From Rhytidiadelphus loreus (lineage: Eukaryota > Streptophyta > Bryopsida > Hypnales > Hylocomiaceae): DNA of 64,000 nucleotides. Below the pieces are notes generated by a model, which saw only the letters and a list, made by a program, of their open reading frames with translations, was not told the origin of the DNA and did no database searches. The position numbers and the translations under genes were made by a program. Within the stretch, counting starts at the first letter, position 1. Each line of letters begins with the position of its first letter. The DNA lies in NCBI GenBank assembly GCA_947034895.1, contig OX344763.1:60283093-60347092 (forward strand), read 5' to 3'. Positions 1 to 64,000 of the stretch are shown here, one piece after another.

Positions 1-13
1 GCCCACGACAATT

Positions 14-150
14 GGGAAGTAGGTTCGGCAAGGCACAAAGCTTCGGAAGTAGGTTTGGAAAGGCCCAAAGCTGGGGAAGTAGGTTCGGGCGAGGCCCAAA
101 GCTTAGCAGTAGGTTCGGAGAGGCCCAAAGCTGGGGAAGTAGGTTCGGTC
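14..150. repeat. 30-bp minisatellite, five copies
   Basis: The string AGGTT recurs at 21, 51, 81, 111 and 141, an exact 30-bp period. The unit reads roughly GGAAGTAGGTTCGG followed by AGGCCCAAAGCT. Open frames across it are repeat translations, not genes. Confidence 0.9.
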
Positions 151-289
151 CGTCGTCCCTCCCCACCAACACGAGGCTTCCGACTGTTGCGCGCGTTTTT
201 GTTTTTCCAGTCTTCTTTGTTTTTCCAATTTCTGTGTGCGTGTTTTTTCTCCAGCTTCAGCGCTAGTGTGTTCTCAACGCGAGTGTTTG

Positions 290-660
290 CGGGGTTTGGT
301 TGCAGCGCAAGTGTGGGGGGGGTTGATTGCAGCGCGAGTGGGGTTTTCGTTGCAGCGCGTGTGTGTGGGGGGGGAGGGGTTTGCAGTGCGGTTGCAGCGC
401 AAGTGTGTGTGTGTAGGGGGTTTGTAGTGCGAGTGGGGGGTTGATTGCAGCGCGAGTGGGGGGTGCTTTGTTGCAGCGCAGGTGTGTGCAGGTTTGGTTG
501 CAGCGCGGGTGTGTGCGGGTTTGATTGCAGCGCGGGGTGCGTGGGTCGTTGCTGCTCGGGGTGCGTGCGTCGTTGCTGCGCGGGGTGGCGGAGCGCGGGG
601 TGGTTGCAGCTCGGGTGTGGAGCGCGGGGTGGTTGTAGCGCGGGTGTGGTTGAAGGCTAC
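290..660. repeat. G-rich degenerate minisatellite
   Basis: Variants of TTGCAGCGCGAGTGTG followed by G runs recur every 20-40 bp. The + strand is strongly G-rich with several runs of four or more G, so quadruplex formation is possible. Long overlapping ORFs on both strands here are low-complexity artefacts. Confidence 0.8.
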
Positions 661-1114
661 TTTTTTTATTTGTTGTAAGTAACATTCAATCTTTGAATTG
701 CAAGTTTTCAGCTCTGCATTGTTGAGCTGTGCACACTTGTTTGCTTTGTAGTGCTGTAAGTGTCAGTGGCATAGTTTCTAGAATTTCGGTTTGAAATTTT
801 CGTTCATTTGTTCTTGAATTAGGGTTTCTGCACGATCCACTACATGTAGAAGTGTTGAATTTTTCTTGAGGCAATCAATAATCTCCTGCAGGAAATGTGC
901 AGGATGTGAGGAAGTCTTCAGTTCGTCTGTCTTTTTGATTCTACCATTGCTGTTTGGTTGAATGCGTGATATCATATTTGTTTGTGAGCATGTTCTAATT
1001 GAATCTGCACTATATTCTATGTTTGTATTTTGCATGTACACAGCTGATTAGTATTAGAAATAGGGTTTCTGTCGAAAAGCTCTTCAGTTATTACTCTGTG
1101 AACAACAAAAAATC
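661..1114. other. Intergenic or 5' intronic sequence, no gene seen
   Basis: Moderately AT-rich. The short ORFs have no recognisable composition or domain. It may hold an unrecognised first exon of gene A, because a splice-acceptor-like tract ends at about 1920. Confidence 0.4.
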
Positions 1115-1878
1115 ATCTTCGACCCGAAGATAACCTACAGGCTAAAACAAGCAAAGAAATCCCATAACCAATGAAATACACAAATTGACAGATAACAATT
1201 ATCCTCGTCCCGAGGATAAATATCAACGAAAAACACACACACAATCTGACTAAATGAAATAAGGATCATTTATCCTTGGGTCAAGGATAAACAGAACCAC
1301 AGAACTAAAAAACAAAGAAACAATTAAACAATATGAGGACAAGATTATCCTCGTCCCGAGGATAAATAGTGACGAAAACAACTAACATAGGATACTACTA
1401 AATGAAATATGAACCATTTATCCTCGGGTCGAGGATAAACAGAACCACAGAACCAAAAAAACAAAAAACAAAAGAAAAGGAGTACACCTTAATTAAATAA
1501 GGATAAATTATCTTCGATACGAAGATAAATAGCAACTAAAAAAAACAAATAAAACAAACTGAATTAAATGCAGAATCGTTTATCCTCGGGTCGAGGATAA
1601 ATAGTAATGAAAGAAATCACGTAAACAACACTATCTAAATTGAAATAGAGACTAATACGAATAGAACAAGAAACTATATCCTCGTCTCGAAGATAAGAAA
1701 ATGTATCGATATGTAATATCCTCGGGTCGAAGATACTGGATCGAAGTTATTGTATACTAATATAGTCTGTACATTTCTCACTGCTCCCGATATGATGTGT
1801 ACCCAGCATTGACAACAATTCACTCGACTTGCATTAGTCAGCAAGTATCTATTATATTATCTTCGCCTCGAAGATAAA
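1115..1878. repeat. Ten dispersed TATCCTCG..CGAGGATA palindromes upstream of gene A
   Basis: Near-perfect inverted repeats lie at 1115-1131, 1199-1219, 1269-1291, 1345-1365, 1417-1439, 1508-1528, 1579-1601, about 1678-1694 and 1708-1728 (degenerate), and 1858-1878. The arm is TTATCCTCG or TTATCTTCG and the centre is a 2-3-base variable core. Several differ by changes that occur in both arms (CCTCG/CGAGG versus CTTCG/CGAAG), so pairing is kept. The block ends just before an acceptor-like tract (TATGTACAG, about 1912-1920), so I infer that it lies in an upstream intron. Confidence 0.85.
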
Positions 1879-3356
1879 TATAAATTTACAATTCTGACCA
1901 TATTCGTTTACTATGTACAGATCCATATCAACATGGTGGATGCGGATGAATACGACTACTCAGCTACTCTTCCTTTCCTTGAGCCTTTCAGCAAATGGGT
2001 GGAAGAGGAGCCCTTCATATCGGAGATGCCAGAGCTCTACGGCAAGCTCTGGCAATTCAAAGCCGTCGTCGAGTCATGGACATTCGGTGTGAACCAGTCC
2101 AAGGACTATGTCTACCTGCGTCACCGAGTGTAGGACAATGGTTTGTACGTGAACTGGAACTTCAATGAGAAGGTCGCACTGATAGAGAACCATCAGGACA
2201 AATACATTGTCATCACTCTCCACGCCCTCGACAATGCAGGAAACGAGACCAAACATACTCATTCAATCGTGTGCCATGAAGACGACCGCATGGGTGTTTT
2301 TGACTTCGACAACCTCATCGTCCATTTGCACTCGGGAAACCTCGATGCCTTGGCATCAGACTTTCATACAAGATCCACCCATGGCTTAAAAAGAACGCCA
2401 GGGTCACGTCGAGGAAAGTCGGATACATGTTTCATAAGCTGATAGAGGAAGCCAAGAAACATGTACAGAAAGGGCCTGCTCGAGCGAATCAAGGTCGTGG
2501 TCAGCAAAGGCTGGACACTGTCGATGAGACCAGATCAGCGTCCGATATGCGCGGCCGGACAGGCAGTAGAAGAAGTGGGAGAGGAACGGCCCGTGCGCAG
2601 GCCCAAAAGAGAAAGAACCCGGACACGAGTACCGGTGAGCCCAGTGAGAAGTGCAGGAAACCCGTGATGGACAGTCGTCCTACAACCGTCGGCAGTTCAG
2701 GTTCGATACTCACGAACGTGAATACCCGGAAGCCAGCCGGAACGCAGCCAATCGAGAAACACGAAGTTGCTGCTGCATATCAGTCCGAGTTTTGGAAGAA
2801 AAATGGCAAGTGCTTCATTTTTCATCCACAGGTATTCCCTGTGAATATCAAGCAATGCTTCCTCGCCCTGGAAAGATACATAATCTGGAAGCTTGAAATG
2901 AAATTGGTGGATGAGCAGAAGGAGACCCTCATTCACCTTGGTTCAGAGCAGCAAAGACAGAAACTTTGCTTGACCCCGATGGACGCCAATAAGAAGCTTT
3001 TGAAGGAGTGTCCTAAAGATTGGGATTCCATCAAAAACGGAGGCTTCTACATAATTGACGGCCAACATAGTGTCACTGTAGCCAAAATGCTTCAACAAGG
3101 CGGATGCTGCGAGACTCGTAAGGTCGAGTTGCAGACGTGGGAGGCTGTGATTGTGTGGACTAGAGACCCCACACAACTCACAGATATTTCAAAGTGGTAC
3201 AACGCCTCAAATCACCTCGTTCACAGTCAGCCAACATGGGGAAATCAAATATCCGCATGTAGGCAAGTCTGGAAAGCACTGAAGCGGCCTACCAACACAG
3301 ACAGCGAGGGGCTGGTGAGAGGGAATAAATCAGTTTACAACGTCTCAGCGTATAAG

Positions 3357-3556
3357 GTAATCCTCTTTTATCTTCGAGTCGAAGATAAAATTCTTGACCA
3401 TGCTCCAATTGCATTTACGTATTTCTTATAGAAGTGCTGCAATTTCTGTGATCTCTTTACTAGTTATCCTCGGCCCGAGGATAATTGTCTGATAATCTGT
3501 GAATCTTCTGAGTGCACTCATATGCGTGCTGATATCGTGAATATGTGTTTGAGCAG
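3357..3556 (+). other. Gene A intron 1 with two palindromes
   Basis: The donor AAG|GTAATC and acceptor GAGCAG|GAATTT flank a 200-bp intron. The position matches the 126-bp first intron of paralogue B (10727-10852). It holds two palindromes of the gene-A class, at 3366-3390 and 3464-3484. Confidence 0.8.
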
Positions 3557-4888
3557 GAATTTGTGGACGGTGTCATGATCCGTTATGGCAGCATCAACCC
3601 GGACAAGGAGGGCGCTCAAGTTAAATTGGCGTCCGATGTGAAGAACGAAATTTGCATAATAACCTTGGCCGATGAGACCTATCAGATGTGGGAGGAGTTT
3701 CTCACGAAGCACACTGATGGGTCGCTGATTGATCCCGTGACGCGAAAACCATACAATAGCGCGAAGACATTCAACGCGAAGAACTTCTTGCTGAAACGGG
3801 AGTTCTTCAAGCACATGGGACATTTCATGGACAAAGATCTAAAGGATTATGTCCTCCATCTGCTTGGGAGAACAGAGGGACGCACACGAGACTATCCGAA
3901 GGTCTCTGTGGGGGCGGCAAAGATCCTGTGCGAGGACAACTACAAAGCCGAGCATTGGGTAGAGCGCAGGAAGCGTAAGAAGGTCATTGTGGAGGAGTTC
4001 ATGGCCCTCGACAAGTCCTTGAAATTCAAGGACAGAAATGGGGATGTCATTGATGTGAAATAGAGGCAATGGAAGCTCGACAACTTCTTTTCCTCGGCAT
4101 CGTGGGATTTCCTCCTCACGGCAACGCCCAACCAATTCTTCGTAAAGCGCCTTACCAACGAGGCGAAGAAGAAGACGGCCATAGACTACAAGGACAATAA
4201 AAAATTGTCAATGGTCTATCCCATGTTCAAGACCTTCTTGAAGATGAAAAAGCGAGTGGAGCCATCGGGAGGAGATGTGTTTATCCAAGGACACCAATGC
4301 TATCCCCAAGGTCTGGTGACGACCCACATATGGCCCTACGTCCTTAGGGAACTTGGCCTTGCTGTGATTGACTTCCGAATCTTCCCAAGGCCAAATCCGG
4401 GATCCGGTGACAGTCCACCCTGCTTGCCATTACTAAATTTTCTGGATGATCACCTGAGGCCGGTGTTGTCTACTCCAGACGTCTAGTTATGGATTGTGGG
4501 GAGTTCATATGACATGGACGCGGCAAAGAAATTTGCGGCATCGAAGATGTCAGGGTACGAGGTCAAGGTGTCCACCTACCTGCCAAGTAAGGCTGAGAGG
4601 TTGGACAACTTGACCAACCGAGCAGTGCCACCCCCCGTGAAGCTCCTATTCGTCATGAAGAAACGTGATGACGGGGAGCCAAAAAATAAGGAGGCAGTGA
4701 AGAAGGTATATTGCACCGATGACATACCTTACTACACTGATTTCCAGAAGAACACGGAGGCGAAGTATAGGATCCATCCTAGTGAGCTGAGGATGGAGTT
4801 CTATATTGACATTCTCCAGAGTTTCGCCGTGACGGGAGAGAACGTCATCGGCGTTTACACAGGCTTGAAGTTTGTGATTGCTGCTAAG

Positions 4889-5074
4889 GTGCGGCTCTTT
4901 GATTTATCTTCGGCTCGAAGATAAATGCTTAGGATCTCTTTCTGGTTTATTATTATGTTTGGTTGTTCTGTTGCGTGCATCTTCATCCGTTGTTATCTTC
5001 GGGTCAATGATGATCTCCTAGGATGGATAACTATATCTGGAAAAAAGTATTAACAGATGCTTCTTGTATTGTAG
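4889..5074 (+). other. Gene A intron 2 with a palindrome
   Basis: The donor is AAG|GTGCGG and the acceptor TTGTAG|ATG. The position matches intron 2 of gene B (12206-12326). A perfect palindrome lies at 4904-4924, about 15 bp from the donor, and a half-decayed one near 4993. Confidence 0.8.
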
Positions 5075-6355
5075 ATGTATGGCCTCTATTATTATGGCCT
5101 AACTGAGAGACATGCGTCCCAAAAGCTTCGAGATATGGCGACTTATGGCAGTAAATTAGACATGAACGATTTCTGCCATGAGAACTCGCCATATCTTCCA
5201 GGTTACGTGCGTCCTCGTAACCTTGAAACTCCAGACCTTGACTCGGATTCCACACCCTCCATCGATCGCAATGTGGAAGCCCAACAACAATTTCCTACTG
5301 ATGAAGGGGCTGCCAACCTTGGGATCGATGAATTTGGGACAAACACCAATGTTGTCCAAGGAGGAAATGTGGAAATCAACGCAGAGGACTTCCACGTAGA
5401 GAACCGCGGCCCCGAATCTGCGTCGAAGGAGAAGGAAGAGTCAGGTGCAGTCACTCGCAAGAAGAAGAGGACGGCGAGGAAGCCCGTGGAGGGCTTTATA
5501 CCGGACATCATCATCAGCGACGTGGAGGACACGTATTCGGATTTGGAAGACTTCGACTACGCTGGTCCGAATGAGGATGGCGCGGGAACCTCTAGAGGAA
5601 CCCAAGGTGCAGCGTCACTTGTTGAGCTACAACCTCCTCGTCATTCCACGGCCGGAGATGCTGCAGATCCAATTGAAGTTCCTCTTCGTCTAGTGAAGCA
5701 GGAACTTAAGGATTTTTGGAGGCAGAGAGAGGAGAGGAAGGCCTTCAAGAGGGCAGAGGAGGCAAGGAGAAGGGCTGACGAGTTGGCGGAGAAGGAAGCG
5801 TTGAAGAAGGAACTTGAGAAATTGCATGAAGAGAATGTTTCTCTCAGAACGCGATCACAGGAGCCCTCTGCTTCTCAACCTAGCCAACTTGATGCACATG
5901 ACGTTGGTGGTGCTTCAGAAGCCACAGGTCATGTGGCAACTGATCTGAGCACTGAGGGTTATTTTTGAGGCGAAGATGATCCTCTACCTCCCACCCAAGA
6001 GGATACTGCTCCCCCTTCTCCTCCTCCAATGGAACACGAGCAGGGTTCCTGTCTTCCTGTTGGATCTGATCAACAGATCCAGGAAGAGATTGCTCCCTTT
6101 GGAACCGGGACAGAGGGAGTTGATAATGCTGTGGATTATCCTCAAGGCGAGGATAATTTGAGCCAGCCCCTTGCATTGGAGGCGCAAGCAAAGACGGTCC
6201 CGGAGACGTAAGAAGAGGGTGATGTTATACCGGATCCTATCCCGCCTCCGATTGAGCCGCGTGCACCGGAGACGAAGATAGAATTCGAAAATCCCCCAAA
6301 CGACGACGAGGAGACTGTCGACTACGGGGATTATTTGGATGATGAGTTCGGCCAG

Positions 6356-6899
6356 GTACATTGTCGTCCATCCTCAGACCCCTACTATATTTCATGATTG
6401 AGTCTGTCGAATGTGATGTGATGGATGTTTGTTTTGGCTTCCATCATGTTCATGTTCCCAGTGAGAGACTCTCATGTCCATTCCTTTTGTCTGACAGGAG
6501 GGAGTGTATAGTCTCTGATTGTGAAGCGTGGAAGAACTGCCACTCTGTGATTGCGTTGTAGCATAGTGTAGTTACCGCAACGGCTGTAGTTGGTACTTGT
6601 ATACAATCGGCTAGAGATCAACAAAACCGTTAGACCGGGTGTATCATAAATTATTTTGAAATAAATATATGTTAAACTTTTCTTCAATGCGTGTAGTGTC
6701 TAATGAATTGATATTGTCCATGTTTGTGCCCAGCGTGGACAACTTAGAAGTGTGCACCGCCCGTTGGCACTCAAACAATCACTTAACGGAGGGGTTCTGC
6801 AGTTTCTTAGTGGGGTTCCATGCTTTTCTCCGTTTTAAGGGTCGCCTGATTCTGCCTTTCAACAGGTAACTACATCTTTTTTGTGTTGTGTTTGATCAG
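6356..6899 (+). other. Gene A intron 3
   Basis: The donor is GGCCAG|GTACAT and the acceptor TGATCAG|GTAGTA. It corresponds to intron 4 of gene B (13777-13917), because both precede the exon carrying the phosphatase motif K-W-[LI]-N-I-V-[FL]-D-L-N-G. No palindrome was seen in it. Confidence 0.65.
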
Positions 6900-7722
6900 G
6901 TAGTAACGGCAGGTCGAAAAAAAAGAGTGCCGCGGAGTGTGTCCTCGTTAGTGGTCCAACCACGACTGAAGTGGTTGAATATCGTGTTTGATTTGAACGG
7001 AGTACTGTGTGAGAGCTAGGGTCAAGGGCCCCATAAGAAGAAAAAACATTACACAGTCCAAGATAATATATTCTCCCATCGAACCCCAACCCCTCATTGG
7101 GACGAAGGCCGTCTTCGTTCGTCCCAATGTGCGCGAGTTCTTAGACGAGGTTTCTAAGATTTCGAACCGCGTCGTAGTTTGGAGCTCCATGTTCAAGAAG
7201 ACGGTGGAGCCCGTTGCGAGTTTCCTATTCCAGAATTGCAAGGCTCCCTACCACATCCTAGGTCAGGACAACAGCAGGAAGGTAGAAACCTCGGAAGGGA
7301 AATTTCTTCATCAGGCTGGGAGTCCGTGGAAGACTCTGCTCTTCAAAGTGCTTGATGAGGAATTGTTCCTAGACCCTCAAGATCCCAACTCCTTCAACAA
7401 GGACAATACCATTCTCATCGATGATTCTCCGCAAAAGGGCATCCTCAATGAGAACGGGAATTGCATATACCTTGAGAGTTGGAATCCGTACATGCATGGA
7501 GACAATGTGCTCGTCGGCACTCTCATTCCGTGGCTGAAGAAACTACACGAGGAGTGTCCACTCGGATGCCTTCGTGAGTTCGTAGATCGGAACCGCATAG
7601 GTGTGGCGCCCTTGGTTGCAACAGACGATCAAGCCAATTATATATTCGATGGGATGAGAATGTCCGCCAAGACATTCGAGTCTCGATTCGTGTTGTGGGG
7701 GATGAATCTAGTGATTGAATAA
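6900..7722 (+). pseudogene. FCP1/NIF-type HAD phosphatase exon of gene A (frameshifted)
   Basis: Motif I reads KWLNIVFDLNGVLC. The nucleophile Asp is present and the second Asp is replaced by Asn, as in a plant subfamily of NIF-like HAD proteins. Downstream come VVWSSMFKKTVEPVASFL (motif II region) and NTILIDDSPQKG with LESWNP (motif III/IV region, typical of FCP1/SCP phosphatases of Ser/Thr phosphoproteins). A 1-nt shift near 7008 separates motif I from the rest. The domain ends with TAA at 7720-7722. Family assignment is firm; the substrate is unknown. It is fused downstream of the DGQHR-like half in both A and B. Confidence 0.75.
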
Positions 7723-7916
7723 GAGAGACGAAGGAAGAAATAGACTTCTCAGTGTCTCAGTCAATCATAGAACTCGTTGTACATTATTTTTGTGAATATG
7801 GATTTTTATGTACATTTCATTCTTGTGAAATAGTAAAATTTTGAAATTTAATCAAGATTTCTGGCTTCTTTCGGGGGTACTATTTTGTTCCACATGTGTT
7901 TGTCTTCTATGTTGAG

Positions 7917-8138
7917 TTATCTTTGGGTCGAGGATAGTTGTGGAAGATGTGTTTTATCTTTGGGTCGAGGATAATTGTGGAAGATGTGTGTTATCTTTGG
8001 GTCGAGGATAATTGTGGAGGATGTGTGTTATCTTTGGGTCGAGGATAATTGTGAAAGATGTGTGTTATCTTTGGGTCGAGGATAATTGTGAAAGATGTGT
8101 TTTATCTTTGGGTCGAGGATAATTGTAAAAGATGTCTG
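7917..8138. repeat. Six tandem 37-bp palindrome units
   Basis: TTATCTTTGGGTCGAGGAT starts at 7917, 7954, 7991, 8028, 8065 and 8102, an exact 37-bp period. Each unit is a gene-A-class palindrome with one arm mutated (CTTTG against CGAGG). Local tandem amplification of one palindrome is the simplest reading. The array ends 20 bp before an acceptor at 8157. Confidence 0.9.
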
Positions 8139-8157
8139 TTCACTACCATTACTGTAG

Positions 8158-9081
8158 GTCGGAGGATCCATTCTACACTTTCTTCAACAAAGGGAACCAC
8201 TAACGAGGAGCTTGCTGTCTGGATCGGATGTGTCACTTTCAATGAGGTCCGGCTCGATTGGAGGGAGCTTCGTGTCGTCCTCCTACTCTAAGCCTTACCT
8301 CCTGGGCTCGGCCACCGATGCAGCTTCGGCGGCCATTGACTTCTCAAAGGGGAATGTGGAGGAAGGCGTGGTAGATAGTCCACCTAGTCGGGGTCCCGTG
8401 AGGACACCGATTTGCTCACCGTCGCTGATGAAGAGGGCCAGCTCCACCCCAAGTCGATTGCGTTCACAGTCGCCGACTTTGCGAACGCCAAACATGCCGC
8501 ACAGGAAATTGTATGCGGATGACGAAGACCGGGGTATGGATCCTCGTCTCGAGGATGGAGTGCTGTTGCCGGTGTCGATCGCACATGACGCTGTCCAGAG
8601 CGAGGAGCTGAATGTGGATCCCAAGGTTGGGGAACGGATCAATGAGGTACCATTGGGTGCATGCAGTACACAGCAGGTTCCACGCCTCGTAGAAATTCCT
8701 ATCTCGTTCCCCTCAAAATCCGTGGGCGGAGTATCTTTGCCTTCCGCTGTACCTATTTTCCGTCGAACAACTCTTCGAGACATACGGCGGACAAATTACA
8801 CACGATTGACAACAACTGCCGATCCGTACATAAGCACTATGAATAGATCGATACCACGGCCGCCTCCTCGAGGTTCTAGGTCTCTTTCCAATACGGAAAT
8901 TCCGCGACGTGAACGAAAGCGAAAGAAAGAGGCCAAGGATTTAATGATGATGGGGATGTTCAGTACTTTCAGTAAAGATAGTGGATCGCCTAAGCCTTCT
9001 CGACGCGAGGATATCTTCAGAGGATTGGCCAAGTTGAAAGCCTTGGAGGCAACCAAGGAGGCAACAAATAGCAGTTCTTAA
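8158..9081 (+). CDS. Terminal exon of an unrecognised Ser/Arg-rich protein
   Basis: The frame is open directly from an acceptor-like ACTGTAG|GTCGGA at 8157 to TAA at 9079-9081, about 307 codons, with no internal ATG requirement. The protein is Ser/Thr/Pro-rich, with RSQSPTLRTP-type phosphosite-like stretches, a basic cluster RRERKRKKEAK (nuclear-localisation-like) and a helical tail (about residues 285-305). I recognise no domain. It could be a last exon of gene A spliced past the phosphatase stop, or a separate gene whose first exon is not identified. Unlike A it has no internal stop. Confidence 0.5.
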   Translation, partial: VGGSILHFLQQREPLTRSLLSGSDVSLSMRSGSIGGSFVSSSYSKPYLLGSATDAASAAIDFSKGNVEEGVVDSPPSRGPVRTPICSPSLMKRASSTPSRLRSQSPTLRTPNMPHRKLYADDEDRGMDPRLEDGVLLPVSIAHDAVQSEELNVDPKVGERINEVPLGACSTQQVPRLVEIPISFPSKSVGGVSLPSAVPIFRRTTLRDIRRTNYTRLTTTADPYISTMNRSIPRPPPRGSRSLSNTEIPRRERKRKKEAKDLMMMGMFSTFSKDSGSPKPSRREDIFRGLAKLKALEATKEATNSSS

Positions 9082-9569
9082 TCCAAGAACGATGGTTTGC
9101 CAAGTGATCCTCGTTCATAGTGGTCTTTTTTTTGTGGAAGGATCATTACTATTAATAGAATAGTCATTCATATACAAAAACCAATTTTTAGTAAGGCTGA
9201 GTGCTCTCTGTGCACATAGCCTCTACATTTTTACACAAGACATTCAATCATTAGAATTAGCAAGATTAGATATACCGGGAAGTGAAGTATATAGAGAAAT
9301 GAGAGAAGTTGATTCAAGTAAATTCATGTTCTTCAATGTAAAGGGACCCGCTTTTATAAATATTACATCTTATTACTGAACTCATGTGGAATTGCATTTT
9401 GCACGTTCACGTTTCTTAATTGTTTTGTTGTGGGATTGCTCTATGCCTTCTAACGATTTGCCTATTTTTATCTTCGCCTTCAACAATTTATCTTTGAATG
9501 GAGGAGCCTTAAGTTCTCAAAATGACCATATTGTCTCAATTTAATGAATATGGCCTTACTGTCAAACAG
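9082..9569. other. Spacer between genes A and B
   Basis: AT-rich, no gene seen. It ends in a splice-acceptor-like tract (GTCAAACAG|C) that opens the first recognisable exon of gene B, so part of it is probably intronic. Confidence 0.4.
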
Positions 9570-10726
9570 CGCATCTTAGTGTCGCAGCAAAAGACCAATA
9601 CAACTTCACCATACACTTCGACTCCAAGAAAATCCCATTCCGAGTGACAAATCTTATCGAAAGTCTAGAAACTACCTCGTTTCAAGATCACATCAAGGAG
9701 CTTGAGGAGAAGGTGAACGAGAGGGTATTCCTGAAGGAAAGTGGAAATCCTATAACAGGCCGCAAACTATGCAGAAAGATAAGGCAAATGTTCCAGGATT
9801 TTGCTTGTCTGAAAACAAAGATAAATATTGAGAGGGACAGTAGAACTGCACGTACCGTCTCCTTCAATGTAGACAATCATGGAGGAAGTCAGATTTCACT
9901 TGACAAGCAACCACCTATGGATACCCCGAGGCGGGGACAGCACAATTGGAATCCTGTAGATACAATTTGGATTCTGAGGCAGACTAGTAATCTTGCTTCT
10001 TCCTCCCAGCAGAAATCCATAGAGAAATCTGGAGATCAGTCCACCGTGGAAGACATTGCCTGTGACTTCAACGACATTCCCAAATCTCTGAGGGTCAACA
10101 AGAAGCCGAACTACGAAGAGTCCAACAAGGCATACAAGCGCTTCTGGACGGCTTGCGCCAACGTGTTCCTCTACAAGATGGAGAAGAAACAACTTCCCAT
10201 CGAAAAACTTATTCAGGCACCGGCCAGGGTAAATATTAGAAGCAAAGAGGACCACATCGTCGAAGACATGATGCACTGGTTCCTGAATATGCCAGACCAT
10301 AGCAATCGGCAGACCTTGTGTGTAATGCCCGTCAACAAGCCCACGGCCGCCAGATATGAGTCGTGGGAGGAAATCAAGGACGGTGACTTCTACATCATTA
10401 ATGGGCAGCATAGTGTTTGGGCGAGCAAATTAATGCAAGATCCGAAATTCAATGTTGCCCCCGACATCATTGACGATTACAAAGAATGGAGTTGCTACAT
10501 TGTGTGGACCGAGGACGCTGAAATTCTGCGCTCCATTTCCACGTACTACAACTGCGTGAACCACTTCCAAGCGATCCAACCATCGTGGGCGACAAACATC
10601 CTCGAGACACGGAATGTTTGGGAGGAGATGGGCAAACTGCGCAATCCCAAGGATGACACTAACTCTGGATTAGTAACAAGTTCAAGGCGGTCGAAGGAAG
10701 CGCACATCAACAAGATGAAATACGCG

Positions 10727-10852
10727 GTACGAGATTAGCTCGAATCGAGCTCAATTTGCACTTCTTCATGTTTCTATCAGTGAACTGTAATGAATCAGCT
10801 CGATTCGAGCTTGTGGCCTAACATTAGAAGCATGTGGGGTCCATTCATGCAG
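10727..10852 (+). other. Gene B intron 1 with two palindromes
   Basis: GCG|GTACGAG donor and TGCAG|GAATTC acceptor. AGCTCGAATCGAGCT at 10737-10751 and AGCTCGATTCGAGCT at 10797-10811 sit near the two ends, so they could pair across the intron as well as fold locally. Confidence 0.8.
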
Positions 10853-12205
10853 GAATTCCTGAAGGCTATGCAAATGCAATTTTCCATGATCGACGTTGCA
10901 AAGGGGTAGACGAAGGCAAAAGGCAAGGACGCAAAAAGCAGCTTGGTTATAACGAACGAGGTGAAAATTATCACAGCGCCAGACAAAGTCTTCAATCTCT
11001 GGAGTGAGGTCATCTCCAGCACCGCACATGGTGAGCTCGTCGATCCTGACACTCTAAAGAAGTTCAATGCCAAGACGTCATGGAAAACGGAGAACGGGAT
11101 GCTCAATAAGGAGTACTTCAAGTTCTTCGGGAATCTAACATACGATGACCTCAAGAAGCTCGCGAAGCACATCCTCAACAGGTCTGGCATCAATAGAAAA
11201 CAGCCGCATCCGAAAGTGACGATCAAGCAAGCATCGTCTGTCTTAGAAAGCAATTACTCATCAAGTGCCTGGATTGAGAGGCGGAAGCGAAAGCAGTTTG
11301 TGAAGAAGGAGTTGAAGAAAATCAATCCAACAATGGGACTCCTGAACGCGGATAATGAGGTCGTGCCAGAGAAATGGAAAGAGTTCAAGTCCAAGTATTT
11401 TGTGACCTCCGCCACAATGAATGTTCTCTTGGAGAGGCCTGGCAAAGAATATTTCTCAGAAATTAAGCAGCTGAAGTCGAAGAATAAGTCGACTAAGGAA
11501 ATTTCAAAGGACGTTGTTGAATTCTTCAAGGTCTTCCTAAGGGAAAGAAAGAGCTTCATCTCGCCGTCAGCAGTGGTATACTATGCACCGTATGACATCA
11601 AGCTAGACATGCACACGGCGTGGCCAACAAGTATGTGGACCGTGGACAACGCAGCTAATCTCAAAGTAGGGGTCATTGACTTCCGAATGATTCCGGGAGT
11701 GAGGTCAAAGCAGAAGGGAACCATTGCAATTCCCTACTTCAACATTGTCATGTTGTCGTTGATGGGAAAACGGCAACCATTGTTGGAGGAGGTCCTAGTT
11801 TGGCTTTTCATTTGTGCGGATGCGGTGGAGCAGACACAAGTAACCGCGTTTGTACAAAACCACGAGGAGTTGCACAAATTCAAGTGCGAATACGTGGATT
11901 ACATGCCCAGAGACTATGAGCGTATGGGAGACATGTCATCTACGAAAGCGAAGTCGCATGCCAAAGTGCTACTCATGTTTCTAATTAGACCTGACTATCC
12001 TACGAATGTAAAAATCCTTGAGGCATTTTGGGCTCCTGACACACCCGTATTCAACACACCGCGGGGGTACAACGAACTAGAACTCCGTCTTTACAACGTT
12101 GAGCTGCGCATGGTGTTCTACTTGTGGTTGGTCAAGTCGTTTTGCAAGGCTGGAGACAGTGTGTTCTCGGTCTTCGCCGGGGGGAAGTTCACATGCGCTG
12201 CGGTG

Positions 12206-12326
12206 GTGAGTCCCCGTTCTATGGTTCACATATATTCTGAATATTTTGAATTCAGCTCGAATCGAGCTTAATTGTCGCATAGATTGAAGGTTTTCTGATT
12301 ATTACTGGTCGTTTCTGTCTCTACAG
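12206..12326 (+). other. Gene B intron 2 with a palindrome
   Basis: GTG|GTGAGT donor, CTACAG|ATGAGT acceptor. AGCTCGAATCGAGCT lies at 12254-12268. Confidence 0.8.
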
Positions 12327-13245
12327 ATGAGTTCCGTGAATGTGTTTGCAGTTGGGGTGAAGGAAGACACCACCTTCTGGAACGACATTGTCTCAACAAC
12401 CATGAAGCTTGATAGAGCCGACTTCCTGGAGTCAGGCTACAGAGTGCAAAAAGCGACTTCAAGTAAACAGCGCGAGTCGCGTTCAACACCTTCCTCCGCG
12501 AAGGCATTGCAGAGGGCACCATGGGATTCTCCATCGACTGCTCGTCGGGGGAGGGGGGTAGCTCAGGAGCCAGAAGTGGTCTCAAGCTCCGATGACGACC
12601 CCGAGGACTTATCGCACGAGCATATGCCAGATGCTCCTCCATCCCCAGTTCGTGCAACACCAACAGAACATTGAGGGTCCTCTGCCTCGACCGGAGATGC
12701 GATGGAGCCGCAACCGTCGTCCACCCCTTCCTCTACCAATCCACGGAAGAGAAGAAAGACCTCGCTGATGGATGACATTATCGAGAGGAGGTTCGCTGAG
12801 ATAGAGGAGCAGCGCATCCAGGACCGCACGAAAATTTTCCTGTAGCAACAGTAGGTAAACAAGAGGCTGGATACCATGCAGAGCTTCATGCTGCAAGATT
12901 CCAAGGCGGCTAACGACAAGTTGGACTCCTTGATTATGTGGATGAAGGGTGCAAAGCCCATTGTTGAGATGCAACCTGGGGCACCCCAATTGAGGCTCGA
13001 AAATCAGCAGTCATTGTCGTCTACTGTGATGCCTTTAGGTCAGGTGGGGCCTTCGGAGTTTGCGGTACCTACGCCCCCATCACATCCCCCGCCACAAACA
13101 CCTCCTCCTCCACCGTCACCAGCTGTTCCGCCTCCGGTACCTCTGGAGGAGCAATCTGCACCTGTCCTTCCAGAGGCAGGCAGTAGCGGCGTGTTGGAGA
13201 GCCCTGACGAGCCACCTACGTTGCCTAGCTAGGAGTCCGGCTCAG

Positions 13246-13498
13246 GTGCACTTCAATGATTATTCGGTGTTCTTGTGCAGTTTTAGCTCGACTCGAGCTG
13301 ATTTTGATGTGGGTTGTATGTAGTTGTAGAGTTCTCTCATAAACACCTCAACATTTTTGACATAGCTGAACTTCTAGTGGATTGAACCATGGAGTTCAAA
13401 ATTTTCACAAAGCTTTTATGTACATCAAAACATTTTTATGTAAAGCGGTAATATCCGGATTCCTTACAGTACTTTTTTTGTACACTCTTGACTTGCAG
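13246..13498 (+). other. Gene B intron 3 with a palindrome
   Basis: TCAG|GTGCAC donor and CTTGCAG|GC acceptor. Joining leaves a Gly codon split in phase 1 and an open downstream frame. AGCTCGACTCGAGCT lies at 13285-13299. Gene A has no equivalent intron. Confidence 0.7.
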
Positions 13499-14025
13499 GC
13501 ATTGCCAATGCTATAGATTTGTTGCCACCTCCTATTGCATCAACCGTAGTCGCTCCTGAACCAACCTCTTTGGAATATGTAGCTGATGTTGTATCCGAGC
13601 CGACAGTCCGGAATGTCATGGTGACGGAAGGCAACCCTGAATGCTCGAGAAGTGCTGATTAGGTGCCGGAGGACAGTTTGATACTTGATGCCGATCTTCT
13701 TGAGGTCGTAATTCCTGAACCAACCGCTACCATAGAGAATTGTGTAGCAGAGACAATACAACCCTCGCAGCAGAAGGTATGTCTCCAATTTTTAATTCGA
13801 ATGCAACGTTTGTATAGTGGCCTCTACGATCATGAACATCCGTTTCAGTTAGCATGGTGTGCGGAGGCTATCAATGTAGGATAATAACTAGCTCCACATT
13901 CGTCCATTGTCTATCAGGAATCTGATCCTCCATGTGATCCTCAAGGACTTCCGAAGGTGGTCAATCTTCCATTGAAGTCCAAGGCAGCAGACAAGTGGAT
14001 CAACATCGTCCTAGACCTCAATGGG

Positions 14026-14242
14026 CAGGGTTGACGAATTGCAACGTCCAGCCCAAAATCGCGTCCAAAAAGCAGCCGTTTAGACGCGAGGACGTCCAGA
14101 CATGGCGGACGCGAGGGACGCTGGGTAAAACGGAGCCATCTGTCCGATTTACCTCGAGGTAAATTCAAGCGTCGGAATTTCGACGGCCGCAGCCGTCCGA
14201 ATCCGGACGCAGTCGCAGCTGTCCTCCTGAATTGCAACCCTG
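14026..14242. mobile_element. 217-bp hAT-like MITE truncating gene B
   Basis: It starts CAGGGTTG and ends CAACCCTG, an 8-bp perfect inverted end shared with the first 8 bp of the giant hAT termini further right. The inside is rich in GCGTCC/GGACGC words. The flanks (TCAATGGG and GTTGAAAT) are not a target duplication, and the rest of the phosphatase is missing to the right, so a deletion probably accompanied or followed insertion. Confidence 0.6.
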
Positions 14243-14651
14243 GTTGAAATAGGATTAACATATCATATCATTATAATCCTCTTGCTTTTCAAAAGCATTT
14301 CAATTACCACAAGCATGAAGTCAAATTTTTTAATTTATTTCATCATCTTGCAATATATCATGCTTCATTGTAGAAAAGTAGCTTACAAATGATACAATCA
14401 ATTGATATTTTGTATTGAAATCATCTTTGGTTAAGTGCCCCCTTAAAAAATAATGGTATTACCACCATCAATAAGTTTAGGGGTATTACAATCAAAGTCT
14501 CTAACAATCAATTGTCAGTACGACAATCTTTGCTTTATGTAATATGACCACATGAACATTTAAGCTTATGTCCTTTCTATTTCTAAGGATTGTAATCAAA
14601 ATCTCCTTTCACCTCTACCCCACTACTCTCCCACCCATTTCTCAGTCTTGC
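14243..14651. other. AT-rich flank left of the outer giant element
   Basis: No gene, repeat or motif recognised. It contains host sequence into which the outer element inserted. Confidence 0.4.
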
Positions 14652-14659
14652 ATCTTCGT
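14652..14659. other. Presumed target-site copy ATCTTCGT of the outer element
   Basis: These are the eight bases immediately left of the CAGGGTTGTC terminus. The partner copy is predicted beyond the right edge of the window. Confidence 0.45.
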
Positions 14660-14669
14660 CAGGGTTGTC
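14660..14669 (+). repeat. Left terminal inverted repeat, outer element
   Basis: CAGGGTTGTC, identical to both ends of the inner element. CAGGG is a common hAT terminus. Confidence 0.85.
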
Positions 14670-14851
14670 TTGTCGGACAGGATTTTGGGTTTTGACATCT
14701 AATAGACGTGTCGTGTCGCATGTCGTGTTGAACAAGTGTCGAGTACGCATGTCGTACTCGTCGAGTAGGAATTTGTTGAGCGTTTTTTTTTACCCTAGGA
14801 TAAATAACTTTTGCCGACGTGGCTGGATAGTAAGAGTGACGTGGATAGGTT

Positions 14852-15145
14852 ACCCTGGGCGACCTCGGGTCGAGGGGCGACCGCGGGTCCTTAAAATGGG
14901 CGATTGCGGATCCCCAACTGGGGCGACCTCGAGTCGATGACAAGGGCAACCGCGGGTAAAAAGACTGGGTGACCGTTGGTAGAATGTAGAGGGCGAACGC
15001 GAGTCTGAAAATCGGGGCGACTTTGGGTCCAAAATGAGGGCGACTTCGGATCGGGAATGGGCGACCGCGGATCTGAAAAATGGGACGCCTTCGGGTCTAG
15101 AATGAGGGCGACTTCAGATCGGGGTACAGGCGACCGCGGGTACTA
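14852..15145 (+). repeat. Motif array inside the left end of the outer element
   Basis: About ten copies of GGGCGAC-NN-CGGGT (reverse ACCCG-NNNN-CGCCC), loosely spaced at 20-40 bp, begin about 190 bp from the terminus. Position and orientation match the array at 23236-23505 in the inner element. Such subterminal repeats are typical hAT transposase binding sites; binding here is inferred. Confidence 0.8.
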
Positions 15146-15494
15146 TTTAAATTCAATGTACAAATGTGACAATAACACGTGATAACAATAGTGAGCCTAA
15201 GCATAACTTTTATAGTCATGCAAAATAATTTCTACACACAAAATTAACGTGTATTCAATAATAATATGAACAAAAGTAACATTATTAATAATAAATAGGT
15301 TTATAATAGATAGATAGTATTAGGGAATGTATATTTCAATTGAGTTGTCACATTAACATCTCTAATGAGATGTCACCCAATCACCCGATACTCAATTGTA
15401 CTCCTAGCCTTAACTATTTGGCCGAAAAATCATATACCTCAAAATGTAGAAACAAAACCAAAACTATTTGAATCCTTCAACTTCTAGAGTTGTA
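15146..15494. other. AT-rich 3' flank of the outer transposase
   Basis: No feature recognised; probably the 3' untranslated and terminator region of the transposase. Confidence 0.4.
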
Positions 15495-18400
15495 TTAATC
15501 TAATTCGAAATCGTCATCGTTTGACGCTTCATCATCGTCGTAGTCTGTAGGGTCCTCGGTCTCGTATCTCCTGCGCAATTCTTCATCAGTTGCGTTCTCG
15601 TCATCAGCGCCTTCTTGGGTTATGACTGCATTCAAACGTACCTCACGTTCTACCTCAGAGTTCAAATTGCGCACCTCCATATCAATGGTGTCTCCGATTT
15701 GAGTTTGCACCAATCACTTTTGACGCCAATTTCGATCAGTAATTCCATCAATGTTAGGCACATTGCCACGACCTCATCCACGTCCTCTTCTACTGCCTTG
15801 ACCAATGTTGGCGGTGCTATTGGTCTCTCCAATACAAAACGGTTGGACAACATAGTTCGGCCGTTTAGGATCTCGTTGGTTTCTCTCCTCTGTCGTCAAG
15901 ACACGTCTCTTTCCTTTCCTATTGCGTCTGCATGCTGCTTCGACTGGTGATTCTCTAGTACCGATTGGACCAGAGTCACCAGACGTCATCGAAGGTTGAG
16001 TGCTTCTTTGAGTGGGTGCTGGTGCTGAGCCATGGTTACCTTCGTCCACGGTTTCCGAGGGACCCCGATGAACTGGCGGCCTCAAGGAAGATGGTCCTGA
16101 TGTCAAGGGTGTCCTATCGACATGTATTGGTGCTCGTCGGTTTACGATTCCAGTACCGCCTCCAATCCTGATAAAGGCCAGGGGCACATTATCATCGTCG
16201 TCCGCCTCGAATTCCGTCGCTGCAACCACTGGAATTGGCGTAGTGTTACTTGCTAAAGGGAGCGGATGTTCTTCATTTTCACCTTCTTCCGCGGGGGCTT
16301 CTTGTTCTTCATTTCCACTGGCCCTATTAATGCGCGTATTACTACGAAGGGTCCTAGCTCCATTTGGATTCAAAGGTACTGGTATGGGAGATCTTGCACG
16401 CTCTTCGACCGGTTGCACTTGAATATTTTCTCCTTCAGTGTTGGGTTCTTGAATCATTGCGTTTCTTGGAGGTGAAAAAGCGAATGGATCTACGTCCCAC
16501 GCAGAGACATGGGGAGGTCCAGGGCGCATCAGGTTTTCTTCTCTACGTTCAATGTCCTCCTCTGAGCGTACGTCATCCTCTAAAGGCATTTCTTCCTTAG
16601 AGGAAACGTTTAGCTCTAGTTGAAAGACCTGCTCTGGTTGTCGTGGGGGATTGATTTGTACGTTCCCCTGACGAAACACATTTGGATAAGGTTGTCGTAC
16701 AGGGCGAACTACATCTTCCTCAAGGCGATTGAGCTCAGCCCAGGGATTTCCATCCAAACGCTCCCTTTCCAAAATAGCGTTATCACGCCTACGGGCATAG
16801 GTTGTAGTGTTAGAGTCTTCTGAGCCTGAAGATAGTGGCTCTTCATTTTCTTCATCCGTTAAGCCATCTTCAAGGTACTTTTCATAGAAAGTAGCTGGAT
16901 TGTGCCCACGTTTTTCACGTCCAAGTTTGTTGTTTGTGTAGATGTACACCAAAGCTTCTGCTTTAGATGTGGTCAATCGATTTCGCACTTTGTTTTGTAC
17001 AAACGAATACATGCTCCAATTCCTCTCGCATGATGATGCCGAGCACGTCAATGACAATATTCTCTTTGCTATTTTTGGAAGCGCATTACCACCCACTTGA
17101 TTCCACCACTGATGAGGTAGTAGAGTAGGCTGTGCGTTGATATCAGGAGCCTCCACTAAAGGATCAAAAGGGCCAGTCTTCTCCGTAAATTGCATCCATT
17201 CAGCCATAGCTTCTTGGACATCTACACCCAATGATCGGCCTAGATTTTGGATGACTTTATTGAAGGTGCTCTTAACATTCCCGTCATTATGAAGCTCTTC
17301 GACATCTTGCAAATACGGGTTAAGTAGTGCCCCTGCATAATGCAAGTTTGTACGCATCAATTTCCAACGAGCCTCGAAGTTCTTCTCAAACTTCCTCGCA
17401 GTGACTGGATCTAGAAAATATGGCGGCCCCACTAGAGAATAGACGTGTTGTCGAAGGCTCTTCATTACTAACCAGGCTTGAGGCATTGCTGGGTTTTTGC
17501 CATCAAACACTCTGAGAACAACAAGCGCTGGCTCCATCAGGTGCTTGAAATTATCACACTCGTTCCAAAACGTTTCTGAACGAATGTCTTCTCGCACCAC
17601 CCGTGCTCGACGTTGAATATTGTGCCCATTCCTTCTAGACGCCAAAGATAGCTCAAAAGGCTGACATTTCTCATCTCCTAGCAAGAGGTGTAATCCTTGC
17701 TTGACCTCCACCAAACGGTCTATCATGAGGAAGTGAACAGCAAAGCGTGTAGAGCAAGGAAGTCTCAACAACTTATTTGGTGAGTACTTCTGAAATAGAG
17801 CCAAAGTGAGATGATACTTCTTCACAAACACCACAATCTGTTTACATCTTGCCACCAAAATCTTCACACGTGGATCCTTCCCCCAATCTTTTACAAGTAA
17901 ATCCATAATGTGTGCAGCACATCCTTGCATATACATGTGAGGATACCTTTCTTTCAACCTTGCCAAGGTCCCTGTCATTACCGAGGCATTGTTCGTACAT
18001 AGTTGCACAACATTTGAAGAGCCAACTTCATCAATGTATTTTGCCATGACATTCGCCGTGTAAGCAATGTCCTTCTTTTCTCCAGTGGTGTCAACCGATC
18101 CCCAAAAGACATCACCGACAGGGCAAACGAGCATTACGTTCAGCAAAGGGCGAGTGTTCGTATCAGACCAGCCATTTGAACAAATTGTTGCTCCGTAATG
18201 GTTGATAGAGGTCTTTGTACGCTCAGAGACCATCGTCTTCACCGCATCCAACTTATAGTCTATCATCTTCGTATGCACCGCATTGTAGGATGGTGGTTGG
18301 TAAGCAAATCCAGCTGCTGCAGTTTCCTTCACTGCTTTCACAAACGCAGGATGACGAACAACGTTGAATGCAATGTTCGTTTCATAAAAAAAAGATGCCC

Positions 18401-19037
18401 ACAACTTGTTTAACTTCTGTCTAGTCCCCATCTGGAATGCCTCACCCATACTCCATTGACGAGAAACCTGAGGCGTAGTCCTCCTTGTTTGAATCGTTGT
18501 CAGCGTGGAATCTACGGAATCCGGATTATTAGGCGTTCGGTGACTTGGTCCTGCCTCATCTGGAGGCCCCACCACAATAGGCTCATCCACAGTAGGTTCT
18601 TCAACTGACTCAGGAAGAAGTCGAACCTCCGAATCCGAAACTGCCGCCTCTACCTCATCCAAAACCATGGCCTTTGGAACAACTCCTCCACAATTCCAAA
18701 ACTTCTGCAATACCGCATGCGGAATTCGTGGACAATGCTCAGATGTGGCTGTACCACCATATCCAAAGTGACTGAATGCCCTCTTCCACACGAAGACTTT
18801 TGTCCAACCGCAAAATACACATGATCTCAAGTTTGCGCTCAAGCCGTCTTCTATTTCCAAGTGCAACCAAGGGTCCCACTCTTTTGTAGCCCTTCTTCAC
18901 TAGTAGAAAATCAGGCCCAATCTGTTGTTTTGGTTTTGTTGATGATCAACACGACCAAAACAACAGATTGGGCCTGATTTTCTACTAGTGCTTGTATCGC
19001 TTAGCGACGCTCTCCTTCAAACATCACGGTCCGCCAT
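15495..19037 (-). pseudogene. Outer hAT transposase (DUF659/hATC), inactivated
   Basis: Taking ATG 19037 as start and removing a MITE, the frame runs about 1,148 codons. The N-terminal CVFCGW with later HC resembles a BED-type zinc finger for DNA binding. A DUF659-like core follows, then the hATC dimerisation segment with SSCERNWSM. The C-terminus is basic, then acidic. It aligns along its length with the inner transposase. Lesions: an N-terminal in-frame TGA just after the start, a CACTA MITE at 18898-18990, TGA at 15774, and a TGA shortly downstream (before LVQTQIGDT). Two conserved Asp positions are Asn (SNGWSD, CTNNAS), while the inner copy has Asp in both. It would have mobilised the element; it is now probably dead. 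Confidence 0.85.
18898..18990. mobile_element. 93-bp CACTA-type foldback MITE in the transposase N-terminus
   Basis: It begins CACTAGTAGAAAA and ends with the reverse complement. The arms are 37 bp and perfect around a 19-bp loop. A 3-bp target duplication CTT flanks it (18895-18897 and 18991-18993), as expected for CACTA elements. Removing it plus one CTT restores DTRRATKEW, identical to the inner transposase. The 96-bp net insertion keeps phase but its end supplies TAG TGA. Confidence 0.9.
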
Positions 19038-19260
19038 ATGGAAGATCTTCAATGAAGATCACCCAAAAAAACAGTTACCAACTGAAGTAACCAATCGAAA
19101 GAAGTTATGACAAAGCCACTTGCCTCAGGATTCTTTCGAAGCCCTTGAAACAAAGTGGTTGCCCCCCGAAGACTTAAACGTACGCAAGAAGCCTCTTTCG
19201 AAGGTTCTAGACAAGAGTTTGTCAACGGAGCAAGGTGAAAAAGAAACTATAATCCTTTGG

Positions 19261-19270
19261 CTTTTATAGT
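19261..19270 (-). promoter_or_regulatory. TATA box of the outer transposase
   Basis: On the - strand ACTATAAAAG lies about 225 bp upstream of the ATG, at the gene-proximal edge of the motif array. The inner transposase has CTATAAATG at the comparable place. Confidence 0.6.
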
Positions 19271-19274
19271 CCCA

Positions 19275-19580
19275 TCGCCCTTCGACCCGAGGTCGCTCTT
19301 CAGCGACTGCCCGGCTTCTGTCTATCTGCGGTCGCCATATGGGCGACCGCGGGTCCATGACGACTTCACATAGGGCGCATGCGGGTAAGGAGGGGCGACC
19401 GCGTGTCTAGTGGAGGCGACCGCGGGTCCAGTGGGGGCGACCGCGGGTCTAGTGGGGGCAACCGCGGGTACGGAGGGGGCGATGACGGGTCCAGAGAGGG
19501 CAACCGCAGCTCAAAGGGCTAAAAAAAGTCGACCACGGGTCCAACAGGGGATACAACAAGGGCGACTGTGGGTCTTGAAT
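19275..19580 (-). promoter_or_regulatory. Motif array upstream of the outer transposase
   Basis: About a dozen ACCCG-NNNN-CGCCC copies, mostly in the sense direction of the - strand gene. Variants include CGCGG and GCATG cores. Confidence 0.75.
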
Positions 19581-19835
19581 AAGGCGAACTGGTGTTGAAG
19601 ATGCTAGAACTGAACTTCAGATAAAGTTTGCAAAAATTTCATACTAATTTCATTTCATACTATCATATTACTAAAATCATAACTCCCTCTGTAATATCAC
19701 AAATGCTCGGGTTTAATTGTAGGGGCTTATGCTTGCTACTCTACACATTTATTGTATCACATAATTAGTACTATATTAGTAAAAAAATTATATATTTGAA
19801 TAAGATGCATGATAAGAATTTCAATAAGGCTTTAA
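19581..19835. other. AT-rich spacer
   Basis: Nothing recognised except TTAA target sequence at its right end. Confidence 0.35.
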
Positions 19836-20706
19836 CCCCTAAAGGACCATCATGTTTACGGGCCCAAAACTGCTTCAAAATACTCATCTCCAAAGCAAGG
19901 TCAAAATCTTCATTAATAATTATTTTTTAACAAATCCAAGCATAGGATCTTTTAGTTGACTTGATTTACCACATTGTCTTAGAATTTGAGACAAAATATC
20001 CCCACCAATTGCAAGTTCCATGTGCCTAAACTTCAAAATGTAGGCTTTTATAGCCCTTCCAAAAGGTGAAATTTATTCTTTCAACATTTTTAGAAATGAA
20101 GACATATGTGCTATAACTTGTGCATTTAGTCAATATGTTGAAAAATGGGTTGAGAACATATGCAAACAAATTTAACCGAAAAAATGGAAGGTGGTACTAA
20201 ATGAAATAAAAAACTAATATCCTAATAACTCTTACAAGAAATCAAAAATTGTTAATCCCAATGGTGAGAACGTTCTAATTAACAATTATTATCCTTTATT
20301 TTTGTTTTTACTGTAAAAATTTAAAAATTAAGAGCTATAGACGACTTTATATGTTTTTTCTACCTTCATTGCCCGCAAAATAAAACTCCTCATAACTTTT
20401 GCCTCATTATTCCGAATTAAATGGTTCAAATACTTTTGAATAGGTATCAATCTATACAATTCCAAGAAAACTATAGATATTTTTTGAGGAATATATTTTT
20501 TGCTGCCCGGTTTGACATTGAAATCAGAAAATTCCTTCTAACTTTTGCAATATTGATCAAAATGATATGAAACAAAGCTTCACACGTAGATTATGATGAG
20601 TAGCAAACATCCTAGAAATTTCATGCTAAAATTCCAAATTTAGAATTCAATAGAAGCTGACCAAGTTTTCAAAAAGCACAAAGTGGGCTCCTTGGTCCTT
20701 TAGGGG
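19836..20706. mobile_element. TTAA-flanked non-autonomous element, copy 1 (871 bp)
   Basis: Ends CCCCTAAAGGACCA and its perfect reverse complement TGGTCCTTTAGGGG, each bordered by TTAA (19832-19835 and 20707-20710). TTAA targets with CCC-starting ends fit piggyBac-like elements. No coding capacity. Confidence 0.75.
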
Positions 20707-20832
20707 TTAAATTTCAATTTAATTTCAATAAGGCTTTATCATAAAACAAGTTTTTCTTTTCAAGATTCAACAATTACATTAGATGAATGACAAATTTGCT
20801 AGACGTTAAAAGGGTTCAAAATTCTTTGTTAA

Positions 20833-21759
20833 CCCCTAAAGTCCCAAACCCCGTTTTGGGGGATTATAGATATTTTGGGCAGCTCACTACGGATGGAATT
20901 TTCATTTTTTTTCTTTGAAATTTTCACAGAATATGTGGTCGAGGGGTATCTTGAAGGCCCAAAAATTTTCATAACTTTTGGTTACATAGTTCAAAAGTTA
21001 TTGCATGATATGTGGTTTTGTTTGAACTCCGGGCAGTTCGGGCAGACCTGAAAAAATCACTTTTTTAAGAAAAATAAATTTGAAATTGGTTCTTTAGGTT
21101 TATATGTATCTAGAGAGCTTTGAATCATTCCATTTGGATTAATGAGGTGAAAGTTATGAGGAATTTTAGTTTGCGGGCAATTGTAGATTCTTGACTATAA
21201 TATAAACTTTGGAATCCTTTATTTAACTCAATTTTCAATATTTTTTGAAAAAAATAAATATGTAGGATGAATATTCTTTATTACAACATTACTACCGTTG
21301 GGATTGGCATTTTTTTAATTTTTTAATTAAATTCTTAACAATTTAGTGTTATAAAACATTCTCTACTTCTATCTACTTACTATTTTTTTCCTCTATGTTG
21401 TACAATTCCAAACGATTTGAAATTTTTTTAGCATTTAGTCAACTTGTCTTGAAGAATGAAACAAAATAGGCACAACCATTTTGGAGATTTTTTCATACAA
21501 ATGTGACCTTGTGAAGTGCAGCTGCCCGTATTTTCACAGGGTCAGAAAATGGATTTTTATTAATTCAAACGCTAATACCTTGCAATCTACATGGTGGAAA
21601 TTTCTGAATTTTTTTTTACATCTTCTCAAACCACTCTACTACAAGATCCTACGGTTACATGTGTAAAATTTTGTTTTTAAAAATGAAATTTGGTACTTGC
21701 ACTAGACATGATAGTTTTGGAGCTTTTTTGGTGGAAACATAGTCAAAAACCTTTAGGGG
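20833..21759. mobile_element. TTAA-flanked non-autonomous element, copy 2 (927 bp)
   Basis: Ends CCCCTAAAG..CTTTAGGGG between TTAA at 20829-20832 and 21760-21763. Internal words such as ACCGTTGGGATT are shared in reverse with other copies in the window. The ORF 21481-21666 inside is incidental. Confidence 0.7.
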
Positions 21760-21763
21760 TTAA

Positions 21764-22190
21764 TCTAGAATATGGACGTCGGAGCGCTTTAGGGTTAAAG
21801 TGCATTCGATGGACACGCCTAAAAATTTGTAGTTTAATAAATTGCATTTCTCATGTCCTGCATTAATGCAATGGATTTACCATTTTTTGAAAAAAAATAA
21901 AAAAATTTAGTCCTACATTTCTAGCTAATTGCACATCACATTTCATACAATCACCATGAATGCCAAAAAATAATGTCTCTGCAAAAAACATTAAACCTTT
22001 TCAAATATGAGGGGCCTTTGCTAGTTTTTAATCTAGTGATTCTTATCAAGGCTTTCAAATCTTTTTCTCAGCAAGTTCTTACATTCATACACTAATGACT
22101 TCATTTACCAAAAAACACATTTTAGCAACATCAAATATAAACACACATTTGACATACTTGTGGGTCAAAAGAAGAAAAAAAATTCATACC

Positions 22191-22229
<39 letters not shown>

Positions 22230-22319
22230 CATTTAGAAAATAACAGAGTCATTCCGATATCTACCACCCTAGTCGGGCAATATCCATATATAGTTTGCAG
22301 ACCTTGACTGCCACATTCT
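21764..22319. repeat. AT-rich spacer with (AT)n microsatellite
   Basis: An uninterrupted AT dinucleotide run occupies 22196-22226. No gene seen; this is the 3' flank of gene C. Confidence 0.7.
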
Positions 22320-23048
22320 TCATTGCTCATTTGCGGGCTCCTTTAAGGCCTTCTCCTTCAACATTTGTTGTTTTGCAAGCTCCTTGTTGCGGCGCTTGGA
22401 TTTAAAATAAGTTGGAACGAATGACTTGTTCGTGATCAAAAATTTCTTGACTAGTCTATTCAATGAAATGTAGGAATTTTTCCATTGAATGCTCTTCTGA
22501 TATTCGTCTTCCAACATCTTCAAAGAAGCAAACATATTCTTCAATTCACCTATTTCTGATGGTGAGGTTTGTTGTTGCCCATCCATAGACGCCACATCCA
22601 ACTCCAAAGTTCTAGCAAGGGGGCCTTTATCTTTGATGGAATGGAGGTGATTCAATCGAAATCGGGCTGCTTCCAAATTTTGCCTTGCCTCGTTGCCCCG
22701 ATTCTCTTCAATCCTGCAGGCTTCCATGATTTTGTGTAGTTCTGTCTTTCTAACTTGCTTTGGATTGGAACTCGATCCTCCATCTTGCCCTTTATTGAAG
22801 TTCAAATAGAAGTCTTCCAACTTGACCATTTCGTCTTGTTGAACAGCCAAGCGATTGATGCCGACATCTATTAGATCTTCTAAGCTGCGCACATCATTAG
22901 TCTCAATATCATCTGTGGTCCTGTCTTGTAGAATCTGACACTCCAATTTGACTCCTTCAATTTGAGCAAGCAGATCCTTCAATTGTGCCTTGTAATATTT
23001 CTTCATTGATTTCGTGCTGCTACGGTCATTGTATACAATATCTTCTAG
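22320..23048 (-). pseudogene. Outer gene C, C-terminal fragment
   Basis: An open frame of 242 codons ends in TGA. It is Glu/Lys-rich and predicted coiled coil, with FNKGQDGGSSSNPKQ matching FNKGKDGGSTSNSTP of inner C'. It starts exactly at the transposon target duplication CTAGAAGA (- strand). Joined to 47814-48671 it makes a 528-aa frame in register. There are no other lesions, so C was apparently intact when the inner element landed. Function unknown; an alternative start at 23006 could express this half alone but no promoter is evident. Confidence 0.8.
23041..23048. other. Target-site duplication, left copy (TCTTCTAG)
   Basis: Identical to 47806-47813 on the other side of the inner element; 8 bp is the hAT-family length. 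Confidence 0.95.
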
Positions 23049-23235
23049 CAGGGTTGTCTTGTCTGACAGAATTTCGAGCTTTTTTGTCTAATAGACGTCA
23101 CATGTCGCATGTTGAATTGTCGAGTTGTCGAGTAAGGGTGGTTTTTGTTGTCGTGTACGGATTTCGGATTTCAAATTTTTTTACCCCTTGGTAAAACGGA
23201 CTGTCCTACGTGGCTGTGACGTGGCGTGCTTCCTG

Positions 23236-23505
23236 AGGGGCGACCGCGGGTAGGGGCGACCACAAGTAGGGGCGACCGCGGGTAGGGGGGCGACCGCGGG
23301 TAGGGGGCGACCACGGGTAGGGGCGACCGCGGGTAGGGGGGCGACCACGGGTAGGGGGCGACCACGGATAGGGCGACCTCGGGTCCAAAATCCTGGGCGA
23401 CTGCGGGTCCGAATCCAGGGCGACCGCGGGTCCGAAGTCCAGGGCGACTGCGGGTCCGAAATCCAGGGCGACTGCGGGTCCGAAATCCAGGGCGACCGCG
23501 GGTCC
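23236..23505 (+). repeat. Motif array inside the left end of the inner element
   Basis: About 14 copies of GGGCGAC-NN-CGGGT at 15-25-bp spacing. The left half is a near-tandem of GGGCGACCGCGGGTAG, and the right half has GGGTCCGAAATCCA linkers, showing local homogenisation. Confidence 0.85.
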
Positions 23506-24035
23506 TACTTCATGGGCTACAAGTCCGGGGCCCCACAACATTTTTTTTCCAATATTTATTCTTCAACCAACACATTCCACGACAAATCGGCAATATATAA
23601 GCATTGAATTATATGCTCGGTACGTACCAAAGCAAATGAACATGCATTATGTAATGATATATCATGGGACAATCAATTCATAAGCCTAAAACATAATAAT
23701 AATAAAAACCTTGGACAATAATCATATTAATTTAAATGGAACTGCGTACATACATAGGGATGATCTTCACAATTGAGTACCAACTACCAAGACCACTCCT
23801 GTTTGAAATTGCACACTTATTTGCAAAAAATACGAATACCTTCATTAATCATCATCGTCAACACCAAAGTACCTTTTACAATCTTCCTGACTTTGTGAAG
23901 CCAAGTGATGGACTACACAAAATTCAAAATCTACCTATTTCATTACAAGCTTTGGCAACAAATCTTCACTACAAGGCATTGATGTTAAATCCTTATAGTA
24001 CTATTTGAAGGCCTCCACATCTATAATGCAACACA
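23506..24035. other. AT-rich 3' flank of the inner transposase
   Basis: No convincing gene. The + strand ORF 23736-24008 has AT-rich, unstructured content and is not supported. Confidence 0.4.
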
Positions 24036-27000
24036 TTACATTGTGAAGGTAGAATCGCTTTCCGCTTCATCTGCATTGGGGTCGGTGTCTTCATGTGGCC
24101 CACTACTGTCACTAGCTCCTGAGACCTCGTTTTCATCATCCTCTCTGCTTGTAGGTTGAAGGATCACCTCACGTTCCACCTCAGAGTTCAAATTTCGCAC
24201 TTGCGTTTCTAAACCACCAACAACTTCGGCTAGCACTAATCGCTTTGTCGGCCTCGATGCATCAGTGGTTCCATTGATAATAGGGCCTGTCGGTCGCTCA
24301 AGCACCTGCTGCCCAACATGTTGACGCTCTGCTCTCGCTGCTGCGCTTGATGGCCAAGGATTACGAGTGGAATTTCGTTCTCCAATGACAAATGGATGGA
24401 TCGCATGGTTTTGACGCTTGGGGTTCCGTGTCAGTCTGTCTTGCGTCTTGCGGGTTCATTTATTTCCTGATTTGGAGTGTTCACGCGATCGCCTGGATGA
24501 TTCTCCAGGGCCTGACATCAACGAGGCCAGAGTAGGTTGTGGAGCTGAGCCATGAATTCCTTCATCAACGATTTGTCGTAGATCATTATGTGTCGGCGAC
24601 CTTGTTAGAGGAGTTGGTACTATCCTCGATGTTGTGGCAATGTCTACACTTGCAGGGCGATTGGACCCACGGGTACGGGTCTCGTTGAATACCACTTGCA
24701 ATGGCGCATCTGAATTGTACACCCTAGTTTCAGTTGCAGTGTTGTTGGACAGTGCTAAACGTGGACGAACTGCAGGTACCTCTTCAATATGCGACACCTC
24801 TTCTTGCCTTTCACCCTGTACATTAACTCGTACACCACTTCGGAGGTTCATTGGCATACTAGGCGGCAGACATGTGGCAATTGGAGACCTTACAAGCTCC
24901 ACTTCATCTGCCACTGGAATATCTGCACCGTCATTGTTGTCATCAGGAGTTCTTTCCCTCGTTGGGTCTGCATTGATTACCGGAAATGCATCCCAAGCCG
25001 ACACATGAGGGGCTTCGTCTCTGCGGTGGTGCGACGCCTCTGGAGAGCTCAATCCATCATCATCACCCACGAAAGTGTTGTGGTATCGTCCTCGTGGAGG
25101 ACTACCTACACGGGGCACCATACCAGCCCACCTATTTCCACGGAGGCGTTCTTCTACTACCACACGTCTTTGTTCTTCTCTCAAATCTCTAAACCTAACT
25201 TCATCTTCGTCCCCCGAAGAATATGGTTCTTCATTCTCTTCATCTGTATCTCCATCTAAAAGGTACTTTTCGTAGAATAGTGCTGGATTGTGTCTTTGTT
25301 TTTCACGTTCCAATTTGCTGTTGGTGTAGATATACACCAACATCTCAGCCTTCTTTGTGGCTAGGCGATTACGCACTTTATCGTGTACAAACGAATACAT
25401 GCTCCAGTTTCTTTCACAAGATGATGCTGGGCATGTCAGAGACAAAACTCTCCTTGCTATTTTTGGAAGAGCGTTCCCACCCACACGATTCCACCATTGA
25501 TGAGGCAACAAGTTACATTGAGTAACATCTGGAGCCTCTTGTATGGATCAAAGGGACCCGACTTCTCTTCAAATTCCGTCAACTCAGCAATTGCTTCATC
25601 TTCATCCACATTCAATGGTCCGCTCAATTTTCTGATGACTCGATTCAATGCCCGCTTTGCCTCTCCATTGTTATGAAGCTCTTCCACATCTGTCAAATAC
25701 GGGTTCAACAATGCCCCTGCATAATGGAGGTCCGTGCGCATCAACTTCCAACGAGCATCAAATTGTTTTAGGAACTTCGTCGCGGTCTGCTCATCAAGAA
25801 AGAACGGAGCCTCCTTTAAAGTGCACACGTGCTGACGAAGGCTACTCATTATTATCCAAGCTTTCGGCATCGCCGGTATTTTGCCATCGAACTGGCGCAG
25901 AGCAAGAATCACTGGAAGAACCATGTGCTGGAAATTACCGCATTCCACCCAAAACACTTCCGAAACTATGTCCTCTCGCGCTTTACGGGCCCGCTCTCTT
26001 GTAATGAGTCCGTTTGTTCTGCTGACCAAACTATTCTCAAATGGCATATACGTCTCGTCCCCCACCACGAATTGAAGCGCTTGTTTGCACTCTACCAAAC
26101 GGTCTATCATGAGAAAATGCACTGCGAAGCGTGTGGCCGCGCAAAGTCTCAATGACTTCTTCGGCGAGTACTTACGGAAGAGACCCAAAGTCAAGTGGTA
26201 CTTCTTTATAAACTTCACAATTGCCCTGGCCTTATCCACTAGATCTTTGATCCTTTTTTCCTTTCCCCAGTCTTCCAAAAGTAAGTCCAATATATGTGCG
26301 GCACATCCTTACGTATACATGTGGGGATACCTTGCTTGCAACTCGCGCATTGACCTTGTCATTACGGAAGCATTGTCTGTACACAATTGGACAATATTTC
26401 CTGGTCCCACCTGCTCTATGTAGGTAGCCATTGTATTCACCGTATACGCCATGTCTTTCCTCTCTCCTGTGGTGTCAACCGATCCCAGGAAGACATCACC
26501 CGCAGGACAAACGAGCATCATATTCAACAAGGGACAGTGATTTGTATCTGACCATCCATCTGAACAAATAGTGGCTCCATATTGGGTAATAGAACTCTTT
26601 GTTCGACTACTGACCATTTTCGTAACAGCCTCCTTCTTCACATCAAGTAGTTTAGTGCGCACCGCATTGTACGATGGCAGGGAATATGGAAATCCACATG
26701 TCGAAGTTGCTTTCACAGCATTCACAAAGGCTGGGTGCCGCACCACATTGAATGCAATGTTAGCCTCATAAAAGAAAGAAGCCCATAGTCTGTCCAAGTT
26801 TTGTCTTTCATTGACCCGGAATGATTCATCCATGCTTTGTTGACGAGAAATCGAGGTTGAGCGCATCCTTCTCACCGTCACAGGAGTAGAATTCGTTGAA
26901 TCTGGATTACGAGGCGGTGCATTAGGTGCTTCTGTCCTGTCGCTTGGGTCCACAGGCCCTTCCACTGATGCATCCACAGTATACCCTGCAACGGACTCAG

Positions 27001-27322
27001 CAACAACATCAACCTCAAGATCTACTCCATGCATCTCCTCCAAACTCATTTCTTTTGGTACAATCCCTTCACAGTTTCTGAATAATTCGAGGACTACGGA
27101 TGGAATACGTTTACAACTTTCCACTGTTGATGTACGGGGGTAACCAAAGTGACCAAATGCCCGCTTCCGCACGAAAACTTTGTTCCAACCACAAAAAATA
27201 CAAGTCCTCGTATTTGCGGAACGAGCGGGGTTCGTTTCAATAACCAACCAGGGATCCCACTCCTTTGTGGCTCTTCGAGTATCATTTATGTTCGTCCTCC
27301 TCCCCGCTCCTCGGTTTTCCAT
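24036..27322 (-). pseudogene. Inner hAT transposase (DUF659/hATC), lightly damaged
   Basis: About 1,095 codons from ATG 27322. BED-like CIFCGW near residue 41. The core has SDGWSDTN (about 252) and CTDNASVM (about 313), both keeping the Asp residues lost in the outer copy. The hATC segment with SSCERNWSM is at about 636, and NPKRQNHAIHPF precedes an acidic tail. Lesions: TAA at 26309-26311 (Gln CAA in the outer copy), a 1-nt deletion near 25540, and TGA at 24456-24458. It would bind and cut the element ends; the frame is now broken in three places, so this copy should need a helper. Confidence 0.88.
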
Positions 27323-27540
27323 ATTGTTTATCTGATATGCGTTATTCCAAACCGAAACGTATATGTACCCAAGTGCTTCGGAAAAAAAAATTATGACAAA
27401 GCCACCGCTTCGAGTAGTTTTCTAACCACTCAAAGCAAGGTTGTTGCCCTCTGAAGAATATAACATTGCATGAAGCCTCTTGAGAAGATCCAAGCCATAT
27501 GTTCATCAACAGAGCAATGGAAATCCAATGTTGTTCCTCT

Positions 27541-27550
27541 ACATTTATAG
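27541..27550 (-). promoter_or_regulatory. TATA box of the inner transposase
   Basis: - strand CACTATAAATGT, about 220 bp upstream of the ATG. The 5' leader downstream (AGAGGCTTC..TGC) is also conserved with the outer transposase. Confidence 0.6.
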
Positions 27551-27615
27551 TGCTTTCGGTCTTCCCTCCACACGCTCCAAGGATGGTTTTAGGGCGCCGC
27601 TACCAAACTCTATTA

Positions 27616-27960
27616 CACCCGAGGTCGCCCTACCCGACCGCTGGTCCACCTCCAGGCATATGGAGGCGCGCGCCTTTGCAGTAGTCGACTTCGGGTCACA
27701 TGGTGCGAACGCGGGTTCCGGCAGGCGACTTCGGGTCCGAAATAGGGCGAACGCGGGTCCAGGGAGGGCGACTTCGGGTCCAGGTGGGGCGACTTCGGGT
27801 CCAGGGGGGCGACTTCGGGTCCAGGGAGGGCGACTTCGGGTCCCGGATGGGTGACTTCGAGTCTCAGATGGGCGACTTCGGGTCCCACATGGGCGACTTC
27901 GGGTTTCATGGGAGACTTCGAGTGCCATGGGCGACCTCGGGGGAAAGAAGGGCGACTTCA
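27616..27960 (-). promoter_or_regulatory. Motif array upstream of the inner transposase
   Basis: About 14 copies, nearly all the ACCCGAAGTCGCCC variant in the gene's sense. The ORFs across it on both strands are repeat translations. Confidence 0.8.
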
Positions 27961-27981
27961 TGTGCATAAAGATTAACTTAA

Positions 27982-28680
27982 CCCCTAAAGGACCATTGTC
28001 CCCTCAAGGAACAATATGGATTTTGGGCAGGTTCCTATGATCTCAATTTTTAATGAATTTTTTGGAAACTATCTCATAATATACAAGAGCTTATTACCTT
28101 TATGGGAATATAAATTTTGTTGCAATTGGTACCTGGGATTCCGGGAACAAAAGTTATGGCATCTTTAACATAATTTGTAAAGAAGTAAGGAACGTCTCAG
28201 GGTAGAAAAAGAAATCTACAATAATTTGAAATTAATTTTTTAATTTTTTTCTTCTTAAAGGTCATATTTTTGTCTACATGTGTAGCTTTGATTCATTCCA
28301 TTTCGATTAGTAATGTGAAAGTTATGAACAATATTGTTTGGCAAGCAATCAAAATGAAATGATTCAAAGTTTTTCACATAGATATAAATCATAAGAAATT
28401 AAGAACCAATTTCAATATCAATTTTGTTATTGGAAATGCCTTGTCATTTGTGAAGAATATCATTAATTTTTCGGGGGACCAACTGAATGCTAAGTATTGA
28501 AAACTACTTATCATACAAAAACATTTGAACCACTTAGTGAGAAGTTCTAAAATTTGGTAGGCTTCAAATTTAATCCTTTAAAAAATGTTGTGCCAAAGGA
28601 GATACTACAAATTTTATTCATGTTTCCCTTCTAAATATCACTATGATGCCAAAACAAACTATTTCACTCCTTACGGGTTT
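27982..28680. mobile_element. TTAA-type non-autonomous element, copy 3 (right end degenerate)
   Basis: The left end CCCCTAAAGGACCA follows TTAA at 27978-27981 and matches copy 1. Internal sequence matches copies at 43-44 kb and 56 kb. The right end is eroded near CCTTACGGGTTTA. Confidence 0.55.
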
Positions 28681-29149
28681 AGGATTTAGGAATATCTTCA
28701 AATCTATAGTAAACTTTATTTATTTTCACATCGTAGGAAGATCTTGCAATTGATGTACATGGCAAACTAGAAATTGTATGAAGTTGTTCAAATATAAATA
28801 ATTGTTTGGATGTTCGGTATGAATTTCTTAAAAAGACAATGGTATTATTACATTGTTGGTATTTTGTGTAAATGAAAGCACAAAAGTCTACGTAGAAAAC
28901 TGACCTACAACACATGCAATAAATGTATTTGACATGTGTCTAATCATCAAGAATTAGATCTTCAAAACACATAAAGGCTAATTCATATAGGAATATTTAT
29001 ATATCTTTATTGAAGAAACAAAACATGGACCCCATTGTACAACATGAGGTGGTTCTAAAGGTCAAAGCAACCCTTCCGATACACACAAGTTTAGAAAAAC
29101 AACTACCTATTAGTCTATTATTTACTAGAAGACTACCTCTAGCCCAAAA
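28681..29149. other. AT-rich spacer 3' of C'
   Basis: No gene recognised. Confidence 0.35.
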
Positions 29150-30727
29150 TCATGCAACATCCGTATTGGCCTCCTCTTCCCTTTTCTTCTTCATGACTTC
29201 AAACTCATGGGCCGCAATTCTATAAGCACTCTTCAAAAGGGGTAGGTCATGGTTCCACATCTTGTTTTTGATCCAAAAATTCTTGAACGTTCTCGCATAA
29301 CCAATGTGTGCAGTCTGGAAATCTATGTGCTTCTGAAACTGGTGTTCAAGCTTCTTCAAAGAAACTAACTTCTACTTCAAGGAAGCTACCTCTGATGTCA
29401 GCACACAATGCTCTTCATCTACTAATAATGCATCCAAAGCCATTAGAAGGTCAATGGGGCCTACAACCGTGGTTTCTTTTAGGTCATTCAACCTTGACTG
29501 CACCTCTTCCACAGCTTTCCTTTCGGTATTCAATCGGTTTTCTTCTGCCAAACACTCTTCCATTATTTTGGCCATTCGTTTATCCAAGAACGGGGTGGAA
29601 TTTGAGGTAGAGCCTCCATCTTTGCCTTTATTGAATTTCAAATAAAATTGCTCCAGCTCGTCCATTTCCTTTTGTTGAACTAACAAACAAACTTTCCCGC
29701 TTATGATTAGTGCTTCAAGGGTGTGCTCATCGTTGTCCTGAATGTCACCACCAGTGCGTTCACGCTGCCTTTCACATTCCATTTCTATTTCTACCAGTCT
29801 ACCAAGAATAGCCTTCAACTGGGCTTTATAAGCTTCTTTTCCTTGCCTCCTCGTGTCTTCAAGATATAATACTTCCCTTCCTGCTTCTTGAAGAGGTAGT
29901 TCTTCACATGAATCAAAAATCACCAATGCTTGTTCAGCATCTCGTTGCAACCCGATCTCGCCCTCCTCCTTGTCTTCCTCCATTTCTCGCATGCGTGCAT
30001 ATACATGTTGAAGAACTTCGTCTTCCTCAGGATGACGGAAGTGCATTGGCTCCAACGATCTAAGAGGCGCGACATGCAATACTACTGCCCCTTCTGAGTC
30101 TCCAACAAAAGGTACCACCGCTGCCATATTTTCTTCAAGTATTGGATCTTCATTTGGGGGCATAGGGTCTGCAATGTCTTCTTCATCCGAGTCGGTGGAG
30201 GTGGACGACTGGCCCCAATCGTAGTCTTCATCCGACACTTCTTCTTTGAAATGTTTTTTGGGCCCTAATCCATCCCTCAGATTATTTGATGGATCCGCCC
30301 TTGGAATGTCTTTGGTAGTGGGAACTATGCTATTGGGGGTTTTCTTAATGGTCCTCCAATCCACAGTTCGTCGCAATTGTAGCTCTGCATAGACCATTTG
30401 GCATATACCCAATGAAACTTGACTCCCCTTCACTGTTGGTTTTTGATATAATGTCCGGTAAACTTCGATGCACCGTTGCACAAATGCATCATCTCTGCAG
30501 TAGTGAAGATTAGCATTGTTTTGGCTGATATGGACATCGTGCCGGAAGTAAGGGAATAGCTTATCGATATGGCACCACCCTACGTAGGCCTTGCAAGTGT
30601 TGAACGTCCAATCCGATTGCACGTTTTGCCAATTTGGAAATGCCCTTGCTGTTGGGTCCAAAAGGATGGCTACATTCCGACTATGGCGCTCTCCTTTCTT
30701 CTTTGCCTTCTTAAAGGGGGGGGCCAT
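29150..30727 (-). pseudogene. Inner gene C': N-terminal WCHI domain plus coiled coil, one nonsense codon
   Basis: 525 codons from ATG 30727, with a single in-frame TAG at 29372-29374 where a Gln codon would fit; a 450-residue product remains. The N-terminus is basic (KKAKKKGERH), followed by the domain shared with D and E: KAFPNW..DW and VGWCHIDKLFP..RHDVH, then YAELQLRRTVDW (about residues 25-130). A low-complexity acidic middle follows, and a long Glu/Lys-rich coiled coil (about 285-440). No membrane segment or signal peptide. Function unknown; a structural or adaptor role is only a guess. Same family as the outer C it interrupts. Confidence 0.8.
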
Positions 30728-30825
30728 GGTGAATATAGGATGTGTTGGTATCCTCCAAGTGCTCAGAAAGTATGGTCTTCCACAATCGACGACAACACAA
30801 AAAGTGTCCTAGACACAAGATTCCA

Positions 30826-30866
30826 GTGCACGAACACGCATCCAGAAGCTTGAAAGCATATGGAAG
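30826..30866 (-). promoter_or_regulatory. Shared promoter-like block of C'
   Basis: - strand CTTCCATATGCTTTCAAGC then TTCTGGATGCGTGTTCGTG. It aligns with blocks upstream of outer C, both kinases and both D genes, and lies about 100 bp from the ATG, between ATG and array. Confidence 0.6.
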
Positions 30867-30906
30867 CCGATGCACAGCACTGGAAAAGAAAGTGGCAGCT
30901 CGCGTC

Positions 30907-31082
30907 CCAGGCGACCGCATTTGTACCCGAAGTCGCCCTGGGCGCGTGCGGGATCAGGGTTTAGGGGGGCGAGTGCGTTAAGTGGGGCGACCGCGGGTCC
31001 AGGGAATTCTGGGCGACCGCGGGTCCAAGAAGGGCGTGTGCGGCTTCAGGGCGACCGCGGGTGGGGCGACCGCGGGTCCAGG
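30907..31082 (-). promoter_or_regulatory. Motif array upstream of C'
   Basis: About nine copies, mostly sense ACCCGCGGTCGCCC, with degenerate GCGTGCGGG variants. The distance to the ATG is about 180 bp. Confidence 0.75.
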
Positions 31083-31369
31083 GAAAGGTAGTAGACTCAG
31101 GAAATGCAGAGGGAGAATTGACCCCCTCATTGCCCCCGTCAACTTAGATTTTTAAAAAAAGCCCCCTATATTCTGCCAACTTTTGGGTAATTCTTGCATC
31201 TCCTAGAAGTAATTTGGGGCCTCTGATTGCAAATATGATTTCAGAATTCCCCCAAAAATTAAGCAGTACAAATAATAAATTCTAGGGCAAGCCCTGGATG
31301 GGCAATGAGGGAGTCAATTCACCCTGGCCCTCACAAATGGCTCATCTCAAGACTGATCTCCCTTTTTCA
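31083..31369. other. Spacer
   Basis: No gene or repeat recognised. Confidence 0.3.
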
Positions 31370-32430
31370 TGTATTTACTTCAATGAAAATATTTTTAGAT
31401 CATTTTTCAGACAAAGAAAAATAAAAGAAGAATCTAACACAAGTGATTTCATTTTTTTTAAGTATTTTTTAATTAATTGAAAATTTCCAAAGGACTTGTG
31501 TCATAGGTCCCTACTTATGCCCCTAGGTCTCCCGTAAAACGTTCACTTGCAACTTCTAAAGAAAAATGGGGAAGTAAAGAGAATGAATTGGCTTTTACAA
31601 TTGATAATTTTTTTTTCTCGAATCATTTAATGATTATGGAGGTCAATTTATGAACTACAGTTTGTCCATTTCAAAGCCACTTATAGAGTCCATTTTTAAT
31701 GCCCAGTCCATTTTAGAGCCTTCTACCTTATATTTACTTTCACATCCTCACAAATGGAGAAAGGAAGTACAATTTATGTATCAATGAATAGGTGGTAGTA
31801 AAATCGTGGGCCACCGCAATTAAAAATATTCCCAACATGTAATGAGTTTAATAGCTTTTTCAAGTGATATTAAGTTTTGGAAGAGAACATTTCAGTGTGC
31901 CAATATAATTTGTAGTTCTTCATTTCAACTCCAATCCAAAATTTATTTTTATAAGCAGTACACTCAACCATGAAAAAGTAAATTTGGTAGGTTATCATCT
32001 CACAACTCTTATCCAATATTGCACCTTCATGAAACGTGCATACTAATACACAAGCTAATTAAACATTCCTATGGTTAGGTTCTTGTTTCATAAAACTTGC
32101 TTCAATGGAAATAACTATAAGTCCATGCTCTTTTCATAAAGGAAAAATACAGTTGGAAAGGCATAGGCACTTAGGGGGGCATTAGTAATGCATTCTAATT
32201 GTTAAGCTAAACTTATCTTTTGACTCTAAATAGATTATGCAAACACCCCTCTTCTAAAATCAAATTTCATTCGCAAGTACATCTTCGTCATTGTCCATAA
32301 TGACGAACAATTCTAATTAAAGAAAGATTTAGCACAATTGAATTCTAAAATACTCTATATCATTACAAATTAGTTGCTTTAAAGTTTCAAAAAATCCCGT
32401 GAAGACCTCGGTATACGCCACATGACATGC

Positions 32431-32510
32431 TTCGAAGGTTTGACCAGGAGCCTCTTCGAACTCCACTATGACCTGTTTCTTATCTCATAGCGAAGTTCGA
32501 AGAGGTCCCT
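32431..32510 (-). repeat. Hairpin of repeat R1
   Basis: Arms of about 38 bp (GGAGCCTCTTCGAACT and its mate AGTTCGAAGAGGTCCC) around a short loop. Same location as the hairpins of R2 and R3 but with a different arm sequence. Confidence 0.65.
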
Positions 32511-32563
32511 GACCGAACCAAGAAGCCCAAACCAGAACCTTGTACATCATGTACACCGGGTTG

Positions 32564-32644
32564 GGAATCGAACCGTAGACCTCCCAGACTCCACTTGAAT
32601 TCGAAGAAGTCGACCCTTGTGTGAGAATCCCTTCCACTACTTCA
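32564..32644 (-). repeat. SINE-like Pol III A/B boxes, copy R1
   Basis: The - strand A-box-like TGAAGTAGTGG (32634-32644) and perfect B box GGTTCGATTCC (32564-32574) are about 60 nt apart. No tRNA cloverleaf or acceptor stem is seen. Confidence 0.45.
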
Positions 32645-32785
32645 CCTTCCCGTTGGTCACACCGGGAATCACCTTTGATGCACCACTTCTTGTCCATCCC
32701 ATTTTTATTCTTTTTTTTTCTTTAATTGTACGGGTCTTCAAAACAACATGAGCCGCCCAACACAAATTAATCTCCCAGTTTTGGA

Positions 32786-33170
32786 CCCGCGGTCGCCCCA
32801 CCCGAAGTCGCCCAAGTCCCAGAGAAGAGGGAATTTCAAATGCGTGAGTTTTTCCCTCCTCTCTAGATCCGCGGTCGCCCCACCCGAAGTCGCCCCACCT
32901 GAGGTCACCCCAGCACCGCAGAAAGAAGTCCCCAATTTCCCACTTCTCTGGAGCCGTAGTCGCCCTACCCGCGGTCGCCCCACCCGAAGTCGCCCCACCC
33001 GAGGTTGCCCCAGCACCGCAGAAAGAAATCCCCAATTTCCCCCTTCTCTGGACCCGTAGTCGCCCTACCCGCGGTCGCCCCACCCGAAGTCGCCCCACCC
33101 GAGGTCGCCCCAGCACCGCAGAAAGAAGTCCCCAATCTCCCCCTTCTCTGGACCCGCGGTCGCCCCTACA
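32786..33170 (+). repeat. Motif array inside the left inverted-repeat arm
   Basis: Sense ACCCG-NNNN-CGCCC on the + strand in three near-identical ~120-bp blocks, each ending CCCAGCACCGCAGAAAGAA. Not next to a gene start. ORFs on either strand are repeat translations. Confidence 0.75.
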
Positions 33171-33420
33171 TCAGTATTTGAAAGAGTCACTTATAGAAGA
33201 CTGCTGTCATGGTAGGTGAGATCATAGAATATTTTCTAGATAGCTTACAATTATATCACATGATCATTTTATTAAATGGTCCCTAACAAGGCTTCAATAT
33301 TTTGAAGCCCTACAATCATGAACCGAAAACCCGACAAAGCCCTCGCAAAGTAGAACCCTAGAATCCAAACCGTAACCCTCAAATGCCCAATGTATTTTAG
33401 GATGTTTTATGAATTTGCTT

Positions 33421-34355
33421 TAAATTGTACAAGAAGTCAACATTATATGTGCCTACTAACAAGCAAGTTGTTTAAACATTCATACGGTTAGATTAAAAAA
33501 TAAATAGGAAACTTGCTTCAATCCCAATTACTGTAAGTCCATGCTTTTTTTTCATAGGAAAAATACAAGAGGGAAAGGCTTAGGCACATAGGGCTTAATA
33601 ATTAATGCACTCTTATTGTAATGCACTTCAAGATTTTTTCTCAAAGTAGCCAAAGTGACGGTTTTTAGTGGTTCTGAACCTATAATGGCCTTCGAACTTC
33701 AGGGGTTAAATTCACATCTAAAGAAACTTTTATTAGTTTTTGATTATGGCTCAAACATATAGATCTTGCAAGAATATTTTGACCTTGTATTCAAAAGTAA
33801 TGAACCTGGAAGAAGCCTTCAAGGTACTCTTTGTAAAAATGTTTTGTGAAACATTAAAAGGCAAATTCAAAATTTAATTTTTAATTTGTAGACCAAAATG
33901 GTTTTGTTGAGAGAAAACGTAATTTCTACATATAAAGGTGAAATTAATTTCACCTAAAAATGGTGTATTGCATTTAACCCTTATGTTCCCATTTTTTCTG
34001 GCCCATTCAAACCAATTGAGAAATGTCATTTTTATTGCCAAAAACCTATTAAGATTACAAGAAAGTCATCCTTTTTTGCCGGATGAACCAATACAAGTGC
34101 CGATTGTCAATGCTTTTTAGAAGGAAAATGGGCTCCATTATTCCAAGGCTATATATCTTACTGGAACATTGAGCCTATTTAATTCATTCATTGCAGCAAA
34201 ATACAAACATTGATATGAGAGATTCAATACAACATACCATGAAGAATAGATCCACAATATTGCCAATTTGGGGAAAATGGCACTTCATATTAAAATTTGA
34301 TTACATGTACTAGAAGTACTACTCCAAAATGATACTATGGTATTCTTCCATCACA
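33421..34355. other. AT-rich 3' flank of the inner kinase
   Basis: Contains an eroded TTAA-type end AGGGGTTAA at 33702-33709 and sequence shared with 32.0-32.2 kb (GTCCATGCTTTTTTTTCATA region). No gene seen. Confidence 0.4.
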
Positions 34356-35996
34356 CTACAACACGGAGTCCCGAAAAACTAATTCTGGAGGCTTCATATT
34401 CCAAGGTGGAAGCATGAGTGAAGCTACCACCTCAAAGCATGTGAGTCTCGTCTGTAAGTCAAGATCCATAAGCGCACGTAACTTCATTGTAAAGAACTTT
34501 CCCGACTCAGGGTTTTTGAATAGTTCCCTGTCATATTCACCCATATAACCAATTTTCATGTTCCAAATCAATTTACCAATAGAAAACGAATCAGACTTAA
34601 CCGTATACTTGTGCCTGGCTTGCATCTTGTCAAGGCTCGTTTCTGAACCCTTTGGCCCAAACACATAGAACAACTCTGGAGCCACCCACCATCTGCCTTT
34701 CAACATGTCATCCCTCTCTTTCGTGGTTTTGTATCCAAAATGTGAGGGAGCTCCCTCTTGTATACGACTGGCAATTCCCCAATCGCAAATCCCAATGTTT
34801 ATAACATCATCCAAGTACGGCGGATAATGGATTAATATGTTGTTGGGAGACAAATCGTTGTGTAGAACACCTTCATTGTGTACAAGACTTGTCACATAAA
34901 CAAGGGCCCATGCTAACTTCGCCTTGTGCCTTCGAAAGAGGCTAATTTGCTTCACCTGCTCTTGTTGAAGTTCCTTCACCAACTTGATTTCGTGCCAATC
35001 GGCATGTGGCACGACCTTCTCATTCAAGCGAACAAGTTTGTTCAAATTACCACCATTCCACCACAACGTGTAGGCCTCCATTGTATTGGCGTGGATAGCC
35101 ACAAATTTAACAATGGCTGGGTGATTTAAAGGACACACCAAGGCCTCAATGGATCGTTCATATCTCGCATCACGCGTGTTTGTTTGCTTTGACACCTTCC
35201 CCGCAAAATGTACATGCTTGGGTATTGTAGACAGGCCATCAATGTATACCTTACGCACCTTTCCATACCCCCCTTGTTGGTCATATCCACTAAGCGGAAC
35301 CACTTTTGCACTAGAATTGATCCACATGAGAGACGATCCACTGTTTTGAGAAAGAGCAGCCGTCAATGCGTCCAACTGCCACCCCATCGCCCTAGATACA
35401 GTCTTCGATAGTCTAGACGCCGCTTTCTGCCACCATGCCATTTTTGCGTGGAATTCGATGGTCTCCTTATTTTCACACCCAGGGACTATAGGTCGGTGCT
35501 CTACAATGATTTTTTTGGTATTGAAAATGATTTCCATGAGCACGTTCTCCATCCACTTCTCATAGTTGCCAAAGTACATTTCATCCACGTCAGCATATTT
35601 CGGGGATTCTTTGCACTTTTTTAGAATAAAAGTGCTCAAATCTCTCTTCAACTTAATGATGCCTGATTCTTTATGCCTCAAGTATGTAGACTCTAGGAAT
35701 TCCACAGTGCGTCCCTCGTACCATTCGAAACACACTCGCTGTGCAAATATTGAATAATCACGTGGAGGATAAGTTGGGTCCTTATCATGTGCCGTCTTTG
35801 ACTTCTTCGACTTTGATGATGACTCTCCACCCGTTGACTCGTATGAGTCAATAGTCACTTGGAACTCCGCGGGATTGTCAAGGTCGGTGCCCCTTACATA
35901 TTTCCTTGTAGCATTCTCCCATTCCCGGGGGTCATCGTGGTTAATATCCCATAGAGACGGACGCATTGTACTACTCCCTTCTCCTGGATTAGACAT
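34356..35996 (-). CDS. Inner cargo protein kinase, intact
   Basis: 546 aa, uninterrupted, ending TAG. The N-terminal ~220 residues form an uncharacterised region (YSIFAQRVCFEWYEGRTVE, FLESTYLRHKES) shared with the outer copy. The kinase domain has a Gly-rich loop GGYGKVRKV (about 243), β3 Lys in FAGKVSK, catalytic loop LHNDLSPNNIL (about 380; HND instead of HRD), DWG in place of DFG (about 404), WWVAPELF for APE (about 438) and SDSFSIG. All catalytic residues are present, so activity is plausible. Substrates unknown; cytosolic or nuclear since no signal or membrane segment appears. It lies inside a 2-kb inverted repeat and is inverted relative to the outer copy. Confidence 0.88.
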   Translation of the reverse strand: MSNPGEGSSTMRPSLWDINHDDPREWENATRKYVRGTDLDNPAEFQVTIDSYESTGGESSSKSKKSKTAHDKDPTYPPRDYSIFAQRVCFEWYEGRTVEFLESTYLRHKESGIIKLKRDLSTFILKKCKESPKYADVDEMYFGNYEKWMENVLMEIIFNTKKIIVEHRPIVPGCENKETIEFHAKMAWWQKAASRLSKTVSRAMGWQLDALTAALSQNSGSSLMWINSSAKVVPLSGYDQQGGYGKVRKVYIDGLSTIPKHVHFAGKVSKQTNTRDARYERSIEALVCPLNHPAIVKFVAIHANTMEAYTLWWNGGNLNKLVRLNEKVVPHADWHEIKLVKELQQEQVKQISLFRRHKAKLAWALVYVTSLVHNEGVLHNDLSPNNILIHYPPYLDDVINIGICDWGIASRIQEGAPSHFGYKTTKERDDMLKGRWWVAPELFYVFGPKGSETSLDKMQARHKYTVKSDSFSIGKLIWNMKIGYMGEYDRELFKNPESGKFFTMKLRALMDLDLQTRLTCFEVVASLMLPPWNMKPPELVFRDSVL

Positions 35997-36084
35997 AGCT
36001 CTTCCTTCACAAAGTTACCTACAATCGATCAATAAATAGAGTCGTGAAAAAAAAGGGCAACAAGTCCACCCCCCAATCACCGCC

Positions 36085-36128
36085 TTGGCCCACAAGCTCG
36101 CATTCAGCCACTACAAGATGGATGAAAG
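36085..36128 (-). promoter_or_regulatory. Shared promoter-like block of the inner kinase
   Basis: - strand TTTCATCCATCTTGTAGTGG then CTGAATGCGAGCTTGTGGG. It is the closest match to the outer kinase block, including a following CCAAGG. Confidence 0.65.
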
Positions 36129-36159
36129 CCGTAGCACAGGACCAAGACTGGCGAATGCG

Positions 36160-36475
36160 GGTGGGGCGACCGCTTAAGTACCCGCGGTCGCCATAGGGGC
36201 GCGTGCGGGTGACAGGGCGCGTGCGGGTAAGGGCGATCGCGGGTACCAAAGCGGTCCTGAAACCTAAACCCGAGGTTGCCCCCTACACCCGAGGTCGCCC
36301 TGGAACTTGGGACTTCCAGCTTTTTTGGTGCTGGGGCGACCTCGACTGGGCGACTTCGGGTAGGCGACTTCGGGTGGGGCGACCGCGGGTCCAGAAGTCG
36401 TGGAAAATTCACGCATTTGTAATCCTCTTTGGGGGATTGGGCGACTTCGGGTGGGGCGACTTCGGGTGGGGCTAT
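36160..36475 (-). promoter_or_regulatory. Motif array upstream of the inner kinase
   Basis: About twelve copies, mostly sense to the gene, with several GCGTGCGGGT-core variants and two inverted copies. It starts about 165 bp from the ATG. Confidence 0.7.
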
Positions 36476-36539
36476 GGAGCCGTGGGGCGACTGGGAGACT
36501 ATTTTGTGTTGGGTGACTTCTGGTATTTTGAAGCCAATA

Positions 36540-37100
36540 GAATCAAAGAAAAAAAGGAATAAAAATGGGATGGACAAGGAGTGGTGCATCAAAGGTGATT
36601 CCCGATGTGACCAACAGGAAGGTGAAGTAGTGGAAGGGATTCTCACACAAGGGTCAACTTCTTCGAACTCAAGTGGAGTCTGGGAGGTCTGCGGTTCGAT
36701 TCCCAACTCCGTGTGCATGATGTAGGAGGTTATAGTTGGGTCTTACGGGTTTGGTCAAGGGGCACTTTGAATTTCGCACTGAGATGAAAAACATTTCAGT
36801 GCGAAATTCAAAGTGCCCCTTGGCTCAATCCTCGAAGCACGTCGCGTGGCCTATACCGAGGTCTTCACGGGATTTTTTGAAACTTTAAAGTATCTAATTC
36901 GTAATGATATAGAGTATTTTAGAATTCAATTGTGCTAAATCTTTATTTAATTAGAATTGTTCGTCATTAGGGACAATGACGAATAAATACTTGTGAATGA
37001 AATTTGATTTTACAATACGGGGTGTTTGCTTTATCTATGTAGGGTCAAAAGATAAGTTTAACTTAACAATTAGAGTGCATTATTTACTAATGAACCCCTA
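36540..37100 (+). repeat. Repeat R2: Pol III boxes and hairpin
   Basis: A-box-like TGAAGTAGTGG at 36623-36633 and perfect B box GGTTCGATTCC at 36693-36703. A hairpin follows with 27-bp arms, 36756-36782 and 36796-36822. The downstream GAGGTCTTCACGGGATTTTT and AT-rich tail are shared with R1 and R3. Confidence 0.7.
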
Positions 37101-37851
37101 AGAGCCTATGCCTTTCCAAGTGTAAGGTAGGAGGCTCAGAAATGGTGCACCTAAGGGCTGGTCTGCCTTTTTCGTGTATTTCTTTGGACGGGAATATTTT
37201 TAGCTCATTTTTCAGACAAAGAGAAATTGATGAGGAATCTAACCCAAGTGGTTTCATATTTTTCCAAAGATTTTTGAATTACTTATGAATTTTCAAACGA
37301 GTTGGGTCATAGGTCCCTATTTGTGACCCTAGATCTTTCATGAATGGTTCACTTGCAATTCTAAATAAAAATGGAGAAAACAAAGAGAATGATTGGCTCT
37401 TCCAATTAATAATGTTTTCTTCCTTGGTTCATTCAATGAATGTATTGGTCAATTTCAGAACTTTAGATGCACCATTCCACAACCATTTATAGGAGCCATT
37501 CTTAATGCCCGCACTCTTTCACAACCTCCTACCTTAGTTTTTCTGTTATGAAAAGAGCATGGACTTGTAGTTATTCCCATTGAAGCAAGTTTCCTATTTA
37601 TTTTTTAATCTAAACGTATGAATGTTTAAACAACTTGCTTGTTAGTATGCACATTCATTTTGAGTGCAAAATTGCGGAAGAGTTTTAAGATTATAACAAG
37701 AGAAATGTACATTCTTCACTTCGAGTGTATTACCCCTCTCCACAACCATTTTAAAGTTTGCAGAAAAAAAGTTTCTTGGGATTGGAGGAAAAATGAAGAA
37801 GTATACAGAAATTGATTCTATAATTCAAGATGTTGGCTTCTTGTTCAAGTG
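37101..37851. other. AT-rich sequence related to parts of the inverted repeat
   Basis: 37140-37530 resembles 31330-31740 (TTTTTCAGACAAAGA..AAGTGGTTTCAT). No gene. Confidence 0.4.
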
Positions 37852-37854
37852 AAC

Positions 37855-38505
37855 CCCTAAGTGACCCCGAGGACAGGATGGGTCCTCAACCAATTTCCTA
37901 AGTTAAACAAAACCTTACCAAATTACTATATGTAGTAATTCATATTTTTGGAAAATTCTTTTTGAAGTTTAGTTTTAGCTTCAAAAATCTGATTTTGAAA
38001 ATGATTGATTATGATTTTTCTATTTAAGATTTTGTGCATGGGTGTACACTTGCAATCTTGACTTTTTGTAGTGTTGAGGGCTCTTAGGAATGAGCCTCAA
38101 ACACACTAAATCTTTGAGAAAATATCACATTACAAATGAAATTTAAAAAAATGATAAAGTAGATTTTGAGAAGTTATAAATTGATTGGGTTTATGCACCT
38201 TAGGCCCTTTAAGCTCATATTTTTTAGGTGACGAACTTTTTAGATTTCACATTTGAAAAGAGGATTGAAATACTTCAAATCACTTTCACAGATTTAACAC
38301 CCTCATGATAAAACATTATAATCTTTCAATAAATTAGAGGTATTGTTGTGTTTTCTTTTCTAATGTGATCTCTAATACGTCTAGTTTGAATTTACACGGT
38401 TACAATTCAAAAAGAATGGATAGAACGTATCAAAATGTTGGATTTTTGTTCAATTTAGAGCAAATTCTAGAAGCTTAGCAAATTCCAGGGTCATTTTGGG
38501 GTTCA
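37855..38505. mobile_element. TTAA-type related element, second subfamily
   Basis: Ends AACCCCTAAGTGACCCCGAG and GGTCATTTTGGGGTT are imperfect inverted repeats. The whole segment is homologous to 53880-54535. Flanking TTAA is eroded. Confidence 0.5.
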
Positions 38506-38756
38506 AGCAAATTCATAAACCATCCTAAAATGCGTTGGGCATTTGAGGGTTTAGGTTTGCGTTTATGGTTCTAGTTTGTGAGGGCTTTGTAGGGATTTTG
38601 GTTCATCATTGTAGGGCTTGAGGATATTGAAGCCTTGTTAGGGACCATTTAATAAAATGATCATGTGATATAATTGTAAGCTATCTAGAGATTATTCTAT
38701 GATCTCACCTACCATGACTGCAGTCTTCTGTAAGTCACTCTTTCAAATACCAATGT

Positions 38757-38995
38757 AGGGGCGACCGCGGGTGAGGCGACCGCCGGTCCAGAAAAGGGGG
38801 AAACTAGGGACTTTTTTCTGCGGTGCTGGGGCGACCTCGGGTGGGGCAACTGCGGGTAGGGCGACTTCGGGTAGGGCGACCGCGGGTCTAGAGAGGAGGG
38901 AAGAACTCACGCATTTTTGCTTCCCTCTTTTCTGGGACTTGGGCGACCGCGGGTAGGGCGACTTCGGGTGGGGCGACTTCGGGTCCAAACATTGA
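38757..38995 (+). repeat. Motif array inside the right inverted-repeat arm
   Basis: GGGCGAC..CGGGT orientation on +, the mirror of 32786-33170, including the CTTTTTTCTGCGGTGCTGGG linker. Confidence 0.75.
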
Positions 38996-39122
38996 GACTA
39001 TTTCGTGTTGGGCAGCTGATGGTATCTTGAAGCCCAATAGAATCAAAGAAAAAAAAGAATAAAGATGGGATGGACAAGGAGTGGTGCATCAAAGGTGATT
39101 CCCGATGTGACCAACGGGAAGG

Positions 39123-39322
39123 TGAAGTAGTGGAAGGGATTCTCACACAAGGGTCAACTTCTTCGAACTCAAGTGGAGTCTGGGAGGTCTACGGTTCGAT
39201 TCCCAACTCCGTATGCATGATATAGGAGGTTATGGTTGGGTCTTACAGGTTTGGTCAAGGACCACTTTGAATTGCGCACTGAGATGAAAAACATTTCGGT
39301 GCGGAATTCAAAGTGGTCCTTG
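39123..39322 (+). repeat. Repeat R3: Pol III boxes and hairpin
   Basis: A-box-like at 39123-39133, B box at 39193-39203, hairpin arms 39256-39282 and 39296-39322. The arms differ from R2 (GGACCACTTT versus GGGGCACTTT) with matching changes in the mate strand. Confidence 0.65.
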
Positions 39323-40487
39323 GCTCAATCCTCGAAGCACGTCGCGTGGCCTATACCGAGGTCTTCACGGGATTTTTTGAAACTTTAAAGTAACTAATTT
39401 GTAATGATATAGAGTATTTTAGAATTCAATTGTGGTAAATCATTATTTAATTAGATTTGTTCGTCATTATGGAGAATGACGAATAAATACTTTTGAATGA
39501 AATTTGATTTTACAAGACAAGTGTTTGCTTAATCTATGTAGGGTCAAAAGATAAGTTTAACTTAACAATTAGAGTGCATTACTAATAAAGTCCTAAGTGC
39601 CTTAAGCCTTTCCCTCTTGTATTTTTCCTATGAAAATTGAGCATGGACTTATAGTAATTGCCATTGAAGCAAGTACCCTAAACCCGAAAATCTAACCGTA
39701 TGAATGTTTAATTAGCTTGTGTAGTTGTGTATTAGTATGCACGTTTCCTTTGAGTGCAAAATTGGATAAGAGTTGTGAGATGATAACCAAGAAAATTTTC
39801 ATTTTCTTTATTGATTGTATTGCTTATAAAAGAAAATTGGGATTAAAGGTGAAATGAAGAACTACAAATTATATTGGCACTCTAAAATGTTCTCTTCCAA
39901 AACTTAATATCACTTGAATAGCTATTAAACTCATTACAGGTTGGGAATATTTTTAATTCTGGTGGCCTACGATTTCACTACCACCTATTCATTGATACAT
40001 AAATTTTTTTGCTCAGGCAAGGGTGTGCATTGAAGCATTTGACACTCAAGGAAACACTATCGTAAATATTTTTTTAGTTGGGGAGTTTCTCCAAATCCGA
40101 CGTCCATTGGATTTTAAAGAGGGTTCCTTTCTCCATTTGTGTGGATGTGAAAGTAAAGATAAGGTAGAAGACTTTGAAATGGAGCGGGCATTAATAATGG
40201 ACTCTATAAGTGGCTTTGAAATGGACAATCTGTAGTTCATAAATTGACCTCCATAATCATTAAATGATTCGAGAAAAAAAAATTATGAATTGTAAGAGCC
40301 AATCCATTATCTTTACTTTCCCATTTATGTTTAGAAGTTGCAAGTGAACATTTTGCAGAAGACCTAGGGGCATAAATAGGGACCTATGACAAAAGTCCTT
40401 TGGAAATTTATAAGTAATTATAAAATACTTCCAAAAATATGAAACCACTTGTGTTAGATTCCTCTTTTATTTGTCTTTGCCTGAAAA

Positions 40488-40745
40488 ATCACCCGAAGTC
40501 GCCCAGGGACCCGCACCCGAAGTCGCCCAGGGACCCGCACCCGAAGTTGCCCAGGGACCCGCACCCGAAGTCGCCTAGGGACCCGCACCCGAAGTCGCCC
40601 AGGGATCCGCACCCGCGGTCGCCTTGTGGACCCGTGGTCGCCTGGGTACCCGTAGTCGCCCTTGTTCGGTCGGGGGACCCGCACTCGCCCTACTTGGAGG
40701 ACCCGCACTCACCCTCCCGCGACCGCTAGTCCCAGTACAAATGGG
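40488..40745 (+). promoter_or_regulatory. Motif array upstream of inner gene D
   Basis: Begins with a regular tandem of ACCCGAAGTCGCCCAGGG at about 22-bp spacing, then diverges to ACCCGCGGTCGCC and ACCCGCACTCGCCC. Sense to D. Confidence 0.85.
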
Positions 40746-40792
40746 GTGGGGTGGACTTGCGGTCGTCAGTCCCCCTGCTTCTGTGCAAAGGC

Positions 40793-40830
40793 TGTCATCC
40801 ACCTTGAAGTGACTGACTGCATGTGCGTGA
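40793..40830 (+). promoter_or_regulatory. Shared promoter-like block of inner D
   Basis: GTCATCCACC then TTGAAGTGACTGACTGCATG and TGCGTG; about 240 bp upstream of the ATG. Confidence 0.6.
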
Positions 40831-41070
40831 GGCAGGGATTGGGGAATGAAGGAATTTCATTCTTCTCATTCCATGCATGTCTAAACCGCGGTGTTTCGTA
40901 AACTTGACCCTATCCGCTACGATCTTTGAACCTTGAACATCTACTTCTGCTTCGATATTTGTAAATGTGTCACACGTATGATTACTAGTTTCACTTAGTT
41001 AGAGTAAGTATTTTGGCATTGAGACTTTTATATAGTATATATTGCTTAGTTATACATACGTTGTTAAAAC

Positions 41071-42564
41071 ATGGAGCGTACGACCTCGCCATCTCCTCCT
41101 ACCATACCTACTCCATTGACTCCGCAAGAGAAAAGGGCGATGGAGGACAAGGGTCGAAAACGGTCAGGCAAGAAGCACAAGAAGCGCGTGGCCATATTAC
41201 TTCATCCGAAGATTAAGGCTTTTAAGGGTTGGAGGGATGAACCAGAGCCTTGGAGTTACCGGACTGTTGCGAAGTATGTGGATTGGTGCCACATCAGCAA
41301 GTTATTTCCGTTGTGTCGTCACCCTTTGCACGTTCAAAACCAAAAGGTTAACCTTGCGTATGCTACGGACATAAGGTTCATGCGTAGATGCTGCGAAGTA
41401 TGGACCCTTCTATATTTGGAGACCAAGGTGTACAGAAACGATAATTTCAGTTTCTTTCTTGTACGAATGGTGTATGCCGAAGTTGTTTTGAAGAAGGTAG
41501 TCGATTGGACAACACTCCCAGAAATGCCTATTGCGGTCCGTCCGGACCAAAAAGAGTGGGAGGAAGCCTCCAACTTGTGGGCAAAGTATCCTCTTGATAT
41601 AAGCAAGATGATGACACCGATTAAGCGTGGAGCATCATTTGTTGCTGATGAAGAAGTAGTTTGGTCTTCCACTTCTTCCTCGAACGAGCACACCCATGAG
41701 TACAACGGATATTCCTTCTCTAGTGATGATGAAGATGTTTTTGTCACCGAGTCCAAGAAGTCTTTGGATGTGGGCCTTCAGAAGAAGAAAGATCGTGGAA
41801 AAGAGCCCATTACCTCAACCAGCCATGAAGAAGTCTTGGAAAAAGTTGACCCCATGGAAGTGGAGGACTTTTCCACAAAGGAGTGTGCGATGCTAGAAGG
41901 TGATAGTGATTCATCAGACAATGAGGAGACCTTGATTGCCAAAATCGAGAGTGCACGTTTATCATTGAGTACAAAGAGTGAGGAACTGAAGAATTTGAAG
42001 GAACGCGAAGTGTCTTCTCCCACTGAAGCTTATTTGAAGCAACAATTGAGGTCTCTCAACCAAATACTCAAAGAGAGAGATGACGATTTTGTTGCTTTTA
42101 AGAAGAATGGAGACCAGTATTTAACTAAGCAGAGCACCGGGAAATTGTCGCAAGCTGACCATTGTTTATTGTGGGAATCAAAATTAGAAACCCTGCAACG
42201 CAGACATAGGAAAGCACAGAATGAGCGGCGAGCACTGCGTGTTCAAATTACCGAAGAAGAAAAGAAATATTACGAAGCGGCCAAAAAACATGTCAAGGAG
42301 GTGGACGGTTTGGCAACGGCCTCGACATACAGTAATCTACCAGAGGAGTTAGAAATGCTTCGGAATTTGGTGAAGTTCCATGAGACTAGAGTACAAGTGT
42401 TGGAAGACGAGTTTGTGGATCTGAGAGCCGAAAGCGAGTATTATACGCAGTGGATGAAGTGGATGAAGGATACAACGGGAAAGAGAGGTGAAGAATACGA
42501 GAAAGTGGGTCCTCCTCCTAATATGAGTGACTTCCTAAACCAAAAAGAGGTTTTTAGAAAGTAG
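41071..42564 (+). CDS. Inner cargo gene D: WCHI domain plus coiled coil, intact
   Basis: 497 aa, start ATG with A at -3, stop TAG. A Ser/Pro-rich head and KRSGKKHKKRVAILLHP basic patch (possible nuclear signal) lead into the shared N-terminal domain: KAFKGWRDEPEPW, VDWCHISKLFPLCRH, FMRRCCEVW, VYAEVVLKKVVDW (residues about 45-150). An acidic Ser-rich linker contains NEHTHEYNGYSFSSDDED. From about 285 to 470 it is heptad-rich coiled coil (LETLQRRHRKAQNERRALR). No enzymatic motif. It pairs with the outer D, which has one stop. Function unknown; an oligomeric DNA- or protein-binding adaptor would fit the composition but is a guess. Confidence 0.85.
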   Translation: MERTTSPSPPTIPTPLTPQEKRAMEDKGRKRSGKKHKKRVAILLHPKIKAFKGWRDEPEPWSYRTVAKYVDWCHISKLFPLCRHPLHVQNQKVNLAYATDIRFMRRCCEVWTLLYLETKVYRNDNFSFFLVRMVYAEVVLKKVVDWTTLPEMPIAVRPDQKEWEEASNLWAKYPLDISKMMTPIKRGASFVADEEVVWSSTSSSNEHTHEYNGYSFSSDDEDVFVTESKKSLDVGLQKKKDRGKEPITSTSHEEVLEKVDPMEVEDFSTKECAMLEGDSDSSDNEETLIAKIESARLSLSTKSEELKNLKEREVSSPTEAYLKQQLRSLNQILKERDDDFVAFKKNGDQYLTKQSTGKLSQADHCLLWESKLETLQRRHRKAQNERRALRVQITEEEKKYYEAAKKHVKEVDGLATASTYSNLPEELEMLRNLVKFHETRVQVLEDEFVDLRAESEYYTQWMKWMKDTTGKRGEEYEKVGPPPNMSDFLNQKEVFRK

Positions 42565-43024
42565 TGTACCGCATTTTGGTGAACAATATTGTAAATTTGT
42601 AAATAAGATCCAATTTTGGATATTGCGGCTCTCTCGTGATTTAGTAAAGAATATGCTACAATTTTTTTGGCATTCAAAGTTCACGTGATTTTTTAATAAT
42701 TATTGTACACTTTGTAATGTGTATTGCAGATTTCTGAACTTAGTGTATTCGCGAAATATTTAGTCACAGCTTTTGAAACCAATGTACTACAAGAACAGAA
42801 GACCTAATGTTGCTCAAATCAGTTTTGTTATGTCATTTTATTCTGGATTTGTACTAGAAATGTTTATCTTGATATTTATTGGGTGAAAACATAGCCCTAA
42901 AGACCTAACCCTCTACAGTTAAAATAACCAATTGCTTCATTTTCTAGCTAATTTCCATCGCTACTTACATGGCTTGGTGAATTTTCAAATGATTCCAATA
43001 GGTTTTTTCCATTTTCAGTGTTTT
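42565..43024. other. 3' flank of inner D
   Basis: AT-rich, no gene recognised. Confidence 0.35.
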
Positions 43025-43970
43025 TCTAAACCCATAAAGTCCGAAGGCCATTTTTAGGTGAAGAAAAAATCAAAACTGTCATTTCTATAATTCTATTGTG
43101 TTTGTCCAAAGAAAAAAATAAACTTTTGTGGAACTGAAGCTGAGGATCTTGAACTTCACTTGTTTAAGATTTTGTGGTTAAAATTGTACGATGTTTGACT
43201 GTACAGATTTAGAGATATGAGCATTCAAAGTTGAAGAACAATTTTTTTGCAACATTGGACTACACTTTCAGACGACTTTGATTGCTATTTCTTCCAAAAA
43301 TGTGCACTATGGAATTTGAATTTAAAATTTATTGTGTTGAAGAATTGAGTTGGGAGTGTAGGAAAAAAAAATTCAAAAAATAATAACTTCCTTTTCATAC
43401 TTCAAAAAATTGTCAAGTAGAAGTAGATCCAAGGTTAAAAGAAAAACTAAATTGATAATAGCTCTTACATGGGATTGGAACACAATAATCCGTTAGTCCC
43501 AACGGTGAGATTGTTGTAGGAAGCAAACTTCTCCTTTAAAATAAACTAATTAGAGAAAATTTGAAAATTGCATTTTCAAATGAATTCTATAAGTTATTTT
43601 TTGAAATATTTGTTTACATTGCCTTAAAAAGAACAGGGTTCTTAACTTGCACATCACTAATGAAAATGGAATGAATCAAATCTTTTTATGTAGACAAAAA
43701 CATAATGTTAGCAAAAACATGAACAAAATTAAATCTATTTTGGATTTTTGCAATGTTTTTTGTACTGCTTGCCGAGTTTAGTTCTAGGTATTTTGTGGCG
43801 TAACTTTTGCTTCCGGACACCAATTGAAATAAAAATTATATTCCCTCAAAGCTTATCAGATTTTATCTTTTCACAAAAAATTTCAAAAAATTAGGGTACA
43901 ATTTCAAGCCATAGAAACTTGCCCAAATTCCAAATTGTCTCTAGAGGGGACAATGGGACTTAAGGGGTTC
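43025..43970. mobile_element. TTAA-type non-autonomous element, copy 4 (degenerate ends)
   Basis: From ACCCATAAAGTCCG to GGGACTTAAGGGGTTC. The interior (AGTAGAAGTAGATCCAAGGT, CCCAACGGTGAGATTGTT) matches the 59-60 kb and 60.5-61.5 kb copies. Confidence 0.55.
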
Positions 43971-44526
43971 ATCATGTTCACTTTTTCTGTTTATGGAACT
44001 AAAATGATAACAATTACAATCTTCCATGATATGAATTGAGATAATGAGATTGCTTACAATGATATACAATTTTGAATTCTAAGTAATAAAATTTAAAGTT
44101 TACAGTTGAATTAATTTTAGAAGCTTAAATGTCAATGCAAATGACAATGTCAAAGTGAACTTCAACTTTAATAGCTCTTTGATAATAAGCTTCATACAAT
44201 CAGTTGTACCACATATTTGATTTTGTTCGAACATAGTGAAGTCTTTGGAGTAGAAAATAATGTAGAATATGTTTCAAAAATGAAGGCATTGTAATATTCT
44301 CGGTAATATTGCAATACAAATGTGTAGCATACAATCATAGAAGGCTCGAAGTTGGCCTATATGGAACAAAACAAAAAGACTGAGAGCTACACGCTTCTAC
44401 CATATATAATACGCTTCTATATACTAGGGGTTTGACATTATATATCCTTGGACGTAAACCAAGTAACCAAAGGAGAAATGAAGTCCATCATTAAATTCTC
44501 AGACGTCAAATCCATTTGGATTGTTT
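43971..44526. other. AT-rich spacer, 3' of E'
   Basis: No gene recognised. Confidence 0.35.
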
Positions 44527-47007
44527 TTACTTCTTAGAAGAACTTGCTTCACCATGTGAAGGTTGAAGTGCCTCTTGAAGGACTATCTTCTTCTTTGCAC
44601 GAGTTCGTGAAGCTGGCCCTTCCGCATTCAAAATGAATTCCAGGACGTTGGAATCTTGGAGAGCTTGTAGGGTCCTTGTGGTTTGTGGAGAATGTGCTTC
44701 CAAAAGATAGTCCAATGCTTGACTTTGGTAATAAGGTCCATACGTAGAGTCCATGCAAGCCATGTTAGTCATGTCTTCAAGAGAGGCAAATTGATTGCGA
44801 TCGGGTCCCCTTTTACCTTCATTATCCCAACGGTGTCCTTCCGGATGAGGACCCCATTTGAATTCTCCCGAGCTCTTCTCGAAGTATCCACCAAGGCATT
44901 GGTAGAAGAATGCCCTTCTCCCTTCATTGTGTGGACCTTTTCCCATCAACTTCGGTGCCACTTTGACAATCTCCGCCGGGTCAATTTCCCAGTTCAATTG
45001 AGAGCTACTAGGTGCCTTTTCATCATCATGTAGCCCTTGACACCAGCTCCAAACGAGGTCACGACCCCACAGTGTCGTATTAGTCGTCGTTTCAACGCTA
45101 TGTTCCCAAAAAGGTGGCATGTACGTCATCAAGTTGAACATGGCATACAAGCGATCATGAAATGGTGTTGAACAAAGTACACAACGTCGTCTAATGAGGC
45201 ATCCCATAAAGAGGCATTGAGGATGGTACACATGTGCACATGACCCGAGAGCCCAACCACCTTCAGGGCCAAATTGCTCTTGACAAATGGGGCATTTTGT
45301 ATGGTCGAGTACGAAAGCTGCAGGTTGTGGCCATAGTAGCTTTTGGTCCTTCACCTCCATGTGACTAGACATTTGCTTTGCATGGTCCCAGCCCTGTTGT
45401 GCCCAATCTATAATATTTGTGTCTGCCAACATCGGCATGTTTTCAGGAAACATGTCATCTAAGAGTGCCCAGGATGTAAGTCCATTCTCACGTTTAGGTA
45501 AAGTTGCAACAAAATTCTTTGAAACCTTATCTAATTCCTTGGCTATTTGCTGTGATCTGTCCACGGAGAGAATGCACGCCACCTTCCAATGGTAGTACGT
45601 GGCAACCAATTGATCCAACCGTTGTTGAAGCTTTTTGTTCTACTTTTCAAGGTCTCTTTCTTTGTCACTCTGCCTTGATTGTTGAACTGTTGGAAATGAG
45701 AGTGAATCTTGGGTCCCATGAATATCGTTCGTGTCAGTGGTCGTGTCTCCGCCAATCGTAGTGAGGAACGCACTTCGATTATTTTGCAAAACCTTAGCAT
45801 GCTTGGAAGGTGGTGGATGGCAAGGAACATCGTCGGTAAGGTCCCCCACAACTTTGTCTAGATGATGTGGATCATGGTCAACAAAAGCCTCATCCATATC
45901 TGACAAAGTGAAAGCGCCAGCCTGATTTTCTCGTAGGGCTTGAAGCTCGGTAGATTGTCGTGCAATGAGAGCATCTTTCAGTTGGCACTGTCCTTGCAAT
46001 TTCTTCAAGTTACTTTTCAATGAAGCAATCTTGTTGTCTTTGATCTGTATGATGTTTTGAGCCTTTGCTAGGGTCAGAGTGTTGTGACCTACATCCACTC
46101 GGGATTGAAGAGTTGGTGCACCAACAATTGTTTCACTGGGCCCTTCATCGTTGCAACTGAATTCGAAGACATCACTTGGATTCTGTGCAGGCAATGGTGG
46201 ATTTGAAGCTGATGGAGAAGCCCCTTGTGGTCCAATTCGTGTAGTGGAACGTCGCACTCTTGACGATTGTCTCGATTTACGTCCCCGTGATGTTCCGACG
46301 CCGTGGATAATTTCATTCTGATTTGGGGGGAGGCCGATAGGTAGTTCCGTGGCTCGTTCTACCCGAAGCACCCGCGTACCATCTGAATTGTCATCCTCTT
46401 CTGATGACTCTGTGTCAATTTCAACCTGGGCCTGATTCCTAGGAACACTTCGAAAAGGACCCAATCCACCCTCTGGAAAAAGGAGAATTCCTTTTGGTAT
46501 GCACCCGTCCTCTGGACGGGTTACGTGAGGACTAGATTTGATCGTGCTCCAATCGACTTCTTTCTTCAATGCCACTTCAGCATAGGCTCCTCTGGCAAGG
46601 AAAAGAGGGGCCTCATTCCTTTCTACAGAGGCCGTATTGTAGGGAGCTTGCCACAATTCAATGCACCTGTTCACGAATATTTCATTCTCACAGAACTTCA
46701 AGTTCGCCTTGTTGGTGTGTCGATGATGATGATGACGCCATGCTGGAAAGAACTTGCTGATGTGGCACCACTCAATGTAATCTTCGCAAGTTTGTATTGA
46801 CCATGGCTCAGGCTCCTCGTTCCACCCCTTGAAAGCAATGTGGTCAGCACTATTCAACACATGCAATCGCTTTCGGTGACAAGTACCCCTACGCTTCCGT
46901 TCCTTGTCTTTTTCAATCTTTCGCAATCCCAAACCACGACGTGGACGTGGAGCCGGTGGAGGGGCTTCAGCAAGAAATTCTCCAGTGGTATTGTCTCCAC
47001 TAGCCAT
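44527..47007 (-). pseudogene. Inner cargo gene E': WCHI domain, coiled coil and RING-H2 finger, one nonsense codon
   Basis: 826 codons from ATG 47007 (MASGD); upstream in-frame sequence is repeat array and not coding. The N-terminal domain (about 65-165) has IAFKGWNEEPEPW, IEWCHISKFFPAWRH, AYAEVALKKEVDW. A Ser/Arg and acidic linker and a coiled coil follow. An in-frame TAG at 45640-45642 cuts it just before ATYYHWKVACILSVDRSQQ. The RING-H2 (about 565-610) reads CPIC-x13-CAH-x2-H-x2-C-x10-CVLC, all zinc ligands present, as in E3 ubiquitin ligases. The C-terminus is basic. A ubiquitin-ligase role is likely for an intact version; targets unknown. If TAG is not bypassed, only the RING-less N-terminal part is made. 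Confidence 0.82.
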
Positions 47008-47199
47008 GGTGGGTTGTTGAAATGAAGGTCCTAAAAAATGTAGAGGGATTGTTGAAATCAAACCACTAGAAAAAGAACCTTGGATGAAAGTAGTCAAATA
47101 GTAAATTTTCAACACCAAATGCTTATGCATGTAGCCAGAAAGGGATACAAGCCAAGAAGCCTTAGTGATGAACATGGGAGAATGAAGATTCGGCGACTT

Positions 47200-47209
47200 C
47201 ATATATAGG
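47200..47209 (-). promoter_or_regulatory. TATA box of E'
   Basis: - strand CCTATATATG, about 195 bp upstream of the ATG, at the edge of the array. E' lacks the shared block seen upstream of C, kinase and D. Confidence 0.55.
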
Positions 47210-47216
47210 CGAACCC

Positions 47217-47445
47217 GGGTGTGGATGCAAAATGGGCGCGTGCGGGTCACGTAGGCGACCAGCGGTCCTGGAGGGGCGACCAACGGGTCCTGGGGGGGGC
47301 GACTGCGGGTCCTGGAGGGGCGACCGTGGGTCCTGGGGGGCGACCGTAGGTCTTGGGGGGGCGCGTGCAAGTGACGAAGGGCGAGTGCGGGTCTTGGATG
47401 AGGGCAAGTGCGCCGACGGGTGCGGGTATCGGCGACCGCGGCCTA
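47217..47445 (-). promoter_or_regulatory. Motif array upstream of E'
   Basis: About ten copies in the sense of E', including GCGTGCGGG and GAGTGCGGG core variants, with GGTCCTGG linkers. Confidence 0.75.
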
Positions 47446-47447
47446 GT

Positions 47448-47645
47448 ACCCGTGTTCGCCTAAGACCCGTGTTCGCCTAAGACCCGCAGTCGCCCCTACC
47501 CAAAGTCGCCCTGGACCCGCGGTCGCCTCACACCCGAAGTCGCCCCCACCCGAAGTCGCCCCACCCGAAGTCGCCCTCACCCGAGGTCGCCCCACCCGAA
47601 GTCGCCCCCTACCCGAAGTCGCCCTCACCCGAGGTCGCCCAACAT
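47448..47645 (+). repeat. Motif array inside the right end of the inner element
   Basis: About ten copies of ACCCG-NNNN-CGCCC on +, so each points inward from its terminus in mirror image to the left-end array. It abuts the E' array head to head at about 47446. Confidence 0.8.
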
Positions 47646-47795
47646 TTGCCACGCGGCTGCCACATGGCAGCCAGGTAAGCCTAGGTAAATGGGGGGTAAA
47701 TTCCAGAAAAGTCAAAGGGTAAAGTTGACTCTATTAGACGGACGGGCCCCTCTACTAGACGTCTTCGACGTCGAGTTTGTCGAGTTGTCCGGGTA

Positions 47796-47805
47796 GACAA
47801 CCCTG
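47796..47805 (-). repeat. Right terminal inverted repeat, inner element
   Basis: GACAACCCTG, the exact reverse complement of 23049-23058. Subterminal GTCTAATAGA-type words lie at 47710-47770. Confidence 0.95.
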
Positions 47806-47813
47806 TCTTCTAG
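47806..47813. other. Target-site duplication, right copy (TCTTCTAG)
   Basis: Identical to 23041-23048. Confidence 0.95.
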
Positions 47814-48671
47814 CTCTCCTTGGTTCTGCACCTCTGGGATCCAGTCATCAACTTCATCCTCATACGGCTTTAACATTAAGAGCGGTGTAGATTGGGGTTC
47901 AGGCTCAAAATAGAAATCATCCTTAGCCATTTCTCTCAAGCATGCATTCACATGTCTCTCCACTTCATCTATTCCGGGATGAGAGACATGCCCTGGTTCC
48001 ATTGATGCAAGAGGTGTTACGTCCATTGCTACGTCCCCTCTTACATTCCCTCCTTCAAATACTACCAAGGCTGTATTTTCAAAGAATGTTGCTTCTGCCA
48101 TAGGGGACCCAAGATCTGAAAAATCTTCTTCCATGGAGTCGTCTGAGCTTGACCATTGGTAGTCTTCATCTGGCACTCCTTCTATAATGTGCTTCTTAGG
48201 CCCCAATCCATCTCGTGGATTTTTGGAAAGATTTGCCCTTGGAATGTCTTTGGCGGTTGGTATGGACAATTTCTTCGAGGCCTTCATGCTACGCCAATCC
48301 ACCGTTCGTTCCAACTGCAACTCTGCATACACCATTTGGCAAATGCCCAATGAAACTTCACTCCGTGGGACTTTCTCCGTTTTATACAACCATCGGTACA
48401 CTTTGATACATTGTTGTACAAATGCATTATCCTTGCAATAATGAAGATTTGCAAGGTTTTGATTCAAATGAATCTTGTGCCGATAGTAAGGGAAAAGTTT
48501 GTCGATGTGACACCATCCCACAAACGTCTTACACACTGGCAAGGTCCAATCTTCTTCCACATTGCGCCATCCTCGAAAAGCCTTGCTCGTAGGGTCAAGT
48601 AGGACTCGTCGATTTCTGTCGTGGCGCTCTCCTTTTTTCTTTGTCTTCTTCACTTTCGGAGGGGCCATCAC
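47814..48671 (-). pseudogene. Outer gene C, N-terminal fragment
   Basis: 286 codons from ATG 48671 (or 48668) up to the target duplication. A naive ORF continues into the transposon end to 47712, adding foreign residues. The start MAPPKVKKTKKKGERH and the shared domain (WRNVEEDW, VGWCHIDKLFPYYRHKIH, YAELQLERTVDW) align with inner C'. There are no internal stops. The other half is at 22320-23048. Expression would give a coiled-coil-less N-terminal protein. Confidence 0.82.
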
Positions 48672-48895
48672 GGTAGATTGGGCTGGAAATGAACTTAGCC
48701 AAAATCTAACAAAGGGCTACACTATACGAAGAGTGTACTGGCAACTCTCTAACGACCGCGAAATTTAATTTCGGTTATTACATCAACACTTGTGCATTCA
48801 AAATATGCCAACAAGTGTATTTTCGAAATCACCGAATCTCTATAGTACGTGTCGGTGCATAGGATGTGGTATAAGGGTTCAAGACCCTACGTTCT

Positions 48896-48937
48896 AGCAC
48901 ACGTGTATGTATCCAGTCGCTTCAAGGCGGATGGAAG
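48896..48937 (-). promoter_or_regulatory. Shared promoter-like block of outer C
   Basis: - strand CTTCCATCCGCCTTGAAGCG then ACTGGATACATACACGTG, about 225 bp upstream of the ATG. Confidence 0.6.
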
Positions 48938-48995
48938 ACAAAGTGCAGCGCTAGAAGTGACCAAAAAGAAATGCGGACCGACTTTTTGTACCCAA

Positions 48996-49172
48996 AGTCG
49001 CCCAGGGCGACTGCACAAGGGCGCGCGCGCAAATCAGGGCGACCGCGGGTTAGGACCAGGGCGACCGCGGGTCCCAGAAGAGTGACCAACTGTCCCAAAA
49101 CGAAACAGGGCGACCGCGGGTGCCACAAGGGTGACTGCGGGTCAGAATAGGGCGACCGCGGGTCAGAGCAGT
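48996..49172 (-). promoter_or_regulatory. Motif array upstream of outer C
   Basis: About eight copies, sense to C, mostly ACCCGCGGTCGCCC. Confidence 0.75.
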
Positions 49173-49991
49173 CATGTCACTACGAAAAAGCAATTAATGA
49201 AATTGCCACCAATTTCCCTATTTACATAGGAGGGAATCCATTTGAATTCAAACTTTTCAGTTCTCCCCCTAAATACCCTACGCTCGGGTCACATAAGTTA
49301 AAAATTAATTCAAAAATAAATAAAGAAGGCATGGAATGAAATTTTCAGAAATTATAACCTAGCATAAATTGAAATGTCAAAACATCTTGATGAAAATAAA
49401 TTGAAATCTCAAAATAAATCTTGATGAAAATAAATTGAAATCTCAAAATAAATCTTGATGAAAAATGAAAAATGAAAAGTAATAAACATAACAAGGTCAT
49501 TGTTTTATGAATGTAAAAAATCAATATAACAAATTAACTTACTAACTTTAGTTGTTTTTCCCCCTTAAGAGCTACACTATATTCACAGAAAATGATTCAA
49601 TGTCATAAAAGATGTGAGAACCTTGCCATTACAAGGGGCAAGGGGATTGAAATGTGAGGCTACAAACCTTCATTGTTATGTAAAGCTTACTTATGTTAAA
49701 TGTTTTGTCAAGAATGTATGACCCTGCTATTACAGATTCTAACATCAATCAAGATTTGATAAAGTCCAAAGTAATGGTAATGTAGTTTAGTTGTAATACT
49801 ACTAAAGTTAATGAAATATTCCATATTTCATATAGTTATATGATGAAATCCAAAAATTTCAAAATTGACCTAATGAAAGGGAAATTCAGTGAAAAAAAAA
49901 TGATTTCAAATGAAGTTAGATGAACCTGACCCCAAGGTACGGTACTATACAAGTAACCCTGAATTGCCCAAGTCGTGAAAGTTTGATGATT
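49173..49991. repeat. AT-rich spacer with a short 35-bp tandem
   Basis: At 49364-49463 a unit containing AAATTGAAATCTCAAAATAA is repeated about 2.5 times. No gene. Confidence 0.6.
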
Positions 49992-50535
49992 GCCCAAATA
50001 AATGAAATGGGGTATTCCATCTCAACCCCATACCAACTAAATGAAAGAAAAAAAAGAGGTGGTGAGAGCTTGTTCATTTGAATGAAATCAAGTGAACCCA
50101 AATAAATGAAATGAGGTATTCCACCTCAACCCCATACCAACTAAATGAAAGAAAAGAAAAAAGGTGGTGAGAGCTTGTTCATTTGAATGAAATCAAGTGA
50201 ACCCAAATAAATGAAATGAGGTATTCCACCTCAACCCCATACCAACTAAATGAAAGAAAAGAAAAAAGGTGGTGAGAGCTTGTTCATTTGAATGAAATCA
50301 AGTGAACCCAAATAAATGAAATGAGGTATTCCACCTCAACCCCATACCAACTAAATGAAAGAAAAGAAAAAAGGTGGTGAGAGCTTGTTCATTTGAATGA
50401 AATCAAGTGAACCCAAATAAATGAAATGAGGTATTCCACCTCAACCCCATACCAACTAAATGAAAGAAAAGAAAAAAGGTGGTGAAAGCTTGTTCATTTG
50501 AATGAAATCAAGTGAACCCAAATAAATGAAATGAG
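49992..50535. repeat. 105-bp satellite-like tandem, about five copies
   Basis: GGTGGTGAGAGCTTG recurs at 50058, 50163, 50268, 50373 and 50478, an exact 105-bp period with near-identical units. Confidence 0.92.
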
Positions 50536-51337
50536 TTTAAAACCAAGTACTCCCTATTAACTCCAAACTATTTGATTGAAGTAAACACTTTTACATTTCA
50601 TAATATGAGATATGCTCCAACTAAATTGGTCCATATCAACTTTCATCTTTAATTGTATAAAGTTATAAATCAATCATCGTACTAATGAACTCTAATTCTT
50701 CTTAAATTATTTCTAATTTTCGAATGAAATGAAAGCATTTGGTTTCCATACTTTATCCTTCCACCAAGTGGGTTCAACAATTCATTCATGAAACAAGTGA
50801 AGTATTTCATTTTTTAGAGTAAGGAAAAGACATATCAGAAGGGGAGAAAATATGTCAAGCAGACGCCCTTCAATATATTAGAGTTTTCATTGCAAAATAT
50901 TAGTAGTCAACTCTAATTCTTTTTGAGTTACATTAAACATAAAACTAAACTTTTGCATTGAATATGACATGTTTTGCTATATAGGTTTGTAGGTGGGATG
51001 TTTGAATAGTTCACCTTTATGGAACTATAGTGACGAAATATTGGCAAGAAATACACTAAGTACAAATATAATACAATCCAAAATCTAAATCTAAAAGTGA
51101 TTCTTCCACGAACATATATATAGAAGAAATTTGTGCCATCAAAATTATAGTATTGGGTACAAAATTTAGGCTTAGGGTATAGCGTATTGGTTTTGCGAAG
51201 ACCTTTTACTCCACTAAATAATACACACCATAGAATTCTACCTAGGTGTATTCTGACATTAGAGATATAATCAAAACACCCTACATCATAAATGTAAAAT
51301 TCAATCTATATTGGTGGACATCTTCCCTGACAATTAG
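50536..51337. other. AT-rich spacer
   Basis: No gene or repeat recognised. Confidence 0.35.
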
Positions 51338-51920
51338 GGGCGACCGCGGATCTGGAGCATGGGTCCGCGGGTCCGCGGGGATGCAACCTTTTTTCTGGAT
51401 TTCAAGAGCGACCACGGGTCTGGGCGAGTGTAGGTGAGGGCGATCGCGGGTCAAGGAAGGTGAAGGAGGACCTCGGGGTCCCCTTTTTTTGGACTTAGGG
51501 GCGACCGCGCATCTGGGCGACTATAGGTGTAGGCGACCGCGGGTCGAGGAGGGTCAGGAAGGATTTCAAGTTCTCATAGTTTTTTACTTCAGGGGCGACC
51601 GTGCATCTGGGCGACTGTAGGTATAGGCGACCGCGGGTCCGGCTGGGCCAATTCCTGGGGTGACCGCGGGTCGAGGCGCGTGAAGGTCTGGGCGACCGCG
51701 AGTCCGACGGATTCTAGGTTCAGTTGCCCATTTCCAGACCCATGGTCGCCCCAAGCTAACCCGCGGTTGCCCATGAATCGGCCCAACAGACCCGCGGTCG
51801 CCCCAGCAGACCCGCGCTTGCCCAGACGGACCCGAGGTCGCCCCTTAATCGAAGCCAATGGACCTGCACGCGCCCCAGGGCGACTGCGGGTATTAAAGGA
51901 TGCCCACACCCGAGATCGAC
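51338..51920 (+). promoter_or_regulatory. Motif array upstream of the outer kinase (bidirectional)
   Basis: 51338-51715 reads GGGCGAC..CGGGT, and 51735-51920 reads ACCCG..CGCCC, so the gene-proximal half is sense to the kinase. The two halves face each other at about 51725. Confidence 0.75.
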
Positions 51921-51940
51921 ATTCTTGGCCTTGCGCATCG

Positions 51941-51983
51941 CCTTCCACCCACCTTCAAGTGTCTGGATGCGTGCTCGTGGGCC
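51941..51983 (+). promoter_or_regulatory. Shared promoter-like block of the outer kinase
   Basis: CTTCCACCCACCTTCAAGTG then TCTGGATGCGTGCTCGTGGG, about 80-120 bp upstream of the ATG. Confidence 0.65.
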
Positions 51984-52060
51984 AAGGTCTGAATTTGTAG
52001 GGGGGACCCTTGCAAATTTTTTCTCTCAAACTACTTCTTAGTAGCGGCAAGTCGGCAACC

Positions 52061-53625
52061 ATGGCTACTCCAAGGAAGTCCATTTGGGATAGAGATCTTG
52101 ATGATCCGTCGAGGTTCCAGGTGGAAATATCTACAAGTGCATCAACAGGGGGGCCCAGTTCTTCTCAGCCGAAGAAGCCAAGGACAACCCATGACAAGGA
52201 TTCAACCTACCCTCCTCCTCGTTATTCAAACTTCGCATATAAGGTTTGCTTGGACTGGTATGAGGGCCAAACCGTACAGACTTTGGAGAGCAAGTACTTG
52301 AGGCATAAAGGGCCAGGCATTGATGCATTGAGGAGGGATTTAGAGTCCCTAATCACAGAGCACTGCCGAAACTCCACCGATTATTTCGATGCGGATGAAA
52401 CATACTTTAGTCAATTCCAAAAATGGATGGACAATTGTACTCAAGCATGCATATTCAACACCAAGAAATTGATGGGAGAAATGCATCCTCTAGTGCGTGG
52501 ATTTGCTGAAAGTGATAAGTCCAAGCAATTTTGCAATATGATGGAATGGTGGCAAACAGCAGCAAAAAGACTTTCTAAGGTTGAATCGAGAGGGTATGGG
52601 TGGCAAACGGATGCTTTGAGGGCTGCATTGTCTCAAGATGGTGGATCATGTATCTTGTGGATCTACTCTACAGTGAAGGTAGTTCCCCTCACTGGATATG
52701 ACAATGAAGGTGGGTATGGAAAGGTGCGCAAGGTACGTTTCGAGGGAATGAATACCATCCCAGCGAATGTACAATTTGCTGCGAAAATGTCAAAGGCTAG
52801 AAACTTGAGTGATGCGAAGGTGCAACGCTCTACAGAGGCCTTGGTGTGTTCTTTGAATCATCCAGCCATCATCAAATTTTTGGCTATCCATGCTGATACA
52901 ATGGAGGCCTATACGTTGTGGTGGAATGGAGGTCATTTGCGCCAATTAATTGGGCTCAACGACAAGGTGGTGCCACATGCGGAGTGGCATCAAATCAAGT
53001 TGGTCAAGGAACTTCGAGATGACCAAAAAAAAGAAATTACATTGTATCGAAGGCATAGGGCAAAGTTGGCATGGGCCCTTATTTATGTGATGAGTCTTGT
53101 GCATAGTTCAGAGGTGCTACACAACGACTTATCCCCCATGAATATTTTGCTCTACTATCCTGGATATTCAGACGAGGCTATTAACATCGGGATTTGTGAT
53201 TGGGGAATTGCAAGTCGTATTCCGGAAGGAGCTCTTCGCACTACAGTTATCAAACAGAGAGTGAAAGGCATAAGGTGATGTCTTCAAAATGGTGGGTGGC
53301 TCCAGAGTTGTTCTATCATTTTGGGCCACAAAATTCAGCAACCAGTCTTGAAAAGGTTCGACCGCAACACAAGTATTCGGTCAAATCAGATTCATTTTAA
53401 ATTGGGAAATTGTGCCAAGCAATGAAGATTCAAGACATTGTTGAAGTCAATCACGACTTATTCCCCCATGAAGATGGTTTAAGGTACTTTGCAATGAAGG
53501 TGCGGGAGCTTTTCAAGCCAGAAGTTGATAAAAGAGCAACATGTGTCCAAGTGGTGGACTCCTTGTTGGGCAAACCATGGAACATGAAGCCCCCGGAATT
53601 TGTTTTCCGCGACTCTGTCTTGTAA
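52061..53625 (+). pseudogene. Outer cargo protein kinase, frameshifted
   Basis: Start ATG 52061 (MATPRKSIWDRD), about 521 codons. It aligns along its length with the inner kinase: FAYKVCLDWYEGQTVQ, GGYGKVRKV, FAAKMSK, LHNDLSPMNIL, ICDWGIASR, WWVAPELF. A 1-nt deletion near 53232 and a TAA at 53398-53400 (Ser in the inner copy) break it after the DWG segment. The final MKPPEFVFRDSVL is still recognisable. It is transcribed in the opposite direction to the inner kinase relative to the element. Confidence 0.85.
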
Positions 53626-53879
53626 TAGCATAGGATGTTACAACTTGTAGTAGAGTATTAAAACTACAATGTTGGCATAGTTAAATGCTACCTTTTTTGA
53701 TATATCCTTGTCATATATAAATATATTATAATACAAATTACATTTTTTGCCTAGTTCCCCCAAAATGTGCAAGAATTCCCCGCCCCCTCATTTTCTTTTC
53801 CATTCAAGTTTTGGGAAAATAATAATTTGTCTTTATTTACTCAATTTGAAGTAAAATTACATGATTAGAATTTGTAAAC
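53626..53879. other. 3' flank of the outer kinase
   Basis: AT-rich, no gene recognised. Confidence 0.35.
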
Positions 53880-54535
53880 CCCTAAATGACCCCGAGGACA
53901 CAATGTGCTCTTGACCAATTTTTAAAGTTAAACAAAACCTTACCAAATGATTATTTTTAGTAGTTTATATTTTTGATAAATTCTTTTTGAAGTTTAGTTT
54001 TTGCTTCACAAATCTGATTTTTAAAATGATTTATTATGAATTTTCAATTCCAAATTTTGTGCATGTGTGTCCATTGCAATCTTGCCTTTTGTTGTGTTGA
54101 GGGCTCTTGGGAATGAGACTCAAATACACTAGATCTTTGATAAAAAATCACATTAAACATTCATTTTTCAAATTTAAAGAGTAGTTTTTGAAAAGTTACA
54201 ATTTCATTGGGGTTATGCATGTTGGGCCCTTTCGCCTCATATTTTTTGGTGACCAACTTTTTAGATTTAACATGTAAAAAGAGGATTGAAATACTTCAAA
54301 TCACTTTCACAGTTTTAACACACTCGTGATCAAACATTATAATCTTTGAATCAGTAAGAGATAATGTTGAGTTTTCTTTAATAATGTTATCTGTAACATG
54401 TCTAGTTTAATTTTATATGGTTATAATTCAAAAAGAATTGATACAATTATACAAAGTATCAAAATGTTGACATTTTTTTCAATTTAGAGCAAATTCTAGA
54501 AGCTAAGGAAATTCCAAGGTCATTTTGGGCTTAAT
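53880..54535. mobile_element. TTAA-type related element, second subfamily, copy 2
   Basis: AACCCCTAAATGACCCCGAG at the left and GGTCATTTTGGGCTTAA at the right. Homologous throughout to 37855-38505. Confidence 0.5.
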
Positions 54536-56279
54536 AGTCGAAAATTTATATTGAATTGGTAGATGGGATTTTTAATAATAGTAATGTTGTGATCACAATG
54601 TATTCCCTATACATTTCTCTTATATAAACTATGTGTTCAATGTGGGACTTGAAAGACCTAAATCAAGAATTATGATGAAATAATTAATGAAATATTTTGA
54701 TTTTGACTATGGATACCATAAATGCCCGCAAATTAGTCCCATGGTACTTTTCAAGTGTTCATTAAAAATGGAAAGCGAAAAAGGTTTGAAGCACTACACA
54801 TGTAGTATTGTAGTATGGAATTCAAAAGAACTAGAACATTTATTTCAACATTTTGCCACAAACTACCGTAAGCTCGGGTTAGGTTTAGGAAAAATAAATT
54901 TATAACATTTGAATAGGGCCTATGATGAAAAAAATTATATATATAGTATCCTATTTAGAAAGTATAGATAAAGTCATGAAGATTGATTAAATTAAATTTA
55001 AACTTACAAGAAGAACCCTATGAAGAATGAAAAATATTAATATACCAAGGTGATTGCTTTATAAATGTAAGAATCACTTGATTTAAAAATATCTTTTTGT
55101 TGTAATCTTTAACCCTTTAGTGACCGGTCAACCACTTTGTGGTCAATTTTGGGACTTTTGGTCAGATGCTATTCAAAATACATTTGATCACAAAAAAATC
55201 AAAGAATAACGCAATTAGAGTGTCTTCATTCGCTTCAAACAAAACCAATTTTAAGGGAATTGGAGCATTGATGAATTGACTATGAGGTTGCAAACTCAAA
55301 TGGCTTGGACCTTCAAATGAGAAGTGTTTAAAAAAAGTACCACAAAAATGTAAACCAAATTGTGAGATTTTTTTGTAACTTCATGTCTTGACAAGGCATA
55401 AGTGTTTCTTTTTAATCTCATGAATGCCCAAAGTAAATTTATGCATTGGTATTTATGTAGTGCAAATTCTAAAGAGTCATTCAAATCATTGATTTTTGAG
55501 AATTAAGGAAAGCAACTCAAATTCCAACAAGGCTCTAGAAGCAATCATGATGTAGAGGTCCATTTCACTTTCTTCAATGTATCAAATCTGCACATTTTAG
55601 AAGGGTATTTGGCTATTTGCATTGATGACCTTAGATGCAAATTTTTAGTGAACTTAAAAAATTGGTAACTCATTTCACAAACCTTGCAAAAATATGAAAG
55701 AAGTCGGGTTAGATGCCTAGTAATGTACCTGTCTTTTGAACAAAATTTACTAAAAAATATTTAAAGATGTTTCATTTTCCTCAAGATTTATATTGAATTA
55801 GTAGATGGGATTTATATTGAATTGGTGGATGGTTATTCCCTTGAGGTGGGACAAGATGGTCACAAGGTGTACACATTCGATTTGAAGAGGCTTAAAAACC
55901 AACCCCCATTAGACACTAAAAAGTGGAAACGTCTCAAGAGTCTCAAGAAATGAGTATCTCAAGTGTCTTAGACGTAGGTAATTTTTCGTCTCTCTGCCAC
56001 ATTTGGTTGCATACTTTGATTCAATACGGGTAGGGCTATTTTTTGCTTAAGAGGATCCAGAGGAGGAAATCTTATTAGGTTTTCTTTCTCCAAGTCTGAT
56101 GTCTTGAGGAGATGAAGACTGGCAATTCCCGTTTCATGCTGTTCCTCAATGACCCTCATAAATTGCAGATCTTATAGTGTAACTTCCTAGTGAGTAGGAT
56201 TTGTGATAACGCCCAAACTACTGCTAGGTTGGGTAGGGTCCAATACATGTGTTTACAAGAAATTGTTCTTTAGGGTTGA
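54536..56279. other. AT-rich spacer without recognised gene
   Basis: Short ORFs only, composition like the surrounding non-coding DNA. AACCCTTTAGTGACC near 55110 may be another eroded element end. Confidence 0.35.
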
Positions 56280-56815
56280 TCTCATTCTTTGAAAATATCT
56301 CATAGATGGGATTGAAACACAATAATCCCAATGGTGATATTGTTCTAGCAAACAAAATCAACCTTGCCCAACAATTTTTTTTTTTAAATTGTGAAAATTG
56401 CATTCACAAATGAATCCTATAAGTTATTGGTTCAAGAAGATGCTTAGATTGCCCGAAAAACAAGATTATTCATAACTTTCACATCACTAATCCAAATTGA
56501 ATGAATCAAAGCTTCATATGTAGACAAAAATATGGTCTATAAGGGAAAAAAAATTACAATTTTTTTTTCAAGTTTTTATATATTTTTTTTTTTGCCCGAT
56601 GAAGTGAAAATTATGTTTAGGAATTAGGATGGCATAACTTTTGTTCACGAGCACTGATTGAAATAAAAATTATATTCCCACATAGATAAGAGGTTTTTCT
56701 ATCTCATGGGAAAGTTTAAAAAAAAATTATTAGAAATTGAGGTCGTAGGAACCTGCCCGAAATTCATTTGTCCCCCGAGGGGACAACGGTCCTTTAGGGA
56801 TTAAGCTCTTGAGGT
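56280..56815. mobile_element. TTAA-type element, right-half fragment
   Basis: AATCCCAATGGTGATATTGT to GGACAACGGTCCTTTAGGGA. Matches the right half of copies at 43 kb and 59 kb. Confidence 0.5.
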
Positions 56816-57012
56816 TCAGATTTTGTGCTCATTATGGCTACTCTCTTGAGTTCGAAATAAATCCCACGGTTCTTATGAAGTATGGTTTGCCTGAAGCTCT
56901 GTTTTGCGTATATAGGGCTTCATTGTGAGTGTTTTATATGATAAATTAGTACATTGAATATTGCAGTAACACCAAATCCAACCATTCTATTGGCCAGTTG
57001 TTAAAAATTTGA

Positions 57013-57058
57013 AAAAAAAAAAAAAAAAAAAAAATGGGGAAAAAAAAAAAAAAAAAAA
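57013..57058. repeat. Interrupted poly-A tract
   Basis: Two A runs of about 20 separated by TGGGG. It immediately precedes the D array; it could be a decayed retroelement tail but nothing supports one. Confidence 0.8.
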
Positions 57059-57094
57059 TGATCCTGGACCCCAGGACCCCAGGTCGGCACAACC

Positions 57095-57245
57095 CGCCCT
57101 GATATCCGCGGTCGCCCTAGGGCCTAGTACCCGCGGTCGCCCCAATTACCCGACCCGCGATCGCCCTAATTTCTTGCACGCGCCCTGATTCCACAGATTC
57201 GCGCTCGCCCCAGTGCGACTTCGGGTACTAATGCCGGTTGCCCCC
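57095..57245 (+). promoter_or_regulatory. Motif array upstream of outer gene D
   Basis: About six to seven degenerate copies, sense to D, with GCACGCGCCC and GCGCTCGCCC core variants. The shortest array in the window. Confidence 0.65.
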
Positions 57246-57283
57246 ACTGCAGGTCGCCACTTCCACCTCCGTTTGTGCATTGT

Positions 57284-57317
57284 CTGTCAACCACTTAGTG
57301 GCTGATTGCATGCACGG
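57284..57317 (+). promoter_or_regulatory. Shared promoter-like block of outer D
   Basis: CTGTCAACCACTTAGTGGC then TGATTGCATGCACGG; about 280 bp upstream of the ATG. The most diverged member. Confidence 0.5.
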
Positions 57318-57598
57318 TAGTTGGGCTTGAGTGTGTAAGGGGATGTTTTGCACCTCTTTGCACCTCTTTTTTTTATCTACGCTCTCACTTGGACCCTCAC
57401 TTGCCAACACACTTCCTAACATTATTGCCACTGTAAATGTGAAAGATTGCATATTTGTAAATGTGAAGTACAAGTTTGAGACTTTGGTAGTTTGACTTGG
57501 GTAGAATAAGGGCAACTCTGACTAGTAATTGACTAAGACATAGAGTCTATTAGTATTGGTTGGGTAATTTCCAGCACTCTAGCAGTAAGTCCTAAACC

Positions 57599-59011
57599 AT
57601 GGAGAACGAGCCACCACCATCACTCTTTCATAGCCTTGAATCCCTTACTCCGAAGCAGAGAAAGGAGCTTCGCGACAAAGAACAACAATGGGCCGGTAAA
57701 AAACACAAAAAGCGCGTGGCAATCTTGATCCATCCCAAGATCAAAGCATTCAAGGGTTGGAGAACCAAACCAGAACCTTGGAGTTATGTAACGGTTAAGA
57801 AATATGTGGATTGGTGCCACATCTCGAAGCTGTTTCCATTTAACCGTCATCATAAACACGTGAAAACCAACAAAGTGAATCTTGCATATTGCAAGAACAT
57901 AGCTTTCATGCGCAGATGCTGTGAGGTATGGTTTGTTCTGTACTTGGAGGAGAAGACATTTCGCAATGATGATTTCTGCTTTTTTCTCGTGCAAATGGTC
58001 TACACATAAGTAATATTGAAGAAGGAAGTGGATTGGACAACTTTGAAGGAGCTTCCTATTGGTGTCCGTCCTGAGGAAGCCCAATTAGTAGGGATTAAAT
58101 TATCCCAGGATTGGCAAATGATGTTGCGCCCCGTGAAGCTTGGGAAATCAGTTGTTCCCCATGAAGAGGTAGTGTGGTCAACTACTTCAAGCGATGATGA
58201 GCATACTCATGAATATGACGGATATTCTTTCTTGAGTGAAGAATCTGAACATGAAGACATTTCCATGGAGGATTTTTTGAAGGCATTATATGGAGGAACT
58301 GTTGAGAAGGGGAAAGGTGTGGAGGACCCTATGACAATTGAAGAAGTAGGGCAAAGTGGTGGTACAAGTGGCTCTAAGGACGATGAAGAGTTCTTGCTAG
58401 CAAAAGTGCGTAGCGCAACGTTGACTTTGGAGGCCAAGAAAGAAGAATTGAAGAGTTTGAAGGAGGGTGACGCCAACCGTGGCTACGTGGATGAATTGAA
58501 GCTGAAATTGAAGTCCATAAATAAGGCCATTACTGATAATGATGAAGATTTTGATTCCTTCAAGACCAAGCGCGATATGTACTTGAAGAAATATAGAAGT
58601 GGAAAGGCTTATGTAATGGATGAGTATATGGTTTGGGAATCAAAGCTCGAAACCCTTCAACGTAGACGTCGGGTGGTAGAGCAGAAAAGGCGAGCCTTGA
58701 ATGTTCAAATCCAAGAAAAAGAGAAAGAATATATTGATATTGCTGAGCAACATTCTTCCCAGGCAGACCTTCTGGTTGTAGATCCTACATATGGAGAGAA
58801 GGATGGAGAAATCCAAACGCTTTGGGAGTTGGTGAAGTTCCATGAAAAAAAATTGGCAATTATGAAAGATGAGGAACAAAAATTGGCTACCGAGTGTCAG
58901 TACTATACAACTTGGAAGAAGTGGGCTTTCCATACCTTCGGGAAAGAAGACCAGGACGATGCAGAGGAACTGCATCCTGAGCCTAGGATGAGTGACTTCA
59001 TCATCAGTTGA
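57599..59011 (+). pseudogene. Outer cargo gene D: WCHI domain plus coiled coil, one nonsense codon
   Basis: 470 codons from ATG 57599, with one in-frame TAA at 58007-58009 inside the shared domain (VYT-stop-VILKKEVDW; the inner copy has Glu there). Shared domain: KAFKGWRTKPEPW, VDWCHISKLFPFNRH, FMRRCCEVW. The acidic linker with DEHTHEYDGYSF and the coiled coil (LETLQRRRRVVEQKRRALN) match inner D. Without readthrough only a 136-residue fragment is made. Confidence 0.85.
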
Positions 59012-59187
59012 ATAAGTCACAATTAATCCAATGGACAATTGTAAATTCTTTTTGCGGCACTACAATTTTCTTTGATGTCATGTACATATGTAATCTTGTA
59101 TGTCAAGTAAATAAATAATACAAGGTTTCACTAGCAATGTACAGTCTACAATGCATATGGCTCCTTATTCCATCTTTTAAGTTTTAA

Positions 59188-60124
59188 CCCCTAAAGTCCC
59201 AAGGCCTCTTTTCTGTCAAAAACCACTCAAAATTGTCATTTCTATAGCAAAGTGCAATAAAAAAATTAAAATGCTCTTTTTGGCATATCTAACCGTAGGA
59301 TATTGTACTAGACTAGTATAAGTCTATAAGAATGTGTGGAAGAAATTTCAAAATTCTTGACTTTGTAGATTGCAAGATATTTGCGTTTCAAGTGAAATAA
59401 AATAAAAATTGGTACCTTACTCAACTACAATTCCTGGTTTTGAAGCTTCATAACTTAAAATTTTGCTCTATTGATTTTGAAATTCTAATTTTATATGTTA
59501 GATATTTGAGTTGAGACTGTAGGAAAAAAAATTAAGGAAAAAATCACTTAGTTTTCACTCATTAAAAAATTGTTAAGTAGAAGTAGGTTCAAGATTGAAA
59601 GAAAATCTAAATTGTTAATAGCTTTAAGATGGAATTGAAATACACCAATCTCAACGGTGAGATTGTTCTACCTAAAGATCTTAACCTTGTGAAACTTGTT
59701 TTTTGGAAGAAATGCAAAAATTGAGGTCAGAAATGAATCCTACAAGTTGTTTTTTCTGGAAGGTTCTCGAATAATTGCCCCCAAAACAAGATTGTCTATA
59801 ACTTTCACATAACAAGTCCAAATGAAAGAAATCAAAGCTTCCCATGTACATAAAAATATAATCTATACAAAATTATAATTATTTTGAATATTTTCCTTGA
59901 AGTTTTTTTGAAGTTTTTTTTCTGCCCGCCAAACTAAAAAAAGGGCTTCTTGTGCCATAACTTTTGCTCCCAGACTCCGATTGAAATAAAAATTATATTT
60001 TCGGAAAGCTTATGACTTTATCTATCTTCACTCAAAATTTCAGAAGATTACATCAAATATTGAGACCGTAAGAGCCTGCCCGAAATCTATTTTGTCCCCG
60101 GAGGGGTTAATGGGACTTTAGGGG
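59188..60124. mobile_element. TTAA-flanked non-autonomous element, copy 5 (937 bp)
   Basis: Perfect 13-bp inverted ends CCCCTAAAGTCCC..GGGACTTTAGGGG between TTAA at 59184-59187 and 60125-60128. The clearest copy of the family. Confidence 0.8.
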
Positions 60125-60505
60125 TTAACCCACTTCTTTTTGTAGTGAAATGCCTATAATGCAAGGAAATAGGCTTTGGGCCTTTAGGGATTATTAGTTT
60201 TGTCTCATCAATTTATACGGAGGAAATAGCGGATTAGTAGTATTGTCCTCTTGTGTAATTTGGGGCTTTTGGGCCACAAATTGGATATTTTCTTGCATTC
60301 CTTATCCAGTTATCTCTTGACATATAATTGTGTGCTTGTATTTTTTTGGATTTATGAAAATTACTAATTTCAATTTCAAAATAGGTATAAGGGGCTTGTG
60401 ACTTTTTATGGAGGTGACTATAGACTTGTAGTATACTTGTTCATTTGCAGATTGTATTTCCAATTTCTATATTTTTTGACCTCAAAGAAGGGATGGTTGT
60501 CTTAA

Positions 60506-61460
60506 CCCCTAATAGACTACAACCCTTTTTTTGGTCAAAAGCCACTTAAAACTGTCATTTCTGCTCCATTCATCCATGAAAACAAAAAAATAGTAAAATT
60601 TTAGAATCTAACCATAGGATCTTGTACTCTACTTACCTAAGATGATGTGATAAAAATATCAAGAAGTTTGACCGTACAGATTGGAAGATATGAGCATTCA
60701 AAGTTGGAAAAGAAAGTTTTCTTAAACTCTGGTTTGCAACTTTAGACGACTTTGTCCTCCATTTGTGGAAGTTTTTTTCACTAAAGAGTAAAGACCTTCA
60801 ATTTAATTTTTTTTCTATTGGCGAATTGAGCTGAGAGATTAGGACAAAAAATTCAAAAAAAGAAGACTTTGTTTTCATTCTTTCAAAATTTATTAAATAG
60901 ATGTTGGTTCAAGATTGAAAGAAAAACTAAATTACAAATATCTCATAAATGGAAATGAAACAAAATAATCTTAATGGTGAAATTGTTTGAGCAATCAAAA
61001 CCAAGGTTTTCCCAAAAAGAAAATTGGAAAATTATGAAAATTGCATTTACAAATGAATCGTACAAGTTGTTTTCCTATATGATGTATAGTTGTATGATTC
61101 CTAATGATCTCAAATTTTTTCAGGCATGTATCCAAGAAGATGTGGAAAATGAATCCAAAGAGTTTCAACCATTTTGGACATTCTTTCATACCAAATTACC
61201 AATGAGGCCTTCAAAAGTGCAGCTGCACAAATTTCCACAGGGCCCTAAAAATAAATGAACACTTCAAATGTTAATATCTTGCAATCTACATGGTGCAAAT
61301 TTCTGAAATTTTTTCCACACGTTTTGGAACGAGTTCAAGAGAACATCCTATGGTTACACATTTTTGGAATTTTTATCTTTCTTTCTTTGGATACATGTAC
61401 AACAGTACAAGAAGTGGTAGTTTGGAACCTTTTTTGGTGAAAACATAGACAAGACCATTT
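60506..61460. mobile_element. TTAA-type element, copy 6
   Basis: The left end CCCCTAATAGACT follows TTAA (60502-60505); the right end near CATTTAGGGTTTAG is eroded. Interior matches copy 5. The ORF 60974-61258 inside is incidental. Confidence 0.55.
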
Positions 61461-61747
61461 AGGGTTTAGTCAGAATTACCATTGACCAAAGATTTGGAAT
61501 CCAAAGTAATATAGATAATATTCAAAATGAAAGCAATATAAAATTGCAATACGCGAATACATTCACCGCATTGAAGAATGAAGAGGAATCTTCAAATAAC
61601 TCTAAACCACGGAGAAGGATAAGCGCATCTGCATACTTTTATACCATATAGGCATTTGACCGTTCTAGTGGCCTTACATAACATAGGTTTTTACGATAAT
61701 GCTTATCCAACTATATGTACGTAGAACTAACTAACAATCCTTATAGC

Positions 61748-64000
61748 TTATTCTATAAGAGTTATTTCGACATGTGAACCACTTCCTTGACCATGTGATT
61801 CACTATTTGATGGCCCGCCTACCTCAAGCCGACGCTTGCCACGTGTTCGCGAAGCGGTCCGTCTGCATTCAAAATAGACTCCAACATGTTGGAGTCTTTT
61901 AGAGCTTCGAGGGTCCTCTTTGTTTGTGGGGAGTGTTCTTCGAGAAGATAGTCGAGTGCCTGACTTTGGTAATAAGGCCCGTATGCAGACTCAAGGTATT
62001 GCATGTCATTCAATTCTTCCAGCGACGCATTTCCGTGGTCGACCACTCTTTTTCCTTGTAAATTCCAACGATGACCTTGCGGATGAGGACCCCACTTGAA
62101 GGATTTTGAATTGATGTCAAAATATCCACCAAGGCATTGGTAGAAAAATGCCCTCCTACCTTCATTTTGAGGGCCACTTCCCATGAGCCTCGGAGCAACT
62201 CTAGTAATTTCAGCTAGGTCGGTTTCCCAATTGAGTTGCGAGCTGGCAATACCTTTTTCCAAATCATGTTCCGCTTGTCTCCAGCTCCAAAGCAAATCTT
62301 TGCCCCAAAATTTGGTCGCCCCCGTCGTGTCACTATTGTGCTCCCAAGAAGGTGGCATGTAAGTCTTCAAATTGAACATGGCATATAGACGGTCATGGAA
62401 GGGTGCTGAACAAATCATACAACGCCGTCTAATTAGACATTGCGTGATGAGACATTGAGGATGGTAGATATGTGCACAAGATCCAAGTGCCCATCCTCCT
62501 TCAGGTCCAAATTGCTCCAAACAAATAGGGCATTTCGTGTGGTCCAAGACAAACTGTGTGGGCTTTGGCCACAATAATTTATGCTCCTCCTCTTTGAAGT
62601 GGCATGACTTTTGGTTTAAATGGTCCCAACCATTGTGTATCCAATCTATTACATCCTTTTCAGGAACCATGGGCATATCATCAGGATACATGTCCTCTAA
62701 CAAAGGCCACGACGTCAGTCCGTTCTCTCGTTTTGGAGCATTTGCAATGAAGTTTTTGGAAACTTTTTCCAACTCCTTTGCAACTTGCTGTGATCTATCC
62801 ACTGAAAGAATGCAAGCAACCTTCCAATGGTAGTATGTAGCTGCCAACTCTACCAACCGCCCTTGAAGTGTCAAGTTCTCCGCTTGAAGTTCCAATCCCT
62901 TTTCTGAGGCTACCAAGCTCGGAAGCGCAGGGAAAGAAAGAGAATCTTCGGTCTCTTGGAGGTCACATACGGGATTGGACCTATCTCCCATGATGGCAGC
63001 AGGACTTGCAATAGGGAAGTATGCTACTCGCTTTGCACGTTTTGAAGCAGGAGAAGGGTGATCGATGTTATTTGTAAGATCCCCTACCACCTTGTCTAAT
63101 TGCATCGGATTATGGTCAATTAAACTATCGTCCATATCCGACAAAGAAAATTGCTCTTTTTCTCTAAAGCTTTTCAGCTCCGAACATTGCTGAGAAATGA
63201 TGGTTTTCTGTTGTTTGCCTTCATCTTGCAGTTTCTTCAATGCACATTGCAAGGAGGCAATCATGGTATCTTTGGTCTTCAATAAAACCAAAGCCTATGC
63301 CAAAGTCATAGAGTTCACCCTTGTGGCCACTTGAGGTTGAGGATCTGGAGTGGCATGAGCTACTTCCATGGTAGTGTCATCGTCCTGTCCAAAGTCAAAG
63401 ACTGTGCTGGCATCTCGTTGTGGCAAAACATCATTTGGAACAGCTGCCGATGTTAATCTAGAACCAATTTGTGTGGTAGATCGTTGCACTTTCGAAGGTT
63501 GTTTAGCTCTACGTCCTTGTGATGGCCCAGCTCCATCGTCCATCACAGCCTGCCCCTCAGAAGGGACAACAACCTCCTCAATAACTCGTGCGGTTCTAGT
63601 AATTCAAGTACCATCAGAGTCATTATCTTCTTCAGATTCCTCAATGTCTACTTCCTCAGGCTGGATAGCTTTATATGCACTTCGAATTTGTCCCAACCCT
63701 CCTTCCGGGAAAGGCAAAACACCTCTTGGTATTAAACCACTTTCTGGCCGTTGTATGTACGTGGTCTCTTTAACTGTTGTCCAATCAACCTCCTTGTTTA
63801 GTGCCACCTCAACGTATGCGCCTCGAGCAAGGAAAAGAGACACCTCATTTCTTTCAACAAACGGGGTCCGGTAGAGGATTTGCCACAATTCGAAGCACCT
63901 TTGTGTGAAAGCCTCATCTTCACAGTACTTCAAATTGGCTTTGTTGGTGTGACGGTTATAATGATGTCGCCATGCCGGAAAGAATTTGTCGATGTGACAC
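61748..64000 (-). pseudogene. Outer cargo gene E: WCHI domain, coiled coil, RING-H2 (5' end outside window)
   Basis: Reading from the right edge, coding starts mid-domain at CHIDKFFPAWRHH and continues through AYVEVALNKEVDW, an acidic linker, a coiled coil, ATYYHWKVACILSVDRSQQ and RING-H2 CPIC-x13-CAH-x2-H-x2-C-x10-CMIC. Lesions: TGA at 63604-63606 (Arg CGN position in E'), TAG at 63295-63297 and a 1-nt deletion near 61862. With the last corrected, the frame continues as SRTRGKRRLEVGG to TAA at 61748-61750. The start is expected about 240 bp past the window. Ubiquitin-ligase-like by family; this copy is dead. Confidence 0.82.

Follow-up and report, generated by a model that had tools for sequence, protein, structure and literature searches.

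Nested five-gene hAT elements of about 25 kb in the genome of the moss Rhytidiadelphus loreus

Introduction

Transposons of the hAT superfamily are usually small and carry one gene, and short terminal inverted repeats (TIRs) starting with CAGGG are one of their hallmarks. At a locus of the moss Rhytidiadelphus loreus, ends of this kind lie nearly 25 kb apart and enclose five genes, raising the question of whether everything between them is a single transposon and, if so, whether the additional genes are passengers or working parts of the element. The locus was analyzed within a stretch of 64,000 nucleotides (contig OX344763.1 of GenBank assembly GCA_947034895.1, positions 60,283,093 to 60,347,092), hereafter referred to as the window, whose coordinates are used throughout, and the 407-Mb host genome was searched for further copies. 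As set out below, the element very probably belongs to a large family of autonomous, ~25-kb, five-gene hAT transposons in which the extra genes are integral, and the data suggest that a normally one-gene transposon class has become a multi-gene genetic parasite.

Ends and insertion site

The element occupies positions 23049–47805 (24,757 bp) and terminates on both sides in the 10-bp inverted repeat CAGGGTTGTC, found at 23049–23058 (+) on the transposase side and at 47796–47805 (–) on the RING side. The 8-bp target site duplication TCTTCTAG directly flanks both ends, at 23041–23048 and 47806–47813, as a perfect match (8/8). These ends and flanks are exactly as claimed in the initial annotation, and both the 8-bp duplication and the CAGGG start of the TIRs are those of the hAT superfamily.

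Taken alone, an exact 8-bp duplication with a 10-bp TIR is not overwhelming evidence. Sixty dinucleotide shuffles of the window yielded six such pairs in total, or ~0.1 per shuffled window, a rate that lends something to the idea that the ends of two separate short elements had been paired by chance, or that the assembly is at fault. The real window contains five exact pairs, three of which arise as palindromes from an inverted repeat inside the window; one further pair, at 21633–60633, is without explanation. The transposon boundaries are proven because the insertion splits a gene, because the site is unsplit in two sister copies, and because 8/8 duplications flank 20 of the 31 elements for which both ends were inspected, 18 of those 20 measuring 24.6–26.4 kb. 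The two sister copies align without gaps over 1,400 bp (98.3% and 97.4% identity), thereby supplying the natural empty site that had been suggested as a check, and TCTTCTAG occurs just once at the unsplit site of one of them (L082). Since the split gene is whole in these sisters, and since each of the five long contigs has ~25-kb copies complete with the two ends, separate short elements with different duplications are ruled out, and a chance pairing or assembly artefact of any kind is exceedingly improbable.

Gene content of the inner element

The five genes were correctly recognized from the outset as a hAT transposase (DUF659 and Dimer_Tnp_hAT domains), a kinase, a RING protein and two further coiled-coil proteins. 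The transposase (24036–27322, –) matches DUF659 (PF04937) with an E-value of 5.4e-26 and the C-terminal dimerisation domain typical of hATs (PF05699) with 4.2e-06, as compared to 9.4e-31 and 5.2e-07 for a second, outer copy described below, with both PF05699 matches lying above the cut-off. Its frame is disrupted here by a frameshift as well as by stops; sister copies have it intact. CC-A (29372–30727, –), which combines an N-terminal domain with a coiled coil, is truncated by an early stop, while the protein kinase (34356–35996, –; 546 aa) and CC-B (41071–42564, +; 497 aa), the latter with the same N-terminal domain and a coiled coil, are both intact. The fifth gene, CC-RING (44527–47007, –), encodes a ubiquitin-ligase-like protein with the shared domain, a coiled coil and a RING-H2-like finger, and has one in-frame stop; intact open reading frames (ORFs) of all three broken genes are present in other copies. 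The RING ORF (44527–45639) forms a single gene with the coiled-coil ORF that precedes it (45640–47442), as seen from intact relatives in which it is undivided (P0031, 824 aa; P0032, 777 aa; L001, 875 aa). RING matches of the window's own two copies scored 23.5 and 26.0 bits, below the Pfam cut-off of 27.3 bits.

The N-terminal domain common to the three accessory proteins CC-A, CC-B and CC-RING has no Pfam match; no known relative of it was found, nor any PDB relative of CC-A by sequence. A zinc-binding role for the domain was considered and dropped, as conserved cysteine and histidine positions, judged by eye, are partly missing in L001.

An older element around the inner one

The gene split by the insertion is CC-A of a second such element, which is older and has diverged. 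The initial annotation was right about a single five-gene element and missed its nesting within a five-gene relative. The outer element spans 14660–64963, with an own length of 25.5 kb and a duplication matching at 7/8 positions. Its left TIR (14660–14669, +) is preceded by ATCTTCGT, and its right end, at window coordinate 64963 and hence beyond the window (L028), is followed by GTCTTCGT. The outer transposase (15774–18896, –) is open over 1040 aa, with the gene start upstream in another frame. CC-A is divided into a 3′ part at 22320–23048 and a 5′ part at 47806–48668 (both –); the kinase (52061–53622, +) loses its frame near 53235 and meets a stop further on; CC-B (57599–59011, +) has one in-frame stop; and CC-RING (61819–64000, –) has in-frame stops and runs past the window end. 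Altogether, four of the outer genes are either damaged by lesions or interrupted by the insertion.

Copies across the genome

Searches of the host genome showed that the genes recur together in a fixed layout. Among the matches listed, 28 of 39 transposases have a same-strand RING gene 18–39 kb away on the expected side, where chance would give 0.3, and 64 of 79 kinases have one at the expected side and strand; no listed RING gene lies within 20 kb of any of these 79 kinases on the wrong side or strand. Partners are missing, again among the listed matches, for 11 of the 39 transposases (five of them without either a kinase or a RING partner), 15 of the 79 kinases and 47 of the 111 RING places. 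As seen in one fetched copy (Y3), a partner absent from the listed matches can nevertheless be present. CC-A and CC-B were assessed in the four fetched copies, three of which have all five genes in collinear order at ~94–99% amino-acid identity, so that the predicted co-occurrence of the five genes between the same ends has been borne out. Exceptions to this identity range are CC-A of copy Y4 (91–93%) and a 32-aa transposase piece, which is lower. The remaining copy, Y1, is without CC-B and CC-RING.

The ends recur as well. Among 26 further transposase–RING pairs, the 30-bp transposase-side end has at most two mismatches in 24 and at most five in 25, and the 30-bp RING-side end at most two in 24. 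The 8-bp duplications anticipated at other copies were found at 8/8 in 18 of these 26 pairs, at 7/8 in two and at 6/8 in one, with the other five matching at three positions or fewer (two of them with one end not found). When both ends are present (23 pairs), 17 duplications are 8/8 and two are 7/8. Among individual copies, Y3 has an 8/8 duplication, as the inner element does; Y2 and Y4 are without a match. All listed copies are on the five contigs of 50.7–94.4 Mb, with the exception of one RING place (C458). Contig C489, by contrast, is chloroplast DNA of 31% GC, in which an rbcL gene is followed by a probable accD ORF, and shows the host to be photosynthetic; the top-scoring PDB match of this rbcL is 9chz, a hornwort Rubisco, in line with a possible bryophyte host. 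Nothing points to current movement of the family.

With respect to the origin of the genes, the best 79 of 1407 candidate kinase places all turn out to be 98–100% copies of the element's own kinase gene, and a host parent, if there is one, would rank below them. A second type of RING gene, with open frames of 694–824 aa, is also found many times in the same genome.

Motif arrays

A short motif, GGGCGACNNCGGGT, chosen after the arrays had been seen, forms 14 arrays within 14660–64963; none occur in the window's first 14.6 kb or in the 9 kb that follow the outer element. In the inner element, arrays lie at the left end (23239–23503, +; 13 motif matches), upstream of the transposase (27617–27942, +), CC-A (30925–31077, +), the kinase (36150–36467, +) and CC-B (40491–40689, –), and at the right end (47208–47639, –), which is also upstream of CC-RING. 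In the outer element they are found at the left end (14858–15141, +) and upstream of the transposase (19285–19573, +), CC-A (48990–49163, +), the kinase (51339–51891) and CC-B (57104–57226, –). For all nine gene starts examined in the two elements, an array lies 154–389 bp upstream, an outcome that none of 200,000 random placements equalled. Two gene-less arrays, at 32785–33164 and 38760–38984, are explained as the kinase upstream region duplicated in an inverted repeat.

Selection, relatives and the standing of the extra genes

The inner and outer families share the same five genes, diverged to 40–70% amino-acid identity, and dN/dS between them is 0.10–0.30 in all ten segments compared across the five genes, figures that are rough because dS (1.2–2.7) is near saturation. 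Passenger genes usually decay, and the accessory genes have dN/dS values as low as that of the transposase. More distantly, one scan of GTDB contigs returned three transposase loci, of which L001 alone matches a second element gene: there, the C-terminal part of a transposase is followed by the intact 875-aa shared-domain RING gene.

These data bear on the notion of an ordinary hAT that has captured unrelated host genes in the manner of a Pack-hAT, leaving the extra genes without a role in the element. Kinase and RING domains are common in hosts, and gene capture by hATs is documented, as with a histone H3 sequence in fungal elements of 9.5–9.9 kb (available text of PMC6710886). Such a capture is nevertheless improbable here, given that the same five genes have been kept in two diverged families under similar constraint, that motif arrays precede the genes in both, and that a distant relative joins the transposase to the shared-domain RING gene. 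The four extra genes thus look integral because of their shared arrays, purifying selection and the transposase–RING link in the distant relative. Of the original description of a "multi-gene cargo", the five genes between the ends stand, while the word "cargo" does not.

A second alternative is a giant element of another type, for example virus-derived or Starship-like, which the hAT transposase joined only later. The size and multi-gene content resemble those of giant elements, and kinases and RING proteins are found in large DNA viruses. The ends and 8-bp duplications, however, are of hAT type; Pfam scans of the 12 larger element ORFs (10 + 2) matched no family of tyrosine recombinases, capsids, polymerases or integrases, and hence no Starship captain, the tyrosine recombinase located at one end; and four scans of viral contigs (the transposase twice, the RING protein and CC-A) produced no relative. 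A non-hAT origin is accordingly very unlikely, and the reading retained is that of a hAT family with integral extra genes.

Comparison with known systems

The family resembles other members of the hAT superfamily (Ac/Tam3/hobo, MarorhAT-10, Hatvine) in its CAGGG TIRs, 8-bp duplications, and DUF659 and dimerisation domains, with the same two domains being described for the MarorhAT-10 transposase in the accessible part of PMC9674265. It departs from the typical, though not defining, small one-gene form in having ~25 kb and five conserved genes. That known hATs are mostly a few kb long, as the initial annotation had it, agrees with the sizes in the portions of the literature consulted, namely 3.4 kb for MarorhAT-10 (PMC9674265) and 2.4–5.5 kb for the grapevine hATs listed in PMC2528002. 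Large plant DNA transposons as such are known, since the same grapevine source puts CACTA elements at 10–25 kb (PMC2528002). Gene-capturing hATs, such as the histone H3 hAT of Pseudocercospora fijiensis and the 14-kb ToxhAT (available text of PMC12506042), are likewise hATs with extra gene sequence, but as described in those texts they carry one captured host or effector sequence, whereas here four genes are kept under selection in diverged families.

Likeness to VANDAL/Hiun elements with VANC anti-silencing proteins, which bind the element's motif and strip DNA methylation, is confined to the array arrangement, any binding here being putative. As outlined in the accessible text of PMC5735166, those elements have element-specific short motifs in dense, same-orientation tandem arrays in their non-coding parts, and the GGGCGACNNCGGGT arrays are likewise tandem and non-coding. 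VANDALs, however, are MULEs without inverted ends (available text of PMC13317346), while the present family has a hAT rather than a MULE transposase. Similarly, Starships are multi-gene DNA elements of large size found in eukaryotes that, per the accessible text of PMC12134995, use a tyrosine recombinase, in contrast to the hAT transposase, fixed gene set and photosynthetic host seen here. No multi-gene giant hAT of such a kind appeared in the titles and abstract openings searched, a coverage that is no proof of absence and lies mostly outside the subscription literature.

Possible mechanism and significance

The element is best read as an autonomous hAT of several genes that has a regulatory circuit of its own, in which the accessory genes would have the putative roles that follow. 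The DUF659/hAT transposase would excise the element at its CAGGGTTGTC ends and reinsert it, generating the 8-bp duplications observed. The GGGCGACNNCGGGT arrays would most likely be bound by an element-encoded protein, either the transposase or a shared-domain protein, and a single factor could thereby mark the ends and activate all five genes, or protect them from silencing. The RING and kinase proteins, in turn, probably act by modifying either the transposase itself or proteins of host chromatin and silencing.

One could tentatively go further and picture a self-regulating regulon, in which one element-encoded DNA-binding reader of the arrays, present at the ends and at all five promoters, couples transposition, transcription and escape from silencing, while host defence is disabled by the element's RING protein and kinase. 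The shared domain would then be a new DNA-binding domain multiplied inside the transposon, and families would diversify as motif and reader change together, in the way known for VANC in an unrelated superfamily. This fuller scheme is possible, though rather doubtful as a whole.

With four extra genes under selection, many copies and at least two diverged families, the hAT superfamily appears able to evolve multi-gene elements. Moreover, the family makes the functions of its accessory genes testable, be they counter-silencing, transposase control, or ubiquitin and kinase signalling, and the motif arrays offer a direct entry point for binding experiments. The ~25-kb size also raises the question of how a cut-and-paste transposase mobilises such elements.

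The inverted repeat around the kinase

The inner kinase lies within an inverted repeat with arms at 31402–33619 and 38502–40489, each of which includes one of the two duplicated motif arrays noted above (32785–33164 in the left arm, 38760–38984 in the right). The kinase of the outer copy has the opposite orientation to that of the inner copy, and it is conceivable that this flip between families stems from recombination between inverted repeats of this sort. Finally, a 655-bp stretch at 37849–38503, 83% identical to 53874–54532, was considered as a sixth gene and rejected, being without a long open frame; from its ends, which by eye resemble inverted repeats, it is probably a miniature element.

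Target-site evidence for the inner element

The inner hAT transposon is bounded by TCTTCTAG-CAGGGTTGTC at 23041-23058 and by GACAACCCTG-TCTTCTAG at 47796-47813, with 24,757 bp between, and the ends and target duplication proposed in the initial annotation match the sequence exactly at both places. By statistics alone, such a combination of duplication and inverted repeat is only moderately surprising: 60 shuffled windows yielded six exact pairs in total, and the real window holds five, three of which are by-products of an internal inverted repeat. Independent evidence of insertion was therefore sought. The ORFs bordering both ends together make up one coiled-coil gene, CC-A, half of it on either side; its frame is open all along when the flanks are compared as a single stretch with one TCTTCTAG. 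CC-A is also unsplit in a metagenomic relative, P0002, and in two sister copies of the site in the host genome, L082 and L081. The first of these aligns with the joined flanks at 98.3%, gap-free across 1,400 bp and with a single TCTTCTAG, while the second aligns at 97.4%, with one difference within the TCTTCTAG octamer.

An older element of the same kind

The gene split by the inner element is part of another element, alike in kind but older, which starts at 14660 (CAGGGTTGTCTTGTC) and runs past the window to window coordinate 64963, has a length of its own of 25,539 bp, and is flanked by duplications ATCTTCGT and GTCTTCGT that are alike at 7 of 8 positions. Both elements carry, in common order, a transposase, CC-A, a kinase, CC-B and CC-RING. 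Amino acid identity is 62-64% in two segments of the transposase and 43% in a third, 49% in CC-A, 62% in the kinase (53% in its C-terminal part), 65% and 44% in two parts of CC-B, and 70% in the RING part of CC-RING as against 40% in one of its coiled-coil segments. Ten segments that cover every one of the five genes, also the transposase, give dN/dS values of 0.10-0.30 between the families, of which only the direction is safe, as dS is near saturation. The kinase lies in opposite orientations in the two elements; inverted repeats of ~2 kb, mostly 83-91% alike, flank the inner kinase, together with a third partial copy, and could have mediated the flip.

Other repeats were noted as well. A 655-bp AT-rich repeat without a long ORF, 83% identical between 37849-38503 and 53874-54532 and terminated at both ends by sequences like AACCCCTAAATGACCC, is probably a miniature transposon that both elements contain. 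A second AT-rich family (20236-21323, 27977-28368, 43108-43969, 56289-56805 and 59457-61073) recurs several times in each element, in either orientation, its copies being ~66-77% alike. Within the outer element, an exact 8-bp duplication, ACTCTACT, and an exact 10-bp inverted repeat, ACAAGATCCT, stand 39 kb apart at 21633-60633, a pair that may reflect chance or a repeat by-product. The DNA at positions 1-14659 is of another kind and has a tandem motif of its own (TTATCCTCGGGTCGAGGATAA type) at 1198-1604 and at 7913-8140, with an ORF at 8158 just downstream of the latter. It also encodes a NIF-type phosphatase domain (6997-7722); this stretch is possibly another multi-gene element of the same building style.

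Copies across the host genome

Searches of the 407-Mb host assembly gave place counts that are lower bounds for copy number. Among the best 44 of 1,566 transposase candidates that were scored, five were 92-100% identical to the outer copy (itself included) and 39, with open frames of 1,022-1,155 aa, were at 62-64%; all four of the latter that were fetched (Y1-Y4) belong to the inner copy's family. The best 111 of 1,193 RING candidates were all at least 96% identical, and the best 79 of 1,407 kinase candidates at least 98%. A scored RING gene lay on the same strand and expected side of 28 of the 39 transposases, against 0.3 by chance, at a distance of 18-25 kb in 25 of the 28 pairs; a pairing control gave one match. 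Similarly, 64 of the 79 kinases had a scored RING gene 5-20 kb off on the correct side and strand, and no scored RING gene lay within 20 kb of any of the 79 on the incorrect side or strand. Five of the 39 transposases had neither a kinase nor a RING partner among the matches listed; Y3 had no RING partner among them, yet its fetched DNA contains the gene. All five genes occurred in three of the four 40-kb stretches fetched, at ~94-99% identity to the inner copy apart from CC-A of Y4 (91-93%) and a 32-aa transposase piece (lower), and Y1 lacks CC-B and CC-RING.

For the 26 further transposase-RING pairs (28 minus two fetched before), both 30-bp ends were present at six or fewer mismatches in 23, with duplications alike at 8/8 positions in 17, 7/8 in two, 6/8 in one and three or fewer in three. 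Among the remaining three pairs, one whose end matches less well has an 8/8 duplication, and in two, one end was not found. Of the 18 pairs with 8/8, 16 measure 24.6-26.3 kb and the other two 31.2 and 44.2 kb. When the inner copy and Y3 (26,389 bp), both with 8/8, are added along with the outer copy (7/8) and with Y2 and Y4 (no match), perfect duplications occur in 20 of 31 elements and 7/8 duplications in three; copies with mismatched duplications may have undergone recombination or rearrangement. Two elements, of 44 and 38 kb, at C3:46047302-46091550 and C4:17647562-17685636, have duplications of 8/8 and 7/8, respectively, and probably contain nested insertions. Contigs C394 and C74 of the same assembly carry two more RuBisCO large-subunit genes besides the chloroplast one, which may stem from other organisms sequenced along with the host.

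Encoded proteins and motif arrays

Each gene is intact as an ORF in one or more copies, counting the fetched ones and the inner copy. The transposase combines DUF659 with a hAT dimerisation domain, and the kinase, whose N-terminal region is conserved between the two families, retains, on inspection by eye, the motifs that an active enzyme should have (lysine, HxD and DxG-type). CC-A, CC-B and CC-RING have in common an N-terminal domain of ~110 residues with invariant WCHIxKxFPxxRH-type residues, which matched no Pfam family above the cut-off; CC-A had no PDB relative by sequence. The RING fingers of the window's copies score 23.5 and 26.0 bits, below the cut-off of 27.3, and among PDB entries the CC-RING family profile matches RING finger protein 24 best (E 1e-6).

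Tandem arrays with the consensus GGGCGACNNCGGGT occur in both families, at the ends and before genes. The window has 126 matches, none of them before 14858, and no GGGCGACNNCGGGT array occurs in the 9 kb fetched past the outer element. All nine of the gene starts considered (the outer CC-RING start left out, and the outer transposase start being an ORF edge) have an array 154-389 bp upstream, and none has one in the first 400 bp towards the gene; 200,000 random placements gave an upstream array at seven of nine starts at most, for a motif defined post hoc, with the arrays already seen. The distance from array to start is alike in both families for the kinase (154 and 170 bp) and CC-B (382 and 373 bp), and less so for the transposase (295 and 389) and CC-A (198 and 322).

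A giant hAT family, proposed to be self-regulating

Taken together, the data make an almost conclusive case for a hAT family of giant elements that carry five genes and were once mobile. Conservation across diverged families, purifying selection and the shared arrays give good support to the view that the four extra genes work for the element. As to the roles of the accessory genes, we infer a self-regulating element as the preferred reading. In it, the element's own DNA-binding factor would use the arrays at the termini and in the promoters, and the transposase or host silencing would be the target of the RING and kinase proteins. The VANC target arrays of VANDAL elements (PMC5735166) resemble the GGGCGACNNCGGGT arrays in arrangement and not in membership. 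As for size, published figures put grapevine hATs at 2.4-5.5 kb (PMC2528002), a mushroom hAT at 3.4 kb (PMC9674265), a fungal hAT with a captured histone sequence at 9.5-9.9 kb (PMC6710886) and ToxhAT at 14 kb (PMC12506042); great size is known in other plant DNA transposons, such as grapevine CACTA elements of 10-25 kb (PMC2528002).

A distant relative and further families

L001, a distant contig filed in a cyanobacterial metagenome bin, carries genes that appear to be of eukaryote type. It encodes the C-terminal part of a related transposase and, ~0.7 kb on and on the same strand, an intact protein of 875 aa that combines the shared domain, a coiled coil and a RING finger scoring 36.9 bits, above the cut-off. 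The best 52 of 2,589 host-genome candidates scored for this RING gene have open frames of 694-824 aa, and since none of these places, compared by eye, is among the 111 scored RING places, they look like further families. At its end (6150-6291), L001 has a GC-rich tandem repeat of different sequence (CGTTCCCTCCCC-CCGCCCC type), which suggests that related elements have arrays of other motifs.
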